From: Paenibacillus alvei DSM 29
GTDB taxonomy: Bacteria > Bacillota > Bacilli > Paenibacillales > Paenibacillaceae
Direction: 5' to 3'
NCBI RefSeq assembly: GCF_000293805.1
Contig: NZ_AMBZ01000007.1
Location: 310,001-374,000, forward strand
DNA length: 64,000 nucleotides
The position numbers were made by a program, and so were the translations under genes. The notes beneath the pieces are model-generated. The model was given only the letters and a program-made list of their open reading frames with translations. It made no database searches and had not been told where the DNA came from. Shown here one piece after another: positions 1-64,000 of this stretch (positions are counted from its first letter, which is position 1; each line of letters starts with the position of its first letter).

Positions 1-1
1 A

Positions 2-322
2 TTGCTTGCGCCAGCATCGGTATGGTTTCAATCCGAAGAAGCATTACGCATGATCAACATTCCGATCTTAATGCTTGATGCCGAAAAAGATCCGTTCACG
101 CCTGCTTTTCACGCGCAAATTATTATGAATGGAGTTGCTGACCGAGATAAGGTTCAATATAGAACCGTACAAAATGCGGGACATTTTTCCTTTTTGAGCC
201 CATTTCCAGCTTCGATGGTTTCGCCATCATTTCCCCCTTCACAAGATCCTCCTGGCTTTGATCGAATACAGTTTCAAGAGGAGCTCTATGCTGAAATTAC
301 GAGATTCTTAAAGAGTAAGTAA
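2..322 (+). CDS. Alpha/beta hydrolase, C-terminal part (runs off left edge)
   Basis: The reading frame is open to the left edge, so only the last 106 codons are seen. They contain the end of an alpha/beta-hydrolase fold: a strand-loop with the acid residue (MLDAEKDPFTP) and, about 35 residues on, the histidine loop (QNAGHFSFLSP). This spacing is usual for the Asp and His of a Ser-Asp-His triad. The nucleophile elbow lies outside the window, so substrate cannot be judged. The TTG at position 2 is probably an internal codon rather than the start. Confidence 0.7.
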   Translation: MLAPASVWFQSEEALRMINIPILMLDAEKDPFTPAFHAQIIMNGVADRDKVQYRTVQNAGHFSFLSPFPASMVSPSFPPSQDPPGFDRIQFQEELYAEITRFLKSK

Positions 323-444
323 TCATTTTGCAATTCTGTAAGAATGATTTCGCTAATACGCTAAGGGATAACTGAGTTAGACATCTTATTTGATGTATGG
401 GAACATTGCGATTGCGAGTTGAATTTTTGAGCAGACTGTTCGGG

Positions 445-710
445 CTAACGCATTTCGCGTCGGCCCGAGTTCAGGATTTTCTCATTTAGCGGTATACACG
501 CTGTCAGCGCCTCCCGCATATCCGTACCTGTTAAAGTCATGTACCACATCTTATCAACCGTATAAATATGACTAAGGGCATGGCGATGGTAGGAAAGGAG
601 CTAGTCACTTCTTGACTTCGTACAGAGGACGGAATTTCATTGATTCTATTTAGGATCGTTTGATTCGCCCATGTGTGGTAGTTATACATTTCTACTGGAA
701 GATTCCTCAT
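445..710 (-). pseudogene. Decayed DinB-family gene
   Basis: On the minus strand an AAGGAG site (720-725) precedes an ATG at 708-710. The frame reads MRNLPVEMYNYHTWANQ, a typical DinB-family N-terminus (Tyr-x-x-x-Trp-Ala-Asn). After about 42 codons the family match moves to another frame near 575, giving RHALSHIYTVDKMWYM, with the His-x-x-x-Asp part of the metal site. It then ends at a stop at 445-447 after roughly 88 codons, against about 150 for the family. Both a frameshift and loss of the C-terminal half are visible, so this is a remnant. An intact DinB gene lies at 1628-2131. Confidence 0.6.
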
Positions 711-957
711 TCAAATCGTCTCCTTCAAAGATATGAGATTGACTAGAATCATTTGCATCTGTACAATAATGGACAAATAAGATCTATAATATCTTTCTAA
801 GAGCTTTATACGCTCAAAAGTAATGGCTAAAGCAAAAACTTAACGGTGAATTGGCTGCACTTAGTCCTAATGTGGATTTCCATGTTGTAATTACAGATAT
901 TGAATGTCTGTAATATATATTAATCATTTCGCATAATAACATACAGAGGAGATAAAT
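711..957. other. Intergenic stretch with no recognisable complete gene
   Basis: AT-rich sequence between the DinB remnant and the methyltransferase. A plus-strand frame ending with TAA near 917 reads LAALSPNVDFHVVITDIECL, which looks protein-like but has no start or ribosome site, so it may be the tail of a lost gene. An AGAGGAGATAAAT ribosome site at the right end belongs to the methyltransferase. Confidence 0.3.
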
Positions 958-1589
958 ATGACAGAATTTTGGGAAGCAAGCTTTATAGAGAAACAAATGA
1001 TGTGGGGATTAGAACCTTCAAACTCCGCTATTTTGGCAAAGAATTTTTTCCTTGAAAAGAAAGTTAAGGACATATTGATACCTGGTTTTGGTTATGGGAG
1101 AAATGCAAAGATTTTTTCAGACAACGGAATTCAAGTAACAGGTATTGAGATATCAAAAACAGCGATTGATTTAGCTAGGAATAACGGGGTTACTGCTAAT
1201 ATTTATCATGGTTCAGTGACGAATATGCCATTTGATAACAAACGATATGACGGCATATTCTGTTATGCCTTGATCCATTTATTAAATAGTCATGAAAGAA
1301 AAAATTAATGAAAGACTGCTATAATCAGCTAAAACCAGAGGGATACATGATATTTACTGCTGTTACAAAAAAGGCTCCTATGTATGGCAAGGGCAGAGAA
1401 CTGAGTCAAGATCGATTTGAGATTATGGATGGCGTCAAAATGTTCTTCTATGATTCGAATTCAATAAAACGAGAATTTGGGAAGTATGGATTAATCGAGT
1501 TTTCAGAGATTGATGAGCCGAATAAAGTGATGGAAAATAAGCCTGCTATGAATTTTGTAATGATAAAATGTAAAAAGGGAGCTAGATAA
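958..1589 (+). CDS. Class I SAM-dependent methyltransferase, frameshifted
   Basis: Two adjoining frames together encode one class I methyltransferase of about 210 residues. The first (958-1308) carries SAM motif I (IPGFGYGRNAKIF), the motif II acidic residue (VTGIEIS) and motif III/IV (YDGIFCYALIHLL). The second continues with NQLKPEGYMIFTAV, the usual post-motif. Restoring one A in the A6 run at 1299-1304 joins them (HERKK-LMKDCYNQLKPEG). The ribosome site AGAGGAG is 9 nt before the ATG. The substrate is unknown; the nearest group is the small-molecule/tellurite-type methyltransferases. The indel sits in a homopolymer, so it may be a sequence error. Confidence 0.7.
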
Positions 1590-1627
1590 AGTTCGTAAAA
1601 TGATTTTTAGAAAGGAGCGTAGGGAAC

Positions 1628-2131
1628 ATGGTAACACAGCCACTTTCGACAGAGTATGGGGAAGCATTTGCAAATTACATTGGCCAGGTGGAATGTCGCT
1701 ATGCGCCGGGCAAATGGTCTATTAAGGAAGTGCTCGGTCATATCGCTGACACGGAACGCGTCATGGCATACCGGCTGTTGCGTATTGCGAGAGGGGATCA
1801 GACTCCTCTGCCGGGATTCGATGAGAATCAGTTCATGAACGGCTCCGCATTCGATTCAATGCCAATGTCCGAGCTGCTGGAGGACTATCAAGCCGTCCGC
1901 CATGCGACGTTGACGCTGCTGCGTGGTCTTACCGATGAAGCTGCGCTTCGCACAGGCACCACGAACAACATGACGATATCCGCGCGTGCGCTTGCTTATA
2001 CGATCGCAGGGAATGAGCTGCATCATTTGCGTGTGCTGAAGATGCGTTGGCTAACAGCCTTCCAGACATCGCCCGAGCAATTCGAGCAATTAACCGCTTT
2101 GAGTAGCGAAAACGTGAAAATTGTATCTTGA
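1628..2131 (+). CDS. DinB/YfiT-like metal-dependent hydrolase-fold protein
   Basis: A 167-residue DinB_2 (YfiT-like) four-helix-bundle protein. It has the family's metal ligands, one His in KEVLGHIADTERV and two in NELHHLRVLK, and the RYAPGKWSIKEV lead-in. These proteins bind Zn or Ni and include thiol-S-transferase-like enzymes; the actual reaction here is unknown. AAAGGAGCG precedes the ATG at 1628. Compared with my recollection of relatives, helix 1 seems short: the segment between NYIGQVE and CRYAPGKWS lacks about 20 residues, possibly a local in-frame deletion. Confidence 0.75.
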   Translation: MVTQPLSTEYGEAFANYIGQVECRYAPGKWSIKEVLGHIADTERVMAYRLLRIARGDQTPLPGFDENQFMNGSAFDSMPMSELLEDYQAVRHATLTLLRGLTDEAALRTGTTNNMTISARALAYTIAGNELHHLRVLKMRWLTAFQTSPEQFEQLTALSSENVKIVS

Positions 2132-2165
2132 AAAAAAGGAGACGATAGCTCTATATTAAAACATT

Positions 2166-2200
2166 ACGAGGCTGCCGCGGGAACAATCGGGTGGCCTCGT
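2166..2200. terminator. Hairpin after DinB gene, weak terminator
   Basis: Seven-base arms ACGAGGC and GCCTCGT flank a GC-rich loop just after the DinB stop. There is no U tract, so it is a weak candidate for transcription stop. Confidence 0.3.
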
Positions 2201-2262
2201 TAAGCTGCGGAAGGGATAATCACTAGCACTAATTCCTTCCGTGCAATCACGGAGGTCAGTCC

Positions 2263-2658
2263 TTACCCCTTCTGAACTTTTATGTTCGATTCCAGATTCA
2301 AACAACCGCATTCCTTTGCAATCTGCATAGCCCTATCGCCATTATTTTTGTCAACAATTGCAGTGAGTATAATATCAAAGCCAGATACCCTCGTCCCACC
2401 AGAACTCATACCGCTTGCACTTGTACTTGTGGCAGCTAAAATACCGGAATCGCGTCCAAAGTTGCCGTTGAGTGTAATCGAACCCAAACTTGGAATATCT
2501 CCAGTAATAGGGTTATTGGGGTCATACCCACTTCCAGGGTACCCGTCAAAACGATCAATTTGGGACTCGATTATTTCAAATTCGCTCTTCATTTGATCCA
2601 AAGCTTTCTTCGCTTGTTCCGGTGATTTAAAGTAAACAATAATCGGTTTTTCAGTCAT
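2263..2658 (-). CDS. Small unknown protein with ferredoxin-like halves and Gly/Ser-rich loop
   Basis: 131 residues. The start is fixed by AAGGAG eight bases before the ATG at 2656-2658; an upstream in-frame ATG at 2685 has no such site. The N-terminal part (IIVYFKSPEQAKKALDQM) reads as a beta-alpha unit. A long Gly/Ser/Asn-rich middle follows, and a second unit (FDIILTAIVDKNNGDRAMQ) ends in KECGCLN. The repeated strand-helix layout resembles stress proteins that read a position-shifting loop, but I do not recognise the family. The gene is read leftward and stands alone. Confidence 0.6.
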   Translation of the reverse strand: MTEKPIIVYFKSPEQAKKALDQMKSEFEIIESQIDRFDGYPGSGYDPNNPITGDIPSLGSITLNGNFGRDSGILAATSTSASGMSSGGTRVSGFDIILTAIVDKNNGDRAMQIAKECGCLNLESNIKVQKG

Positions 2659-2743
2659 AAGGATTCTCCTTACCTTCATTTTCAAATAGCTTTACCAGTA
2701 CTCAGTAAATTACTCTTAGAGAGTACGATCATGTTCTAAAAAG

Positions 2744-2771
2744 AAAGGCCATCTGGCAAAGGATGGCCTTT
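2744..2771. terminator. Perfect 10-bp hairpin
   Basis: Arms AAAGGCCATC and GATGGCCTTT are exact complements around an 8-nt loop. A short A run precedes the hairpin and three T follow. It lies between two leftward genes and just upstream of the 2658 start, so it could be a transcript end or a leader hairpin. Confidence 0.45.
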
Positions 2772-2832
2772 ACACATGTCGTTACAGACAGCTCGGGAAC
2801 CGTGCCACCACAAGTAATGACCTTAATGCTAA

Positions 2833-2900
2833 GGGCGTGGAAAGACGCCCAAGGAGGGTATCTACTAATGGGAGGATTATTCTTAAATAGAGGTGTGTAA
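2833..2900 (+). other. Possible small transcript: hairpin, ribosome site and 10-codon ORF
   Basis: A perfect hairpin (GGGCGT/ACGCCC, 2833-2850) is followed at once by the strong ribosome site AAGGAGGG. Ten bases on is a 10-codon ORF, ATG 2868 to TAA 2900, reading MGGLFLNRGV. A strong terminator follows 14 nt later. No longer gene lies on this strand. It could be a leader peptide, small RNA or attenuator, and it matches no riboswitch class that I know. Confidence 0.3.
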
Positions 2901-2913
2901 ATATCTTCCTTCT

Positions 2914-2955
2914 AAAAAAGAGATGGTTCACCATAATGCAAACCGTCTCTTTTTT
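2914..2955. terminator. Bidirectional terminator
   Basis: AAAAAAGAGATGGTT pairs with AACCGTCTCTTTTTT (one mismatch) around CACCATAATGCA. The A6 and T6 tails make it work in both directions. It would end the leftward 2954-3205 gene and any rightward transcript from about 2830. Confidence 0.75.
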
Positions 2956-3205
2956 AATGGCGTTCTATACGATTAATATTACGAATTGCCTTGGTAATGT
3001 CTGGGAGGCTATTAGCTAGAGCAGTTTCAGCCCGTTCAAATCTCCCAAGGGAAAGAAATCGCTTTGCCGCTCGTAAATCCTTGATCGCGCCGTTGATTGC
3101 AGTCAGGGCATACTGTGAACAGCCTAAACATAACGGCGGTCTTCGCTGTGAAATAATTGCAATGCCTTTGCGTGTTTTACCTATTTTCCTTTTATTAGAA
3201 GTCAT
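2954..3205 (-). CDS. Small unknown protein with CxxC motif
   Basis: 83 residues, basic, with a single CLGC motif near residue 27 followed by a helical region (INGAIKDLRAAKRFLSL) and a second helix. A purine-rich site (AAAGGGGGGGAATA) lies before the ATG at 3203-3205, and the stop falls inside a good terminator, so the gene is probably real. Paired cysteines in so short a protein could bind metal, but no family is recognised. Confidence 0.5.
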   Translation of the reverse strand: MTSNKRKIGKTRKGIAIISQRRPPLCLGCSQYALTAINGAIKDLRAAKRFLSLGRFERAETALANSLPDITKAIRNINRIERH

Positions 3206-3494
3206 AGTTATTCCCCCCCTTTGTCAAGCAATATATGCTAATCAAACTTCATTTGCCTAGGTTCGTATCATAGTAAGTGAAAAACGCTTTTGATATCGAG
3301 TATAAGATGAATGGAAATGGAGGATGGCAAAAGAAACAAGGGGTACTGACTGCTAAGTCGTCGGGTTACAAGGACATTATTTGATAATGAATGAAGCAAC
3401 TCCAACTTTATACTTTCCTTAGAAATTCCTGTTACGATGACTTTGCAAATAAAAGAGTAACGAGAATGGATTTCTAAGGAGGAGTATTTTCATC

Positions 3495-4877
3495 ATGCAA
3501 GCAGTACAACGATTAAAAGGATTAATAGCTCTAGGTATGGCGTTTGCGCTCATTCTATCCCCGTTCAATGCCTCAGCAGCAGCGCAAAAGAATGACGGAG
3601 TGAAGGAAAGTATAAGGGAGATTACATCGACCACGTCATCGAATTATAAAGATTTAGAGTTTCTGAAGCCGATCTTGAAGGACAAGACGGTCGTCAGTCT
3701 CGGTGAGAATTTCCACCGTGTTGCAGAATACAGCAGCATGAAGACAAGATTGATCAAGTATTTGCACGAAGAGATGGGGTTTGACGTGATCGCATTTGAA
3801 TCCGGACTTGGGGATGCTTTCATGACGGACGAGAATGCCGGCACATGGATCCCGGCAGAAATGATGCAGCGTTCTATTTTTCCAATTTGGCACTCCAAGG
3901 AAACGCTGAATCTATTCGAATACATAAAGAAGTCGCAGGAAACCAAAAACCCGCTCCATCTCGCAGGTTATGACATGCAATTCACTTCGGGCTATCTTAC
4001 ACAGTTTCTTGTTGGATGGATTGCCAAGGTGGACAAGGAGCAAGGTCAGCAGTATTTCAACTTCGAGATGCAAGCCATGACGGATTTGTATAAGGTACTT
4101 AATGAATATGGCATGGAAGATGGCCATCCAGAGGCAAAGGCAGCCGTTAAGAAGGTCAAGGAAACGTACGAGCCAAAATACAACGCCTTGATCCAATTCA
4201 TCCAAGAGCACAAGAAGGAGCTCGCTGCGGCTTATCCAGCCAACCCGAATATGGTGGATATTGCGATCAAGACGCTCGGAGATCGAGTAAAGTTCATCGA
4301 GATGGGGATGTACAATACGAAGGAAAGCTATGAATTCCGCGACCGAATTATGGCTGACAATGTCGAATGGCTAATGAAGGTGATGTATCCCGGCAAAAAA
4401 GTGATATTATGGGCACATAACGATCATTTAGCGAAGAATACATCTAAGATTCAGACCAAAGAGCAAGGAAAATGGATCGGCAGCTTTACCAGCATGGGCG
4501 AACTGCTCCATAAGAAGCTGAAGGATAAAGCTTATGTAATTGGGCTCTATATGAACAGCGGCAAGGCAAGCACCATTACGACGCAGAAGCTCTTCGATAT
4601 TAAGCCAATGCCGAAGGGAAGTCTGGAAGAGTTGATGATGCGAAGCGGGTATAAAATTGCATATGCCGATCTTTCCAAGCATAAGTCCCCGAAGCAGAGC
4701 AACTCATGGATGTTCAAGCCGATCTATGCAGCGGAGGATGGAATGACGTCGGAGATTATTGAGCCGATGTCAATGCGATTCGTTCCAAGAGAACAGTTCG
4801 ACGGTATCATCGTCTTCGATAAAGTAAAGGAGCCTACAACGAAATACGAATCCGGTTCTACTAGAGAGAGAAAATAA
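3495..4877 (+). CDS. Secreted erythromycin-esterase-family protein
   Basis: 460 residues. A signal peptide (basic start, LIALGMAFALILSPFNASA) is followed by an erythromycin-esterase-like domain. The family's three conserved sites are present: SLGENFHRVAEY (Glu71, His74), IAFESG (Glu102) and LWAHNDH (His308, His311). Ere enzymes use the histidines and acids to hydrolyse the macrolide lactone, but many family members have other or unknown substrates and this one is exported, unlike EreA/EreB. AAGGAGGAG precedes the ATG. It is a single-gene unit closed by the terminator at 4889-4922. Macrolide resistance cannot be claimed from sequence. Confidence 0.8.
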   Translation: MQAVQRLKGLIALGMAFALILSPFNASAAAQKNDGVKESIREITSTTSSNYKDLEFLKPILKDKTVVSLGENFHRVAEYSSMKTRLIKYLHEEMGFDVIAFESGLGDAFMTDENAGTWIPAEMMQRSIFPIWHSKETLNLFEYIKKSQETKNPLHLAGYDMQFTSGYLTQFLVGWIAKVDKEQGQQYFNFEMQAMTDLYKVLNEYGMEDGHPEAKAAVKKVKETYEPKYNALIQFIQEHKKELAAAYPANPNMVDIAIKTLGDRVKFIEMGMYNTKESYEFRDRIMADNVEWLMKVMYPGKKVILWAHNDHLAKNTSKIQTKEQGKWIGSFTSMGELLHKKLKDKAYVIGLYMNSGKASTITTQKLFDIKPMPKGSLEELMMRSGYKIAYADLSKHKSPKQSNSWMFKPIYAAEDGMTSEIIEPMSMRFVPREQFDGIIVFDKVKEPTTKYESGSTRERK

Positions 4878-4888
4878 AATATTATAAT

Positions 4889-4922
4889 TAAAAGTGCCTA
4901 TAGCTCATATAGGCACTTTTTT
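4889..4922 (+). terminator. Rho-independent terminator
   Basis: AAAAGTGCCTATA and TATAGGCACTTTTTT form a 13-bp stem with a GCTCA loop and T tail, just after the esterase gene. Confidence 0.85.
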
Positions 4923-5029
4923 GCTATGTAAACAAGGATATTTCCAGCCTAATTCCACCTGTAAACTTATCTAATCAAAACTTTGTGAGCAGTTTGATTT
5001 GTAATTCTAGTTAATCATTGTTAATCTGG

Positions 5030-5050
5030 TAATAACTTCACATGTTATTA
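5030..5050. promoter_or_regulatory. Palindrome upstream of beta-lactamase
   Basis: TAATAAC and GTTATTA are exact inverted arms around a 7-nt spacer, 63 bp before the beta-lactamase start. It could be an operator for a repressor, but it is not the usual TACA-TGTA BlaI box. Confidence 0.35.
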
Positions 5051-5112
5051 GCTTACACGATCAATGTAGTGAAAACATGAATTGAAACCAACTAGGGAAG
5101 GTAGGGATCTTT

Positions 5113-6032
5113 TTGAAACATACCAAGATACGAAAAATAGCGCTTTTCGTCGGAATACTATCTTTGTCTCTTACAAATGTCAACTTGTTTACTGGGGTAT
5201 CCTTACAGGCAGAAGCAAAAGAAAAAACGACCAAATACTCAAGCCTGCCAATCAAGCTCATCAGCAATTCGTTCAACTTGAGAAAAAGTATGATGCTCGA
5301 CTGGGCGTTTATGCGATCGATACAGGCACGAACCAGACAATCACTTATCGTTCAAATGAACGGTTTGCTTATACGTCTACCTTCAAGGCTTTAGCTGCAG
5401 GAGTTCTACTGCAAAAAAACGAAATTGAGCAGCTTGACAAAGTTATTACGTATACAAAAGATGATCTTGTTGAATATTCACCGATCACGGAGAAGCATGT
5501 ACATACGGGAATGACACTTGGGGAACTTGCAGAGGCTGCCGTTCGTTTCAGTGATAATACTGCAGTCAACCTTTTTCTTAAAGAACTAGATGGACCAAAA
5601 GGATTCGAAAAAGCGCTGAGACAAATTGGTGATCAAGTTACTCACGCGGATCGTTATGAAACAGAATTAAACGAGGCTACTCCTGGAGACATTCGCGATA
5701 CAAGCACACCTCAAGCGCTTGCTGATGATCTGAAGGCTTTCACAGTCGGAAATGCGCTCCCGGCCGATAAACAAAATCTCCTAATGAATTGGATGCGCGG
5801 AAATGCTACCGGAGACAAGCTTATTCGCGCTGGCGTTCCAATAGATTGGGAAGTTGCCGATAAATCAGGAGCAGGAGGCTACGGAACACGAAACGATATC
5901 GCCATCGTATGGCCACCAAATCGAGCACCTATTATCATTGCAGTTCTATCCAGCCGCGATAAGAAAGATGCTGCCTATCATAACGAACTGATTGCAGAGG
6001 CTGCTAAGGTTACAATGAAAGCTCTCCAGTGA
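5113..6032 (+). CDS. Class A beta-lactamase, frameshifted after the signal peptide
   Basis: The mature part has every class A mark: TSTFK (Ser70-x-x-Lys73), FSDN (SDN loop), ETELNEATPGD (Glu166 of the omega loop) and DKSGAGG (KTG/KSG box). The enzyme would open penicillin beta-lactam rings outside the cell. A signal peptide (KIALFVGILSLSLTNVNLF) starts at a TTG at 5113 with upstream AGGGAAGGTAGGG, but it is in another frame. One missing base near 5235-5260 (around AGCCTGCCAATC) would join it to NQAHQQFVQLEKKYDARLGVY. As given, the intact frame starts at 5082 without a signal peptide. The cause is sequence error or inactivation. Confidence 0.85.
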
Positions 6033-6099
6033 CCCCTTTGCTGCTCCATTCCTTATAAAATGCTATCTATTATGGTCGCACCTCATCGTATCAGACTAA

Positions 6100-6133
6100 A
6101 AATACACAGCGCCGACAAAGGCGCTGTGTATTT
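6100..6133 (+). terminator. Rho-independent terminator
   Basis: AAATACACAGCGCC and GGCGCTGTGTATTT form a perfect 14-bp stem with a GACAAA loop after the beta-lactamase gene. The A-rich and T-rich flanks could serve both strands. Confidence 0.8.
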
Positions 6134-6341
6134 ATTTTCACATGGTTCCTGTTGAACATCCCCCGTTACTGTAACCTTTTGAATATGATTCTTTTGCAAT
6201 GATTAAGATCTGAAGCATTTCAAATGACTATATTTTTTTGCATCGTTACTATGCACTATTTGTATTTCACGATTGGAATGGCAGTATGTAACATAAAGGA
6301 AACCGCAGTATGCAGCGGCACAATTGTCGGAGGGATACGAT
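6134..6341 (+). promoter_or_regulatory. Leader of the branched-chain acid operon
   Basis: This 208-bp AT-rich stretch must hold the promoter of the nine-gene operon. I looked for the sigma-54 pattern GG-N10-GC used by Bacillus subtilis bkd and found none, and no convincing sigma-A pair either. GGAGGG sits 8 nt before the ATG at 6342. Confidence 0.35.
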
Positions 6342-7354
6342 ATGAATAACATCGGAAATGGTCAAGTCCAGAACCGGCACCAAGCACTGGGGTTGTCAGA
6401 TCAGCAGGTTCTTGAAATGTATCAGCATATGGTCTTGGCGCGGAAAGTAGATGAACGGATGTGGCTGCTGAATCGTGCGGGAAAGATCCCTTTTCTCGTT
6501 TCTTGCCAAGGTCATGAAGCAGCACAGATAGGGGCGACATACGCGTTGGATCAAATGAAAGATTTTCTGTGTCCCTATTATCGGGACATGGGTATGGTCA
6601 TTGCTTTCGGCCTGACAGCACAGGAATTAATGCTTTCCGCTTTCGCAAAGGCAGGAGATCCAACGAGCGGCGGACGCCAAATGCCGGGTCATTACGGGAG
6701 CAAAAGCCGGAATATTCTTTCGGGCTCTAGTGTCGTGTCGAGCCAAATTCCGCACGCAGTTGGAATCGCTTTATCTGGAAAAATGCAAGAAAAAAACTAG
6801 TCGCATTAACAGCCTTTGGGGACGGCGGCAGCAACCAAGGGGAATTTCACGAAGCGGCGAACTTTGCGGGGGTGCACAAGCTGCCTGTCATTTTCTTGTG
6901 CGAGAACAACAAGTACGCCATATCGGTTCCGTTTTCCAAGCAGGCGGCTTGCGAAAGCATCGCGGATCGGGCAAAGGGCTATGGGTTTCCCGGCATTAGT
7001 GTGGACGGAAATGATCCATTAGAAGTATACAAGGTCACGAAAGAAGCGGCCGATCGGGCAAGAAGAGGAGAAGGGCCTACGCTTATCGAAGCGGTGCTCA
7101 ATCGTTTAGTCCCGCATTCAAGCGATGACGATGATCGATCCTACCGTTCCCGCGAAGAAGTGGAAGAGGCCAGGAAGCAGGATCCGCTCGTATCCTTCAG
7201 CAATTATCTGAAACATTCGGGACTGTTAGATGAACATACAGACAGGGAGATCCATGACCGGATACGCATGGAAGTCGATGAGGCCACGGAATATGCGGAG
7301 TATGCCCCGGATTCAGCTCCGGAAGATGCCCTTAAGCACGTTTATGCAAAATAA
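6342..7354 (+). CDS. bkdAA: Branched-chain 2-oxo acid dehydrogenase E1 alpha, frameshifted
   Basis: E1alpha binds thiamine diphosphate and decarboxylates branched 2-oxo acids. The first frame carries the N-terminal half (SCQGHEAAQIGATYALD, MPGHYGSKSRNI). After a break at 6790-6796 the second frame reads LVALTAFGDGGSNQGEFHEA, the GDG-N ThDP/Mg motif, then LCENNKYAISVP and the phosphorylation-loop-like RLVPHSSDDDDRSYRS. Adding one A to the A7 run gives an unbroken protein of about 337 residues, the normal length. The start is the ATG at 6342 (GGAGGG, 8 nt) and not the TTG at 6324. It is the first gene of the operon with E1beta 15 bp on. Confidence 0.88.
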
Positions 7355-7369
7355 GGGGAGTGAGGAGAA

Positions 7370-8353
7370 ATGGCCGTAATTTCTTATCTTGAAGCAGTGT
7401 CCCAAGCTCTTCGAGAGGAAATGCAGCAAGATAGCAGGGTATTTGTATTAGGAGAAGACGTCGGAGTGCGTGGGGGCGTATTTCGGGTTACACAGGGATT
7501 CCACGAGGAATTCGGGGAACAGCGGGTTATCGACACGCCGCTATCGGAAGCGGCCATTGCAGGCGTATCGATTGGAGCGGCTGCTCATGGAATGAGGCCA
7601 GTTGCAGAAATTCAGTTTGCCGAGTATATCATGCCTGCCGTCAACCAAATTGTGAATGAAGCAGCCAAAATGAGATACCGCTCCAACGGAGATTGGAACT
7701 GTCCCTTGGTCATTCGTGCTCCTTATGGCGGAGGAGTTCGCGGAGCCCTCTATCATTCGCAAAGCGTAGAAGCGATGTTTTGCTGCATTCCTGGCTTAAA
7801 AGTGGTCACGCCCTCCACTCCGTATGATGCCAAAGGCTTGCTTAAGGCGGCCATCCGCGATGAAGATCCTGTTATTTTCTTCGAGCATAAGCGATGTTAT
7901 CGCTCGATCAAAGGAGAAGTGCCGGTCTCGGATTACACGGTGCCGATCGGGAAGGCGGATATTAAGCAGCAAGGGGAAGACATCACCGTTATTTCTTACG
8001 GTCTAACCTTGCATTTTGCGCTAAAAGCGGCAGAGCAGCTATCTAAAGACGGATACAGTGCTCACATTCTGGATCTGCGCACCCTATATCCTCTGGACAA
8101 GGAAGCGATTGTAGAGGCTGCTCGCAAAACCGGAAAAGTGCTCATTATTCATGAAGACAACAAGGAAGGCGGCGTTGGTGCTGAAGTCGCGGCGATCATC
8201 GCAGAGGAATGCCTTTATGAACTGGATGCTCCGATCAAACGCCTTTGCGCTCCAGACGTTCCCGCTATGCCTTACAGCTTGCCAATGGAAAAGTTCTTCA
8301 TGCTCAACCCGGATAAAGTATATCAGGCCATGAAAGAATTGGCTGAATTGTGA
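7370..8353 (+). CDS. bkdAB: Branched-chain 2-oxo acid dehydrogenase E1 beta
   Basis: 327 residues, full length and unbroken. It has the transketolase-like pyrimidine domain (VLGEDVGVRGGVFRVTQGF, IDTPLSEAAIAGVSIGAA, QFAEYIMPAVNQIVNEAAK) and the C-terminal transketolase domain (VISYGLTLHFALKAAEQL, IIHEDNKEGGVGAEVAA). It pairs with E1alpha to form the alpha2beta2 decarboxylase that loads acyl groups onto the E2 lipoyl arm. A GGGGAGTGAGGAG site precedes the ATG. Acetoin and pyruvate E1beta are close relatives; the leucine-degradation genes downstream favour the branched-chain role. Confidence 0.9.
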   Translation: MAVISYLEAVSQALREEMQQDSRVFVLGEDVGVRGGVFRVTQGFHEEFGEQRVIDTPLSEAAIAGVSIGAAAHGMRPVAEIQFAEYIMPAVNQIVNEAAKMRYRSNGDWNCPLVIRAPYGGGVRGALYHSQSVEAMFCCIPGLKVVTPSTPYDAKGLLKAAIRDEDPVIFFEHKRCYRSIKGEVPVSDYTVPIGKADIKQQGEDITVISYGLTLHFALKAAEQLSKDGYSAHILDLRTLYPLDKEAIVEAARKTGKVLIIHEDNKEGGVGAEVAAIIAEECLYELDAPIKRLCAPDVPAMPYSLPMEKFFMLNPDKVYQAMKELAEL

Positions 8354-8370
8354 TCCGACGGGAGGAGAAT

Positions 8371-9660
8371 ATGGCTGAGAAAATCGTTATGCCCCAGTTA
8401 GGAGAAAGTGTAACGGAAGGAACCATTTCCAAGTGGCTCGTCAACGTCGGGGATAAAGTCAATAAATACGATCCTGTATGCGAAGTGCTGACAGATAAAG
8501 TGACTGCGGAGGTTCCTTCTACTTTTAGCGGCACGATAACCGAAATTGTCGTTCAAGAAGACGAAACGGTAGCAGTAGGAACTTTGCTCTGCTGTATTGA
8601 GGAGGTAAAAACAAGCGGTTATACCGGGTGAATCCAAGCCAGCTTCTGCCGCCCCATATGAAGAAACCGTTGATACTACCGTACAATCAGCCCGGCAGCA
8701 GCGCTATTCGCCAGCCGTGCTCAAACTGGCGCAAGACAACAACCTCGATCTTTCCCGTATAGAAGGATCAGGCATTGCGGGACGCATCACCCGGAGAGAC
8801 ATCATGCAAATCGTACAAGGAAGGAAACAACCCGAAGACTCCCCAGTTTCGCAAAAGAATCTCCATCTCAGTCGTCATCACGAGCGGCACCATCAATTCC
8901 CGATATTTCACTGCCTTCCGAATCCATTGATGCATGTTCTGTCTTACATGCTACCATTCATCAAACCGACGAGATGATCCCGGTTACCGGCATCCGCAAG
9001 ACGATAGCCAAACGAATGGTACAAAGCAAGCAGGAAATCCCGCACGCATGGCTGATGGTTGAATGCGATGTCACGAATCTGGTTAGTTATCGCAGCCGGA
9101 TCAAAGAAGAGTTTAAGAAAAAAGAAGGACTCCATCTCACTTATTTGCCATTCTTTATTAAGTCAGTAGCGGAAGCTCTGAAGGAATTCCCTATTTTAAA
9201 TTCGCAGTGGACAGACAATCACATCATCGCCAAAAAAGCGGTTCATATCTCGATTGCCGTGGCCACCGAGAATGCCTTATTCGTTCCCGTTATTAAGGAC
9301 GCCGACCAGAAAAGCATTTATGGTCTAGCCAAAGCGATAGACGAATTGATCACGAAAACGAAAGAAGGCAAGTTAACGCAGGCGGATCTAACTGGCGGAA
9401 CGTTTACCGTGAATAACACAGGCTCCTTCGGCTCCGTGCTTTCAGCCCCGATCATCAATCCACCGCAGGTAGCCATTTTGAGTATGGAAGCCATCGTCAA
9501 ACGTCCGATCGTCATCAATAACATGATTGCCGTTCGCGATATGATGAACATTTGTCTTTCCTTGGATCACCGGGTTTTGGACGGTCTTGTGTGCGGCCGC
9601 TTCTTGAAAAGAGTCAAGCAAAAGATTGAAAGCTACGGCACGGACATCGGACTTTATTAA
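8371..9660 (+). CDS. bkdB: Branched-chain 2-oxo acid dehydrogenase E2, two frameshifts
   Basis: Dihydrolipoyl acyltransferase core of the complex. In order: a lipoyl domain with the modified lysine in EVLTDKVTAEVPS, a Pro/Ala linker, the E1/E3-binding domain (RYSPAVLKLAQDNNLDLSRI, GSGIAGRITRRDI), a linker, and the catalytic domain (TGIRKTIAKRMV, AVATENALFVPVI, LDHRVLDG with His and Asp). The coding frame moves by +1 near 8600-8628 and back by -1 near 8840-8848, so the protein is broken as written but complete in content at about 430 residues. GGGAGGAG precedes the ATG at 8371. No E3 gene follows, so E3 must come from elsewhere. Confidence 0.87.
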
Positions 9661-9677
9661 AAAGGAGCGATGAAATC

Positions 9678-10817
9678 ATGCATTTTGATTTAACCGAAGA
9701 ACAGGCCTTGATCAAAAAAATGATGCGCGATTTTTCGGAGGGTGAGGTTGCCCCGGGCGCGGATGAACGGGATCGTACGAAGCAATTTCCGAAGGATGTC
9801 TTCGATAAATTAACGAAGGTAGGCGTCATGGGTCTTCCTTTTCCCGAACAGTATGGCGGCGGGGGAGCGGATACCATTAGCTTTGCTATCGCTGTAGAAG
9901 AATTAAGCCGGGTCTGCGCATCAACGGGCATTACCTATTCCGCTCATATTTCATTAGGCGGAGCACCCATTCATTTATTCGGAACGCACGAGCAAAAGAA
10001 AAAATACTTAACTCCTCTTTGTACAGGGGAATACATGGGCGCGTTTGGACTGACGGAACCGAATGCAGGCTCCGACGCAGGCGGAACCCAAACAACAGCG
10101 AAGTTGAATGGGAGTCAGTGGATCATTTCCGGTTCCAAATGCTTCATTACCAACGCAAGCTTTGCCAAAAACCTGTCGCTCACGGCCGTCACCGATCGCA
10201 CCAAAGGGACGGATGGAATCAGTGCGTTTATCGTGTCTACAGATGCGCCAGGATTTACGGTCATTAACAATTACGAAAAAATGGGGCTGCACGCTTCAAA
10301 TACAACGGAATTAATTTTACAAGATGTAACCGTTCCCAAAGAAAATCTTCTAGGGAAAGAAGGACATGGATACAAGCAATTTTTAGCTACGCTTGACGGA
10401 GGCCGAATTGGTATCGGAGCGATGGCGGTTGGAATTGCCCAAGGGGCTTACGAAAAATCACTCCAATATGCTAAAGAAAGAAAACAGTTTGGACAAAGCT
10501 TATCCTCCTTTCAAGCCATCCAATTCAAGCTGGCTGACATGGCCATGAATATTGAACTGGCACGCACTATGGTGTATAAAGCGGCATGGCTTAAGGATAA
10601 AGGCAGGAAGTTCAAGAAGGAAGCGGCGATGGCCAAATTATTTGCCTCGGAAATATGCATGAAGGCGTGCGATCAAGCCGTTCAGATCCATGGCGGTTAT
10701 GGATATATGAAAGAATACCAGGTCGAGCGGTTCTTCCGGGACGCCAAGCTGCTTGAGATCGGGGAAGGAACTTCGGAAGTGCAACGAATGGTCATTGCAC
10801 GCCAGATCGGTTGTTAA
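9678..10817 (+). CDS. Acyl-CoA dehydrogenase, isovaleryl-CoA type
   Basis: 379 residues, the standard length. FAD-dependent, with the two family signatures GAFGLTEPNAGSDAGG and QIHGGYGYMKEYQVERFFRD, and the catalytic glutamate region near LLEIGEGTSEVQ. It would oxidise isovaleryl-CoA to 3-methylcrotonyl-CoA and pass electrons to ETF. Substrate is inferred from the next genes, which make the carboxylase, hydratase and lyase for that product. The order matches the B. subtilis yngJ-to-yngE cluster in content. AAAGGAGCG precedes the ATG, and the end touches the next gene's ribosome site. Confidence 0.85.
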   Translation: MHFDLTEEQALIKKMMRDFSEGEVAPGADERDRTKQFPKDVFDKLTKVGVMGLPFPEQYGGGGADTISFAIAVEELSRVCASTGITYSAHISLGGAPIHLFGTHEQKKKYLTPLCTGEYMGAFGLTEPNAGSDAGGTQTTAKLNGSQWIISGSKCFITNASFAKNLSLTAVTDRTKGTDGISAFIVSTDAPGFTVINNYEKMGLHASNTTELILQDVTVPKENLLGKEGHGYKQFLATLDGGRIGIGAMAVGIAQGAYEKSLQYAKERKQFGQSLSSFQAIQFKLADMAMNIELARTMVYKAAWLKDKGRKFKKEAAMAKLFASEICMKACDQAVQIHGGYGYMKEYQVERFFRDAKLLEIGEGTSEVQRMVIARQIGC

Positions 10818-10831
10818 AGGGGATCGTGACT

Positions 10832-12178
10832 ATGTTCAAAAAGATTCTAATCGCCAACCGAGGCGAAATTGCAGCTCGAGTGATCCGCACTTGCAAAACG
10901 CTGGGCATTGCCACCGTCAGCATCTACTCGAAAGTGGATAAAGAAGCCCCTCACGTCAAAATGGCGGATGAGGCCTACGAAGTCGGAAATCCCAAAGTAA
11001 CAGACAGCTATTTAAAAATTGACAAAATTTTAGAAATCGCCCTTCTTTCAAAAGCGGATGCGATACACCCCGGCTACGGACTTCTTTCGGAAAATGCGGA
11101 ATTTGCACGCCGTTGCGAGGAAGCCGGTATCGTATTTATCGGTCCATCAGCAGATGTCATTGCCCGTATGGGCAGTAAAATTGAAGCCCGAAACAGCATG
11201 GAACAGGCAGGCGTGCCTGTTGTCCCCGGCATTTCCTTGCCGTTAGCGGATGCGGAAGAAGCGGCACAGGCAGCCAGCCGTATCGGCTATCCGGTTATGC
11301 TGAAAGCCTCGGCCGGCGGTGGCGGCATCGGCATGCAAATCGTAAATAACGAAGCGGAGATGAAGCAAGCATTTGAAGGGAACCAGAAGCGTGCTGCTAA
11401 TTTCTTCGGAGATGGGGCCATGTATCTAGAGAAGGTCGTGGAAAATCCTCGGCATATCGAAATTCAGATTTTGGCTGACGCCCAGGGGAATACCGTCTAC
11501 TTATGGGAGCGGGAATGTTCCATTCAACGGCGTCATCAAAAAGTCGTAGAGGAAGCTCCTTCTGCCTTTTTGGATGAACTCATGCGAGAAAAAATGGGAG
11601 AAGCGGCGGTTAGGGCGGCTAAATCGATTGGATACCGGAATGCCGGAACGATCGAATTTTTAGTCGACGAGCACAAAAATTTCTATTTCCTTGAAATGAA
11701 TACTCGTCTGCAGGTGGAGCATACGATTACAGAAGAGATTACCGGCTTGGACTTGGTTGCAGAGCAGCTGCGAATTGCGGCAGGACATTCTTTGAACTTT
11801 GGTCAATCTGATGTGAAACGCGAAGGCCATGCGATTGAAGTACGGATTTATGCGGAAGATCCGAAGACGTTCTTCCCATCTCCAGGAGTAATTACAAAGT
11901 TTTCCACACCTGAAGGAGAAGGAATCCGCCATGAGCTGGCTGTACACGATGGTTCTGTGGTCACGCCCTTCTATGATCCGATGATTGCGAAGCTGATCGT
12001 CAAAGGGAAGGATCGCAATGAAGCGATTGATCGGCTTCAACAGGCGCTGGCCGAGTATCAGGTTGAAGGCATCAAGACAAACATCCCAATGCTGCAAGAA
12101 GTCACCGGGCATCCAGCATTCCGTTCAGGCGATACAACAACAGGCTTTGTTGCGAAATATGTACTGGAGCAGACATGA
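10832..12178 (+). CDS. Biotin carboxylase subunit of an acyl-CoA carboxylase
   Basis: 448 residues, AccC-like. It has the N-terminal ILIANRGEIAARVIRTCKTL, the ATP-grasp glycine loop KASAGGGGIGM, the RDCSIQRRHQKV-like box (ERECSIQRRHQKVVEEAP) and the catalytic EMNTRLQVEH. It carboxylates biotin with ATP and bicarbonate. With the separate 70-residue carrier at 12242 and the carboxyltransferase at 14233 it should form a three-part methylcrotonyl-CoA carboxylase, as in B. subtilis YngH/YngHB/YngE. The start is the ATG at 10832 (AAAGGGG, 10 nt); the upstream in-frame start at 10811 overlaps the dehydrogenase. A housekeeping ACC role is less likely in this operon. Confidence 0.88.
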   Translation: MFKKILIANRGEIAARVIRTCKTLGIATVSIYSKVDKEAPHVKMADEAYEVGNPKVTDSYLKIDKILEIALLSKADAIHPGYGLLSENAEFARRCEEAGIVFIGPSADVIARMGSKIEARNSMEQAGVPVVPGISLPLADAEEAAQAASRIGYPVMLKASAGGGGIGMQIVNNEAEMKQAFEGNQKRAANFFGDGAMYLEKVVENPRHIEIQILADAQGNTVYLWERECSIQRRHQKVVEEAPSAFLDELMREKMGEAAVRAAKSIGYRNAGTIEFLVDEHKNFYFLEMNTRLQVEHTITEEITGLDLVAEQLRIAAGHSLNFGQSDVKREGHAIEVRIYAEDPKTFFPSPGVITKFSTPEGEGIRHELAVHDGSVVTPFYDPMIAKLIVKGKDRNEAIDRLQQALAEYQVEGIKTNIPMLQEVTGHPAFRSGDTTTGFVAKYVLEQT

Positions 12179-12241
12179 CTTGATTGGATAAGGCCTCGGC
12201 GAGTTACCGAAAGGCTATTCGTAAAAAAGGAGGTTATTCAG

Positions 12242-12454
12242 ATGAGCAAAATCGTGGCGGTTATGGCGGGGAATGTATATAAGATTCTTGTCAAGCCTGG
12301 GGATCAAGTCGAGGCAGGACAAAATGTGGTCGTGTTGGAATCGATGAAAATGGAGATTTCCATTACATCTGGCACCGGAGGGACGGTAAACAAGGTCAAC
12401 GTGAGCGAAGGCGACTTTGTTGATGAGGGAGAGCTGCTGATCGAGTTGGATTAA
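12242..12454 (+). CDS. Biotin/lipoyl carrier protein (free BCCP-like)
   Basis: A 70-residue stand-alone biotinyl domain. The biotin lysine lies in VLESMKMEISI, with the usual glycine turns (KPGDQVEAGQNV and SEGDFVDEGELLIEL) about 30 residues either side. A very strong AAGGAGG site is 8 nt before the ATG. It shuttles carboxybiotin between the biotin carboxylase just upstream and the carboxyltransferase downstream. Its size matches B. subtilis YngHB and not the longer AccB. Confidence 0.9.
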   Translation: MSKIVAVMAGNVYKILVKPGDQVEAGQNVVVLESMKMEISITSGTGGTVNKVNVSEGDFVDEGELLIELD

Positions 12455-12477
12455 ACGGATGCTGGGGGTTGGGGGAG

Positions 12478-13380
12478 ATGAACTGGCCGGCGAGTGTGAC
12501 GATCAAAGAGGTGGGTCCAAGGGACGGATTGCAAAATGAGAAGGTGTTCGTTGCAACAGAAGATAAAATCGCTTGGATCAACCAATTGTCCGGTACCGGA
12601 ATGAAATCCTTAGAAATCACTTCATTTGTGAATCCGAGGTGGATTCCAGCGCTGGCAGATGCCGCTGAAGTTGCAAAAGGAATTAAGCGTATGCCTGGCA
12701 TTACGTATTCGGCGCTTGTTCCGAATCGGCAGGGCTTGGAGCGAGCACTTGAAGCCAACGTGGATGAAGCGGCCGTCTTTATGTCTGCCAGCGAGACCCA
12801 TAATCAAAGGAATATAAACAAGTCAATAAGCATTACTTTTCCCATTCTGCGAGAAGTTGTGCAAGCTGCTCTTTCCGCAGGAAAGTCAGTCCGCGGTTAT
12901 GTATCAACGGTCTTTGGCTGTCCTTATGAAGGGCCTGTTTCTATCGACGAGGTCATCCGAGTATCGGATAAATTGTTCGAAATGGGGATAAGCGAGTTAT
13001 CTCTAGGGGATACAATCGGCATTGCAAATCCAAAGCAGGTACAAGACATATTGGGTATGCTTCTAAAGCGTTTTGATGCCAAGAAACTGGCTCTGCACTT
13101 TCACGATACGCGTGGAACGGCACTGGCTAATATTCTGGTGTCCATGGACATGGGGATCACAACATTCGATGCCTCTGTCGGAGGACTGGGAGGGTGCCCG
13201 TATGCCCCTGGAGCCTCCGGCAATGTCGCTTCGGAAGATTTGCTTTTCATGCTGGATGCGATGGGGATTCAGACGGGGGTAAATCAGGAAAAGCTGCTCT
13301 CCGCGGCGCGCTTTATTCAGGAGAAGATCGGAAGAACGTTGCCGAGCCGGAATTTACAGGTCGACAGCTCGAACGAATAA
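12478..13380 (+). CDS. Hydroxymethylglutaryl-CoA lyase
   Basis: 300 residues, DRE-TIM metallolyase. It shows VTIKEVGPRDGLQNE at the start (metal/Arg site), the HMGL loop GLGGCPYAPGASGN with the catalytic Cys, and LHFHDTRGTALAN with metal-binding histidines. It cleaves HMG-CoA to acetoacetate and acetyl-CoA, the last step of leucine breakdown. I place the start at the ATG (MNWPASVTIKEV) because relatives begin there; a TTG nine bases earlier is possible. The ribosome site is G-rich and ambiguous. Confidence 0.9.
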   Translation: MNWPASVTIKEVGPRDGLQNEKVFVATEDKIAWINQLSGTGMKSLEITSFVNPRWIPALADAAEVAKGIKRMPGITYSALVPNRQGLERALEANVDEAAVFMSASETHNQRNINKSISITFPILREVVQAALSAGKSVRGYVSTVFGCPYEGPVSIDEVIRVSDKLFEMGISELSLGDTIGIANPKQVQDILGMLLKRFDAKKLALHFHDTRGTALANILVSMDMGITTFDASVGGLGGCPYAPGASGNVASEDLLFMLDAMGIQTGVNQEKLLSAARFIQEKIGRTLPSRNLQVDSSNE

Positions 13381-13418
13381 GCAGGTGCATGATTGGGTTC
13401 AGGGAAAGAGGGGCGATC

Positions 13419-14201
13419 ATGGAAAAAGCCGTATTAGTCTCTAACAGGGGAAATGGAATTGTGCTCATCACGTTGAACCGGCCGGAAGCCGCCAATTCGT
13501 TATCAATCAAGATGCTCGAACAATTGCGTGATGCGGCAGCGGCATGTAAATTGGATCGGACTGTTCGCTGTATCGTAATCACAGGCACTGGCGAGAAAGC
13601 ATTTTGCGCAGGGGCCGATTTAAAAGAACGCACAGGCATGGACATGAACCAGGTACGCAGAACGGTATCTTTCATTCGCGAAACCATCAATGATGTAGAA
13701 GCCTTGCCCCAGCCTGTCATTGCCGCCATGAACGGAGCCGCTGTTGGCGGGGGAATGGAAGTGGCGTTGGCCTGTGACATTCGGATTGCCTCTACAACCG
13801 CCACATTCGCCCTTGCGGAGACTTCGCTCGGGATTATTCCCGGCGCTGGAGGAACGCAACGGCTGCCGAGGCTGATCGGGAAGGGGCGCGCGAAGGAACT
13901 CATTTTCACGGCAAGAAAAATCGATGCCGAAGAAGCAAGGAACATCGGGCTGGTAGAGGCTGTGTCTCCGCCTGAATTCCTGCTCGATAAGGCCTTAGAA
14001 ATGGCGGGCCGTATTGTTCGAAATGCTCCAATCGCTGTGACCCAGGCCAAATTTGCTATCGATAAGGGAATGGAAGTGGAGCTGAACACCGGGCTGGCGA
14101 TTGAGCAGCATGCATATGAAGCGACGATTCCGACAAAGGATCGCTTGGAAGGACTGCAGGCGTTCAAAGAGAAACGTCCTCCCATATTTAAGGGCGAGTA
14201 A
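13419..14201 (+). CDS. Enoyl-CoA hydratase/isomerase, methylglutaconyl-CoA hydratase type
   Basis: 260 residues, crotonase fold. It carries the oxyanion-hole segments GEKAFCAGADLKER and MNGAAVGGGMEVALACDIR, and the catalytic Glu in ALAETSLGIIPGAGGTQRLP. In this operon it should hydrate 3-methylglutaconyl-CoA to HMG-CoA. The ATG at 13419 has AGGGAAAGAGGGG upstream; a longer in-frame extension back to 13194 overlaps the lyase in another frame and is not credible. It is equivalent in position to B. subtilis YngF. Confidence 0.87.
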   Translation: MEKAVLVSNRGNGIVLITLNRPEAANSLSIKMLEQLRDAAAACKLDRTVRCIVITGTGEKAFCAGADLKERTGMDMNQVRRTVSFIRETINDVEALPQPVIAAMNGAAVGGGMEVALACDIRIASTTATFALAETSLGIIPGAGGTQRLPRLIGKGRAKELIFTARKIDAEEARNIGLVEAVSPPEFLLDKALEMAGRIVRNAPIAVTQAKFAIDKGMEVELNTGLAIEQHAYEATIPTKDRLEGLQAFKEKRPPIFKGE

Positions 14202-14232
14202 CAAGCATGTCGCAGATAAGGAGGAATAGGGG

Positions 14233-15773
14233 ATGTCCATCGAATTCAATCCGGAGGAGCTGCAGGAACGTGTTTCACGAATCCTCAAAGGAGGGGATCC
14301 ATCTTATCATCAAAAGAATGCAGATAAAGGGAAGCGATTTGTGCGCGATCGGTTGAAGCTATTGTTTGATCCGGGTTTCGAGCTGGAGGATGCATTGTTC
14401 GCTAACTGCGCTGCAGAAGATCTTCCGGCGGATGGTGTCGTTACGGCGATTGGAAAAATGAACGGGAGAACCGTGTGTGTAATGGCCAATGATTCTACCG
14501 TAAAAGCCGGTTCTTGGGGATCGCGTACGGTAGAGAAGATCATTCGAATCCAAGAGACGGCGGAGAAAATGAGAGTTCCGTTGATTTATCTCGTGGATTC
14601 AGCAGGTGCCCGCATTACAGATCAGGTCGAGATGTTTCCCGGCAGGCGCGGAGCTGGCCGTATTTTTTACAATCAAGTCAAATTGTCGGGCAAAATCCCT
14701 CAAATCTGCCTGCTGTTCGGCCCTTCGGCTGCGGGCGGAGCCTACATTCCGGCATTTTGCGATATCGTGATTATGGTAGATGGAAATGCATCGATGTATC
14801 TCGGATCCCCGCGAATGGCGGAGATGGTGATCGGAGAAAAGGTTACGCTGGAAGAGATGGGCGGAGCTCATATGCACTGCTCGATTTCCGGGTGCGGGGA
14901 TGTACTGGCAAAAACCGAAGAAGAAGCCATTTTGATGGCGCGGCGATATCTTTCCTATTTTCCCTCCCATTTTTCTGAACAACCGCCGGTCGCAGAACCA
15001 GTGGCACCACCATTCTTTGAAAAATCATTGGAAGAGCTCATCCCGACTAATCAGAATGCCCCGTTCAATATGTATGACCTGATTGATCGGATTATCGACG
15101 AGGAATCATTCTTTGAGATAAAGAAGCTGTTTGCCGGAGAGCTCATTACAGGATTGGCCCGAATGAACGGAAAACCAGTCGGGATTATTGCCAATCAGCC
15201 GCGGGTGAAGGGAGGCGTGCTGTTCCTTGATTCAGCGGATAAGGCAGCCAGATTTTATTACCCTTTGCGATGCATTTCATATCCCGCTTCTATTTCTTGC
15301 CGACGTCCCCCGGTTTTATGATCGGCACGAAGGTGGAGCGAGCAGGAATTATCCGCCATGGGGCGAAAATGATATCAGCTATGTCCGAAGCAACCGTGCC
15401 TAAAATTTCGGTAATCGTTCGCAAAGCGTACGGAGCAGGCCTTTATGCGATGGCTGGTCCAGCATTTGAACCAGATTGTTGTCTTGCACTGCCTACAGCC
15501 CAAATCGCGGTGATGGGGCCAGAGGCCGCAGTCAACGCCGTATATGCCAATAAAATTGCGGGGCTTCCTGAAAACGAGCGAGCTGCCTTTATCGAACAAA
15601 AGCGTGAGGAATATAAACAGGACATTGATATTTACCGGCTAGCCTCGGAAATGATTATTGACGGAATTATTCCTGCCAATTCGCTGCGTACCGAGTTAGT
15701 AAACCGTTTCGATGCTTATTCATCAAAGGCTGTCTTCTTCTCAGAGCGCAAGCACCCGGTAAATCCGGTTTAA
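14233..15773 (+). CDS. Acyl-CoA carboxyltransferase (methylcrotonyl-CoA carboxylase beta type), two frameshifts
   Basis: About 513 residues when joined. The N-terminal crotonase-like half has LIYLVDSAGARI and FGPSAAGGAYIPAFCD. The C-terminal half has GVLFLDSADKAARF, PGFMIGTKVERAGIIRHGA and YGAGLYAMAGPAFEP. The frame shifts twice within about 50 bp: an extra T in the TTTT at 15253-15256 and an extra C in the C run near 15304-15308. Removing both restores AARFITLCDAFHIPLLFLAD then VPGFMIG. It moves the carboxyl group from biotin to 3-methylcrotonyl-CoA; propionyl-CoA carboxylase beta is the alternative. AAGGAGG precedes the ATG. Last gene of the operon. Confidence 0.87.
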
Positions 15774-15789
15774 ACCATCGACATTTTCG

Positions 15790-15827
15790 AACAGCACCAA
15801 GCGTTTAGCGGCGCGAGGTGCTGTTTT
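15790..15827 (+). terminator. Terminator of the branched-chain operon
   Basis: AACAGCACC and GGTGCTGTT arms with an 18-nt loop and a T5 tail, right after the carboxyltransferase. Confidence 0.75.
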
Positions 15828-15918
15828 TGGCGTGTCAAGCATATCATGATCTTGAGCCAAGGGATGAATGGTTTGGATACCACTTTGCCTGTAGGGGAAG
15901 GAGGAAGATCCGGATCAG

Positions 15919-16815
15919 ATGGATATTAAACAGCTTCATTATTTTGCAGAAGTAGCCAAGCATAAAAATTTTACAAAAGCTTCGCAGGTTTTGTTTGTTT
16001 CTCAGCCATCTATCAGTAAGATGATCAAAAGTCTCGAGGATGAGTTGGGCGTTACTTTGCTTGATCGTTCCGACAGGGAGATTGTACTCACCGATACAGG
16101 CAAGCTGGTTAACGAGAAGGCTTTGAAAATTTTACAGATGCTAGAGGATTTATCTTCTTCTGTAAATGAACTGGTTCACGTGCAAAGAGGAAAAGTGACA
16201 ATGGGGATCATGCCTACAATCAGCGCATTGCTTTTCCCAAAAATCATTGCCGGATTCAAGAAGAGATATCCCAAGATTGAGATTCAAATGGTAGAATACA
16301 GCGCGAAACAAGTAATGATGCAGATGGAGCAAGGAAATATCGATTTTGGGGTCACGGTGCTGCCGGTGAACACACGTTTGTATCGAACGGTTTCCTTATT
16401 AACGGAAGAACTGGTAGTCATCGTGAGCAGTCATCATTGGCTGGCCGGGAGAAAATCCGTCAGCTTGACCGAATTACAGAATGAGCCGTTCATACTGTTC
16501 ACCAAGGAATTTGCCCTTCATGACGTAGTAGAGCAAGCATGCTTGCAGGCTGGGTTCGAACCCAAGGTCGCTCATTTGACCTCTCTATGGGATTTCTGTT
16601 GCGAGATGGTAGCTTCGCAACTAGGAATATCATTGATTCCGCGGTCGATGGCGAACCGTTTGCACCATCTTGCCATTCATGCCGTTACCGTCTCTCAACC
16701 GGAAATTGCTTGGGAGTTGGCTCTCATTTATCCTCGGGATAAATATCTTTCATATGCATCCCGCGCGTTTATCTCCTATCTCAAGGCCAATCCGCCGAAT
16801 CATCCAGGATTATGA
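15919..16815 (+). CDS. LysR-family transcription regulator
   Basis: 298 residues. A winged helix-turn-helix at the start (DIKQLHYFAEVAKHKNFTKA, SQPSISKMIKSLEDELG) is followed by a substrate-binding domain of LysR type. The closest group that I recognise is CidR/YwbI-like. GAAGGAGG lies 14 nt before the ATG. It is in the same direction as the leucine operon but after a terminator; it could control it through an acyl-CoA or acid ligand, which is inference only. Confidence 0.8.
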   Translation: MDIKQLHYFAEVAKHKNFTKASQVLFVSQPSISKMIKSLEDELGVTLLDRSDREIVLTDTGKLVNEKALKILQMLEDLSSSVNELVHVQRGKVTMGIMPTISALLFPKIIAGFKKRYPKIEIQMVEYSAKQVMMQMEQGNIDFGVTVLPVNTRLYRTVSLLTEELVVIVSSHHWLAGRKSVSLTELQNEPFILFTKEFALHDVVEQACLQAGFEPKVAHLTSLWDFCCEMVASQLGISLIPRSMANRLHHLAIHAVTVSQPEIAWELALIYPRDKYLSYASRAFISYLKANPPNHPGL

Positions 16816-16906
16816 ACAGTGGCTAATTCCAATATGAATACGGAACTCTCGGAAAATGGAATTGGCGGGCAACAGATGACTGAAGGGATTGGATGAAGCG
16901 GAGTCC

Positions 16907-16926
16907 AAAACCTATCATAAGGTTTT
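16907..16926 (+). terminator. Weak hairpin after LysR gene
   Basis: AAAACCT and AGGTTTT arms with a 6-nt loop, short and without a clean T tail. Confidence 0.35.
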
Positions 16927-16995
16927 AGACTCATTATCGGAAACTTCAACCAATCGTCATTGAATTACGGAAAATATAAAAGCGAAAGGGTGCAT

Positions 16996-17181
16996 TTATT
17001 TCACTTTGCAATTTTTTATGCCAAGAACCGCATTCGCCGGACAATAGCGGGTTGTGCCTGTAATGATCGGGGCCAATCCAATTAATCCCCACCATCTTCT
17101 ATAATAAAGTCCCGCAAAGATGATTGCAGCTCCAATCGAGATTCGAATCGCTTGTTCTGTTTTACCAACATTACATTTCAA
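16996..17181 (-). CDS. DUF2892 (YgaP-like) small membrane protein
   Basis: 61 residues with two hydrophobic helices. It shows the DUF2892 pattern MKCNVGKTEQAIRISIGAAI near the start, a short loop, then GLIGLAPIITGTTRYCPANA with the family's late Cys-Pro. A TTG start at 17179-17181 is chosen because GGAGGTG lies 7 nt upstream. Relatives are often linked to rhodanese or sulfur genes, but none is adjacent. Leftward single gene. Confidence 0.75.
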   Translation of the reverse strand: MKCNVGKTEQAIRISIGAAIIFAGLYYRRWWGLIGLAPIITGTTRYCPANAVLGIKNCKVK

Positions 17182-17306
17182 GTTTTTCCACCTCCGTAAG
17201 CGAAGTCAATTTGCTCAAACACATATTAAAGTTACCGCATAATTATGGTTTGAAATAGGGTGCATTCTCATGCGTGGAATAGATTGGCTAATCTAGGTTC
17301 AAACAC

Positions 17307-17338
17307 ACTCTCCTAATGGGCTGTTAGGGGAGTTTTTT
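17307..17338 (+). terminator. Stand-alone terminator
   Basis: ACTCTCCTAA pairs with TTAGGGGAGT around TGGGCTG, with a T6 tail. No rightward gene ends nearby, so it may shield the cytolysin from read-through. Confidence 0.65.
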
Positions 17339-17550
17339 ATTTGATTCTTTCTTAATGGTTATATATGGTGGTTATGTGTTATATATACAAAATCATGTTT
17401 AATAAGAAAACCCATATATGGAATGTATTATGATATATACTCGAATTAGACTCAAAAAAATTTTATTCCTGTCATAAAAGTTATGAAATTTCGTATTCTT
17501 TCTATTTATAAATATAAAAAATTCATACCAAATTACCGATAAAAAATTAA

Positions 17551-17570
17551 TGTAGTACATTAGTACTACA
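17551..17570 (+). promoter_or_regulatory. Perfect 8-bp hairpin before the cytolysin ribosome site
   Basis: TGTAGTAC-ATTA-GTACTACA is an exact palindrome ending about 14 nt before the AAAAGGGGATC ribosome site. It could be an operator or a 5-prime mRNA stabilising hairpin. The 250 bp upstream is strongly AT-rich and holds the promoter; a TTGATT at 17341 may be a -35, but the -10 is unclear. Confidence 0.45.
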
Positions 17571-17596
17571 AATTTACATAAAAAGGGGATCACTGT

Positions 17597-19102
17597 ATGA
17601 AGAAAAAATCAAACCACTTGAAAGGAAGGAAAGTACTCGTAAGTTTGTTAGTAAGCTTACAAGTGTTCGCTTTTGCGAGTATTTCCTCCGCAGCACCAAC
17701 CGAACCCAATGATATTGATATGGGGATCGCAGGACTGAACTATAATCGCAATGAGGTTTTGGCTATTCAAGGGGATCAAATCAGTAGTTTTGTTCCCAAA
17801 GAAGGCATTCAGTCCAATGGCAAATTTATCGTGGTTGAACGGGACAAAAAATCACTCACAACGTCACCCGTAGATATTTCCATCGTTGATTCAATCACGA
17901 ATCGCACGTATCCAGGCGCAATACAGCTTGCAAATAAGGATTTTGCCGATAATCAGCCTAGTCTGGTTATGGCTGCGAGAAAACCATTAGATATTAGCAT
18001 CGATCTGCCTGGTTTGAAGAACGAGAATACAATTTCCGTTCAAAATCCAAATTACGGCACTGTATCTAGTGCCATTGATCAGCTCGTGTCGACTTGGGGC
18101 GAGAAGTATTCCAGCACGCATACACTGCCTGCAAGATTACAATACGCTGAATCCATGGTTTACAGCCAAAATCAAATTTCCAGCGCCCTGAATGTGAACG
18201 CTAAAGTACTGAACGGTACACTCGGAATCGACTTTAACGCGGTTGCAAATGGCGAGAAAAAAGTGATGGTTGCTGCTTACAAGCAAATCTTTTATACCGT
18301 AAGTGCAGGACTGCCCAACAATCCATCAGACTTGTTCGATGACAGTGTGACATTTGCTGAGTTAGCTCGCAAGGGAGTAAGCAATGAGGCACCGCCGCTG
18401 ATGGTATCTAACGTGGCTTACGGCAGAACTATTTACGTAAAATTGGAAACAACTTCTAAGAGCAATGACGTACAAACGGCATTTAAATTGTTGCTCAATA
18501 ATCCTAGCATACAAGCTAGCGGACAGTACAAAGATATTTATGAGAACAGCTCGTTTACTGCCGTTGTACTAGGCGGCGACGCGCAAACCCATAACCAAGT
18601 CGTTACGAAAGACTTCAATGTTATCCAAAGTGTAATCAAGGACAATGCACAATTTAGCAGCAAGAACCCTGCTTACCCGATTTCATATACAAGTGTCTTC
18701 TTGAAAGACAATTCCATTGCTGCTGTTCACAACAATACCGAGTATATCGAGACGAAAACGACGGAATATTCGAAGGGTAAAATTAAGCTTGATCATAGTG
18801 GTGCATATGTAGCTCAGTTTGAAGTATATTGGGATGAATTTTCATATGATGCAGATGGACAAGAAATCGTGACTCGTAAAAGTTGGGATGGAAATTGGCG
18901 CGATAGATCTGCTCATTTCTCAACAGAAATCCCACTTCCTCCTAATGCCAAGAACATAAGAATTTTTGCGAGAGAATGCACAGGTCTTGCTTGGGAATGG
19001 TGGAGAACAGTTGTTGATGAATATAACGTTCCGTTAGCAAGCGATATTAATGTTTCGATTTGGGGAACAACGTTATATCCGAAATCATCCATTACTCACT
19101 AA
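17597..19102 (+). CDS. alo: Alveolysin, cholesterol-dependent cytolysin
   Basis: 501 residues. A signal peptide ([19 protein letters not shown]) is followed by the four-domain cytolysin. The hallmark undecapeptide [11 protein letters not shown] is intact at residues 460-470, and the Thr-Leu cholesterol pair is at 492-493 (WGTTLYPKS). The family binds membrane cholesterol, oligomerises and opens large pores. Length, N-terminus and sequence agree with what I recall of P. alvei alveolysin, which is the main clue to the host organism. The gene is a single transcription unit with its own terminator, in a locally AT-rich stretch, with no secretion partner or regulator adjacent. Confidence 0.95.
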
Positions 19103-19119
19103 TTATATATGAATGTATG

Positions 19120-19154
19120 AACATCTCCTCATTTAATTGGGGAGATGTTTTTTC
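19120..19154 (+). terminator. Cytolysin terminator
   Basis: ACATCTCC and GGAGATGT arms with a 12-nt loop and T6 tail, 18 bp after the stop. Confidence 0.8.
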
Positions 19155-19387
19155 TTTTGCATGTTTTTGCTGCTTACTCATTTATGATAGAATTTGCACT
19201 AATTACATCGGTAGTGAAGAGATGTTCGGGGGTTATACAAAAATTCTTTGTACTATTTGTATACTATGATAAACTTGATTTCATAATTAGATTCAATTGA
19301 TGGTATGGGAATGCCCTTATTTTGAACTATGGAAGTCAACCGATATATGTCATCTTTATAGAAAGAAACCATGTTTTCAAGCTTACC

Positions 19388-19600
19388 CTATACAATTTGA
19401 CGTAGGGAAGCGGGCTTCAATGCACGACCCTTCCCTTGAAGGCTAATTACGAAATCTGCGACCCAATCCATATTCAATGTATCTAAATCACGGAATATAG
19501 TACGTTTCGTTACTTCAAATTTATCTGCTAATTCTTGAATCGTAACTCGTTCTTTATTCGTTACCCCCCCAATAATGCCTATCAACCTGTCAATCTTCAA
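19388..19600 (-). pseudogene. Truncated WYL/YafY-type regulator (HTH only)
   Basis: 70 codons. The N-terminal helix-turn-helix of a DeoR/YafY-like regulator is clear (VTIQELADKFEVTKRTIFRD, LDTLN). It then reads VISLQGKGRALK, which resembles the glycine-rich wing of relatives, and stops. The WYL sensor domain of about 200 residues is absent, and nothing to its left encodes it. Likely a remnant. Confidence 0.5.
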
Positions 19601-19767
19601 AGAATCACCTTCTCATGCTTGCTTTATTGTGTGGTGTATTATATCAAATTGTTCTTGCTGATGCTCAGACTTCGAATAGCTAAAAATACCGCTTCAAAAT
19701 ATATTGACAACAAAACAGATGGGACTATTTAACTTATTTAGTAATATTATTTCCTAGTCTAGAAATG

Positions 19768-19815
19768 TTGACGAAATTTGAATAATCGTGTTACTATTAA
19801 CTCGAATTCAAGATA
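19768..19815 (+). promoter_or_regulatory. Promoter with MhqR-like operator
   Basis: TTGACG (19768-19773), an 18-bp spacer and TACTAT (19792-19797) form a sigma-A promoter. TAACTCGAATTCAAGATA at 19798-19815 overlaps the expected start of transcription. It matches 16 of 18 positions of the MhqR box as I remember it (TATCTCGAATTCGAGATA). MhqR is a quinone-responsive MarR repressor of azoreductase and dioxygenase genes in Bacillus. Confidence 0.55.
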
Positions 19816-19911
19816 TACGGATTCGAACCTTTTTACACTTTTTAAAGGTGGGATTAAGAAATGGGTTTTTTAAATAGGTTCTTTGCTTCAAATAAAAAGG
19901 AGGAAAAAGTA

Positions 19912-20454
19912 ATGGCAGAATTAAATATCGGAATCATTATTGGATCAACACGTGAAGGGCGTGTAAGTCCACAGGTGGCACAATGGGTAAAAGAAATTGC
20001 AGATCAACGCGGAGATGCGAATTATACAATTATTGATATTGCAGATTACAAATTGCCTTTACTAGGTGAACCAGGGCAAGATGCTTCTGGTGCACAAGCT
20101 TGGTCAGAAGTGATTGCAAAGCAAGATGGGTTTGTTTTCATCGTACAAGAGTACAATCATTCCATTACAGGTGCTCTCAAAAATGCACTGGATTATTTAC
20201 GAGTTGAATGGAATAACAAAGCTGCGGGTATTGTATCTTATGGCTCTGTAGGTGGTGCGCGAGCGGCTGAACATTTGCGTGGTATTATGGGTGAGCTATT
20301 AATTGCAGATGTACGTGTACATCCAGCCTTGTCACTATTCACAGATTTTGAAAATGGTACTGATTTTAAACCAAAAGCAGTGCAAACCGATTCTGTTAAC
20401 CAAATGTTAGACCAATTAATTCCTTGGTCCAAAGCTTTATATACAATTCGTTAA
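19912..20454 (+). CDS. NADPH-dependent FMN reductase (quinone/azo reductase type)
   Basis: 180 residues, flavodoxin-like. The FMN phosphate loop is GSTREGRVSPQVAQW. EYNHSITGALKNALDYL is the classic NADPH-FMN reductase motif, followed by SYGSVGGARAAEHLR. I start at the ATG at 19912 because AGGAGG is 8 nt upstream. An in-frame ATG at 19861, with AAGGTGGG upstream, would add 17 residues (MGFLNRFFASNKKEEKV) and cannot be excluded. The enzyme would reduce quinones, azo or nitro compounds by two electrons. An MhqR-like box at its promoter supports a role in electrophile defence. Confidence 0.85.
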   Translation: MAELNIGIIIGSTREGRVSPQVAQWVKEIADQRGDANYTIIDIADYKLPLLGEPGQDASGAQAWSEVIAKQDGFVFIVQEYNHSITGALKNALDYLRVEWNNKAAGIVSYGSVGGARAAEHLRGIMGELLIADVRVHPALSLFTDFENGTDFKPKAVQTDSVNQMLDQLIPWSKALYTIR

Positions 20455-20492
20455 TTTGAATAATTTATTTCACTAGTAAAGGAAGTATTTGT

Positions 20493-21212
20493 ATGCATAT
20501 TGAATGGTCAAATACACAGATGTATAACACGATTATGTCTATTGCAACAGGAATAGGTCTCTTGCAGCTAGTCCGTTTTGGATGGCTTCTTAAAAGAGGA
20601 AGACAAGTAAGTTTAGAGGGATGGGCTATAGGATTTGCTGTATCCGGCTTTATTCTTACTCTTCTGGGTGGAGCCATGACGCTCACATGGCCTTTATCCA
20701 AAGTAGGATTTCCTTTTGACGATATTATATTTGGAGAACCCTCTCTTGCATTTGGAGTAATGTTGCTTGCAGGGGCAGTTATCCTTTGGCGTATGTCAAA
20801 TAAAATATCGAAAAATGAACAAATGACAAAAGAGTTCAAAAAGGACTCAAAAGTAATTCTTGATCAGACTGTCGAAATGGCTCGTCCTCTTTCTTATTTT
20901 GCTTCAGCGATGGGACTTGCCCTGATTTCAATTGCAATTGCAGGTGTATATTTCCAACTGTTTGCAGCGCCGCCTGAAGAACCTATTTCAGGTCAGTTTG
21001 CAGACTACCCTATGCTTGAAGCATCGTTTATTTCAGGACTATACGCACTTACTGGAATTGGAGCTATTTTGCTGCCCTTCTCATTAGCGAATAGAGAGTC
21101 TTTTGTTGTTAAAATTATGAGTACTGTTTGGACAATTACGGGAGTGTCATTCACTTTATTCGGAGCATTGAATTATTTCACTCATATTGGATTAATTGTA
21201 AATACGATGTAA
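20493..21212 (+). CDS. DUF981-type integral membrane protein
   Basis: 239 residues with about six hydrophobic helices. It opens with MHIEWSNTQMYNTIMSIATG, a start I associate with the DUF981 family. Helices follow near GWAIGFAVSGFILTLLGGAM, SLAFGVMLLAGAVIL, MGLALISIAIAGVYF, ISGLYALTGIGAILLPF and a C-terminal one. Function unknown. It sits 38 bp after the FMN reductase, in the same direction, so it is probably co-transcribed. AAAGGAAG precedes the ATG. Confidence 0.65.
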   Translation: MHIEWSNTQMYNTIMSIATGIGLLQLVRFGWLLKRGRQVSLEGWAIGFAVSGFILTLLGGAMTLTWPLSKVGFPFDDIIFGEPSLAFGVMLLAGAVILWRMSNKISKNEQMTKEFKKDSKVILDQTVEMARPLSYFASAMGLALISIAIAGVYFQLFAAPPEEPISGQFADYPMLEASFISGLYALTGIGAILLPFSLANRESFVVKIMSTVWTITGVSFTLFGALNYFTHIGLIVNTM

Positions 21213-21250
21213 TAAAGAAGCAGTCATATCTACCACCTGGTGTGCATCTT

Positions 21251-21312
21251 AACACCTTCAAGAGAATGTTTTTATGTCGCAAGATATGAAGACAACCTTG
21301 GAGGTGTTTTTT
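21251..21312 (+). terminator. Terminator with long loop
   Basis: AACACCTTCAAG pairs with CTTGGAGGTGTT (one G-T pair) across a 34-nt loop, with a T6 tail. It closes the FMN reductase-DUF981 unit. Confidence 0.6.
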
Positions 21313-21445
21313 GCGTTGGCATTAACATGATCTCACAATAATCGGATGATGATATCATCTGACGACCATCTAATCCAATATTTCTTTCTGTTCTTCTTCG
21401 TTACTCAGTCCATTCAATTCAAAAAAGGGACATAAGATCCTAAAT

Positions 21446-21512
21446 GTTACTTTTAGGTGCCTATATAACTTAAAAGTGCGTACTTACCTTCGCAAAAGAT
21501 ACTCCTTATAAT
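21446..21512 (+). promoter_or_regulatory. Promoter with HxlR/YodB-like operator repeats
   Basis: A TATAAT -10 lies at 21507-21512 with a weak TTACCT -35 at 21484 (17-bp spacing). Overlapping the -35 is a run of ACTT/AAGT half-sites, GTTACTTTTAGG at 21446 and TTAAAAGTGCGTACTTACC at 21470, including AAGT-GCGT-ACTT. This layout is like that seen before genes controlled by HxlR-family thiol sensors. Between here and 21720 no intact gene is seen; a frame ending near 21714 (LEENDQNSGKDRVLQSLVEI) may be the tail of a lost gene. Confidence 0.4.
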
Positions 21513-21720
21513 ACATGTTGTGGACATCTTCAAACCTAACGCGAATGATAGAACTAACTCCATTGGACTTATTCATACAGCTTTAATATGGTGCTTGGAG
21601 CTGTGAATCCTTATTCGTTGGAGTATAGCGTTAGAAGAAAACGATCAAAATAGCGGTAAAGATCGGGTACTTCAAAGTCTGGTTGAAATAAAGAATTTGA
21701 AGAGAGGAGGATAGGATACT

Positions 21721-22193
21721 ATGCCATTCATTGAGCTAAATACTTGGCCAACGATGTCAACAGATGAAAAAAGGAATTCATTTATAATGTAACCGAACTT
21801 ACAACAAAATTATTAAAGATTGTCCCTGACAAAATTCAAGTATTGATAAAAGAACTCGAGAAAGAAAACTGGGGAAAAGCTGGGGCAGCCGCAATCGATG
21901 CTAATTTTGCAGAGAAGAGCAGGATGGTCAATTGGAATACAAAAGAGTCTTATCATGCACTGGATAATAACATAGATGGAATGGCTGTCATCACGATTGA
22001 TATATGGAATACATTTGATCAAGATACAAAGGATAAATGGGTAAACCAGCTTACACAAATAACTTCTAAATTCACTCATGCACCTATGGACAAAGTACTT
22101 ATCGTCATTCGTGAAATGATTCCAGGTAACTGGGGACAAAGTGGTGTAACGGGAGCAGATAAAGACTTTCTTTCCAAAAGTCGGACATTTTAA
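21721..22193 (+). CDS. Tautomerase-superfamily protein, frameshifted
   Basis: About 156 residues when joined. It begins MPFIELNTWPTMSTDEK, with the catalytic Pro1 of 4-oxalocrotonate tautomerase enzymes. It continues with two similar halves, each holding an Asn-Trp-Gly turn (ELEKENWGKAG and REMIPGNWGQSG). An A6 run at 21767-21772 lacks one base, so as written the first frame stops after 20 codons. GAGAGGAGG precedes the ATG. These enzymes tautomerise unsaturated 2-oxo acids or phenylpyruvate-like compounds; the real substrate is unknown. It leads a redox group, which suggests aromatic/quinone chemistry. Confidence 0.7.
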
Positions 22194-22238
22194 ATAAAGA
22201 CCACGCATTCGAAACAGATAATAATGGAGGTAATTGGA

Positions 22239-23082
22239 ATGACCAAAAATTTGCAGGATACAACGACGTTGCATAACGGTGTAAAAATGCCTTGGTTTGG
22301 TATTGGAGTATTTAAAGTAGAAGAGGGGCCTGAGTTAGTTAATGCGGTAAAAGCAGCTATTGCGAATGGTTATCGTAGTGTTGATACTTCAGCTATCTAT
22401 GGTAATGAAGAAGGAGTCGGACAAGGCATCCGTGAAGGAATTCAAAAAGCTGGGATTTCAAGAGAAGACTTGTTTGTAACTTCCAAAGTATGGAATGCTG
22501 ATTTGGGATATGAGTCCACAATTGCCGCATACGAAACAAGTTTAAAAAAGCTCGGGCTGGAATATCTTGATTTATACCTCGTTCACTGGCCTGTAGAAGG
22601 TAAGTATAAAGACGCATGGAAAGCGTTAGAGACCCTTTATAAAGAAGGAAGAGTAAAAGCAATCGGGGTAAGTAATTTTCAAATTCATCATCTTGAAGAA
22701 TTGATGAAAGATGCAGAAATTAAACCGATGGTGAATCAAGTGGAGTACCATCCGCGTTTGACTCAAAAAGACCTCCAATCGTTCTGCCAAGAACATGGAA
22801 TCCAGCTAGAGGCATGGTCCCCATTAATGCAAGGGCAATTATTAGACAACGAGGTTTTTAACAGAAATTGCGAGAAAATATAACAAATCTGTAGCTCAAG
22901 TCATTTTGCGATGGGATTTACAAAATGGTGTTGTGACGATTCCAAAGTCTACAAAAGAACATCGAATTATTGAAAACTCTATAGTGTTTGACTTTGAGTT
23001 AACGGTAGAAGATATGAAAAAAATTGACGGTTTAAATCAGAACCATCGAGTGGGTCCAGATCCGGACAATTTTGATTTCTAA
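22239..23082 (+). CDS. Aldo/keto reductase (YtbE/YvgN type), frameshifted
   Basis: About 280 residues when joined. It shows the three AKR signatures: NGYRSVDTSAIYGNEEGVGQ with catalytic Asp and Tyr, LDLYLVHWPV with the catalytic His region, and the C-terminal VVTIPKSTKEHRIIEN NADPH site. The T5 run at 22855-22859 has one base too many; removing it gives NEVLTEIARKYNKSVAQVIL and a full C-terminus to 23082. GGAGG lies 8 nt before the ATG at 22239. The enzyme reduces aldehydes such as methylglyoxal with NADPH. Part of the redox gene group. Confidence 0.82.
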
Positions 23083-23124
23083 TGAATTCCTTCATATATA
23101 GGAACGTGTAGGAAGGAGAACTTC

Positions 23125-24087
23125 ATGAGTGTATTTTCCAATCACCACGGCTATAATCGGATGTATAAAGAAGGGGAGTTGACACTAGGACTCCACATTC
23201 CATTAGAAAATTATCAGTTCGGAACTCCGACAATGGAGAAGCAAGTAGAGTTATCGCAATTAGCTGAGCATTATGGTTTTACCGGTTTATGGCTTCGAGA
23301 TGTAATATTAGAAGATCCTTCGTTTGGCGACCCAGCAGTAGGTCAAATTTATGATATGCTTATTTATTTAACCTATTTAGCAAGCCAGACGAAAGAAATC
23401 GCCTTAGGAACGTCTGCGATTGTCCTTACATTACGTCATCCCTTACGAGTGGCTAAGGAAATCGCGACGATCGACCGTTTATTTCCAGAACGCTTAATTA
23501 TGGGAGTTTCTTCTGGTGATCGGAGAGCCGATTTCCATGGTCTGAACGTTAATCATGATGATCGAGGAGATCGATTCATTGAATCATTTCATTATTTAAA
23601 TCAAGTGTTATATAAAGAGTATCCTTCTATTCGATCTTCTTTAGGAGTCATTCAGGGCAGTAATTTAGTTCCAAAACCGACAAAGCGAATTCCGACGATC
23701 ATTACAGGATATGCGCAGCAGTCGATGGAATGGTTTGCGGAAAATGGCGACGGATGGATGTATTATCCGAGAAGTCCGCAATTTCAAGCCGAGGCGATTC
23801 GACAGTGGAGAGAACTTGTGGAGCAGTACCATCCTGGGGTCTTTAAACCATTTACACAGCCCATGCATTTGGATTTATCAGAGGATCCAAATGAAATGCC
23901 TACCCCGATTCGTTTGGGATTCCGAGTAGGGCGGAATCGATTAGTAGAATTACTGAACATATATAAAGAAATTGGCGTAAATCATCTTTTCTTTGCATTA
24001 TTTGATGGGAAAAGGCCGGCTGAAGAAGTTATTCATGAGCTAGGCGAAGACGTGTTGCCTCATTTTCCTGCAATCAAGCAGCAATAA
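23125..24087 (+). CDS. Luciferase-like (LLM) flavin-dependent oxidoreductase
   Basis: 320 residues, TIM-barrel bacterial-luciferase family. It has the N-terminal strand LGLHIPLENYQFG, LSQLAEHYGFTGLWLRD, LGTSAIVLTLRHPLRVAKEI and GVSSGDRRADFHGL. A C-terminal FRVGRNRLVELLNIYKEIGV segment is typical of the TIGR03571-type subfamily. It uses reduced FMN, perhaps supplied by the FMN reductase at 19912. GGAAGGAG precedes the ATG. The substrate is unknown. It is 42 bp after the aldo/keto reductase and so likely in the same transcript. Confidence 0.82.
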   Translation: MSVFSNHHGYNRMYKEGELTLGLHIPLENYQFGTPTMEKQVELSQLAEHYGFTGLWLRDVILEDPSFGDPAVGQIYDMLIYLTYLASQTKEIALGTSAIVLTLRHPLRVAKEIATIDRLFPERLIMGVSSGDRRADFHGLNVNHDDRGDRFIESFHYLNQVLYKEYPSIRSSLGVIQGSNLVPKPTKRIPTIITGYAQQSMEWFAENGDGWMYYPRSPQFQAEAIRQWRELVEQYHPGVFKPFTQPMHLDLSEDPNEMPTPIRLGFRVGRNRLVELLNIYKEIGVNHLFFALFDGKRPAEEVIHELGEDVLPHFPAIKQQ

Positions 24088-24231
24088 GAAAATTACAGGG
24101 GAGTGGAATTGTTGGAGTTCATATCCTTATCCACTCCTTATTTTATAAAAATGAAGTGTTGATTGAGCTAAAAGCAGTTGTGGTAAATGCGAGGGAAGAG
24201 GAAACTACATTTAATGTTGGAGGGATTTCAA

Positions 24232-25024
24232 ATGTTTATGAATTTGAAAGGGAAGACTGCGCTAGTTACGGGATCTACAGCAGGTATTGGGAAAGCAATT
24301 GCTATGTCATTAGCAATGGAAGGCGTTACGGTCATTATAAATGGACGCCATGAAGAAAAGGTTAAGCAAACCATGAAAGAAATTCAAGAACAGGCTCCTG
24401 AAGCTGTCCTTCAGTCATTAGTATCTGATTTAGGATCAGAAAAAGGGTGCCAAAAGGTTATAGAGGAATACCCAGAAGTAGATATTCTTATTAACAACTT
24501 AGGGATTTTTGAGCCAAAAGAATACTTTCATATTCCTGATGAAGATTGGTTTAAGATGTTTGAGGTCAACATTATGAGTGGTGTTCGGCTTACTCGATGG
24601 TACCTGAATCAAATGATTCAAAAAAGAAGGCCGGGTTATATTTATCGCTAGTGAAGCAGCCATTATGCCTTCTCAAGAAATGGCCCATTATAGCGCGACT
24701 AAGACGATGCAGCTCTCGCTGTCACGCAGTTTAGCCGAGCTGACGAAAGGCACAAACGTAACCGTCAACACGATTATGCCTGGTTCCACTCTAACGGAAG
24801 GCGTGGAAACGATGCTAAACAGCTTATATCCAAATGAGAAATTGAACATGGAGGAAGCTGAATTGCGGTTTATGAAAGAAAATCGGCCAACTTCTATCAT
24901 TCAGCGGCTTATTCGACCAGAAGAAATAGCACATTTTGTTACGTTTTTAAGTAGTCCTCTTTCTTCAGCTATTAATGGTTCTGCTTTAAGAATCGATGGA
25001 GGATTAGTACGTAGTGTATTTTAA
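24232..25024 (+). CDS. Short-chain dehydrogenase/reductase, frameshifted
   Basis: About 264 residues when joined. It has the Rossmann glycine motif TGSTAGIGKA, LINNLGIFEPK (the NNAG box), the catalytic Tyr-x-x-x-Lys as YSATK, and the C-terminal RIDGG. One base too many in the A6 run at 24620-24625 breaks the frame just before VIFIASEAAIMPSQ (the catalytic Ser strand). GGAGGG precedes the ATG at 24232; a second in-frame ATG lies six bases on. An NAD(P)H-dependent reductase of unknown substrate, last of the redox group, closed by the terminator at 25078-25127. Confidence 0.8.
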
Positions 25025-25077
25025 TGGAATGCGGGTACTGCGCCTTCATTCAATTGCAAATTCTGAGCTTAAATTAC

Positions 25078-25127
25078 AAAAAACCTGTACTTTTTTATCC
25101 ATGTAGATAAGAAAGTACAGGTTTTTT
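25078..25127. terminator. Strong bidirectional terminator
   Basis: AAAAAACCTGTACTTT pairs with AAAGTACAGGTTTTTT around an 18-nt loop. It separates the rightward redox genes from the leftward kinase gene. Confidence 0.85.
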
Positions 25128-25213
25128 ATATATGATCTGACCCGTCAATCGTTTTTAAAGAGACTGGATAAACCTCCAAAAGTTTCTCATCCCAGCGCAA
25201 ACGAAGGCTCGTG

Positions 25214-26161
25214 CTAGCGCATTACCATGTCGGCGATAGGATAATCCGGTTGCATGCTTAATACTTGAATATTCCGTCGCAGGCGGTTATATCGCAGCGA
25301 GCAGTAATCCAGGTAATCATCCCCTGTATAATGACGCAGCAGGGCCCACACCGTCCATAACAAATCCTGGGCCATCATATAGCATTTGACCTTCATCAGA
25401 TCATCCTGCGTCAACGCATTGCCGTAATAGGCTTCAAACAGTTGGTCAATCGCCTCTGCTGTCAAACGCGATTCGATGATATACGCAGCAATATCAAAAG
25501 CAGGATCGTTCATTCCGGAATATTCCCAATCAATCAAATAGACACTGCCGTCCCCGTCTACAAGAAAATTCTCTGGAACCGTATCATTATGGCAAGGTAC
25601 GGAAAGGACATTTTTGACATGGTCTTGCATGAAACGAAGCAATTGCTCTTTTAAGGGCGCGTAGTCAAAAAACAATTCACCGTTGATCTGCGTGACAATA
25701 GTTTCATATTTGGCAAGCTCACTGAGCCAATCAAACTTGTTAGGGAAGTGCTTGGGACTACCATGAATCTTCTTTAGTAAAGAAGAAACGGCCTGCAAGC
25801 TTTGCAAAGCCATGGGGCCTGCCGCGGCAAGCGTTGTGCTATCGGGAATATATTTGCTGATCTTAATGCCGCTTTCCTCATCAAAATAGATACACTCCGA
25901 ATTTACGCCAAACTCCGAAGCGATGCCGTTGTTTACACGCTCTATCCTGCGGTCGATCATCTGATCCGTCAGGTTACCGGGCTTGCGAATCACGTACTCC
26001 GTTCCGTGGATATTCATAATGTAGTTATAATTGGTCAACCCGCCCGCAAAACGAGATTTGTCAAAAACAATACGCTCGTCTTCAAAAAACAGACGGAGTT
26101 TTCGCTGCACCAGTTCTTCCATATTCATTTGTTTGGATAAAAAGTCGGTTAGAGGTTTCAT
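25214..26161 (-). CDS. Choline/ethanolamine-kinase-like phosphotransferase (LicA type)
   Basis: 315 residues, APH/choline-kinase fold. The N-lobe has RFAGGLTNYNYIMNIHGTEY and YVIRKPG. The C-lobe has Brenner's motif VPCHNDTVPENFLVDG and the metal Asp in YLIDWEYSGMNDPAFDIA. The last motif is typical of choline kinases such as LicA rather than aminoglycoside kinases. It would make phosphocholine with ATP. The start is the ATG at 26159-26161 with AAAGG 5 nt upstream. It diverges from the choline microcompartment operon across 318 bp, which supports choline as substrate. Thiamine kinase is an alternative. Confidence 0.75.
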   Translation of the reverse strand: MKPLTDFLSKQMNMEELVQRKLRLFFEDERIVFDKSRFAGGLTNYNYIMNIHGTEYVIRKPGNLTDQMIDRRIERVNNGIASEFGVNSECIYFDEESGIKISKYIPDSTTLAAAGPMALQSLQAVSSLLKKIHGSPKHFPNKFDWLSELAKYETIVTQINGELFFDYAPLKEQLLRFMQDHVKNVLSVPCHNDTVPENFLVDGDGSVYLIDWEYSGMNDPAFDIAAYIIESRLTAEAIDQLFEAYYGNALTQDDLMKVKCYMMAQDLLWTVWALLRHYTGDDYLDYCSLRYNRLRRNIQVLSMQPDYPIADMVMR

Positions 26162-26286
26162 GATGGCCTTTTCTCGGCATTCCATATACATGCGTTAACC
26201 ATTGTATACACTCGCCGCACAGATTTTTCCACAATTATAGCAAGATAGCAGGAGAATTTCAATGAAACGAACGAGCTTGAGGGCGT

Positions 26287-26326
26287 TCTGGTACTTGTGA
26301 TGCAAGAAAGACGTTTTTGTACCAGA
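26287..26326. promoter_or_regulatory. Inverted repeat in the divergent cut operon control region
   Basis: TCTGGTAC and GTACCAGA are exact 8-bp arms 24 bp apart, about 155-190 bp before the first shell gene. The right arm with its flank, GTACCAGATTG, recurs as GTACCAGAATG at 41860 before the transporter gene. It is a likely activator site for the AraC-type regulator at 41020. CATAAT at 26376-26381 may be the -10, with no good -35. The rest of 26162-26479 holds no gene. Confidence 0.4.
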
Positions 26327-26479
26327 TTGTCGGTAAAAGGGGCATTAGAATCCTAAAATCATCTACCGAATCCTCCATAATCACGGAGCGAACCTATGTT
26401 AACCTGCAAGTAGGAGTTGAAGTATCTGATATTAATAGCGGATTCACAAATTAAAATACCCAGGTGAGGTGAGGTTCGA

Positions 26480-26776
26480 TTGGAATACCGGGGAGAAGAA
26501 GCTCTTGGGCTTGTGGAAACATTGGGCATGGTTCCTGCCATTCAAGCGGCGGACGCTATGCTTAAAGCAGCAGATGTTGTTCTTGTATCCTATGAGAATG
26601 TGGGTTCCACGCTTGTAACGATAATGGTAAAAGGTGATGTCGCGGCAGTTCGTTCGGCAGTAGAGGCTGGCGCTGAAGCGGCAGCGAAGATCGGCAAAGT
26701 CACTGCCCATAATGTGATGCCGCGTCCGCTCAGTTCTATTGCAGGAATTGTGAAAGCGCATGCAATTAACGCTTAA
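26480..26776 (+). CDS. Microcompartment shell protein, BMC-H
   Basis: 98 residues, one BMC domain: [20 protein letters not shown], then MLKAADVVLVSYENVGSTLVT, VKGDVAAVRSAVEAGAEAA and HNVMPRPLSS. It forms hexamer tiles of the shell facet. The pore loop region reads ENVGST, unlike the KEMVGGG of the other two canonical paralogues here, so the pore chemistry should differ. It starts at a TTG (26480) after GGTGAGGTGAGG. First gene of the cut operon. Confidence 0.88.
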   Translation: MEYRGEEALGLVETLGMVPAIQAADAMLKAADVVLVSYENVGSTLVTIMVKGDVAAVRSAVEAGAEAAAKIGKVTAHNVMPRPLSSIAGIVKAHAINA

Positions 26777-26798
26777 TTGCCGGGAAGGGAGAGAGGTT

Positions 26799-27092
26799 AT
26801 GAGCAAGCATGATGCACTGGGTTTCATTGAAACCTTTGGAATTGTATTCGTCATGGAAGCGGCGGATGCCATGTGCAAAGCGGCCGATGTAGATTTGATC
26901 GGTTACGAAAACGTGGCGTCCGGTTATATATCTGTCCTTGTTCGCGGAGATGTAGGGGCTGTAAGGGCTGCAGTAGATGCAGGTGTTGCCGCTGTACAGG
27001 CGATGGGGACTGAGGTGTACTGTTCCAACGTTATTCCTAATCCACACCCAGACATTGAAAAGATCATTGCCCGCTATGCCCTTCCTTCTTAA
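26799..27092 (+). CDS. Microcompartment shell protein, BMC-H
   Basis: 97 residues, one BMC domain ([74 protein letters not shown]). The ATG at 26799 with GGGAAGGGAGAGAGG upstream is chosen over an upstream in-frame ATG at 26760 that overlaps the previous gene. The pore loop is ENVASGY. Its sequence is clearly diverged from the 26480 and 38812 paralogues, so the shell mixes at least three hexamer types. Confidence 0.87.
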   Translation: MSKHDALGFIETFGIVFVMEAADAMCKAADVDLIGYENVASGYISVLVRGDVGAVRAAVDAGVAAVQAMGTEVYCSNVIPNPHPDIEKIIARYALPS

Positions 27093-27126
27093 GGGCAGGT
27101 TATCGATAAATTCAAGGGAGGTGACC

Positions 27127-28269
27127 GTGATAAACGACATCTTTGTTATGAAATCGAAGGTTTATTCAGGCGAACAGTCACTGAAGAAACTGGCGGAAAT
27201 TCAAGGTAAGAAAGCCTGTATCGTTTCCGACCAGATGATGGAGAAGTTGGGTTATCTGGAGCAAGTGGTTGATCTGTTGCAAAGCGGTGGAATCTCTACT
27301 GCAGTGTTTACCGGTGTTAAGCCGGATCCCAACGTCAGTATTGTGGCCGAAGCGCTTCAAGTGTATTGGGAAAGCGGCGCTGATGTGTTACTGGCGCTGG
27401 GCGGTGGCTCGGTCATTGATACAGCAAAGGGCGTTCTGTACTTCGCCCGGCAATATGCACAGGAGAAAGGCGCGCCTTTTGTCAAACCATCATTTATTGC
27501 CATTCCTTCTACCAGCGGCACCGGATCGGAAGTAACCGACTTTTCGGTAATTACGGTAGACGGAGACAAAATCGTGATCGTGGATGATTTTATCGCACCA
27601 GACATCGCGATTCTCGATTCCACCCTTACCAAGCAATTGCCAAACAAAGTGGTGGTGGACACCGGAATGGATGTTCTGACTCATGCGCTGGAGGCTTATG
27701 TCTCTGCCAAAGCGACCGACTTTACCGATGCATTAGCCGAAAAGGCCGTCCAACTGGTATTTGCTCATCTGGAAACGCTTTACCACAATCCGGCAGATGC
27801 AGAGGCGCGGATTCGGGTGCAGCATGCATCCTGTATGGCGGGAATGGCGTTTACTAACGCCGGTCTTGGTATCATTCATAGTATGTCCCACGCCTTTGGC
27901 GGAACGTTTCACATTGCTCACGGACGGGTGAATTCCCTGCTTCTTGAGGCGGTAATGGAGTATAACGCCAACTTGGGCGGAAAAGCCATAGACAGGGTTT
28001 GCGAACGTTATGCTAGGCTCGCTTCGCTGCTGCACTTGCCGGCCCGAACCGCCCGTGAAGGAACCGTAAGTTTGATCCAGGCAATTGGAAAGCTGAAACG
28101 CTCCATCGGTATCGAAACCGGAATCCGCGAACTTGGCGTCGATCAGGATGCTTTTGAGGAGGCGTTGTCCCGTATGGCGCGAACCGCGATGGCAGACCGC
28201 TGTACGCCAACCAATCCTCGTCAGCCAACGGAGGAAGAGTTGGCGCACATTTACCGTAAAAGCTTTTAA
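27127..28269 (+). CDS. Iron-containing alcohol dehydrogenase of the microcompartment
   Basis: 380 residues, group III Fe-ADH. NAD-binding GGGSVIDTAKGVLYF is followed by PSTSGTGSEVTDFSVI and the metal ligands in TGMDVLTHALEAYVS and HSMSHAFGGTFHIAHGRVN. It would reduce part of the acetaldehyde to ethanol and regenerate NAD+ inside the shell (CutO/EutG role). The start is the GTG at 27127, overlapping the end of a very strong GGAGGTGA; an ATG at 27148 is the alternative. 34 bp after the shell gene. Confidence 0.87.
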   Translation: MINDIFVMKSKVYSGEQSLKKLAEIQGKKACIVSDQMMEKLGYLEQVVDLLQSGGISTAVFTGVKPDPNVSIVAEALQVYWESGADVLLALGGGSVIDTAKGVLYFARQYAQEKGAPFVKPSFIAIPSTSGTGSEVTDFSVITVDGDKIVIVDDFIAPDIAILDSTLTKQLPNKVVVDTGMDVLTHALEAYVSAKATDFTDALAEKAVQLVFAHLETLYHNPADAEARIRVQHASCMAGMAFTNAGLGIIHSMSHAFGGTFHIAHGRVNSLLLEAVMEYNANLGGKAIDRVCERYARLASLLHLPARTAREGTVSLIQAIGKLKRSIGIETGIRELGVDQDAFEEALSRMARTAMADRCTPTNPRQPTEEELAHIYRKSF

Positions 28270-28352
28270 TAGGTTGTTCAAATAGTCCGCTTTTGATCAC
28301 GAAGTAAATCATGAAGTGGACTCGGCATCGAATCTTGAATTCAGCCGGTCTA

Positions 28353-28488
28353 AGCAGATGCTTACGAAGTATGTTTCCTCCGGAAACATTTCAGGTGCTC
28401 ATGTACCCAAAACGTACACTCCGCTCCTCAGGCCCTAGCTTCATCCAACTGAAGCGTTTTGAAAAAACGCACATCGGAAGCATAAGCT
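28353..28488. repeat. Imperfect inverted repeat in the gap before cutC
   Basis: Arms 28353-28376 and 28465-28488 pair at 18 of 24 positions around an 88-nt loop. Each contains the ATGCTT-CGA core that also occurs in the tandem array at 39117-39284. The 293-bp gap 28270-28562 holds no gene. It may be a transcript-processing or stability element within the operon. Confidence 0.4.
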
Positions 28489-28562
28489 CCGGTGCTGAAA
28501 ACCGGCCTTTTTGAACACGCATTTTATATATATAAATCCTACAAGATTGCGAGGGAAATATA

Positions 28563-31118
28563 TTGGATATTCATGAGTTTTCAAGCAAATTTGCCGAAGC
28601 TACGAAAGCCATGGCTCCTCAAGAACGAGCAGCGATCATGAAGCTGTTCCAGGGAATTTCTAAGGGGCTATCAGATAAAGGAGCTCAACCGCTGACAGCA
28701 GACGGCTCGAGTCAGCATCGCAAGGAAGAATGCGCATACCCGGAGGGAATGACCGAGCGTTTGCGGGCTTTGAAAGAACATTATTTGACCGCTACGCCAA
28801 GCATTACAACCTATCGTGCCAGAGCCTTTACTCAGGTATACAAGGAAAATCCGGGTCTGCCAGCAATTATGCTGCGTGCCAAGGCTTTCCGCAAAGCGTG
28901 TGAAGAGGCTCCGCTGCTCATCCAGGACAACGAGTTGATTGTTGGTCATCCTTGCGGCGCGCCGCGCGCAGGCGCTTTCTCGCCTGACATTGCTTGGCGC
29001 TGGACCCGGGATGAGCTCGATACCATTCACAACCGTCCTCAGGATCCGTTCTACATCTCCGAGGAAGACAAGCGGATTATGCGCGAGGAGCTGTTCCCGT
29101 TCTGGGAAGGCAAATCGGTGGATGAAATTTGTGAACAGCAATATCGGGATGCTGGTCTGTGGGAATTTTCCGGCGAAGCATTCGTCAGCGATCTTTCCTA
29201 TCATCAGATCAACGGCGGCGGAGACTCCAACCCAGGCTACGATGTCATTCTTATGAAGAAAGGGATGCTGGATATCCAGCGGGAAGCCAAAGAGCACATT
29301 GCGAAGCTGTCCATGCAAAACCCGGAAGACATCGACAAAATCTATTACTATAAATCCGTGCTGGATACGACCGAAGGCGTGATGGCGTATGCCAAACGGA
29401 TGTCTGAATACGCATACCAACTGGCTGCTAAAGAAACAAATCCGAAGCGCAAGGCGGAGTTGCAAAAAATCGGTGAAGTCAACGCTCGCGTGCCGGCTCA
29501 CGCTCCGACTACATTCCATGAGGCCATGCAATCGGTCTGGACCGTAGAATCTTTGCTCGTAGTGGAAGAAAATCAGACAGGCATGTCTGTCGGCCGTGTG
29601 GACCAATATATGTATCCTTTCTATGAGGCGGACAGAAAAGCAGGCCGTTTGACAGAGTTTGAAGCATTTGAGATTGCAGGCTGTTTCCTAATCAAATGCT
29701 CGGAAATGATGTGGGTTTCCAGCGCGGGCGGCTCCAAGTTCTTTGCCGGCTACCAGCCGTTCGTCAATATGTGTGTCGGCGGACAAAAACGAGAGGGGGG
29801 CGATGCCACCAACGACTTGACTTACCTGCTCATGGATGCAGTACGTCATGTCGGCGTTTATCAGCCTTCACTTGCTTGCCGTATCCACAATAGTTCTCCT
29901 CAGAAATATTTGAAGAAGATTGTGGATGTCGTTCGTGCTGGTTTGGGCTTCCCAGCCTGCCATTTCGATGATTCCCACATCAAGATGATGCTGATGAAGG
30001 GCTGCAGTATCGAAGATGCTCGCGATTACTGTCTGATGGGCTGTGTGGAACCGCAAAAATCCGGGCGCTTGTATCAATGGACCTCCACCGGATACACCCA
30101 GTGGCCGATTGCCATTGAGTTTGTCCTTAACCGTGGCAAAATGCTCTGGCACGGAAGCAAGCCAGGATTGGACATGGGCGATCTGCGGAACTTCTCGACC
30201 TATGAGGAATTTGAAGCGGCGGTTAAGAAGCAGGTAGAATACATCACCGAGCTTTCCGCAGTGGGTACCGTGATTAGCCAGCGCGTTCACCGCGATTATG
30301 CGCCAAAGCCGCTTATGTCGATCATGTATGAAGGCACGATGGAGACTGGCCGCGACGTTTCCGCCGGCGGCGCCATGTATAACTGGGGACCTGGCTTGAT
30401 CTGGTCCGGTCTGGCAACTTACACCGATTCGATGGCTGCCATCAAGAAGCTGGTTTACGATGACAAAAAATATTCGCTCGAGCAAATCCGTGACGCGTTG
30501 CTGGCCGATTTCGAAGGTTATGAGCAGATTCACAAGGATTGTCTGGACGCGCCAAAATTCGGCAACGACGACGATTATGCCGATCGTATCGCCGCCGATA
30601 TCACCGGGTGGACTGAGAACTATCACCGCAAATTTAAAACGCTGTACTCCACCTTCAGTCACGGTACGCTTTCGATTTCGAATAATACGCCTTTCGGCGA
30701 GATGACCGGTGCTACCGCCAATGGGCGCAAAGCTTGGCTGCCGCTGTCCGACGGTATCAGCCCGACTCAGGGTCATGACAAGAAGGGCCCGACGGCTATT
30801 ATCAAATCAATTAGCAAAATAGATGTCGAAGCCATGAATATTGGTATGGTGCATAACTTCAAACTTTTACGCGGTTTGCTGGAAACACCTGAAGGAGAGA
30901 ACGGACTGATTAATCTGTTGCGGACGGCCTCCATTCTCGGAAACGGTCAAATGCAGTTCAGTTATGTGGATAATGAAACGCTGATTAAAGCGCAGCAAAA
31001 TCCTGATCAATACCGTGATTTGATTATTCGGGTCGCTGGCTATAGCGCATACTTTGTGGAATTGTGTAAAGAAGTGCAGGATGAGATCATCAGCAGAACG
31101 ATGATTGAGCATTTCTAA
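28563..31118 (+). CDS. cutC: Choline trimethylamine-lyase (glycyl radical enzyme)
   Basis: 851 residues. CutC cleaves choline to trimethylamine and acetaldehyde by glycyl-radical chemistry. Key residues are all present with a constant +5 offset from those I recall for Desulfovibrio alaskensis CutC: Tyr213 and Asp221 ([16 protein letters not shown]), thiyl Cys494 and base Glu496 ([16 protein letters not shown]), and radical Gly826 ([12 protein letters not shown]). The [11 protein letters not shown] and [14 protein letters not shown] segments separate it from glycerol and propanediol dehydratases. The N-terminal 45 residues ([20 protein letters not shown]) form the amphipathic targeting extension of shell-enclosed GREs. 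Start is TTG with GAGGG upstream. No frameshift. Confidence 0.93.
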
Positions 31119-31205
31119 AAATAGCCCCGTGCTCTTCTCCGGTGCTGTACGCCGGGGAAGAGACATTCTGGCAATTAGATATGCGGAAAGGGAGGAGCCA
31201 CAGCT

Positions 31206-32168
31206 ATGGATTCAGGTATGCCGGAAAGGCAGGCACGTATTTTCAACATTCAAAAATACTCCATATATGACGGCCCCGGTATCCGAACGCTTGTTTTCTT
31301 CAAGGGATGTCCCCTGCGCTGTCAGTGGTGTGCGAACCCAGAGGGTCTGGAAAAGAAATATCAGGTAATGTACCAACGGGATTTGTGCAACGATTGCGGC
31401 GCATGTGTTGCGGCGTGTCCCCGAGGAATTCACCGTCTGGACACTTCCGGGTCGCAGGAGCCTTCCAAGCTGCAGCATGTGGTGGACCGGAAGATCGAGT
31501 GCATGGGTTGTCGGGAATGTGAGAAGGTTTGTCCCGCACGGGCGCTCTCTATCGTCGGGAAGAATATGACGGTATCGGAAATTGTGGAAATTGTAGAGCA
31601 GGATATGCTGTTCTACACGACATCCGGGGGTGGCGTCACGTTGGGCGGCGGCGAAGTATGTGCGCAGTCCGAGTTTGCGGTCAATTTACTCAAGGAATGC
31701 AAGCGCTCCGGAATCCATACGGCCATTGAAACCTCTGGGCATACCAAACCGGAAGCGATTTTGGCCATGGCCGAATTTACCGATTTGATCTTATACGATC
31801 TGAAACATATGGATTCGGATCGCCATTATCAACTGACGGGTGTACGCAACGAGCGCATTCTCGAAAATTTGCGGGAACTGATCACCCGCAAACATAACGT
31901 GGAGGTGCGGATGCCGCTAATGAAGGGGCTCAATGATGATGAGGACACCATCCGCGAAACGGTAGAGTTTCTGCTTCCCTATAAGGAATACCGTAATTTT
32001 AAAGGCATCGATTTGCTCCCTTATCACAAGCTGGGGATTAACAAATACAGGCAATTGGATATGGCTTACACCGTTGAACGCGATCTAAGCCTTAATGAAG
32101 CCGATCTGGAGCGTATTGAACGTCAAATCAGCCAATACCATTTCCCAGTCCGGGTAATCAAACATTAA
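31206..32168 (+). CDS. cutD: CutC-activating radical SAM enzyme
   Basis: 320 residues, glycyl radical enzyme activase. The radical SAM CxxxCxxC motif is [15 protein letters not shown] near residue 37. It is followed by the two-cluster ferredoxin insert typical of this group ([12 protein letters not shown] and [12 protein letters not shown]), then [10 protein letters not shown] and [11 protein letters not shown]. It makes the Gly826 radical of CutC from SAM under anoxic conditions. AGGGAGGAG precedes the ATG. It lies 87 bp after cutC. Confidence 0.92.
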
Positions 32169-32170
32169 GA

Positions 32171-32220
32171 GCATGCTTACGAAGCCAGTTTTGTTTAGTA
32201 AAGCTAGCGCTTTACAAACT
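32171..32220 (+). repeat. Single copy of the operon's intergenic repeat
   Basis: GCATGCTTACGAAGCCAGTT followed by TTGTTTAGTAAAGCTAGCGC matches the unit of the tandem array at 39117-39284: the same ATGCTT-CGAAG start, AGTTTTGTT, then AGCTAGCGCTT and a CAAACT end. Left AAGTTTTG-like and right CAAAACT-like ends can pair. Confidence 0.55.
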
Positions 32221-32244
32221 CGCAAATCTTTAAGGAGGACGTTT

Positions 32245-32598
32245 ATGGAGCAGCCTGCTGGACCTGATCTCGGGCGGATTATTCAGGAGTCGGTGCCGGG
32301 CAAACAAGTGACGCTGGCCCATATCATTGCTTCACCCGTGCCTGACATGTATGAAAGACTCGGCATCGATGAAGCGGGGGCAATTGGCATATTAACACTG
32401 TCGCCCAGCGAAACCTCCATTATTGCCGCCGATATCGCCACCAAGGTGGCAGATGTGAAAATCGGCTTTCTGGATCGCTTTACTGGTTCGGTGCTTCTCA
32501 CCGGAGATATAGCCAGTGTGGAAACCGCGTTACGGACCATCATTGAGACGTTGAGCGGTAGTCTGGGTTTTGCGACGGCGGAAATTACACGGACATGA
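32245..32598 (+). CDS. Microcompartment shell protein, PduU/EutS-like BMC-H
   Basis: 117 residues, circularly permuted BMC domain like PduU/EutS: an N-terminal strand ([20 protein letters not shown]) precedes the core ([40 protein letters not shown]). PduU-type hexamers have a beta-barrel cap over the pore. The start is the ATG at 32245 with TAAGGAGG 6 nt upstream; 24 upstream in-frame codons lie in the repeat element and are not coding. It overlaps the next gene by ATGA. Confidence 0.82.
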
Positions 32599-33026
32599 AA
32601 AAACGCATTATGCTGATCGGCCCTACAGACTGCGGAAAAACGACGCTGGCCCATGCGCTTGATGGTACGAATCGCCCGTTGCGGAGGACGCAGGATATTA
32701 TCTATGGGCCGAAGACGATCGATACACCGGGCGCATATGTCGAGAATACCTGGATGTACAGCCATTTGATTGCAACGGCGCAGAACGCAAGCCATATTTT
32801 GATATTGGTGGATCAGTCCCGGCATCTGGAAGTCTACTCGCCCGGCTTTGCGTCTTCTTTCACAAAGCCCGTTGTCGGGGTAATAACGCAAGCCGATCTT
32901 GCGCTGGAAAATGAGAACGATTGTGTACAAGTTTTGAAACGTGCCGGGATAACCGAACCCTTTTTCCGCATTAGTCTTCCCGTGGGAAGGGGAATCGGGG
33001 AATTGAAACGTTATTTGTTCGGGTAA
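32595..33026 (+). CDS. eutP: EutP/PduV-like small GTPase
   Basis: 143 residues with a P-loop ([11 protein letters not shown], residues 8-18), a switch-like [11 protein letters not shown] (DTPG) and VGVITQADL (the TKxD equivalent). The family is tied to Eut/Pdu compartments; EutP was reported to bind GTP and PduV to associate with shells. A 4-nt ATGA overlap with the shell gene before it shows translational coupling. Confidence 0.8.
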
Positions 33027-33045
33027 TATGAGTGGAGTTGAGACC

Positions 33046-33750
33046 ATGAAATTTATTACCGAAATGGAATTGCGCAATGTGTACAGGATAGGGCCTTTTA
33101 CATCATACATGGTGGAGCATGGAAGCCGATTAACGCCAGAGGCGCGCCAGTTCTTGACAGATCGCCAGATCGCCGTGTCCTATGGTACGCAAGAGAAAAA
33201 CCAGGAACAAAAGCAAGAGCCAGTCCCTAATCCGGAGCAACAAGCGGAAGAGCCGGATTGGCGGCGTGGGAAGCTGCGCTGTCAGATGCAGTCCGTCTCA
33301 GCCCTGTTCTTGTTAACTGGGCAGGAGCTGCTGGAGCGGGATGTGCTTCTGGCACAGAAGGTACTAGAGCTGTCAAAGCTTTTTTCAGCCCTCCAGAAAG
33401 GGGAAGGGGGCGGCACATCTGCTGCCGATTTATCTTTCCATGGTTGTACCGGCATTACTTGCGATGTTCTTTTTGAGGATGCGGGAGATTGCTTTGAGGT
33501 GACCGAGTTTCACATTCAATTGGAAAAGGGCAAAGAAATTGCTTTGCTGCACCATCTGCGCAGCGCTTTGCGGGAGCTTGGGTTTGCGGTGTTGGAAGCC
33601 GCAGCAGGCAGTCCCCAAGAAAAGCCGGAGAAACCTGTTATTCCTGGAATCAACTATATGATTAACGCATTAAGCTCGCTTATTTGCAGAACTACAGGAG
33701 GTAGAACATGCCAGAAACAAAACCCTTCGCATACTGCGATCAACTGGTAA
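33046..33750 (+). CDS. EutT-like protein in a B12-independent locus
   Basis: 234 residues. The first 45 (FITEMELRNVYRIGPFTSYM, then GSRLTPEARQFLTDRQI) match the N-terminal part of ethanolamine-utilisation cobalamin adenosyltransferase EutT. The C-terminal part (ALFLLTGQELLERDVLLAQK, LLHHLRSALRELGFAVLEA) is helical, but I do not see the EutT HX11CCXXC metal motif: only isolated Cys residues occur. Start is the ATG at 33046 (GGAG 8 nt upstream) rather than 33028. Its end overlaps the next gene by 43 nt, longer than usual, so the C-terminus may be altered by a frameshift near 33680. CutC needs no cobalamin, so the role may be structural. Confidence 0.55.
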   Translation: MKFITEMELRNVYRIGPFTSYMVEHGSRLTPEARQFLTDRQIAVSYGTQEKNQEQKQEPVPNPEQQAEEPDWRRGKLRCQMQSVSALFLLTGQELLERDVLLAQKVLELSKLFSALQKGEGGGTSAADLSFHGCTGITCDVLFEDAGDCFEVTEFHIQLEKGKEIALLHHLRSALRELGFAVLEAAAGSPQEKPEKPVIPGINYMINALSSLICRTTGGRTCQKQNPSHTAINW

Positions 33751-34547
33751 AACAATTTGAAGCGGTCATCCAGAAACCGATTGCAGGGCGGTCTTCGTTC
33801 TACTATACCGGTGTGGATCTGGGAACGGCCTGTGTGGTGCTTACGGTGTTGGATGAGACCCGGAAACCGGTGGCAGGAGCTTACCGCTACGCCGATGTCG
33901 TCCGCGACGGAATGGTAGTGGACTACTTAGGAGCAATTCAGATCGTGAGGGAGCTTAAAGCGCAGTTGGAGCAGCAATTGGATGCAGAACTTGAATATGC
34001 GGCTTCGGCGATTCCTCCGGGAACCGATTTACTGGATGCTGGCGCCATCAAGCATGTGATCCAGGGTGCGGGATTTGAAGTTACGGCTTTATTGGACGAA
34101 CCTACGGCGGCTAATGCCGTGCTGCAAATATCCGACGGAGCCATTGTAGACATTGGAGGCGGAACAACAGGCATTTCGATTCTGAAAAATGGAAAGGTTG
34201 TCTATGTCGCCGACGAAGCAACGGGAGGCACTCACTTTTCTTTGGTGATTGCCGGGGCATACCAGATGAGTTTTTCTGAAGCGGACTGTTTCAAGCGCGA
34301 CCCTGCCCATCACCAAGAATTGCTGCCGCTGCTCCGGCCGGTCATTGATAAGGTTGCTTCCATCATCAACCGCCATGTTGTGGGCCATGAGGTCAAGGAA
34401 TTGTACTTGGTCGGCGGCACCTGCTGCTTGTCCGATATGGAGACAATCATTGAGCAGAAGACCGGCATTGCTACCTATAAGCCTAGCAACCCTCTGTTTG
34501 TCACGCCGCTGGGCATTGCTCTGAATTGTACGCAGGAGGCGATGTGA
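33708..34547 (+). CDS. eutJ: EutJ-like Hsp70-fold protein
   Basis: 279 residues, actin/Hsp70-like ATPase fold. It has phosphate-1 YTGVDLGTACVVLTV, AIPPGTDLL, the phosphate-2 VDIGGGTTGISILKNGK, LLDEPTAANAVLQI and LVGGTCCL. EutJ is thought to help folding or loading of compartment enzymes, but its role is unproven. AGGAGG precedes the ATG at 33708. Confidence 0.82.
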   Translation: MPETKPFAYCDQLVKQFEAVIQKPIAGRSSFYYTGVDLGTACVVLTVLDETRKPVAGAYRYADVVRDGMVVDYLGAIQIVRELKAQLEQQLDAELEYAASAIPPGTDLLDAGAIKHVIQGAGFEVTALLDEPTAANAVLQISDGAIVDIGGGTTGISILKNGKVVYVADEATGGTHFSLVIAGAYQMSFSEADCFKRDPAHHQELLPLLRPVIDKVASIINRHVVGHEVKELYLVGGTCCLSDMETIIEQKTGIATYKPSNPLFVTPLGIALNCTQEAM

Positions 34548-34868
34548 GTGGAATTTCGGATTATCAAATCTCCTTCCAAGGGGACGCTTGACATTTTGCT
34601 TCGTCGCAGAGGAGCGCCCAGTAGTCGGGAAGTTCCCCAATGTGACGCGATAGGATTGGTGCAGGGAAGGCTGATTGATATGGTCTGGGCCGCTGATGTA
34701 GCTGAAAAAGTGGTGGGCGTAACCGTGGAGGATATTCGCGGCAGTTGCCCGCAAAACATGATTCTTCTCGCTATTTTTGGGGACACAGCTTCCGTGGAGG
34801 ACGCCATCGCCGAGATTAAGCAGAGGAGCGGAAAAGCGGGGAGGAAGGAATGCAATGATTGCGGCTGA
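34548..34868 (+). CDS. GrpU-type Fe-S shell protein
   Basis: 106 residues, a diverged BMC-domain protein. It has the G-x-C-P-Q pore motif (IRGSCPQNMILLAIFGD) known from GrpU proteins of glycyl-radical compartments, where the six Cys residues around the hexamer pore bind an iron-sulfur cluster. DAIGLVQGRLIDMVWAAD is the BMC core. The extra C-terminal tail ends CNDCG, a second possible metal site. It starts at a GTG with AGGAGG 8 nt upstream and overlaps the next gene by 14 nt. Confidence 0.78.
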   Translation: MEFRIIKSPSKGTLDILLRRRGAPSSREVPQCDAIGLVQGRLIDMVWAADVAEKVVGVTVEDIRGSCPQNMILLAIFGDTASVEDAIAEIKQRSGKAGRKECNDCG

Positions 34869-35118
34869 ATTGATTCACAATATCTGGTCTACCCGTAAAG
34901 CCGATTCCCTTGTAGGAATGAAACTGATGCTGGCCGAGGTGATTGGTGGAAGTGACGACGGGGGCCGTTTGATTGTAGTCGATACGATCGGCGCTGGCAT
35001 AGGTGATCGGGTGATTGTCTGCACCGGCTCTTCGGCCCGCAAGATGCTGCATACAGACGATGTTCCAGTGGATGCCGTCGTCGTCGGCATCATCGACGCG
35101 GACTGCGTGTTCGAATAA
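34855..35118 (+). CDS. Microcompartment vertex protein, BMC-P (EutN/CcmL)
   Basis: 87 residues with the EutN/CcmL pattern: IHNIWSTRKADSLVGMKLM, VVDTIGAGIGDRVIVCTGSS, ARKM, and the end AVVVGIIDADCVFE. Pentamers cap the vertices of the shell. It is the only BMC-P gene in the operon. The ATG at 34855 is preceded by GGGGAGGAAGGA. Confidence 0.88.
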   Translation: MIAAELIHNIWSTRKADSLVGMKLMLAEVIGGSDDGGRLIVVDTIGAGIGDRVIVCTGSSARKMLHTDDVPVDAVVVGIIDADCVFE

Positions 35119-35161
35119 ATATTCGAACAGTAATCGAATGCAGCGAGAGGGGGCGAGAACT

Positions 35162-35818
35162 GTGAAAAAACTAATATGTGCTGCGGATGTAGAAGGATGG
35201 GCGGCTTCCGGACAGAAGCAATGCTGCATTGACCGTAACACGATTGTGACACCGGCGGCCCGTGATAGGGCAATAGAGCTGGGGTTAGAGTTTACCAATG
35301 AGCCTTGTGGGACTAAGAGCTCCGAAGCCGCAGGCTGCAAGACTCAAGATGATCTCGACATGAATGCTATTTTTAAAATTTTCAAGATGTTATCGGAAAA
35401 AGGACTGGTTGAAAAGCTGTTGGGAACGACTATCGAGCCACCTTATCAAGCGGAGACGGATCCGACTGGCTTGAAACTTGTGCGGGGCCGGACGGTAAAA
35501 ATGGAAGCTTACGAAACGGGAACAGCTAGCGCCAAGGTATATCGTCAAGAGGTAATCGGGAAGCCGGATAGTTCCATGAGCGCAGGGTTTCTGACTGTCG
35601 ACCGCGGTAGCTTCGAGCAGGAGACAGCCGACGCAGAAACTTATATCGTGTTGGAAGGCACGCTCGATGTCACTTTGAACGAGAGAACCTTCACCGCCCA
35701 TGAGGGGGATGTACTCTTCATCCCCAAAGGGGTGAAAGCGACCAAGGGATCGTCGAACTGCGCGAGGATGTTTTATATGACTTACCCGGCGGGCGAACCT
35801 GATCGGAAGCTGCAGTAA
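35162..35818 (+). CDS. eutQ: EutQ-like protein with C-terminal cupin
   Basis: 218 residues. The N-terminal part (KKLICAADVEGWAASGQKQC, IVTPAARDRAIELGLEF) matches the EutQ/shell-assembly lead. The C-terminal cupin has AETYIVLEGTLDVTLNERTF, HEGDVLFIPKG. In Eut systems EutQ is an acetate-kinase-like or assembly factor; in this operon it may supply the missing acetate kinase step, which is inference. It starts at a GTG (AGAGGGGGCG upstream). Confidence 0.78.
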   Translation: MKKLICAADVEGWAASGQKQCCIDRNTIVTPAARDRAIELGLEFTNEPCGTKSSEAAGCKTQDDLDMNAIFKIFKMLSEKGLVEKLLGTTIEPPYQAETDPTGLKLVRGRTVKMEAYETGTASAKVYRQEVIGKPDSSMSAGFLTVDRGSFEQETADAETYIVLEGTLDVTLNERTFTAHEGDVLFIPKGVKATKGSSNCARMFYMTYPAGEPDRKLQ

Positions 35819-35832
35819 CAGGAGGTGATAGC

Positions 35833-36651
35833 ATGCAGGCGCTTGGATTAATTGAAACGCGGGGACTTCTTCCAGCGATTGAATGTCTGGACATCATGCT
35901 CAAATCAGCTCAGGTCGAACTGATAGAAAAGTGCAATGTGGGCGGCGGGCTAGTGACCATCGCGGTAACCGGCGATGTTGGCGCTGTTCAAGCATCCGTG
36001 GAGGCGGGTGCCTCCGCGGCGCAACAATTGGGCAGTGATGTGCTTATCAGCCGACATGTTATTCCAAGACCCCACAACGACATAGCGAGCATCATCGGCC
36101 GGCGCAGCGTTTCGAATTTCACCAAGGAGAAGGACGAGCTGGCGCTGCCAGTACAGCATACTCAGGCGGCGGAACAGTTTCCAAAGCAGCTGCCTGAGCA
36201 AACGCCAGAGCAGACCTCGAAACGTTACACAGCGTCTGATGTTCAACTGGGCGATGCGCCCAATATTCCACTGGACATGGCTCCTAAAGTTCCACTGGAA
36301 GCAGCACCCGAAGTCTCATTCAATATCGGTGGTGATGAAGACTTCCCTGTACTAACAGCCGATCACGCTCAGGCTCTTGCGTCTAAAGACGTCAGTCCAG
36401 AACCAGACAATCAAGATGCGGCAGATGGAGATCCGGCAGTGCTAGACAGTCCACTCAAACACCAAATTGATGTGCTGGTAAAGGAATCAGGGCTTGACAA
36501 AGCAATGGAACTGCTGGAAACAATGACTGCTGTTAGGCTGCGCGGACTGGCCAGAGAGTGCAGCCCCGCATATGGGATGAGCATGACGACAATTTCGAAG
36601 GCAAACAAGGTCAAACTGCTCAAGCGGTTCCGCCATTATTATCAGCAGTAA
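35833..36651 (+). CDS. BMC-H shell protein with long C-terminal extension
   Basis: 272 residues. Residues 1-90 are a canonical BMC domain (QALGLIETRGLLPAIECLDI, KCNVGGGLVTIAVTGDVGAV, RHVIPRPHNDIASII). Residues 100-205 are a low-complexity Pro/Glu/Gln/Asp linker with a repeat-like PKVPLEAAPEVS. The last 65 residues are a compact basic helical domain (LRGLARECSPAYGMSMTTIS, KANKVKLLKRFRHYYQQ) that looks like a SAP/HeH-type fold. EutK and PduK also carry C-terminal domains, but this one is different. It could bind nucleic acid, cargo or another shell protein. GGAGGTGA precedes the ATG. Confidence 0.8.
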   Translation: MQALGLIETRGLLPAIECLDIMLKSAQVELIEKCNVGGGLVTIAVTGDVGAVQASVEAGASAAQQLGSDVLISRHVIPRPHNDIASIIGRRSVSNFTKEKDELALPVQHTQAAEQFPKQLPEQTPEQTSKRYTASDVQLGDAPNIPLDMAPKVPLEAAPEVSFNIGGDEDFPVLTADHAQALASKDVSPEPDNQDAADGDPAVLDSPLKHQIDVLVKESGLDKAMELLETMTAVRLRGLARECSPAYGMSMTTISKANKVKLLKRFRHYYQQ

Positions 36652-36678
36652 ACAGTAAGCGAGAGGAGGATGTTTCAC

Positions 36679-38152
36679 TTGGAAAATTATGATTATGACT
36701 TGCAATCGATTCAGGAAACGCGGGACTTGGCCCGTGCAGGAAAAGCGGCCGCCGATGTCCTTGCCGGCTACGATGCTGAACAGATTGACAGAATTGTACA
36801 AAACATGGTACGGACAGCGGAGGTCAACGCCGCTGAACTGGCTGCACTGGCAGTAGAGGAAACCGGATTTGGCAAGATTGAGGATAAGATCTTCAAAAAC
36901 CGACTGGCTTCCACGGAGCTGTATGAATCCATTCGGGATACGAAAACGATTGGGGTTATCCGCGAGGACAAGACGAATCAATTAATAGAGATTGCCGAGC
37001 CAGTCGGACTGCTCATGGGTATTATTCCATCAACCAATCCGACATCCACTACGATTTTTAAATCGATCATTGCGATAAAGGCTCGCAATGGAATCATCTT
37101 TTCGCCGCATCCTTCGGCAAAGAAATCTATCATGCGGGCCGCGGAATTGATGCACGCCGCCGCTGTCGAGGCAGGGGCTCCCGAAGGAATCATTGGCTGC
37201 GTTACCAAGCCTTCGATGCCGGCGACGCAGGAACTGATGAAGTGCGATGAAATCGCCATGATTATCGCAACGGGCGGCTCGGCAATGGTGAAGTCCGCCT
37301 ACAGTGCGGGTAAGCCGGCGTTGGGAGTCGGGCCGGGCAATGTACCAGCCTACATTGAGCGTACCGCTGATATTCCAAAGGCGGTAGCAAATATCATTGC
37401 CAGCAAAAACCTTCGATTACGGTACAATCTGCGCCTCTGAACAGGCTGTTATCGTGGAGGAGTGTATCCGTTCTCAGGTGATCGCAGAGTTTGAGCGTCA
37501 GGGCGGTTACTTTATGAATCAGGAGGAAACTGCTAAAGTCGCAGCAAAGTTGTTTGTAAAAGGCCATGCCATGAATTCAAGACTGGTGGGACGTTCACCT
37601 CAGGTGATCGCGGAAGCGGCCGGCATTCAAATTCCTGCAGGGGTCAAGGTGCTATTAGGCGAACAGCAGGGCGTGGGAGAGAAATTCCCGCTTTCCTATG
37701 AGAAGCTTACTACCGTATTGGCGTTTTACACCGTACAGGACTGGCATGAGGCTTGCGATCTAAGTGTTGGACTGCTGCGTAATGGAGGAATAGGCCATAG
37801 CTTCTCCATCCATACGCAGAATCATGATATGGTCATGGAATTTGCGCAAAAACCTGTGTTCCGCATTTTGGTGAATACAGGCTCCACTCAGGGTGGTGTG
37901 GGCGCAAGCACCGGACTTGCCCCGGCCTTCACTTTGGGATGTGGAACCTGGGGGGGCAGCGCCACTTCAGATAATGTGGGACCACAGCACTTGATTAATA
38001 TCAAGCGTGTGGCTTACGGCATTAAGGACTGTACGGCACAAACCCCCTACTCTGTTCCAACTCCGCAGTTGCCAAAGCAACAGGACGATGCGCTGCTGTT
38101 GAATCTAGTCGATGAGCTGATGTCCATTTTGCAGAAAAGCGGTGACAGCTAG
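36679..38152 (+). CDS. cutB: CoA-acylating aldehyde dehydrogenase of the microcompartment, frameshifted
   Basis: About 490 residues when joined. It oxidises acetaldehyde to acetyl-CoA. Motifs: PVGLLMGIIPSTNPTSTTIF, ATGGSAMVKSAYSAGKPALG (NAD site), the catalytic Cys in TFDYGTICASEQA, and the glycine-rich end. The A5 run at 37405-37409 has one base too many, just before the catalytic Cys; removing it gives IASKTFDYGTICASEQ. A C-terminal amphipathic helix (LLLNLVDELMSILQK) resembles a targeting peptide. I prefer the TTG at 36679 (GGAGG 9 nt upstream) to the ATG at 36670, which abuts the ribosome site. Confidence 0.85.
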
Positions 38153-38799
38153 TGGGGAACTATGATCAAGTACTTTCTTTGTTAATGGAGGTTGTATCCG
38201 GTGCTGGTAAGGCGGAGGAGGAGCCGCGCTCCATCCCTTTAGGGATTTCGAATCGCCATGTGCATCTTTCTCAGGCTGATGTGGAGACGCTCTTCGGATC
38301 CGGATATACGCTATCCAAAATGCGTGATTTGTCCCAACCCGGACAGTATGCATGTAATGAGACCGTTACGGTCTGCGGGCCCAAGGGGGCCATCGAAAAA
38401 GTACGGGTTCTCGGTCCAGTGCGGAAACAGACCCAGGTAGAAATTATGCGGGGAGACTGTTTTAAGTTGGGCGTGAAAGCTCCAGTGCGCTTGTCCGGGG
38501 AGCTTGAAGGCACACCGGGCGTCACGTTGGTCGGGCCGAAGGGAAGCGTATATAGTTCCTGCGGCTTGATGGTTGCACAGCGCCACATTCATATGACGCC
38601 TGATGATGCCCTTTTCTTTGGCGTAATCGATGGAGAAATGGTCAGTATTCAATTTGATGGACTCCGGGGCGGAGGGTACAATCAGGTCGCAATCAGAGTT
38701 AGCAGTGACGCTGCTCTCGACTGTCATATCGACGTTGAAGAGGCCAACGCGATGGATTTAACATCGGCGTCTGTTGTTAAAATCATTAAAAATCGTTAG
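38152..38799 (+). CDS. pduL: Phosphate propanoyl/acetyltransferase PduL
   Basis: 215 residues with two PduL domains. The Zn-binding histidines lie in GISNRHVHLSQ and AQRHIHMTPDD. It converts acetyl-CoA and phosphate to acetyl phosphate and recycles CoA inside the shell. The N-terminus (YDQVLSLLMEVVSG) is an amphipathic helix like known encapsulation peptides. It starts at a GTG overlapping the TAG of the previous gene by one base. No acetate kinase of AckA/PduW type was seen nearby. Confidence 0.9.
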   Translation: MGNYDQVLSLLMEVVSGAGKAEEEPRSIPLGISNRHVHLSQADVETLFGSGYTLSKMRDLSQPGQYACNETVTVCGPKGAIEKVRVLGPVRKQTQVEIMRGDCFKLGVKAPVRLSGELEGTPGVTLVGPKGSVYSSCGLMVAQRHIHMTPDDALFFGVIDGEMVSIQFDGLRGGGYNQVAIRVSSDAALDCHIDVEEANAMDLTSASVVKIIKNR

Positions 38800-38811
38800 G
38801 AGGAAATGAAC

Positions 38812-39093
38812 ATGAGATCAGAAGCTCTTGGTTTGGTTGAAACAAAAGGTTTGGTAGGTTCTATCGAGGCAGCGGACGCTATGGTCAAAGCGGCCAATGT
38901 CACTCTAATCGGCAAAGAGATGGTAGGCGGCGGACTTGTTACCGTTATGGTACGGGGCGATGTAGGAGCGGTGAAGGCGGCGACAGACGCCGGTGCCGCA
39001 GCTGCGAAAAATGTAGGGGAACTCGTGTCGGTACATGTGATTCCTCGTCCCCACAGCGAAGTGGAGAATATCCTTCCGGCTGCTAAGGCATAA
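38812..39093 (+). CDS. Microcompartment shell protein, BMC-H (major type, copy 1)
   Basis: 93 residues, canonical PduA/EutM-like [78 protein letters not shown]. Nearly identical to the gene at 39302. I choose the ATG at 38812, 8 nt after AGGAGG, over the ATG at 38806, which is only 2 nt after it. Confidence 0.9.
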
Positions 39094-39116
39094 TTCAAAA
39101 AATTATTAACTAAGTC

Positions 39117-39284
39117 TATGCTTCCGAAGCAGTTTTGTTCGGAGCTAGCGCTTGATTCTCACAAAACTAGGCCTATGCTTCCGAAGCAAGTTTTGTTCGG
39201 AGCTAGCGCTTGATTCTCACAAAACTAGGCCTATGCTTCCGAAGTAAGTTTTGTTCGGAGCTAGCGCTTGATTCTCACAAAACT
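39117..39284 (+). repeat. Three tandem 57-58 bp intergenic repeats
   Basis: Units start at 39117, 39174 and 39232, each beginning TATGCTTCCGAAG and ending ACAAAACT. Inside each, AGTTTTG pairs with CAAAACT across TTCGGAGCTAGCGCTTGATT, and AGCTAGCGCT is itself a palindrome. The copies differ by only a few bases. The array fills the gap between two near-identical shell genes. Related single copies occur at 32171 and, more loosely, at 28353. There are no unique spacers, so it is not CRISPR. Confidence 0.8.
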
Positions 39285-39301
39285 TTTAGGAGGAATGTAA
39301 C

Positions 39302-39583
39302 ATGAAATCAGAAGCATTGGGTTTAATTGAAACAAAAGGTCTGGTAGGTTCTATCGAAGCAGCGGACGCTATGGTCAAAGCGGCCAATGTCGCCTTGATC
39401 GGCAAAGAGATGGTAGGCGGCGGACTTGTCACCGTAATGGTACGTGGCGATGTAGGAGCGGTGAAAGCGGCAACGGACGCTGGTGCTGCAGCCGCACAGC
39501 GTGTAGGGGAACTGATATCCGTACATGTGATTCCTCGCCCTCACAGTGAAGTGGAAAACATTCTTCCCGGTGCTAAGCTATAA
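39302..39583 (+). CDS. Microcompartment shell protein, BMC-H (major type, copy 2)
   Basis: 93 residues, differing from copy 1 (38812) at only about six to eight positions (for example NVALIG for NVTLIG, AAQRVG for AAKNVG). Same KEMVGGG pore loop. AGGAGG precedes the ATG. Recent duplication, perhaps to raise the dose of the major hexamer. Last gene of the operon, followed by a terminator. Confidence 0.9.
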
Positions 39584-39601
39584 TTTATATTGATATTCTG
39601 C

Positions 39602-39641
39602 AAAGGGCCAAAACTCGGTAAAACTGGTTTTGGCCTTTTTA
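39602..39641 (+). terminator. Terminator of the cut microcompartment operon
   Basis: GGCCAAAAC and GTTTTGGCC form a 9-bp stem with A and T flanks (AAAG before, T5 after). Confidence 0.8.
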
Positions 39642-39836
39642 TTTTTGTCTGCAACAATCCGCTTGTCGAAAGCTTGTCGGAGTAGTCTTTTTTCTATAAA
39701 TAAGGATTTGAGGAGGAGGGATGCACTATTTCCAAACAGGTTGAAAATTGCTATAATAGAGATGATATATTGTGAAAAATTTAGCATGCAATGTTTATTT
39801 TCCCGTTCATTTTCGGTGAAAGGGTGCAACGAGATT

Positions 39837-41015
39837 ATGCTGAAAACCAATAGCCCGATCGCAACCAAAGTATACGCACGATACAGCGGCATTCTGTCTC
39901 TTTCTAAGTTCTCGCTGCTGCTGCACGATAACAATGGAGACGTGTTGCTTGAGTTCAATCCGTCTCCTGATTTCTGCAGGCATATTTGTTGGGAGAATCC
40001 TACGCGACCTTGCGCGGATTATTTGAAGCGCTTTAATACCGGTGAACAGGGGCGATTTGTTTGCTGTTACGGTCTGGAGAATATTTTGCTGCCCATTAAG
40101 ATCAAAGATGAAGTTGTTGGCTTCATCTCGGGGATGCAGGCGTATTCCCAGGAGAGGGAGTTTCAGAAGTACCTGATTAATACGGCGGAATTGGCCGAAA
40201 TGAAGGGGCTGGATTTGGAGGTTGTAGCGAAGGCGATATCGGCTTTTCCAACCATTGATCAGGATAAAGCAGATATTCATGAGCAGCTTTGCCATCATAT
40301 CGCAAGGAATATTGCGCTCGACATCGCCGAAAGCGCGCAGGACAACACAGGAATTATCAATCGTCTGTCTGCGGAAAAAGAAATACTGGAGAAGAAAGTA
40401 ATTGACTTAGAAGCAAAAAACATGTCTCTCGTCATCAATCCACATTTTCTTTTCAATACTTTGAATTCCATTGCCCGCATCGCCTATTTCGAACACTCCC
40501 ATACGACGGAGGAATTGATTTATTGCCTGTCCGACTTGCTGCGATACAATGTTAAGCAGGATGATCAGCTTCATACCATCGCAGCCGAAATGGATAACAT
40601 TGAGAAGTATTTGTATATACAAAAGGCACGCTTCAAAAATCGCCTGCAGTATGAAATCATTGTTCCTAATGAATTAAAGGCTTATCGCATTCCTAATTTG
40701 GTGATTCAGCCTATTGTGGAAAATGCAGTCATTCATGGAATTACCCCTAAGCGGGACGGGGGTACCGTTCGTCTGATTGCCGAAAAGTACAGAAATGATA
40801 TCACCATTTCTGTTATAGACAACGGTAATGGGTTCTCGCCGGAGGTACTAAAGCTCATTCATCAGCCGGGCAGCAAGATCGGCGTGGGCTTCCGGAGCAC
40901 CGATAGCCGTTTAAAGCGTTATTTCGGAGAAGAGTATGGGTTATCGATCGTGAAATCCGATTACAGCGGGAGCACGGTTAACATCCGCATCCCCACCCAA
41001 CCAATTGCGAGGTGA
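39837..41015 (+). CDS. Soluble sensor histidine kinase with PocR-type ligand domain
   Basis: 392 residues, no membrane helices. Residues 1-165 form a PocR-like sensory domain with paired cysteines (FCRHICWENPTRPCADYLKR, FVCCYGLENILLPI, VGFISG). A short coiled coil (NRLSAEKEILEKKVIDLEAK) follows, then a LytS/YesM-type kinase core with the phospho-His in LVINPHFLFNTLNSIARIA and an ATPase domain (VENAVIHGI, DNGNGFS). It probably senses choline or a derivative in the cytoplasm and phosphorylates the regulator at 41020. I start at the ATG at 39837; upstream codons overlap the operon terminator. Confidence 0.78.
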   Translation: MLKTNSPIATKVYARYSGILSLSKFSLLLHDNNGDVLLEFNPSPDFCRHICWENPTRPCADYLKRFNTGEQGRFVCCYGLENILLPIKIKDEVVGFISGMQAYSQEREFQKYLINTAELAEMKGLDLEVVAKAISAFPTIDQDKADIHEQLCHHIARNIALDIAESAQDNTGIINRLSAEKEILEKKVIDLEAKNMSLVINPHFLFNTLNSIARIAYFEHSHTTEELIYCLSDLLRYNVKQDDQLHTIAAEMDNIEKYLYIQKARFKNRLQYEIIVPNELKAYRIPNLVIQPIVENAVIHGITPKRDGGTVRLIAEKYRNDITISVIDNGNGFSPEVLKLIHQPGSKIGVGFRSTDSRLKRYFGEEYGLSIVKSDYSGSTVNIRIPTQPIAR

Positions 41016-41019
41016 TGCA

Positions 41020-41788
41020 ATGAGCGTAGTTATGTTTGTTGAAGATGAACCGATAGAACTGGAGTTTCTTCAATCCATCGCGCAGGAAATTCTGGGTGCT
41101 GAAGATAAGCTGCTTATTTGCGATACGGGTATGCAAGCGATTAAGCTCGCCAAACAATATCGGCCGGATATTATTTTTATGGACATCATGCTGCCTGAAA
41201 TGGATGGAATATCCTCGTTGCAGGAAATTCGCCGCTTTCTCCCTGACGCATGCGTGACGATTTTGTCTGCCAGTTCGGATTTCTCCTATGCACAGGCGGC
41301 AATCAGTCTGCAGGTACATGAATATTTGCTTAAGCCGGTCAAGCCGGAAAAATTGCGGCAAATGATCCGTAAGGGGCTGGATAAGGCCGCTCAATCAGAA
41401 GAAAAGTGTTTGACAGAAACTTATCAGATTCAATCGGCTCAAGAATGTCAGCGCTTTATTAAAGAAGCCGTCGATTATATTCAGCAGAATTACAAAGATA
41501 AGCTGACCTTGCAAATGGTGGCGAGTCATGTGTATATGAATGCCCAATATTTTTAGCCGTATTTTCAAAAGGGAGCTCGGCGTTACTTATACGGATTATG
41601 TGAACAAGCTCAAGATTGTACATGCCTGCAAGCTGCTTGAGACTACTGGGTATCCCGCCTATCGCATCTCCACAGAATGCGGCTTTACCGATCCATCTTA
41701 TTTCAACCGGGTATTCTACAAGCAAATGAATATGACGCCGAAGGAATATAAAAAAAGCGTTCTTGCCGAAAGAAAAAACACGAAATAG
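41020..41788 (+). CDS. AraC-type response regulator, frameshifted
   Basis: About 255 residues when joined. The receiver domain has VEDEP, the phospho-Asp in IIFMDIMLPEMDGISS, TILSASSD and LLKPVKPEK. Its C-terminal AraC HTH is split by one extra T in the T5 run at 41550-41554 (YMNAQYF-SRIFKRELGVTYTD when corrected), then CGFTDPSYFNRVFYKQMNMT. It starts at an ATG 4 nt after the kinase stop with GAGGTGA. With the kinase it should control the cut operon and transporter. As written, the DNA-binding domain would be lost. Confidence 0.8.
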
Positions 41789-41797
41789 AGTTCCTAA

Positions 41798-41830
41798 AGT
41801 CTCCCCCGATTATGGTGGGAGACTTTTTTG
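41798..41830 (+). terminator. Rho-independent terminator
   Basis: AGTCTCCC and GGGAGACT arms with a T6 tail after the response regulator gene. Confidence 0.8.
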
Positions 41831-41847
41831 TTGGCTTTATCGTCCTA

Positions 41848-41870
41848 AAAGTACGAATAGTACCAGAATG
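41848..41870 (+). promoter_or_regulatory. Candidate regulator site before the DMT transporter
   Basis: AAAGTACGAATAGTACCAGA followed by ATG contains GTACCAGAATG, shared with the inverted repeat at 26319. A TATACA at 41937-41942 could be the -10. That would place the transcript start near 41950 and explains why the coding start should be at 41990 and not at the ATG at 41879. Confidence 0.35.
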
Positions 41871-41989
41871 GAGAAAAAATGATTCAGGAAGTCCAACAAG
41901 AGGTACGGTTAGTAACAGGCGCAATGGTCTCTTTGCTATACAATGAAGATACATCTACGAAGATAAATCTACTTAACAGAGGTGTATGG

Positions 41990-43000
41990 ATGATGAAGGA
42001 AACAGTGGCAGCTCCCGCGGCTACGGCCGGCATGCTGAAACAAAAGATGAACAGTCGTTTCCGAAGAAATGGAATCGTTTACGGACTGATTTCCGGGTTA
42101 ACGTTCGGCCTTTACAGTACCGTTGTAGCCCTGGCCATGATGAAGGAACCTTTTCTGGGGATTATAGGAGCGTTTGCGGCACCCATAGTGGCATCGGCGA
42201 TTAATGATGCTTTGGCGGCGATCTGGCTTCTGATCTGGAACATAAAGAAAGGAAAGATCAAAGAAATCGGCCGCAGTCTGGTAACGATACCCGGATTGAT
42301 GGTCGCGATTGCCGCGGTGTTTGGCGGCCCGATCGCCAACGGGGCCTATCTGGTTGGGATTGATATGGCTGGAGCGGCGGCTATCCCTATTTCGGCGCTT
42401 TGTCCGATGTTTGGTGCTATTTTCGCGCGAATGTTTCTGAAGCAGAAGATTGATAAACGGGTGGCCGTCGGCATGTTCATCTGTGTTATCGGAGCGGCGC
42501 TCATCTCCTATGTCAAGCCTGAAGGCGGCGTGGAGAATTTCACATTGGGCATTGTTTTTGCTCTGGTAGCCGCGCTTGGCTGGGGACTGGAAGGTGTATT
42601 TGCCACTTTCGGGATGTCCATGCTGGATTCTAATATCGCCATTACCATTCGCGAGGGTGTTTCTGGAATCGTTTACATTGCCGTGCTAGTGCCTATTTTC
42701 GGGGCAACGGATCTCTTTGCTTCCGCGCTTGGATCCGTATCACCAATGCTCATTATCGCGGCTGCAGCCTTGTTTACGGCTATTTCTTTCCTGACTTGGT
42801 ATATGGCCAACAATATGGTTGGCGTTGCTGTCGGAATGTCGCTCAACATTACCTATGTGCTGTGGGGGGTTGTTTTTGCTGCTATCTTCCTCGGTGATGC
42901 GCTAACTCCTACAGTAATTGCCGGTGCAATTATCATTACAATTGGAGCGCTTTTAGTTTCGATGAATCCAATGGATCTGTTCAAAAAGAAGGAGGCGTAA
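41990..43000 (+). CDS. DMT-superfamily (EamA/LicB-like) transporter
   Basis: 336 residues with ten hydrophobic helices in two five-helix EamA repeats (GIVYGLISGLTFGLYSTVVA; later LGIVFALVAALGWGLEGVFA). Glycine-rich ends such as LNITYVLWGVVFAAIFLGDA are typical. LicB, the pneumococcal choline transporter, belongs to this superfamily, and the position after the cut locus suggests choline uptake or trimethylamine/ethanolamine export. AGAGGTG lies before the ATG at 41990; an upstream ATG at 41879 would add 37 non-hydrophobic residues and lies before the likely promoter. Confidence 0.78.
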   Translation: MMKETVAAPAATAGMLKQKMNSRFRRNGIVYGLISGLTFGLYSTVVALAMMKEPFLGIIGAFAAPIVASAINDALAAIWLLIWNIKKGKIKEIGRSLVTIPGLMVAIAAVFGGPIANGAYLVGIDMAGAAAIPISALCPMFGAIFARMFLKQKIDKRVAVGMFICVIGAALISYVKPEGGVENFTLGIVFALVAALGWGLEGVFATFGMSMLDSNIAITIREGVSGIVYIAVLVPIFGATDLFASALGSVSPMLIIAAAALFTAISFLTWYMANNMVGVAVGMSLNITYVLWGVVFAAIFLGDALTPTVIAGAIIITIGALLVSMNPMDLFKKKEA

Positions 43001-43004
43001 GCAA

Positions 43005-43292
43005 ATGCCATTGTTGCCGATTCGCTCCCGGGTGCTGCTTTTCATGTCCACTGTGCAGCAGGCAAATATTGATGATGCGATGGACGCTTTGAAAAGCGAA
43101 TACGGTGGAGAACGTCAATTTACAAGAGCAAACTTTCTGGATCATATGCTGTCGTTGCAGGCAAACGGACTGATTGACGAGATCCAGTACGAGCTGGATG
43201 CTAACGGGGAATTATGTATGTACTATGCAATCAACGATGAGGGTATTCATACGATCAATAAATACTTGCCTAAAAAGTGGACGCAAAAATAA
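43005..43292 (+). CDS. Small unknown protein with winged-helix look
   Basis: 95 residues. Helical start (QQANIDDAMDALKSEYGG, FTRANFLDHMLSLQANGLID) followed by a beta-hairpin (IQYELDANGELCMYYAINDE) and a helix. The helix-helix-hairpin order resembles a winged-helix fold, but no family is recognised. It starts 4 bp after the transporter stop with AAGGAGG, so it is translationally coupled and may be a local regulator or partner. Confidence 0.6.
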   Translation: MPLLPIRSRVLLFMSTVQQANIDDAMDALKSEYGGERQFTRANFLDHMLSLQANGLIDEIQYELDANGELCMYYAINDEGIHTINKYLPKKWTQK

Positions 43293-43338
43293 GAACAATC
43301 TCATACAACCCAGCCTTAGGCCGGGTTCAGATTAAAGA

Positions 43339-43378
43339 CGAACTCCCGTAAACTACTTTACCGCGGGAGTTCTTTATG
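43339..43378 (+). terminator. Rho-independent terminator
   Basis: GAACTCCCG and CGGGAGTTC arms with a 15-nt loop, followed by TTTAT. Confidence 0.65.
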
Positions 43379-43515
43379 TTTTGTAGTCCTTGACTCGCTC
43401 TATTGTCTCTTATTGCTATAAAGGTGCTTATTTAATATGTTTCGACAAAGGGTTGCAGTGGAACATTTATACAGTTTTTACTGTAACGTGCATTATACTC
43501 TCTGAGTGAGATCAT

Positions 43516-43674
43516 ATGCGTGAGGTGAACAATCATTGTTCGATAGAGAATAAAATAAACGTATTGAGAAAGAAATTAACGGAGATCGTTGAAAATAAGG
43601 GGGAATTTACGGACCAAGAAGTGGTTCTGATCAGTCAGCAACTGGATAGATATATCGGTATTTTACTGGACTGA
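43516..43674 (+). CDS. Spo0E-family aspartyl-phosphate phosphatase
   Basis: 52 residues: a short helix-loop-helix protein ending with VVLISQQLDRYIGILLD, the Spo0E signature S-Q-x-L-D-x-x-I. The first helix is CSIENKINVLRKKLTEIVEN. These proteins dephosphorylate Spo0A-P and hold back sporulation. The ATG at 43516 has a modest GAGTGAG site; a GTG at 43525 is also possible. It stands alone between the cut region and the YesM/YesN pair. The rest of 43675-43936 holds a TATAAT at 43800 and no gene. Confidence 0.75.
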   Translation: MREVNNHCSIENKINVLRKKLTEIVENKGEFTDQEVVLISQQLDRYIGILLD

Positions 43675-43936
43675 GGTTGTTTCATTTCTTCTGGAATCGC
43701 TTGAAATTGTAAAAATGGATGTAGTGGTGGAATCTCGCCCATGAGCTGCTCATGGGAAGATACTTGATGTAATGTATCAAATATAGTTAAATAATGTATT
43801 ATAATCGAATTTTTTGGAATGACATAAATAACATCTTAGCTCCTTGAATTTTGAATCATGGTCGATTTTTTTCTACTTATCTGCTATATCGATTAGCCTG
43901 ATCCAGTTAAACAGAAGTTTTGAAGGGGCGAAGTAC

Positions 43937-45749
43937 GTGCGAAAAATACTTACTAGATTTATACCCCAAATGAGTGTTACCTACAAACTTCTTTTCCTGT
44001 TTTTAATTATTATAAGCCCTGTTTTTATTCTTTCCTATTATGGAAACTTGGCAGCAGAGCACATATTGAAGAAAACCGTCACGAACGCCTATCTGGAATT
44101 AAACAAACAGAACTTATACCTTGTAAATCGGGATATGGACTCCATTGATCTAATGACCAAGACCATTATTCAAAATCCCCTTACACAGCAAATGATTCCG
44201 AGCGGCACCGAATCCATTCTTGAACGGGTAAGTAAATATGAAGCGTTGGACAAACTGCTCAAAAGTTACTCGATTGGCGTAAATGGGGGAGAAGCGGTTT
44301 ACTTTTCCCTTTATGTTTATGATCCTGCCGACTACTATTCGTTTGCTCCAAAAGTTCGGATCGCTCCACAATCCGGTGTATATTTTTGACGGAGCAAGAT
44401 AAGCCCGATTGGTTTCTGGAAGCAGTTCAGATGCAAGGGAAGGGTCGTCTGAAAGTCATTGATAGTATGAACTCTCCTCCCCAATCAAAAACATTAAGCT
44501 ATGTCCGAGCTGTCAATAATGTGTCCCAGGCAAATGGTATGATTGGCGTACTCGTAGTCACTAAACTTGAAAAAATGATTCAAAACGATTTCAGCACGGT
44601 TTCTTTGCCGCAAGGAGAAATCTTCTTGACAGACTGGTTCAATCAGATTTTCGCCTCAACAGCGGAAGGAATCGGAACCATATTGAGACTACCGGACGAA
44701 GCGAAAGAAGTAGAGCAAAAAGATGGCTTTATGGATATCGTCCATTCGGGTCACATCTATGTCATTAATTATAGCTATCATCTTCAGCAAAAACTCGTCT
44801 ATCGAATACCGCTTCATTCCTTACTCCAGCAGCAGAGCCAACTCAAACAGATTATTCAGCTTATTTCGATCGTTTACGCTTTACTCGTTTTTGCGGCCTT
44901 CATCTATTTTTGGAGATCGTTGATGAAGCCGATGCAGAAATTGTCCCGTTTCATCCGAAGTTACATACCGGGAAAACAAGTAGTCAGATCGAGCGATGAG
45001 AACAGAAATGATGAATTGGGTGTGCTGATTACGTCCGTATACGATATGGCTAACCGTTTAAATCATCTTATGAACGATAAATATCAATATGAAATTAAGA
45101 AAAGGGAAACGCAGCTGCAAATTTTGTACCAACAAATTAATCCGCATTTATTGTACAACACGCTGGAGAGCATCCACTGGAAAAGCATGTTGGAAGGAAG
45201 CACGCAATCTGCCGAGATGATTAAAGACTTGGCCAAATTAATGAAAATCGGATTAAGCAGAGGGAGAGAATTAATAACCATTGAAGAGGAGTTGCAGCAT
45301 GCTGCTGCGTACATTAACTTGCAGCAGCGCAGGTACGAGCTTCGATTTCGGGTTATGTGGAATATAGCCGATGAGGTACGCCAATTGCAGATTCCGAAGA
45401 TTATCCTTCAGCCGTTAATTGAAAACGCCATTATTCATGGAGTGAAAAATATGGAGGATGACGGTGAAATCGTTATTTCAGCCGACATACATGACGATAT
45501 TGTGATTATCCGTATAGAGGATAATGGATATAAAGTTGTCGACTATGAAGAAATTCACCGGTTGTTGAACATGGAGATGGAAGTGCCTTCTTTCGGTTAT
45601 GGGATACGCAACATTCAGCAAAGGATTAAACTGCACTTTGGCTGCTCCTATGGGATTAGCTATAGCAAAAAAAGCAACAGGGGACGATTGTCACCGTTAC
45701 GCTGCCTATAAGCGAAACTGCTTCTCGGACACAATTACTTACGGGGTGA
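43937..45749 (+). CDS. YesM-type membrane sensor histidine kinase, two frameshifts
   Basis: About 603 residues when joined. An N-terminal membrane helix (LLFLFLIIISPVFILSYYG), an extracellular dCache-like region, a second helix (IQLISIVYALLVFAAFIYFW), HAMP, then the phospho-His in YQQINPHLLYNTLESIHW and the ATPase domain (LIENAIIHGVKN, FGYGIRNIQQRI). One T is missing in the T5 run at 44383-44387. One G is missing in the G4 run at 45680-45683; restoring it gives GTIVTVTLPIS and a natural end at 45749. The start is the GTG at 43937 with GAAGGGGCG. It senses extracellular sugars for the regulator at 45758. Confidence 0.82.
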
Positions 45750-45757
45750 TTCGTTAC

Positions 45758-47086
45758 ATGTATAACATTTTGCTCGTAGATGATGAACCATGGATTTGCA
45801 AGGGACTAAGCAATCTTCTTACTATTTCGGGATTGCATATCCATAACATTTTCATCGCTCAAAGCGGATATGAGGCAATGGATTTCATTCGAATGGAGGA
45901 TATTGACTTATTGATTACAGATATTCAAATGAGTGGAATGAGCGGTATCGAATTGATGCATCAAGCCAAAATGGAAAAGCCGTCCGTTCAATCCATTGTT
46001 GTCTCCGCTCATGAGACTTTTCAATATGCGCAGTTGGCTATGCGGCTGGGTGCAAAAGATTATTTAATCAAACCCATTAACAGCACCCAGTTCCTAGATT
46101 CCGTGCGAAGCGTGCTGCTGAGGTTAACTAAAACATGGACGGCTCAAGATGAAATTGCCGCTCCATTAAATGAACGATTCAGTATGAGCGAGCCTGCTCC
46201 GGCGACAACAGCGTTATTAAACAGCCTGCTTGCTAATCCTGTGCATGTATGTGAAAACGCTTTTTCTGCTCAGCAGTTGAGAGATCTTTCGTTAGTAGGG
46301 CCCTATTTTGCGGTGCTCAAAATCAATCTTCATCTACAATCCCCGTCAAACAGAGAGCGATTCTTTGGGGAAAATGTCCATTTATTGCAATATGCCGTGT
46401 TGAACATGGCGAATGAGCTGCTTGAAGGGCAGTTCAGTCATATTGCTTTTTGTTCACCAGATTATGAAATTACGATCATTCTCCAATGGGATAGCGAAAC
46501 ATATGGCGATTCAGGCATAAACAAAATCAATCAATTGGATATCATTGGTAGGTTACTCTGCATGAACATTCAGGTCTACTTATCGCTGCAATGTGTGATT
46601 GGCATTAGCCATATCTTACAGGGGATTGAGTATATCAGCGTATTGGATCAACAGGCGAAACGAGCAGTACGCCTTAACCACGTACACCCGGATCATTATG
46701 TGTTTTACTATGGAGATTTTTGCTGGAATCAAGATGAGGAAGAGCCCAAGAAGGACGAGTTGAACATGCAGTCTAATCAAATCGTAGATAAGGTCAAAAA
46801 ATATATTCATGAGCATTTCGCCCAAAAGGGATTAACACTCTTGGAAATTGCTCACAAAAGTCATGTGAGCCCGAATTATTTAAGTTATTTGTTTAAAAAA
46901 ATAACGGGCTACAACCTGTGGGACTATGTCGTTAAACTGAGGATGGAAGAAAGTAGGCTGCTTCTAACAACCACTGATCTACGACGGTATGAAATTGCTG
47001 AAAAGGTCGGATACGAATCACCTGAGCATTTCAGTAAAATATTCAAGAAATATTATGGAGTAAGTCTGAGCGAGTTCAAGAAGTAG
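45758..47086 (+). CDS. YesN-type AraC response regulator
   Basis: 442 residues. The receiver domain (ILLVDDEPWICKGLSNLL, phospho-Asp in LLITDIQMSGMSGIEL, LIKPINSTQ) leads to a middle helical region. The C-terminal AraC HTH (LTLLEIAHKSHVSPNYLSYL, GYESPEHFSKIFKKYYGVSL) completes the protein. ATG 45758 has GGGGTGA upstream and lies 8 bp after the kinase stop. It likely activates the sugar-uptake genes that follow. Confidence 0.88.
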   Translation: MYNILLVDDEPWICKGLSNLLTISGLHIHNIFIAQSGYEAMDFIRMEDIDLLITDIQMSGMSGIELMHQAKMEKPSVQSIVVSAHETFQYAQLAMRLGAKDYLIKPINSTQFLDSVRSVLLRLTKTWTAQDEIAAPLNERFSMSEPAPATTALLNSLLANPVHVCENAFSAQQLRDLSLVGPYFAVLKINLHLQSPSNRERFFGENVHLLQYAVLNMANELLEGQFSHIAFCSPDYEITIILQWDSETYGDSGINKINQLDIIGRLLCMNIQVYLSLQCVIGISHILQGIEYISVLDQQAKRAVRLNHVHPDHYVFYYGDFCWNQDEEEPKKDELNMQSNQIVDKVKKYIHEHFAQKGLTLLEIAHKSHVSPNYLSYLFKKITGYNLWDYVVKLRMEESRLLLTTTDLRRYEIAEKVGYESPEHFSKIFKKYYGVSLSEFKK

Positions 47087-47138
47087 AATCGCCAATGATC
47101 TAAATAGAATTACACATGTTCATCGTCAACCTGCCTTC

Positions 47139-47168
47139 TTACAATAGGAATTGTAAATTAGCTAATTT
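47139..47168. promoter_or_regulatory. Two adjoining palindromes before the sugar-binding protein gene
   Basis: TTACAAT-AGGA-ATTGTAA (47139-47156) overlaps AAATTAGCTAATTT (47155-47168), both exact. They lie 65-95 bp before the ATG and are candidate operators. Confidence 0.4.
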
Positions 47169-47232
47169 TGTAAAAGGTCACGAGTTTGTATGAACGAATG
47201 ATTTAGATTATCTCAAAGGAGCATCCATCCTC

Positions 47233-48636
47233 ATGGCTAAACGTAGGTTTATGCTTGTGCCCGCGATAATCATTTGTATCATTGCATTGATGTTAAGCGC
47301 ATGCAGCCGTTCTTCAAGCAGCACCACAAACGATACCCAAAAAAATTCATCGGAATCTACCAAAGTAACGATCAGCATCTACTATCCTCCACCTGATCAA
47401 ATCGAGAAGAGGACGCTGGAAGATGATAAGATCAAACGTTTTGTAAAGCAGTACCCGAATGTGAAAGTTGTAAAAAGCGATTGGCAGTATGATCCGAATC
47501 AAATCGGAATTAAGATGGGGGCCAATGAGGCGCCAACTCTATTCAACACATATGCAACGGAAGGCAGATTTTTGGCAGAGAAGGGATGGGCTGCGGACAT
47601 CACGGGCTTATTTCACGATTATGCGTTTCATGATCAAATGAACCCTATATTGCAGGATCAGTTCATTATTGGCGGCAAGGTTTACGGGATTGCCCAGCAA
47701 GGATATGTTACCAGCACAATTATAAATAAAAGACTCTTAGATCAGAAAGAAATTGCGTTACCTAGTTTTGATTGGACTTGGGATGACATGCTTGCTACAG
47801 CTCAAGCAGCGGCTGATCCCTCCAAAAGCATCTCCGGCATTGCACCGATGGGTAAGGGGAATGCAGCCGGCTGGAACTGGACGAATTTTCTATTTGGAGC
47901 AGGTGGAGATATTCAGAAGGTAGAAGATGGAAAAGTTACGGCCGTATTTCATTTAGAAGCTGGTATTAAAGCTCTTGCATTTTATCAACGTCTAGCTTGG
48001 GAAGCGAAGGTGATCCCTCAAGACTGGGCGCTTGGATGGGGGGATGCTGTTGGCGCCTTGGTTCAAGGGAGAACGGCGATAGTCATCTCGGGACCTGATG
48101 GCCCGGTCGATCAGGCACTCAACCAAGCGGGAATGAAGCCTGAGGAAATTGTTGTATATCCGATACCAGCGGCTGAAAAGGGAGGCAAGCACATAGGCAT
48201 ACTTGGCGGAGATTTCTTGGTCATCAATCCAAAAGCGACGAAAGAAGAGAAAGAGATGGCCTTTCGTTACGCTACGTTTGATTATTTCACCGATACAGGA
48301 CTGTTATCGATAGAAGCGAGTATCCAGCAACGTCGTAAAGATCAAAAATATTTTGTTCCGCCTGTTATTGAGTATTTCACACCCGATTCTACCTATGCAG
48401 AAAAAGTTAAGGCGATCTATGAAAAATACGACAATGTATATCAATACCCCTCTGCGACGATGGAACTGATGGAAGGAAAACTAGAGACGCAGTTCAATAC
48501 GCAAGAGTACTACGCGACGATGACCAGTGTTGTTCAGGATATTTTTTCACGCAAAGACGCGGATCCAAAGACGGTGTTGGAAGAGGCAGCACAGCTTGTA
48601 CAGGAGAGGTTTTACAATCAGATGAAAGTCGAATAA
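47233..48636 (+). CDS. Sugar ABC transporter substrate-binding lipoprotein
   Basis: 467 residues. A lipoprotein signal with lipobox LMLSACS is followed by an extracellular solute-binding family 1 fold (PTLFNTYATEGRFLAEKGWA, VYGIAQQGYVTSTIINKRLL, GRTAIVISGPDGPV). It would bind an oligosaccharide and pass it to MalFG-type permeases. The only such permeases in view start at 59425. CAAAGGAG precedes the ATG. It comes straight after a YesM/YesN pair, the usual arrangement for Paenibacillus polysaccharide loci. Confidence 0.88.
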   Translation: MAKRRFMLVPAIIICIIALMLSACSRSSSSTTNDTQKNSSESTKVTISIYYPPPDQIEKRTLEDDKIKRFVKQYPNVKVVKSDWQYDPNQIGIKMGANEAPTLFNTYATEGRFLAEKGWAADITGLFHDYAFHDQMNPILQDQFIIGGKVYGIAQQGYVTSTIINKRLLDQKEIALPSFDWTWDDMLATAQAAADPSKSISGIAPMGKGNAAGWNWTNFLFGAGGDIQKVEDGKVTAVFHLEAGIKALAFYQRLAWEAKVIPQDWALGWGDAVGALVQGRTAIVISGPDGPVDQALNQAGMKPEEIVVYPIPAAEKGGKHIGILGGDFLVINPKATKEEKEMAFRYATFDYFTDTGLLSIEASIQQRRKDQKYFVPPVIEYFTPDSTYAEKVKAIYEKYDNVYQYPSATMELMEGKLETQFNTQEYYATMTSVVQDIFSRKDADPKTVLEEAAQLVQERFYNQMKVE

Positions 48637-48683
48637 GCGAGTGAACATGCATGTTAACCAAAAATGAAAGGAAGGCCATAAAG

Positions 48684-51433
48684 ATGCAAGCACGACTCCA
48701 GAAAAACTCTACAGGTCTCATTTTACTCCTCATTGTAAGCTTGTTGCTTACACAGTTGTCCTTGGGCTCAAGCCCCGTACACGCCTCCTCCAATTTGGCG
48801 GCAGGCAAGCCTGTTTCGGCAAGCAGTCACAACGATAATTACTCGGCTGCAAACACGGTGGACAGCGAATCATCGACGTATTGGGAAAGTGCGAATAGCG
48901 CATACCCGCAATGGCTTCGTGTCGATCTTGGCAATGTGAGCAAGATTGGTCAAGTTGTTCTGCGGCTCCCGGAATCGTGGGGTCAAAGAGCACAAACCTT
49001 GTCCGTGTTGGGTAGTGTCGATGATGCCAGCTACACAACCCTGGTTGCATCGGCCAGCTATTCGTTTGATCCAGCGAGCGGAAATATGGTGACTATCAAT
49101 TTCCCAACTGCATCAGCTAGATACGTGAAACTGAACTTCACTGCTAATACCGGCTGGATCGCCGCCCAGTTATCCGAACTAGAAGTGTTCGCAGCGTCTT
49201 CTGGCGCTTATGAAGCGGAAAATGCCCAATTAACCGGAGGGGCAAAAGTAAATACGGATCATACCGGATATACAGGCACTGGCTTTGTTGACGGCTATTG
49301 GAATCAAGGAGCAGCCACTCAATTTATGGTTAACGTGGATCGTGCCGGGGTCTACTCAGCCAATTTAATATACGGAAACGCTTCAGGCGGGGATCAGACA
49401 GTAAGCCTATACGTCAATGGAACAAAAATTAAGCAGACGACTTTATCGAATCTAGCCAACTGGGACACTTGGTCGACCAAGTCAGAAATCGTAAATTTGA
49501 ATGCAGGAGCTAATACAATCGCTTACAAGTATGATCCAACCGATTCGGGAAACATCAACTTGGATGCCCTCCAAATCGCAAGTGCCAGCTCACCACCGAG
49601 ATCCGCGTTATCGACCATCGAAGCTGAAAGCTTTGATCAACAATCGGGTATTCAAACGGAATCTTCCAGCGAAGGCGGATTAAATATCGGCTTTATCGAA
49701 AATGACGACTACACAGCCTATTACAATATCGATTTTGGCTCCGGCGTATCGAAGTTTGAGGCACGAGTGGCCAGCAATGGCGATGGAGGCCATATCGAAA
49801 TCAGATTGGGCAGCTTGACAGGAACGCTTGCAGCTGCTTGCGCAGTAGAGCCTACAGGCGGATGGCAAACATGGACGACTAAATCTTGCAGCATAAACCC
49901 TATCAGCGGCGTACACGATGTCTATCTCATATTTAAAGGCAGCGGGGCTGGATTATTCAATCTCAACTGGTTCAAATTTTCCAACAATTCTGTTGTGCCG
50001 TCAAAAGGAGCCACAATGCCTTACGATATGTATGAAGCGGAGGAGGGCGAAGTTGGTGGCGGCGCGGTTATCGTCGGTCCGAACCGAAAAATTGGCGATT
50101 TGGCTGGAGAAGCTTCCGGGAGAAAAGCAGTCACGTTAAATTCTACAGGCAGCTTCGTTCAATTTAAGACAAGAACAAGCACCAACACACTTGTTGCACG
50201 CTTCTCCATACCCGATGCACCTAACGGGGGTGGATTAAACAATACGCTGAACATATATGTCAATGGCACGTTTGCCAAGTCAATCGATCTCACGTCCAAG
50301 TATTCGTGGCTCTACGGCGACGAAGCATCGCCGGGCAATTCGCCTTCAGCGGGTGCTCCTCGGTTCATTTACGATGAAGCGAACGTCATGTTCGATAACA
50401 CTATTCCTGCAGGAAGTACAATTAAGCTGCAAAAGGATCCGTCAAATACAACGACTTATGCGATCGACTTCATCAGCCTCGAGCAAGTATCGCCGCTGGC
50501 CAATCCCGATCCTTCCAAATATGTTACGCCTGCAAACACCACGCATCAAGCGGTTCAACACGCATTGGATCAAGTTCGTATGGATCCAACCGGCAATCTT
50601 ATCGGTGTCTATCTACCTGCAGGAACTTATAAAACAGGGGGCAAGTTTCAGGTGCACGGCAAGCCAGTGAAAGTAATCGGCGCCGGTCCATGGTACACCC
50701 GGTTTGTAGCTCCTTCCAATCAGTCCAACACAGATATCGGTTTTAATGTAGTAGCAAGCGCTAACGGTTCTACCTTTGCCAACTTTTCTTATTTCGGCAA
50801 CTACAACATCCGTGAAGACGGTCCGGGCAAAGTATTTGCATTTAATGATGTAGCCAACATGACAATCGACAACATCTGGGTCGAGCATCAGATGTGCATG
50901 TTCTGGGGGCAGAACGTCGATAACACCGTCATTAAAAATTCCCGAATTCGCAACGTTTTTGCAGATGCCGTCAATTTTACAAACGGCAGCACGAACAACT
51001 TGGTGACGAACAACGAAGCTCGCAGCACCGGCGACGATAGCTTTGCCTTGTTTAACGCTGTGGACACCGGTACTTCCGAAGATAATCAAGGCAACGTCTA
51101 TGAAAAATTAACCTCGCTGCTCACATGGCGGGCTTCAGGACTTGCCGTATACGGCGGATACAACAATACGTTTATCATGGGATTATGTTTCAAACGAACT
51201 ATGTCGGAGCAACGCCACAATTTCCGATTACGGATACGATTTTATCCAACATAAAAATATCAGGCGTTCGCAAGAGTGGAGATTCTTTTGATGCTAAATC
51301 AGGCTTTGGAGTTTGGGCGAACCAACCGATCGGCTCTGCTACGTTTAATAACTTGCAATTTGCGAATATGGACCCAGGGACCACTCCAATAAACAATCCA
51401 ACCTCTACGTTTACGATTCAAGTCAATCCGTAA
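48684..51433 (+). pseudogene. Secreted GH87-like alpha-1,3-glucanase, internally deleted and frameshifted
   Basis: About 900 codons over two frames. Signal peptide (LILLLIVSLLLTQLSLG), then a discoidin F5/8 domain (about 35-170), two CBM6/35 domains (EAENAQLTGGAKV and EAESFDQQSG), a third sandwich, and a right-handed beta-helix. The helix shows the GH87 acidic residues NVFADAVNFTNG and RSTGDDSFALF. After GGYNNTFI (51175) the frame changes and resumes at YHGIMFQTNYVG, KSGDSFDAKSGFG. From memory, relatives have about 70-80 residues between these points, so a deletion with frame change is likely. The start is the ATG at 48684 (AAAGGAAGG). It would degrade fungal or dental alpha-1,3-glucan. Confidence 0.65.
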
Positions 51434-51451
51434 CAACGTATCAGCCATATG

Positions 51452-51494
51452 AAGCATGAATCTATCAGCTACACGATAGATTCATGCTTTTTTT
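51452..51494 (+). terminator. Rho-independent terminator
   Basis: AAGCATGAATCTATC pairs with GATAGATTCATGCTT across AGCTACAC, with a T7 tail. Confidence 0.85.
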
Positions 51495-51608
51495 AATGAC
51501 GTAATATCGCTAATGATGCTCATAAGATTGCACATGTTCATTTTAAGCAGCGCTTTTTACAATGAAGTTAAGTTGTTTGATGAACTAGGAAAGGGGAGTG
51601 CGCCACTA

Positions 51609-52510
51609 ATGGAACTACGCCAGCTTCAATATTTTATTCAAATATGCAAATCGGGAAGTCTCACCAAAGCCAAAGCAGAATTGGGGGTAACGCAGCCTAC
51701 ATTAAGTCAGCAGCTTCGGGTATTAGAGAATGAATTTAATACGCTGTTGTTTGATCGGGGTGCAAAGGGAGTTGAAATAACGGAAGCGGGCAAAATTCTG
51801 TTATATAAGGGCAATGCGATCATGAAGCTGCTTGAGGAAGCTCGAAATGAAATGAAAGAGGAGGTAACAATAGTGAAAGATACGCTTGCAATTGGTTGTT
51901 GTCCTGCTGAGCTTGAATTTCTTGCACCTTGCTTGATGAAATTTCATGAAAAGCATCCTCATGCCCAATTAAAAATTATCGAGTCAGAAAATATGGAACG
52001 AATGATTCTAGAGCGAAAGGCTGATATCGGCATCACTTCTAATGCGATGTCAAGTCAATCCATCGTATCGACTTACTTGTATCGCCAAGAAATGGCGCTT
52101 TTCGTTCATTCGGAGCACCCTATGGCTGCTTATCCCTCCATTCCTTTTCAATCATTGAAGCAGATCAATTCCATTCTATTTCTGCAGCAATACAAATCGG
52201 TCATCGAAATGTATGGTAGGGTCTGTGGGTTTACGTTGGAGTCCATGATTGAAACGACCTCGTTCTCTTTTTAATACATTCGGTTCGCCAAGGAATTGGG
52301 GCAGCGCTTCTCCCTGTATGTTTAGCTGTAACGTTAAAGAAAGAGGCGCTTCGGATGGTGAGATTAGAAGACTACGTACCCTATTGGGACGTATCGCTTG
52401 TTCATCTGGATTCCTTTGCATGGAGTACGACGTCGCGTGCATGTATTCAAGAAATCAATTGTTTTATTTTAGCGAACAATGAGGAAGCAAGGAGAGAGGT
52501 TGAGGTGTAA
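51609..52510 (+). CDS. LysR-family regulator 1, frameshifted
   Basis: About 300 residues when joined. N-terminal wHTH (ELRQLQYFIQICKSGSLTKA, VTQPTLSQQLRVLENEFN), then a LysR substrate domain with paired Cys (IGCCPAELEFLAPC). One T is missing in the T5 run at 52268-52272; restoring it continues as IHSVRQGIGAALLPVCLAV and ends at 52510. The start is the ATG at 51609 (AAAGGGGAG). A second LysR gene begins 4 bp on. Confidence 0.78.
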
Positions 52511-52513
52511 GTT

Positions 52514-53406
52514 ATGTTTAGGCAATTAGAATGTTTTATTAAAATTTGCGAAGAAGGCAGCTTTGCTAAAGCATCGGAATCGCTCATGATTTCTCAACCT
52601 GCATTAAGCCAGCAGATTCGATACATAGAAGCGGAGTTTAACACTCCTGTGTTTAAGCGGGCCGGTAGAGGGATAAAGCTTACGGCTGCAGGTCAAATCC
52701 TGTATGAGAAAGCTATTTCTGTGATGAGGCTGATTGGGGAGTCGAAAAAAGAAACAGCTGAGCTAAGCAATACCCAGATCAATCAACTTCCGCTCTCCAT
52801 CGGCATCTCACCATTAGATTGTCCGAATTTTATGCCGTTTTTTTAAAGTTTCACGAACAGCATCCAGCTATTACGCTGCATTTCGAAAACATCGAAAATG
52901 GTTTTAGGGATTTACTGCATAATCATAATCATATTGATATAGTTATAAGCGATTGTCCGGAACTAAATAAGGAACTATATGCTGTACATGTATGCAAAGA
53001 GGAACAAGCGCTATTCGTTTATATGGATCATCCGTGGGCAGATCGAACATCCATTTCAGTTCGGGAATTGAAAAATCTAGAATCTGATTTATTTGTTAGA
53101 GATTCAAATATAGTAAAGCTGCTCAAAGCATATGATTTCAAAGTGATCCAACCTCTGCAATCAAAATTTCATTCTACCTCCGCTGCCATTATTCTTTCTA
53201 TGGTTATACAGCAAATGGGGGTGGCTATTTTACCCATTTCTTACTTGAATAGCTCTTCTTATTCGAAATTAAAAGTAATTCAATTCTTAGATCCGATTCC
53301 TGCACGTGAAGTTAAGCTTATTGTTCGAAAAGATCAGTTCATCGATGCGGCGATTCAAACTTTTATGAACTATTTTTTAAAAGCAACAAAGTCACTTGCC
53401 GTATAA
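52514..53406 (+). CDS. LysR-family regulator 2, frameshifted
   Basis: About 297 residues when joined. The HTH is RQLECFIKICEEGSFAKASE, MISQPALSQQIRYIEAEFN; the substrate domain follows. The T7 run at 52838-52844 lacks one T, breaking CPNFMPFF-LKFHEQHPAITL. It is a paralogue of the gene before it and probably arose by tandem duplication. A GAGAGAGG site is about 17 nt upstream. The target is unknown; the divergent hydrolase and amidohydrolase nearby are candidates. Confidence 0.78.
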
Positions 53407-53421
53407 CAGACAACTTATATA

Positions 53422-53455
53422 AAAGGTACAGCCGTTCTGAGGAGGCTGTACCTTT
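53422..53455. terminator. Bidirectional terminator
   Basis: AAAGGTACAGCC and GGCTGTACCTTT form a perfect 12-bp stem between the convergent LysR and hydrolase genes. Confidence 0.8.
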
Positions 53456-53483
53456 CCCAATAGAAATGAGAGGATTTTCGAAT

Positions 53484-54122
53484 TTAACCTCCATACCCAC
53501 CGAACATTGCTTTGGCATACACAATACCTGTTCCATAAGCACCAGCATGCTCTTTAGCAACATTTACGACGGCATCATACGTTTCTTCACGCGCCCAATC
53601 GCGTTGATACTCAAGGAGGACAGAAAGCCAGGTAACAGGGATCGCCCCAGCCTGTATCATGCGTTGAATGGCTGTATTATGTGCCTCTGTTGTCGTTCCG
53701 CCTGAAGCATCTGTAACAATATACACTTCGTAACCTTCTTTAATCGCAGAGATCGTTGGAAATGCAAGGCAAACTTCTGTCCATAGCGCAGCGATAATCA
53801 ATTTTTTTCGCCCCGTCTTTTTCACGGCTTCAATGAAATTTTTGTCTTCCCAAGAGTTCATCGATGTGCGGTCAATTGGCTTTTGATCTGGAAATACTTT
53901 CTGAATGTGCGGATGAAGCGGGCCTGAAAATGATTCCGCAGCAACAGTTGTTAAAATGATGGGGGCATTAAATATTTTTGCCGTTTTGGCCAGCCCAACC
54001 GTATTGTTAATGATCGTTTGTCGGTCTGCACTTTGTGTACCAAATATCATCTGTGGCTGATGATCGATAAGAATAATGGCAGAGTTCTCAGGTGTAAGTA
54101 AATCGGTTTTGTCGTTAAACAT
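53484..54122 (-). CDS. Isochorismatase-family cysteine hydrolase (YcaC-like)
   Basis: 212 residues. The catalytic Asp is in AIILIDHQPQMIFG, the Lys is near the middle, and the nucleophile Cys is in ALWTEVCLAFPTISA. It is close to the YcaC group of unknown substrate, with TDASGGTTTEAHNTAIQRM and the C-terminal HAGAYGTGIVYAKAMFGGYGG. AAGGAAGGG precedes the ATG at 54120-54122. It diverges from the amidohydrolase at 54477. Confidence 0.82.
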   Translation of the reverse strand: MFNDKTDLLTPENSAIILIDHQPQMIFGTQSADRQTIINNTVGLAKTAKIFNAPIILTTVAAESFSGPLHPHIQKVFPDQKPIDRTSMNSWEDKNFIEAVKKTGRKKLIIAALWTEVCLAFPTISAIKEGYEVYIVTDASGGTTTEAHNTAIQRMIQAGAIPVTWLSVLLEYQRDWAREETYDAVVNVAKEHAGAYGTGIVYAKAMFGGYGG

Positions 54123-54476
54123 ACAATAATCCCTTCCTTCAATAGTATCACCGCAACAGTATCAGAATTGCGTTTGAACTTCTGCTGCATGTCATTAGTG
54201 TAGAGAGTAATGAACTTGCAAACCATCTTCATTTTTCTATAGGATCCATCATCAAAAACTATATCGTTAAAAATGATACGTACTTGAAATAGTTCATTTG
54301 TTAGGCATAATAAACGCTTATGTGTGGTATAGAAATCCCCATATTGATCGAATGAATTGGGATTTATAGACTTACAGTTGAAGCACTGAAAACGTTAAGG
54401 CTAGAGATTTTACTGTTAGGGTAGGTAGGAGCGAGCATGTGGGATTTAACCATCAACAAATGAGGGAGGACAAAAG
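54123..54476 (+). promoter_or_regulatory. Divergent control region with a sigma-A promoter
   Basis: 354 bp without a gene. TTGAAA (54284-54289), a 16-bp spacer and CATAAT (54306-54311) form a rightward promoter for the amidohydrolase. GGGAGGA lies just before its ATG. The leftward promoter was not resolved. Confidence 0.45.
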
Positions 54477-56309
54477 ATGATCGAGTATATAAATGGAATG
54501 GAAACTGACCTTATTATTTATAACGCTTTTATCGCTACGATGAACGAAGATAACCCTACAGCTACTGCGCTCGCAGTAAAGGATGGACAATTTTGTGCTG
54601 TGGGGGACGATGCTGAAATGATGAAGCTTGTAGGGCCCTCGACAAAAGTTATAAATGCTAACAAACGCATGTTAATACCAGGTTTAAATGATTCGCACAT
54701 GCATCTTATTCGAGGTGGGCTTAACTTTAATCTTGAATTGCGCTGGGATGGCGTACCTTCTGTGGCTGATGCGTTACGGATGTTGAAAAAGCAGGTCGAT
54801 CGGACACCTCCTCCTCACTGGGTTCGCGTTGTTGGCGGATGGACCGAATTTCAATTCAAAGAACGACGAATGCCTACATTAGAAGAAATCAATCGAATTG
54901 CCCCTCATACCCCTGTATTTATTCTAAACCTCTATCGTCAAGCCTTTTTGAATAAAGCTGCTTTGCGTGTGATCGGCTATACAAAAGATACACCGAACCC
55001 GCCAGGAGGAGAAATCCAAAGGGACAGTCAGGGCAATCCTACGGGGATGTTAATCGCCCGCCCGAACGCGACAATTTTATATGCCACGTTAGCTAAAGGC
55101 CCGAAACTTTCCTATGAAGATCAGATGAATTCGACTCGGCTGTTTATGAGAGAATTGAACCGATTTGGTGTAACAAGCGTGATTGATGCCGGGGGCGGTT
55201 TTCAGAACTACCCAGATGATTATAAAGTGTTTGCAGAGCTGGATAAGCGAGGGGAAATTACGGTTCGGACAGCATACCATTTGTTCACACAGAACCTAGG
55301 GCATGAACTAAACGACTTCAAAAATTGGACGGAATCAACAAAGCCGTATACCGGGAGCTCATTCTATCGTCATAACGGTGCCGGAGAAATGCTTGTTTAT
55401 AGCGCGGCAGACTTCGAAGATTTTGTTGAGCCACGTCCAGAACTGCCTGCCGTACTGGAAGACGAACTATTCGAAGTAACTGAGCATCTAGCCAAGCATC
55501 GCTGGCCGTTTCGTCTTCATGCTACCTATGGAGAATCGATCACACGATTTCTTGATGTAATTGAGCGGGTAAATAAAGAAGCTCCTTTTAAAGACATACG
55601 TTGGATTATTGATCATGCGGAGACGATTCAAGAAAAAGATCTAGAACGAGTCATTTCGTTAGGCGGCTCGATTTCCGTTCAAAACCGAATGGCTTTTCAA
55701 GGGGAGTATTTCGTCGATCGCTATGGAGCGAAGGCAGCAGAACATGCACCACCGATAACGAAGATGCTTACCGCTGGATTGCGTGTCGGAGTAGGGACAG
55801 ATGCAACAAGAGTTGCAAGTTATAACCCGTGGCTGGCCTTATACTGGTTAGTAACGGGAAAAACACTTGGAGGGCTTAGCTTGTATCCTGCTTCTAATCG
55901 TGTAGATAGACATCAGGCGCTCCGTATGTATACAACCGGGAATGCATGGTTTTCGAAAGAAGAGGATGTTAAAGGACAAATTAAAGCCGGACATTATGCT
56001 GATTTCACGATTCTTTCGGACAATTTCTTTCAAGTATCTGAAGAAGATATCAAAAAAATTGAGTCCGTCTTTACCGTTGTAGGCGGCAAAATCGTTTACG
56101 GCACACACGAGTTCCAAGCTTTATCACCGCCTGCTCCAAAAGCAAGTCCAGACTGGTCTCCACAGAATTTCTTTGGAGGATACTATAACGGATTGTATGA
56201 CGGAGGCGATGGATCTGGAGTTCAACCATATAGGCAACAGCGCTTGCATCACAGTTGCAATCATCACCATGGCAGCGGATTTTGTGACTTGGATTGCTTC
56301 GTCTTCTAA
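54477..56309 (+). CDS. YtcJ-type metal-dependent amidohydrolase
   Basis: 610 residues. The metal-binding HxH is NDSHMHLIRGG; later ligands are FRLHATYGE, WIIDHAETIQ and the Asp in VGVGTDATRVASYNP. The family includes N-substituted formamide deformylase and other imidase-like enzymes, so the product is only generic. The C-terminus is Cys/His-rich (LHHSCNHHHGSGFCDLDCFVF minus one end residue each side), as in relatives that end with a Cys-rich tail. ATG follows GGGAGGA. It is paired with the YcaC-like hydrolase, so both may act on an amide compound. Confidence 0.8.
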   Translation: MIEYINGMETDLIIYNAFIATMNEDNPTATALAVKDGQFCAVGDDAEMMKLVGPSTKVINANKRMLIPGLNDSHMHLIRGGLNFNLELRWDGVPSVADALRMLKKQVDRTPPPHWVRVVGGWTEFQFKERRMPTLEEINRIAPHTPVFILNLYRQAFLNKAALRVIGYTKDTPNPPGGEIQRDSQGNPTGMLIARPNATILYATLAKGPKLSYEDQMNSTRLFMRELNRFGVTSVIDAGGGFQNYPDDYKVFAELDKRGEITVRTAYHLFTQNLGHELNDFKNWTESTKPYTGSSFYRHNGAGEMLVYSAADFEDFVEPRPELPAVLEDELFEVTEHLAKHRWPFRLHATYGESITRFLDVIERVNKEAPFKDIRWIIDHAETIQEKDLERVISLGGSISVQNRMAFQGEYFVDRYGAKAAEHAPPITKMLTAGLRVGVGTDATRVASYNPWLALYWLVTGKTLGGLSLYPASNRVDRHQALRMYTTGNAWFSKEEDVKGQIKAGHYADFTILSDNFFQVSEEDIKKIESVFTVVGGKIVYGTHEFQALSPPAPKASPDWSPQNFFGGYYNGLYDGGDGSGVQPYRQQRLHHSCNHHHGSGFCDLDCFVF

Positions 56310-56536
56310 TGCAGGCAGATTAAAAAACAGATTAATAATCGTTACAAAGTTGAAATATCGATTCCTACCTTCGTGGCCTGAGATTCGTTCGCTCCGACTT
56401 ACACAACAGTTCTATTGACTGCGCGCATGGGTGGCAAAAGCTTGACACAAACAATAATCCTCTGTATGAAAATGGATCCTCCAACTTAAACTAAGACAGC
56501 CAGTTTTATTTCAGACATACAGAGGAGCAGATGAAT
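56310..56536 (+). other. Intergenic stretch
   Basis: No gene or clear hairpin. CTTGACACAAACAATAATCC near 56441 contains a TTGACA -35. A matching -10 is not clear, but it could drive the secreted protein gene at 56537. Confidence 0.3.
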
Positions 56537-57196
56537 ATGAAAAACAAATGGTTGCTGGCGCTGCTTGTAACTTTGGTACTCTTTGTTAGCATGACGCAGG
56601 TTGCAGCACCCGTGCAAGCAAATGCAATGGTGAGCGAGAAGAAGGATCCGAATTGCCTGAGTCCCAAAATGGTAAAGCTGAAAACCGATATGCAAAAGGT
56701 TTGGATCGACCATACGATATGGACAAGAAGCTATATTGTCAGCGCTATCTCAAATCGTCCAGATCAGAAGGATGTAATGGAGCGGCTATTGCAGAACCAG
56801 CAGGATATTGGAAATGTAATCAAACCTTATTACGGGGAAGCCGCAGGCAATAAGCTGGCCGAAATTCTAAGAGAACATATTCTAATTGCAGCGAAAATCG
56901 TAGAGGCGGCCAAAGCGGGCAATCAGGCAGATGTGAAAAAGTTAGAGGCAGACTGGCATAAAAACGCTGACGAGATCGCCAAATTTTTAAGCGATGCGAA
57001 TCCGAACTGGCAGTTTAAAGAGCTTCAGGATATGCTGTATACCCACCTTCAGTTGATTACGGAGATCGTGCTAAGCTGTCTCAAGGGAGATTGGAAAGCG
57101 GATATAGCAGCAACCGACAAAAACGAGATCCATATGATTCATTTAGCTGACATCCTGACAGAAGGCATTGTCAAACAATTTCCTGAAAAATTTTAA
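56537..57196 (+). CDS. Secreted helical-bundle protein of unknown function
   Basis: 219 residues. A signal peptide (WLLALLVTLVLFVSMTQVAA) ends near ANA. The mature part is all-helical with aromatic and acidic repeats (DMQKVWIDHTIWTRSYIVSA, NQQDIGNVIKPYYGEAAGNK, LLQNQ). Similar proteins are common in Paenibacillus and Bacillus and have been mislabelled as kinases in databases, to my memory. ATG 56537 is 9 nt after GAGGAG; the ATG at 56531 is too close. Function unknown. Confidence 0.65.
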   Translation: MKNKWLLALLVTLVLFVSMTQVAAPVQANAMVSEKKDPNCLSPKMVKLKTDMQKVWIDHTIWTRSYIVSAISNRPDQKDVMERLLQNQQDIGNVIKPYYGEAAGNKLAEILREHILIAAKIVEAAKAGNQADVKKLEADWHKNADEIAKFLSDANPNWQFKELQDMLYTHLQLITEIVLSCLKGDWKADIAATDKNEIHMIHLADILTEGIVKQFPEKF

Positions 57197-57505
57197 ACAA
57201 AATGCATTATCGAATGCAAAGTAAAGCTTTTTATGTTTGCCCGCAAGGGTAACTATAAAAGGCTTTTTTCGTTTCACGGAGCAAATAAATAGCTTACACA
57301 CTTCGATCCAATCACATGGGTCGTTTTTTGTAAACAAGTCAAATTCGTTTGATAATGCACGAATATATGTCCTGTACCGCAAATTTCGGCTGTGTATAGT
57401 TAAGATAATCGTATTTGGAGGCAGGGCACCCGAATATATCAATGGACATATTTGATGCGTGGATGGCAGCGGATGTTTCGATAACATCACTATCATAAAA
57501 ATGGC
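57197..57505. other. Intergenic stretch, no gene supported
   Basis: Mixed-composition DNA with short frames on both strands, none with a ribosome site and protein-like sequence. The segment GAATGCAAAGTAAAGC near 57214 shows no strong hairpin. Confidence 0.3.
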
Positions 57506-57537
57506 GACTGTTATGGACAGACCATGACAGTCTTTTA
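57506..57537 (+). terminator. Hairpin with T tail before kdgK
   Basis: GACTGTTATGG pairs with CCATGACAGTC (one G-T) around ACAGA, followed by TTTT. No rightward gene ends close by, so it might be an attenuator for the kinase gene. Confidence 0.5.
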
Positions 57538-57558
57538 ATTAGCTAAGGGGGGGAACCG

Positions 57559-58536
57559 ATGAAGGATAGAAGTGTGTCCCAGATGCAAGCAAGCCCTGAG
57601 GTGGTTACCTTTGGGGAATCGATGGCACTCATGCTGCCGACCGGAAATAAAGGAATCGAATACAGCCATACGTTGGAATGCACCTTCGGTGGGGCCGAAA
57701 CAAACGTAGCCATCGGTTTGGCTAGGCTTGGCATTCATGTCGGATGGTTCTCTCAATTAGGTGAAGATCCGCTGGCAACGATGATGATCAAAGCATTGCG
57801 GGGCGAAGGCGTTGATGTCTCACGCGTGAAGAGCACAGATGCTGCTTCAACGGGTCTAATGATGCGTGAGGCAATAGCCGGACAATCCTCCGTTTATTAT
57901 TTTCGGCGGAATTCGGCTGCTAGTCTGATGTCGCCCGATATGCTGGATGAGGCGTACATAGCAGGTGCTCGCATTTTGCATGTAACCGGGATTACGATGG
58001 CTATCAGCGAGACTGCATGTCAAGCTGTTATTGAGGCTGTACGTCTTGCACGCAAGCATGGCGTTAAAGTCAGCTTTGATCCAAATCTGCGCCTGAAGCT
58101 CTGGAGCGTGGAGAAAGCTCGTCAATTCATTCTGCCTCTAGCGGCGGAAGCAGACTACTTCCTGCCTGGGCTTGATGAATTGAAGCTGCTCTATGAAACT
58201 GACGACAAAAGTGCTTTGTTTGCGAAGCTGCATGAGCTTGGCAACGTATGCGTCGTCAAAGGCGGAGATCATGAAACCTATTTATTACAGGGTGGAAAGG
58301 TAGCTGGAATTCCTTATTTCACTGCTGAACACGTAGTAGACACCGTTGGTGCTGGCGATGCCTTCTGTGCTGGCTTCCTTAGCGGTTTACTAAGAAATAA
58401 ATCCCTTGAGGAATCCGTTCGCATCGGGAATTTGCTTGGATCTATGGTGATCCAGACGGAAGGCGATTGGCAGGGTCTCCCGACAATGGCACAGGCAGAA
58501 GCGAAGCTTAGTAGAAAAGCGCATGTTGAACGTTAA
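57559..58536 (+). CDS. kdgK: 2-dehydro-3-deoxygluconate kinase
   Basis: 325 residues, PfkB/ribokinase family. Substrate residues are in VVTFGESMALMLP and FGGAETNVAIGLARLG; the anion hole and base are in DTVGAGDAFCAGFLSGLL. It phosphorylates KDG from uronic acids to KDPG. Its stop is 41 bp before the KDPG aldolase start, and the two together form the lower Entner-Doudoroff branch for pectin/uronate use. AAGGGGGGG precedes the ATG. Confidence 0.88.
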   Translation: MKDRSVSQMQASPEVVTFGESMALMLPTGNKGIEYSHTLECTFGGAETNVAIGLARLGIHVGWFSQLGEDPLATMMIKALRGEGVDVSRVKSTDAASTGLMMREAIAGQSSVYYFRRNSAASLMSPDMLDEAYIAGARILHVTGITMAISETACQAVIEAVRLARKHGVKVSFDPNLRLKLWSVEKARQFILPLAAEADYFLPGLDELKLLYETDDKSALFAKLHELGNVCVVKGGDHETYLLQGGKVAGIPYFTAEHVVDTVGAGDAFCAGFLSGLLRNKSLEESVRIGNLLGSMVIQTEGDWQGLPTMAQAEAKLSRKAHVER

Positions 58537-58579
58537 GTCCAATGAATCTAGTACATACAATGAAAGGCAGGGAAGCAAA

Positions 58580-59242
58580 TTGAAGAAAATGAGCATTATT
58601 CATCGGATTCATGAAGAAGGGGTTGTCGCGGTATTACGGGGAGAGAATTGGCAGCAGGTGGTTCGACTATCCAAGGAAGCCATTGCTGGCGGCATTAAGG
58701 TGATTGAGATTACAATGACGGTTCCGCATGCGCTTAAGGCGATCGAAGAGCTTGCCAGCCGTTATTCATGGAATCATCCTGATTCAGCTCAACAAGCGAT
58801 AATTGGCGTCGGCACGGTGCTTGATCCTGAAACGGCACGCCAAGCAATGCTAAGCGGCGCCGAATTTGTCGTGGGCCCTTCACTGAATCCAGATACGATT
58901 AAGCTGTGCAATCGTTATCGTGTTCCAATCATGCCTGGAGTCATGACCATTCATGATATCCAAAGCGCTCTCGATTTAGGAGTGGATGTCGTTAAGCTGT
59001 TCCCAGGAAGTCAATTCGGGCCAGGGATGATCAAGGATATCAAAGGCCCATTGCCTCACGTGAATGTAATGCCAACCGGGGGAGTGAATATAGAAAACTT
59101 GGGCGACTGGATCAAAGCAGGTGCATTTGCGGTAGGAATTGGTTCAGATCTTACGAAGGAAGCCATTGAAACAGGCAATTATACACTCGTTCGTGCCAAG
59201 GCTGATCAGTATGTGAAGGCATTTAAGCAAGCGCGCCAATAA
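58580..59242 (+). CDS. kdgA: KDPG/KHG aldolase
   Basis: About 220 residues. Class I aldolase barrel with VVAVLRGENWQQ, the catalytic Glu region GGIKVIEITMTVP, IGVGTVLDPETA, the Schiff-base Lys in DVVKLFPGSQFGP, and MPTGGVNIENLGDWI. It splits KDPG to pyruvate and glyceraldehyde 3-phosphate. The start is unclear: TTG 58580 (AGGGAAG upstream) gives KKMSIIHRIHEEG; the ATG at 58589 is also possible. Confidence 0.88.
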   Translation: MKKMSIIHRIHEEGVVAVLRGENWQQVVRLSKEAIAGGIKVIEITMTVPHALKAIEELASRYSWNHPDSAQQAIIGVGTVLDPETARQAMLSGAEFVVGPSLNPDTIKLCNRYRVPIMPGVMTIHDIQSALDLGVDVVKLFPGSQFGPGMIKDIKGPLPHVNVMPTGGVNIENLGDWIKAGAFAVGIGSDLTKEAIETGNYTLVRAKADQYVKAFKQARQ

Positions 59243-59252
59243 TAAGAACGAT

Positions 59253-59296
59253 AACAAGCGTTCTCTTGATAGACGGGGAGACGCTTGTTTTTTTTA
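59253..59296 (+). terminator. Rho-independent terminator
   Basis: AACAAGCG and CGCTTGTT arms, extended by TCTC/GGAG with a loop, and a T8 tail. Confidence 0.8.
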
Positions 59297-59321
59297 TCTA
59301 GTGAATAAGGCTTAGAAAAGT

Positions 59322-59348
59322 AAAATTCGTTTCAAAATGAACGATTTT
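59322..59348. promoter_or_regulatory. Imperfect palindrome before the permease gene
   Basis: AAAATTCGTT and AACGATTTT pair with one bulged T around TCAAAATG, 77 bp before the ATG. Possible operator; ACACTATAGAA near 59386 may hold the -10. Confidence 0.3.
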
Positions 59349-59424
59349 AGTCCTTATTTGCGATTTTCATTCTGATTACAATGACACTATAGAACAAGAC
59401 GTATTTTTCAGAGGGGGATAAAAA

Positions 59425-60324
59425 ATGAAAGGTAAGAAATCACTAGGAATTAGCGCTAGAGAGACACTAGCCGGCTATATGTTTGTAGCCCCATTAATGA
59501 TCGGATTAATTGTCCTAACCCTTATTCCTGTTGTGTGTTCCCTATTGCTGAGCTTTACGGAGTGGAATTTCGTAGCGGGATATGGTGCTATCAAATTCGT
59601 AGGCTTTGATAATTTTATTCGTTTGTTCCAAGACGATGTGTTTATACAGAGCCTATTGAACAACTTAGTCTTTATTATAACGGTTCCGATAACCTTGATC
59701 TTATCGCTGTTGCTGTCTATTCTCATTGACAAACATGTTTATTTCAAGGATGGATTTAAGGTTGTTTATTTCTTGCCTTATATTTCCAGCGTCGTTGCCG
59801 TCGCCATGGTATGGCAGGTTCTTTTCCATCCATCATTAGGTCCGGTAAATCAGATGCTGATGTCATTTGGCATTGAGAATCCACCTAAATGGTTGGCAGA
59901 TATCGATTATGCATTGCCTTCTCTCATGATGATTCAAGTTTGGATTATGCTCGGCTATAACATTATCATTTACATTGCTGCGCTGCAGTCCATTCCGAAG
60001 GATTTGTATGAAGCGGCAGATATCGATGGCGCAGGAACGTGGGTGAAATTCCGACAGATCACAGTGCCAAGTGTTTCGCCAACGACCTTCTTCTTGCTAG
60101 TAACAGGAATCATTGGTTCCTTCAAGGTGTTTGATCTCATTCAAGTATTAACGCAAGGCGGACCTGCTAATTCAACAAATGTAATCGTTTACGACTTGTA
60201 TGACACTGCATTCAATCAGTTGAAAACAGGGTATGCCTCTTCAATGGCGCTCCTATTATTCCTCATTTGTTTAGCCATAACGGCTGGACAATGGATTGCC
60301 CAGAAGAAGTGGGTTAACTACTAG
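59425..60324 (+). CDS. Sugar ABC transporter permease, MalF/LacF type
   Basis: 299 residues with six membrane helices (LAGYMFVAPLMIGLIVLTLI; ITVPITLILSLLLSILIDKH; and others). The EAA loop is YEAADIDGAGTWVKFRQITV, which docks the ATPase. No ATPase gene is nearby, as is usual for systems that share an MsmX-type ATPase. AGAGGGGG precedes the ATG. It pairs with the permease at 60589. Confidence 0.9.
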   Translation: MKGKKSLGISARETLAGYMFVAPLMIGLIVLTLIPVVCSLLLSFTEWNFVAGYGAIKFVGFDNFIRLFQDDVFIQSLLNNLVFIITVPITLILSLLLSILIDKHVYFKDGFKVVYFLPYISSVVAVAMVWQVLFHPSLGPVNQMLMSFGIENPPKWLADIDYALPSLMMIQVWIMLGYNIIIYIAALQSIPKDLYEAADIDGAGTWVKFRQITVPSVSPTTFFLLVTGIIGSFKVFDLIQVLTQGGPANSTNVIVYDLYDTAFNQLKTGYASSMALLLFLICLAITAGQWIAQKKWVNY

Positions 60325-60355
60325 AAGAGATCTAGAATGGAGGAACAATCTATAT

Positions 60356-60585
60356 GGGGTAGAGACAGCAAAACGCGAAAATCGTACGCTAACAATTGTG
60401 TTGCATCGTGATCCAGCCGAGAACGTCTAAATTGTGTTGCGTTAGAGGGAACGGTTCCGCATGAATACCCGGACTAATACAACACAATTGACTTTGTGCT
60501 GCATTCCTTAGCGTACGGAAAATCAGCGATGTTACTGGATTTTTCCCCTTAGCGTACGTTTTCCGCGTTTTGTTGGCGGTACCCC
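60356..60585. mobile_element. 230-bp MITE-like element with 5-bp target duplication
   Basis: The ends are imperfect inverted repeats: GGGGTAGAGACAGCAAAACG at the left and, on the other strand, GGGGTACCGCCAACAAAACG at the right. The match extends inward to CGTACGCTAA, 31 of 37 positions. TATAT at 60351-60355 and 60586-60590 is the target-site duplication. Internal inverted copies of AATTGTGTTG occur. It encodes no protein, so it would be moved by a transposase elsewhere. It lies between the native GGAGG (60340) and the ATG (60589) of the second permease. Confidence 0.75.
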
Positions 60586-60588
60586 TAT

Positions 60589-61413
60589 ATGAAAAAAATA
60601 TCGGTTTCAAAGATCATATTCACAGTGATTATGGCAGCTATAGGGCTTCTCTTCCTGCTTCCATTCATCTGGATGTTGTCAACATCATTCAAGCCTGAGG
60701 CGGATGTCTTCAAATTCCCAATCGAATGGATTCCGAGAAACTGGAATGCGATGGAGAACTATGCAGAAGTGTGGTCAGGAAACTTTGTCAAATATTATGC
60801 AAACTCGATTTATGTAACAGTGGCAACGACTGTGCTCAATGTATCCGTGTGTGCACTTGCGGCTTATGGATTTTCCAAAGTCCATTTCAAAGGAAGAGAT
60901 ACGATGTTTCTTCTCGTTCTCGCACTATACATGGTTCCACCTCAAGCTTCATTAGTTCCGCAGTTCCTGCTTTTCCGTTCCCTACATTTATTTGATTCTC
61001 ATATTGGTCTTATCTTGCTGAACGGATTTAGCGTAATTGGAGCTTTCATGCTTAGACAATTCTTTATGAGTGTCAGCAACGAATATATCGAATCAGCCAA
61101 AATAGACGGAGCCGGACATGCACGAAGCTTCTTCCAAATCGCGCTGCCGCTTATTCGTCCAGCCATCGCAACCTATGCGATCCTCAGATTTATTTGGACA
61201 TGGAACGATTATCAGTATCCGCTGATTTTCTTAAAAAGCAAAGAGTTGTTCACCATTCAGCTTGGGATCAGATTGTTCGGTGACCAATATGGAGATACGT
61301 ATTCCTTGATGATGGCTGGAGCTGTGTCAGCAATCTTGCCGCTGGTCATTATCTTTATTATCGGGCAGAAGCAAGTTATTGAAGGGATTGCGCTCGGAGG
61401 CGTTAAGGGATAG
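60589..61413 (+). CDS. Sugar ABC transporter permease, MalG type
   Basis: 274 residues, six membrane helices, with the EAA loop ESAKIDGAGHARSFFQIALP. It is the partner of the permease at 59425. Without the inserted element, the ATG would follow GGAGGAACAATCTAT, a normal leader. The element pushed that ribosome site 250 bp away; the sequence now before the ATG is GGCGGTACCCCTAT, a poor site. Expression may be cut. Confidence 0.9.
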   Translation: MKKISVSKIIFTVIMAAIGLLFLLPFIWMLSTSFKPEADVFKFPIEWIPRNWNAMENYAEVWSGNFVKYYANSIYVTVATTVLNVSVCALAAYGFSKVHFKGRDTMFLLVLALYMVPPQASLVPQFLLFRSLHLFDSHIGLILLNGFSVIGAFMLRQFFMSVSNEYIESAKIDGAGHARSFFQIALPLIRPAIATYAILRFIWTWNDYQYPLIFLKSKELFTIQLGIRLFGDQYGDTYSLMMAGAVSAILPLVIIFIIGQKQVIEGIALGGVKG

Positions 61414-61456
61414 AAATGCTCGAAGGAATAGGAGCAATACAAATAGATAGTTAACG

Positions 61457-61488
61457 AAAAGAAATGAACCATTGCGTTCATTTCTTTT
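61457..61488 (+). terminator. Rho-independent terminator
   Basis: AAAAGAAATGAAC and GTTCATTTCTTTT form a perfect 13-bp stem with a 6-nt loop, after the second permease. Confidence 0.8.
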
Positions 61489-61576
61489 GTCATATGGGGA
61501 AGTATCTAGTCAAAATCGTCTGAGATCGGTCAAAATATGAAATTGGTCGGTCATCTGAAAATAGATATATTTATAA

Positions 61577-61592
61577 ATAAAAGCGTTTTCAA
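61577..61592 (-). promoter_or_regulatory. Possible CcpA (cre) site
   Basis: On the minus strand TTGAAAACGCTTTTAT fits the cre pattern WTGNAANCGNWNNCWW with one mismatch. It lies about 80 bp before the gene at 61671, as expected for carbon catabolite control of a sugar-use gene. Confidence 0.35.
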
Positions 61593-61670
61593 TGACAGTT
61601 TTATTCATAAAGCTACCTATAAGTATATAAATCTGCAAAGATAGATTGAATAGTAGAAAGGTGGGTTGAT

Positions 61671-62621
61671 ATGGGTTTTACAAGACGAAAACCAACAGTG
61701 CGTATATGGTTTACAGCCGTAATACTAATTGTACTCGCTGTATTAATGATGATATTAACTAACAAAAAAGTTGCATTGCCTGATAATTGGTTGTTTACGG
61801 TGGATGGATACGCTGTGACAGATGAAGAATATCTATTTTATATCAATGAGCAGAGAGCTGTAACCGTAAATTATTTCTACAGAACCTATGGTGCGCAAGT
61901 AGATGAGGGGTTCTGGACACGCCAATACGGCGAAAATCAGGAAATACCATCTGAATATGCCAAAAAAGCCGCGATGACGGCATTGCTAAGGGCCAAACAG
62001 GAGCAAATTATTGCAGACGAGCGGGATATTGCTCCATACAAAAGTTTTAATGAGCTAAAATCCGACATGGAAGATGAAAACGCTAAGCGGGCTGAGATGG
62101 AAAATACGGGGGATACTTACTACGGATTGCCTGAGTTAGATCTATACCAATACATGCAATATGTAAGTGGCGCTCGTTGGCCGGATTTGGTAGAAACCCA
62201 GATCGAACAAACGAAAATGAGCGACGCCGAGTTACAAGTTGAATATGCTTCAAGGAGCGCAGAATATGTGCGCACTGCTGATGAATTAACGGCTATGTTC
62301 GCATCAACTGGACAAGCAATGGAAGAGAAAGTGTTAAATCGATTAGATATATCCAAAGAAGATACTGTATCACGAAATTTCTGGGAGTCATTGGCGGCCG
62401 CTTCTGTAGGGGAGACGGTAATCGGCAAATATATGGGCGAGGATGTCATTGCCACCTTAATGACAAAGCCGGAATTCACCAAGCTTACCCTGGAAGAAGT
62501 GAAGGATTCCATTATATACGGGCAGGCTGAGTCTAACTTACGAACGTTAATTGCAACTAGAGCGGATAAAGCGAAGATTATGTTTAACGGCAATCAATTC
62601 AATGAATTAACAGTGAACTAG
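61671..62621 (+). CDS. Membrane-anchored protein with SurA/PrsA-like N-terminal look
   Basis: 316 residues. One N-terminal membrane helix (IWFTAVILIVLAVLMMILTN) is followed by an extracellular helical region (VDGYAVTDEEYLFYINEQRA, EYAKKAAMTALLRAKQEQII) that resembles the chaperone part of SurA/PrsA. It continues to SIIYGQAESNLRTLIATRAD without a clear parvulin domain. It may assist folding of the secreted enzymes around it. AAAGGTGGG precedes the ATG. Function inferred only from layout. Confidence 0.6.
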   Translation: MGFTRRKPTVRIWFTAVILIVLAVLMMILTNKKVALPDNWLFTVDGYAVTDEEYLFYINEQRAVTVNYFYRTYGAQVDEGFWTRQYGENQEIPSEYAKKAAMTALLRAKQEQIIADERDIAPYKSFNELKSDMEDENAKRAEMENTGDTYYGLPELDLYQYMQYVSGARWPDLVETQIEQTKMSDAELQVEYASRSAEYVRTADELTAMFASTGQAMEEKVLNRLDISKEDTVSRNFWESLAAASVGETVIGKYMGEDVIATLMTKPEFTKLTLEEVKDSIIYGQAESNLRTLIATRADKAKIMFNGNQFNELTVN

Positions 62622-62642
62622 ATGAAATACTGTTCTTACGTT

Positions 62643-62690
62643 TATATAAATCTGAATCTATTTTGGTGTTCATAGATTCAGATTTATATA
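62643..62690. terminator. 18-bp perfect inverted repeat
   Basis: TATATAAATCTGAATCTA and its exact complement flank a 12-nt loop between two rightward genes. AT-rich, with no long T tail. It could be a transcript end or a processing hairpin. Confidence 0.5.
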
Positions 62691-62721
62691 AATATGAATT
62701 CATAGAAAAGGAGATTGCCAG

Positions 62722-64000
62722 ATGAGACGAACAAAATGGATGCAAAAAGCTTTATCGATTGTTACGGTAGCAACTTTGACATTCTCTGGTCTGCCCGGCT
62801 TGGCGCCTGTATCTGAAGTTTCGGCTGCAGAGAGATTGGTTGAATCTTTTGACTCTGTTGTACTAGAACTGACACAAGCGACGGATCATGCAGGCAGAGT
62901 AAACCTTATTTACAAAGGTGCACCAGTAAGCAATTTTGTTAAAGGACCGGTGATCGATGCGTTCAGTTATGATTAAAGCAATTCGAATTTAGTAACGGTT
63001 GATGATAACGGAAACGTTGCATTAGCTAGCGGTTATACCTTCGCGGCCCCCGGTGATACAGGCATCCCAGTGACGATAACCGCCACGACGAGTTATTACC
63101 ATGACTCAGATGTGTTATTCATGGAGGATTTTGAGAATAACAATGGTCCGCTGACGTCAATAAGTAAACTTGGTTCATCATTTTCACTGTCTGATGCCCA
63201 GTCGCGCTCTGGTTTGAAAGCGATTACACCATCAAGCGCAACGAATACGGAGAATGTAAGCCAAGACGTGGCTCTGCCCGCCGGAAGCAACTATAAAATG
63301 ACGGCATGGTATTACGACCCGTATCCGGAAGAGGAGAAGACAGCGGCTGCAAGAACCCAATTTGCGATTTTGGATGGCAAAAATGCCACCTTCGCTGGGA
63401 CATTCTATCAAAGTTCACAGGCCGACGTTATTCATAACCCGACAAAATATACTTGGGCATTTGCACCATCATCAGCCGGTTCAGCGGCGAAACGTTGGCA
63501 AGACAGCGGGGTTGAACGCTCCACAGGCTGGCACAAATTTGAGTGGTTCATTACACCGAATGGTGCGACCTTGCAAATTGACGGCATTTCAATACCCGAT
63601 TCAGCACAGTATGATATTTACAAAGCGATGAAGAGCGGTACAACCATTCAACCCAAAATTGCTGGAGGGTGGAATAACCAAGCAGGCAACATTTCTTATG
63701 TTCATAACAAGCATCTTATCGACGATTTTTATGTTGTCAAAGATGTTGCTCCAGTAACTGGTACAAGAACATTAACATTGAATGTAGCACCACCAGATGG
63801 AGCGTCAGATTTGGAAATTATCACTCATCCAATAGCAGCAAAAGTGAACCAAGGCGAGACAGCAACATTTAGCGTTACGGCATCAGCCGCTGCTGCATCA
63901 TACCAATGGTATGTATCTAACGACGAAACAGGTTTGAACGGGGCGGAAGTCGTCGGAGCAAATGATGCGGTATTAACGTTGTCAAAGGTTGACTCAGTTG
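62722..64000 (+). CDS. Large secreted glycan-active protein, start only, with in-frame stop
   Basis: A signal peptide (ALSIVTVATLTFSGLPGLAP) is followed by about 50 residues and then a TAA at 62974-62976. The same frame continues without another stop to the right edge, over 340 codons, so the TAA is a nonsense change or base error and not an indel. The continuation has a jelly-roll-like lectin region (DVLFMEDFENNNGPL, GSNYKMTAWYYDP, WHKFEWFITPNGATLQIDG, HLIDDFYV). An Ig-like repeat follows (EIITHPIAAKVNQGETATFS). It is likely a polysaccharide-degrading or cell-surface protein. AAAAGGAG precedes the ATG. Confidence 0.7.

Follow-up and report, generated by a model that had tools for sequence, protein, structure and literature searches.

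A Putative GRM1-Type Choline Trimethylamine-Lyase Microcompartment Island with a Linked Choline-Kinase-Like Gene in Paenibacillus alvei DSM 29

The window analyzed here, a stretch of 64,000 nucleotides from Paenibacillus alvei DSM 29, contains a locus whose sequence identifies it as a choline trimethylamine (TMA)-lyase bacterial microcompartment (BMC) of the GRM1 type, a known kind, with predicted activities and encapsulation. Taken as a whole, it is very probably a horizontally mobile island of ∼18 kb that carries a choline kinase gene, lacks the inactive second aldehyde dehydrogenase (AldDH) and would confer choline breakdown. The core result is an ordinary GRM1 locus, and no earlier report for the genus turned up in the literature surveyed.

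Gene Content and Classification

The 851-residue product of 28563..31118 (plus strand, like all island genes except the kinase) scores 1602.7 bits against the CutC family model TIGR04394 (curated cut-off 1050). It aligns with D. alaskensis CutC at a constant offset of +5 at 13 of the 13 active-site residues listed in PMC12838924, which bears out the offset claimed in the initial annotation and puts the catalytic positions at C494, E496, and G826. The model begins at residue 63, leaving the short N-terminal extension of GRM1 enzymes and not the ∼350-residue form of GRM2. The cognate activase CutD (31206..32168), a radical-SAM enzyme with ferredoxin-like Fe-S domains recognized by Fer4 models, scores 514.8 bits against TIGR04395 (cut-off 360).

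Seven BMC-domain proteins, all BMC-H, are encoded in the locus, where at least six had been counted before. Six exceed the Pfam cut-off for PF00936: those at 26480..26776 (95.5 bits), 26799..27092 (93.9 bits, start approximate), 38806..39093 (101.4 bits), and 39302..39583 (100.6 bits), an EutS-like protein at 32173..32598 (46.7 bits; NF012012 117.2, slightly below its cut-off of 123), and a protein at 35833..36651 with the domain at residues 3–80 of 272 (89.4 bits) and a C-terminal extension of ∼190 residues. The seventh (34548..34868) is GrpU, a putative Fe-S pore BMC-H shell protein, which matches 4olo (1.7e-41) and 4olp (6.5e-14) and has the motif G-S-C-P-Q-N described in the accessible part of PMC6325248, where GrpU is placed in about 85% of GRM1 loci. 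The vertex would be formed by an EutN/CcmL BMC-P protein (34855..35118, start approximate; PF03319, 91.8 bits). Family models likewise match an iron-containing alcohol dehydrogenase (ADH; 27121..28269, start approximate; PF25137 198.8 and PF00465 138.4 bits, consistent with gene order), the phosphotransacylase (PTAC) PduL (38152..38799; PF06130, 255.2 bits), an EutP/PduV-like GTPase (32595..33026; PF10662, 126.6 bits) that is absent from 3 of 10 Paenibacillaceae copies of the locus, an EutJ-like actin/Hsp70-fold protein (33708..34547; NF011660, 408.5 bits, cut-off 182), and an EutQ-like cupin protein (35162..35818, start approximate; PF06249, 62.8 bits). A BMC-H and BMC-P shell with AldDH, ADH, and PTAC is typical of GRM1, the AldDH frame being split in this assembly.

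The product of 33028..33750, also described initially as EutT-like, deserves that name over about its first 50 residues (residues 8–55 match EutT, the profile match covering 47 columns) and not beyond. The protein matched no Pfam family at E 0.01, including the catalytic domain PF01923, for which the EUT-locus protein of the same genome scores 50.6 bits, and it matched no profile of a solved structure. Its predicted fold resembles PduO-type adenosyltransferases indecisively. We did not accept EutT cobalamin adenosyltransferase activity for this protein, for which the catalytic domain match is absent and the fold likeness indecisive, and assign it no function.

No BMC-T (two-BMC-domain) gene lies in the locus, as first noted; a protein with two BMC domains belongs to a second BMC locus of the genome, for ethanolamine (EUT; contig C10). 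The lack of BMC-T in the locus is ordinary, PduT and PduS occurring in about 25% of GRM1 loci according to the accessible part of PMC6325248, and it sets the locus apart from GRM1b, for which that text names PduS and PduT homologues. Complex1_51K, the domain named first there for PduS, had no match across the whole P. alvei genome; matches were present in 9 of 14 control genomes. The GRM1A and GRM1B subtypes of PMC8217296 have a second, putatively inactive AldDH copy; we assign the locus to neither because this copy is absent from it and from the stretches of ten relatives.

Downstream follow a PocR-domain sensor histidine kinase (39837..41015, start approximate; PF10114, PF06580, and PF02518), a response regulator (41020..41788; PF00072, 80.8 bits for the N-terminal part) whose C-terminus we interpret as AraC-like, an EamA/DMT-family transporter (41990..43000, start approximate; PF00892, 65.2 bits), and a small conserved protein without a Pfam match (43044..43292), homologues of which adjoin the transporter in other GRM1 loci. 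The conserved unit spans 25214–43292, ∼18 kb. Its right end agrees with the extent first proposed (26480..43292), but its left end reaches a choline-kinase-like gene on the minus strand (25214..26191). The promoter region shared by this gene and the divergent shell operon contains an inverted repeat, CTGGTAC/GTACCAG (26288..26325), a possible operator with exact arms in 5 of 9 aligned rows, all close relatives. Sigma-54 promoters, putative for Clostridium ljungdahlii GRM loci, received no support (38 window matches with ≤2 mismatches vs. 33.6 expected).

We predict that CutD would install a radical on Gly826 of CutC, and that, enclosed by a shell built from seven BMC-H proteins and one BMC-P, a thiyl at Cys494 would split choline into TMA and acetaldehyde. 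Acetaldehyde would then be divided between ethanol, via ADH, and acetyl-CoA and acetyl phosphate, via AldDH and PduL, with the PocR-domain two-component system controlling the island. Amphipathic segments are predicted near the ends of CutC (residues 24–38), PduL, and AldDH (C-terminal helix, second frame); the percentiles of 96 for the AldDH N-terminus, 87 for ADH, 66 for CutD, and 67 for EutQ are biased upward because each is the best among several positions.

Split Reading Frames

The CoA-acylating AldDH gene of the locus (36670..38152) is present as first reported, yet it is split, which had gone unreported, into overlapping frames at 36670–37440 and 37397–38152 with a one-base offset. PF00171 matches the N-terminal part, the C-terminal part alone has no Pfam match, and the catalytic motif ICASEQ lies in the second fragment. 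A frame offset near 41540 also breaks the response regulator. It is conceivable that both are true pseudogenes in an island that is decaying or silent in strain DSM 29, with a nonworking compartment: the AldDH is in one frame at the same place in 10 of 10 relatives and the regulator in 9 of 9 tested, and among other carriers one genome (G015) has a truncated regulator end and another (G086) several broken genes. We consider decay distinctly unlikely, however. Adjacent fragments of the same gene recur elsewhere in the window (e.g., 6324–6800/6872–7354 and 24187–24651/24665–25024), which points to assembly errors, and the remaining island genes have open frames. Should the AldDH break be real, P. 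alvei would need some other enzyme to oxidize acetaldehyde; its EUT locus encodes an AldDH 50–52% identical to that of the cut locus.

Horizontal Transfer

Sequence comparison indicates that the island moves horizontally. In four relatives (G006, G018, G236, and G271), cutC is 93.9–94.5% identical at the DNA level versus 77.0–80.8% for rpoB, and in Brevibacillus the values are 89.4% and 74.1%. Plain vertical descent within the family was rejected because cutC and rpoB disagree in this way and because only 10 of 394 family genomes matched in a cutC search, with 9 exceeding the family cut-off. In Neobacillus, CutC identity (74%) is lower than that of rpoB (80%), which speaks against simple recent transfer in that lineage. 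The 851-residue protein was placed in a quick-method tree of 59 hand-picked rows (window and two outgroup rows included) drawn from the window and 102 candidates: a Paenibacillus/Brevibacillus clade of 10 rows (support 100) is nested in GRM1 rows, apart from two GRM2 enzymes. Family models, active-site residues, gene order, GrpU, and tree all support the GRM1-type layout first proposed, as does Paenibacillus sp. NAIST15-1 (rpoB 98.7%), the closest of the named relatives.

The island is preserved as a unit in relatives while its flanks differ. Repeats of ≥10 bases, whether direct or inverted, were absent between 25001–25214 and 43293–43850, and no tRNA genes were found across the window. Five genomes without cut, read downstream of their cytolysin gene, offered no clean empty site, and the window's flank proteins were absent there bar one 26% match. 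Right-flank pieces of three carriers (G015, G006, and G010) matched genomes without cut (G008, G002, and G012), making a variable region likely.

The neighboring cholesterol-targeting cytolysin gene had been suggested to work together with the cut island in feeding on animal membranes. The two share one contig, about 4–18 kb apart, in 5 of the 6 genus genomes that carry cut (on separate contigs in G016). The toxin family is nevertheless present with or without cut, in 16 of 19 genus genomes (6 of 6 with cut, 10 of 13 without; Fisher one-sided 0.30). Only 2 of 11 other carriers examined have a cytolysin, lying about 170 kb away from cutC in one and over 2 Mb away in the other. The island flank next to the cytolysin gene is the likely variable region. 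The proposed nutrient route is therefore not supported, and a functional pair seems very improbable.

A Linked Putative Choline Kinase

The gene at the left end of the island encodes a LicA/MthK-like phosphotransferase (PF01633, 67.5 bits, cut-off 29) whose best PDB match is choline kinase 4r77 (1e-43). Among the 19 related genomes of the genus, it is found in 6 of 6 with cut and 0 of 13 without, the latter having no full-length homologue of comparable identity. It also adjoins cut in Enterococcus, Vagococcus, Neobacillus, Bacillus, and one Clostridia MAG; in the Bacillus group it differs in position and orientation. Among 80 named loci, the top-ranked of 289 matches, 66 had no kinase in the stretch retrieved around each.

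This divergent kinase, travelling with the island, probably channels some of the choline into phosphocholine, and its linkage suggests a control point over the share of choline turned into TMA. It could instead be a mere passenger making phosphocholine for surface decoration or lipids, as its closest solved relative, which we take to be LicA of pneumococcus, might suggest; LicA serves teichoic-acid decoration. A passenger role appears rather unlikely given that no full-length homologue of similar identity exists in the 13 genus genomes without cut and that the kinase stays beside cut in the other lineages named above. The divergent arrangement also has a parallel in Eubacterium limosum, where a proven choline kinase is divergent from the choline catabolic operon (accessible text of PMC12155760). 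The kinase is dispensable for GRM1 in general, since C. ljungdahlii uses choline with no choline kinase in its GRM1 table, as given in the accessible part of PMC12016505.

Absence of the Inactive Aldehyde Dehydrogenase

Unlike most sampled relatives, the island has no catalytically dead AldDH copy. The census drew on these 80 named loci, chosen from the 289 matches as those most similar to the window, so that distant GRM1 loci, including Desulfovibrio, lie outside it and the tree. In 69 of the 80, the sequence available around CutC extended ≥3.9 kb upstream and ≥9 kb downstream; the other 11 were excluded. The second copy is retained in 63 of these 69 and lacks the catalytic Cys in all 63 loci with both copies. 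It is absent from the locus in 11 of 11 Paenibacillaceae/Brevibacillus genomes examined (the window and ten relatives), and here the ADH gene adjoins the site where most sampled GRM1 loci hold it. A second AldDH with an altered catalytic Cys was noted in 2014, its role only guessed (PMC4207490, accessible part). Its clean absence from one clade makes this role accessible to comparison between carriers.

Comparison with Known Systems

With slightly more doubt than belief, we tentatively propose a distinct Bacilli-type choline organelle island in which the TMA-lyase is coupled to a dedicated kinase setting the split between catabolism and phosphocholine, which spreads between Paenibacillaceae and Brevibacillus, has sister versions in Enterococcus/Vagococcus, and in its Paenibacillaceae version works without the pseudo-AldDH. 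If true, the Paenibacillaceae island is a natural deletion experiment on an unexplained subunit.

The closest counterparts are the GRM1 loci of Enterococcus larvae, Enterococcus sp. BWR-S5, E. rivorum, and Vagococcus allomyrinae, with the same gene order, a choline kinase, a PocR sensor kinase, and CutC 79–81% identical. They differ in retaining the upstream inactive AldDH, which in two of them (L025 and L028) lies between the second BMC-H and ADH genes. Some of these carrier names suggest insect larvae.

The GRM1 (type I cut) locus of C. ljungdahlii, choline-induced and associated with presumed polyhedral bodies, although its sensor and regulator genes are not themselves induced (accessible part of PMC12016505), and that of C. 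ragsdalei (L037), which has a similar core gene order, share with the P. alvei island CutC/CutD, BMC-H, BMC-P, EutJ, an EutT-like protein, PTAC, ADH, and two-component regulators. The C. ljungdahlii locus as listed in that source has BMC-T, PduS, and a second AldDH beside CutC, all absent from the P. alvei island; no choline kinase is among the genes listed.

The GRM2 (type II cut) loci known from Klebsiella and Proteus have the same CutC chemistry, with CutC 71–73% identical, but a long N-terminal CutC extension that P. alvei CutC lacks, and GrpU, present in the P. alvei island, is absent from GRM2 according to the accessible part of PMC6325248. In E. limosum, the mthBCA operon for anaerobic choline use likewise has a divergent choline-kinase-like gene, MthK, beside it; demethylation there acts on phosphocholine (PMC12155760, accessible text), whereas the P. 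alvei operon encodes CutC, which would act on free choline.

Identity and Extent of the Choline Island

Open reading frames agree with the initial annotation of a choline trimethylamine-lyase (cut) microcompartment locus at 26480–43292. The 851-residue protein scores 1602.7 bits against the CutC model (cut-off 1050), whereas every remaining glycyl-radical enzyme model in its match list falls below its own cut-off, and the product of the next gene exceeds the cut-offs of both the CutC-activase model (514.8 vs 360) and a broad activase subfamily model. All 13 residues that PMC12838924 names in or around the active site of Desulfovibrio alaskensis CutC recur at +5 (including Cys494, Glu496, and Gly826), so the constant offset previously noted was correct.

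The conserved unit is larger than first reported, starting with a divergent choline-kinase-like gene at 25214–26191. Ten of 394 genomes of the family, including the present one, carry cut. The block from the kinase to the last BMC-H shell gene is retained in all 10 save for EutP, which is gone from three (G015, G016, and G018); nine also preserve the end carrying the regulator and transporter genes, which is truncated in G015, and several frames of the G086 island are broken.

Two metagenome-assembled genomes (MAGs) recorded as Paenibacillaceae bacterium, SIG287 (locus L048) and SIG288 (L064), have GRM1-type choline loci lacking the choline kinase; of the two, the CutC tree includes L048 alone, as the partner of Lacrimispora xylanisolvens, and these family labels may be wrong. 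Megaplasmids (∼1 Mb) of Enterococcus raffinosus also carry a GRM1 locus (L140), with two or three CutC-like places in each of five records listed, and Clostridium mobile (L066/L069) and Clostridium aminobutyricum (L071/L085) each have two separate cutC loci.

Shell Proteins

In the locus, seven genes encode BMC-domain proteins and one a BMC-P protein. One BMC-domain protein, slightly below the Pfam cut-off (22.9 vs 24.5), is identified from its sequence as the Fe–S pore protein GrpU: its match to 4olo reaches 1.7e-41, and the sequence contains G-S-C-P-Q-N, the GrpU motif quoted in a review (PMC6325248). GrpU matches occur in 62 of 69 well-covered loci (at least 3.9 kb upstream and 9 kb downstream of CutC) from the best 80 of 289 CutC matches. 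The same review places GrpU in ∼85% and PduS/PduT in ∼25% of GRM1 loci, hence it is usual for such a locus to lack BMC-T; Complex1_51K, the PduS domain, gave no match anywhere in this genome. Five of six Bacillus/Neobacillus GRM1 loci in the census (L032, L034, L052, L053, and L062) lack a GrpU match. The BMC-H at 35833–36651 has a long C-terminal extension and, at 60–95% identity among close relatives, is more variable than the other shell proteins.

Contig C10 of this genome holds another BMC locus, for ethanolamine (EUT; L001; G000:C10:452001-472000). It encodes EutB, EutH, and a protein with two BMC domains, in which a C-P-G-K-F stretch resembles the PduT Fe–S motif quoted in PMC6325248. 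With EutB in all but one of the 19 genomes of the genus (18 of 19), the ethanolamine system is core, whereas cut occurs in 6 of 19.

Aldehyde Dehydrogenases

Both aldehyde dehydrogenase (AldDH) copies are found in 63 of the 69 well-covered loci from the best 80 of 289 matches. With the catalytic residue assigned by a motif rule, the downstream copy has Cys in all 63 and the upstream copy Ser (47), Pro (9), or Ala (7), never Cys; PMC8217296 marks the second copy of GRM1A and GRM1B as putatively inactive. The six exceptions are three Paenibacillus/Brevibacillus loci with one Cys-bearing copy, L039 (none found), L081 (upstream copy alone), and L083 (a single Cys-bearing copy, upstream). No second AldDH was found at the locus in any of 11 cut-positive genomes, made up of this one, the other Paenibacillaceae, and Brevibacillus, and the character requires at least two changes on the CutC tree (53 rows).

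The single AldDH of the window is split into two overlapping frames, offset by one, just ahead of the ICASEQ motif. The same parts share one frame at that place in all 10 relatives (G086 has a separate break further on), and the likewise broken regulator gene is one frame in all nine relatives tested. Since other genes of the window also appear as adjacent fragments (e.g., 6324–6800/6872–7354, 14233–15321/15270–15773, and 24187–24651/24665–25024), which suggests an error-rich assembly, assembly error is likelier than decay. An open AldDH gene in the EUT locus (50–52% identical) might replace the broken copy.

Cytolysin

A nutrient link between cut and the neighboring cytolysin, as previously suggested, is not borne out by their distribution: within the genus, 16 of 19 genomes have the cytolysin family, 6/6 of the cut-positive and 10/13 of the cut-negative ones (one-sided Fisher 0.30), and it occurs in two of 11 other cut-positive genomes, far from cutC. 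The two lie ∼4–18 kb apart on one contig in five of six cut-positive genomes of the genus, a proximity that may equally well reflect the variable region flanking the cytolysin gene.

Proposed Function and the Choline Kinase

Beyond the observed genes, residues, co-occurrence, transfer, and missing second AldDH, PMC12016505 and PMC6325248 lead us to predict that choline induces the operon, here probably via the PocR two-component pair, that CutD activates CutC, that acetaldehyde is converted to ethanol and acetyl phosphate within the shell, and that trimethylamine exits the cell. Amphipathic segments of the encapsulation-peptide kind, each the best of several positions and so scored with an upward bias, lie near the N-terminus in both CutC and PduL and at the C-terminal end in AldDH. 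An inverted repeat between the divergent promoters, exact in five of nine aligned rows, is a candidate operator.

A choline kinase is the closest solved relative of the 25214–26191 product. The gene is present in 6/6 cut-positive genomes of the genus and full-length in 0/13 cut-negative ones (Fisher 3.7e-5, counting genomes as independent, uncorrected for kinship); other matches in the genus span ∼45 residues at 36–40% identity or 190 at 24%. Among the best 80 of 289 loci, 14 have the kinase (13 Bacilli and one Clostridia MAG), all with the PocR sensor kinase, which occurs without it in two; six Bacilli loci covered for 8 kb or more upstream lack it. On the CutC tree (52 rows) the kinase character needs at least three changes, which may be gains or losses.

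Titles and abstract openings yielded no Paenibacillus cut locus or choline kinase linked to cutC; subscription papers fall mostly outside this scope, and we claim no absence from print. PMC10266427 names Paenibacillus in a reference only. Since CutC acts on free choline, the island kinase would compete with it for this substrate. The precedent comes from Eubacterium limosum, whose MthK is proven to be a choline kinase and is encoded divergently from a choline operon (PMC12155760); there, phosphocholine is the demethylase substrate.
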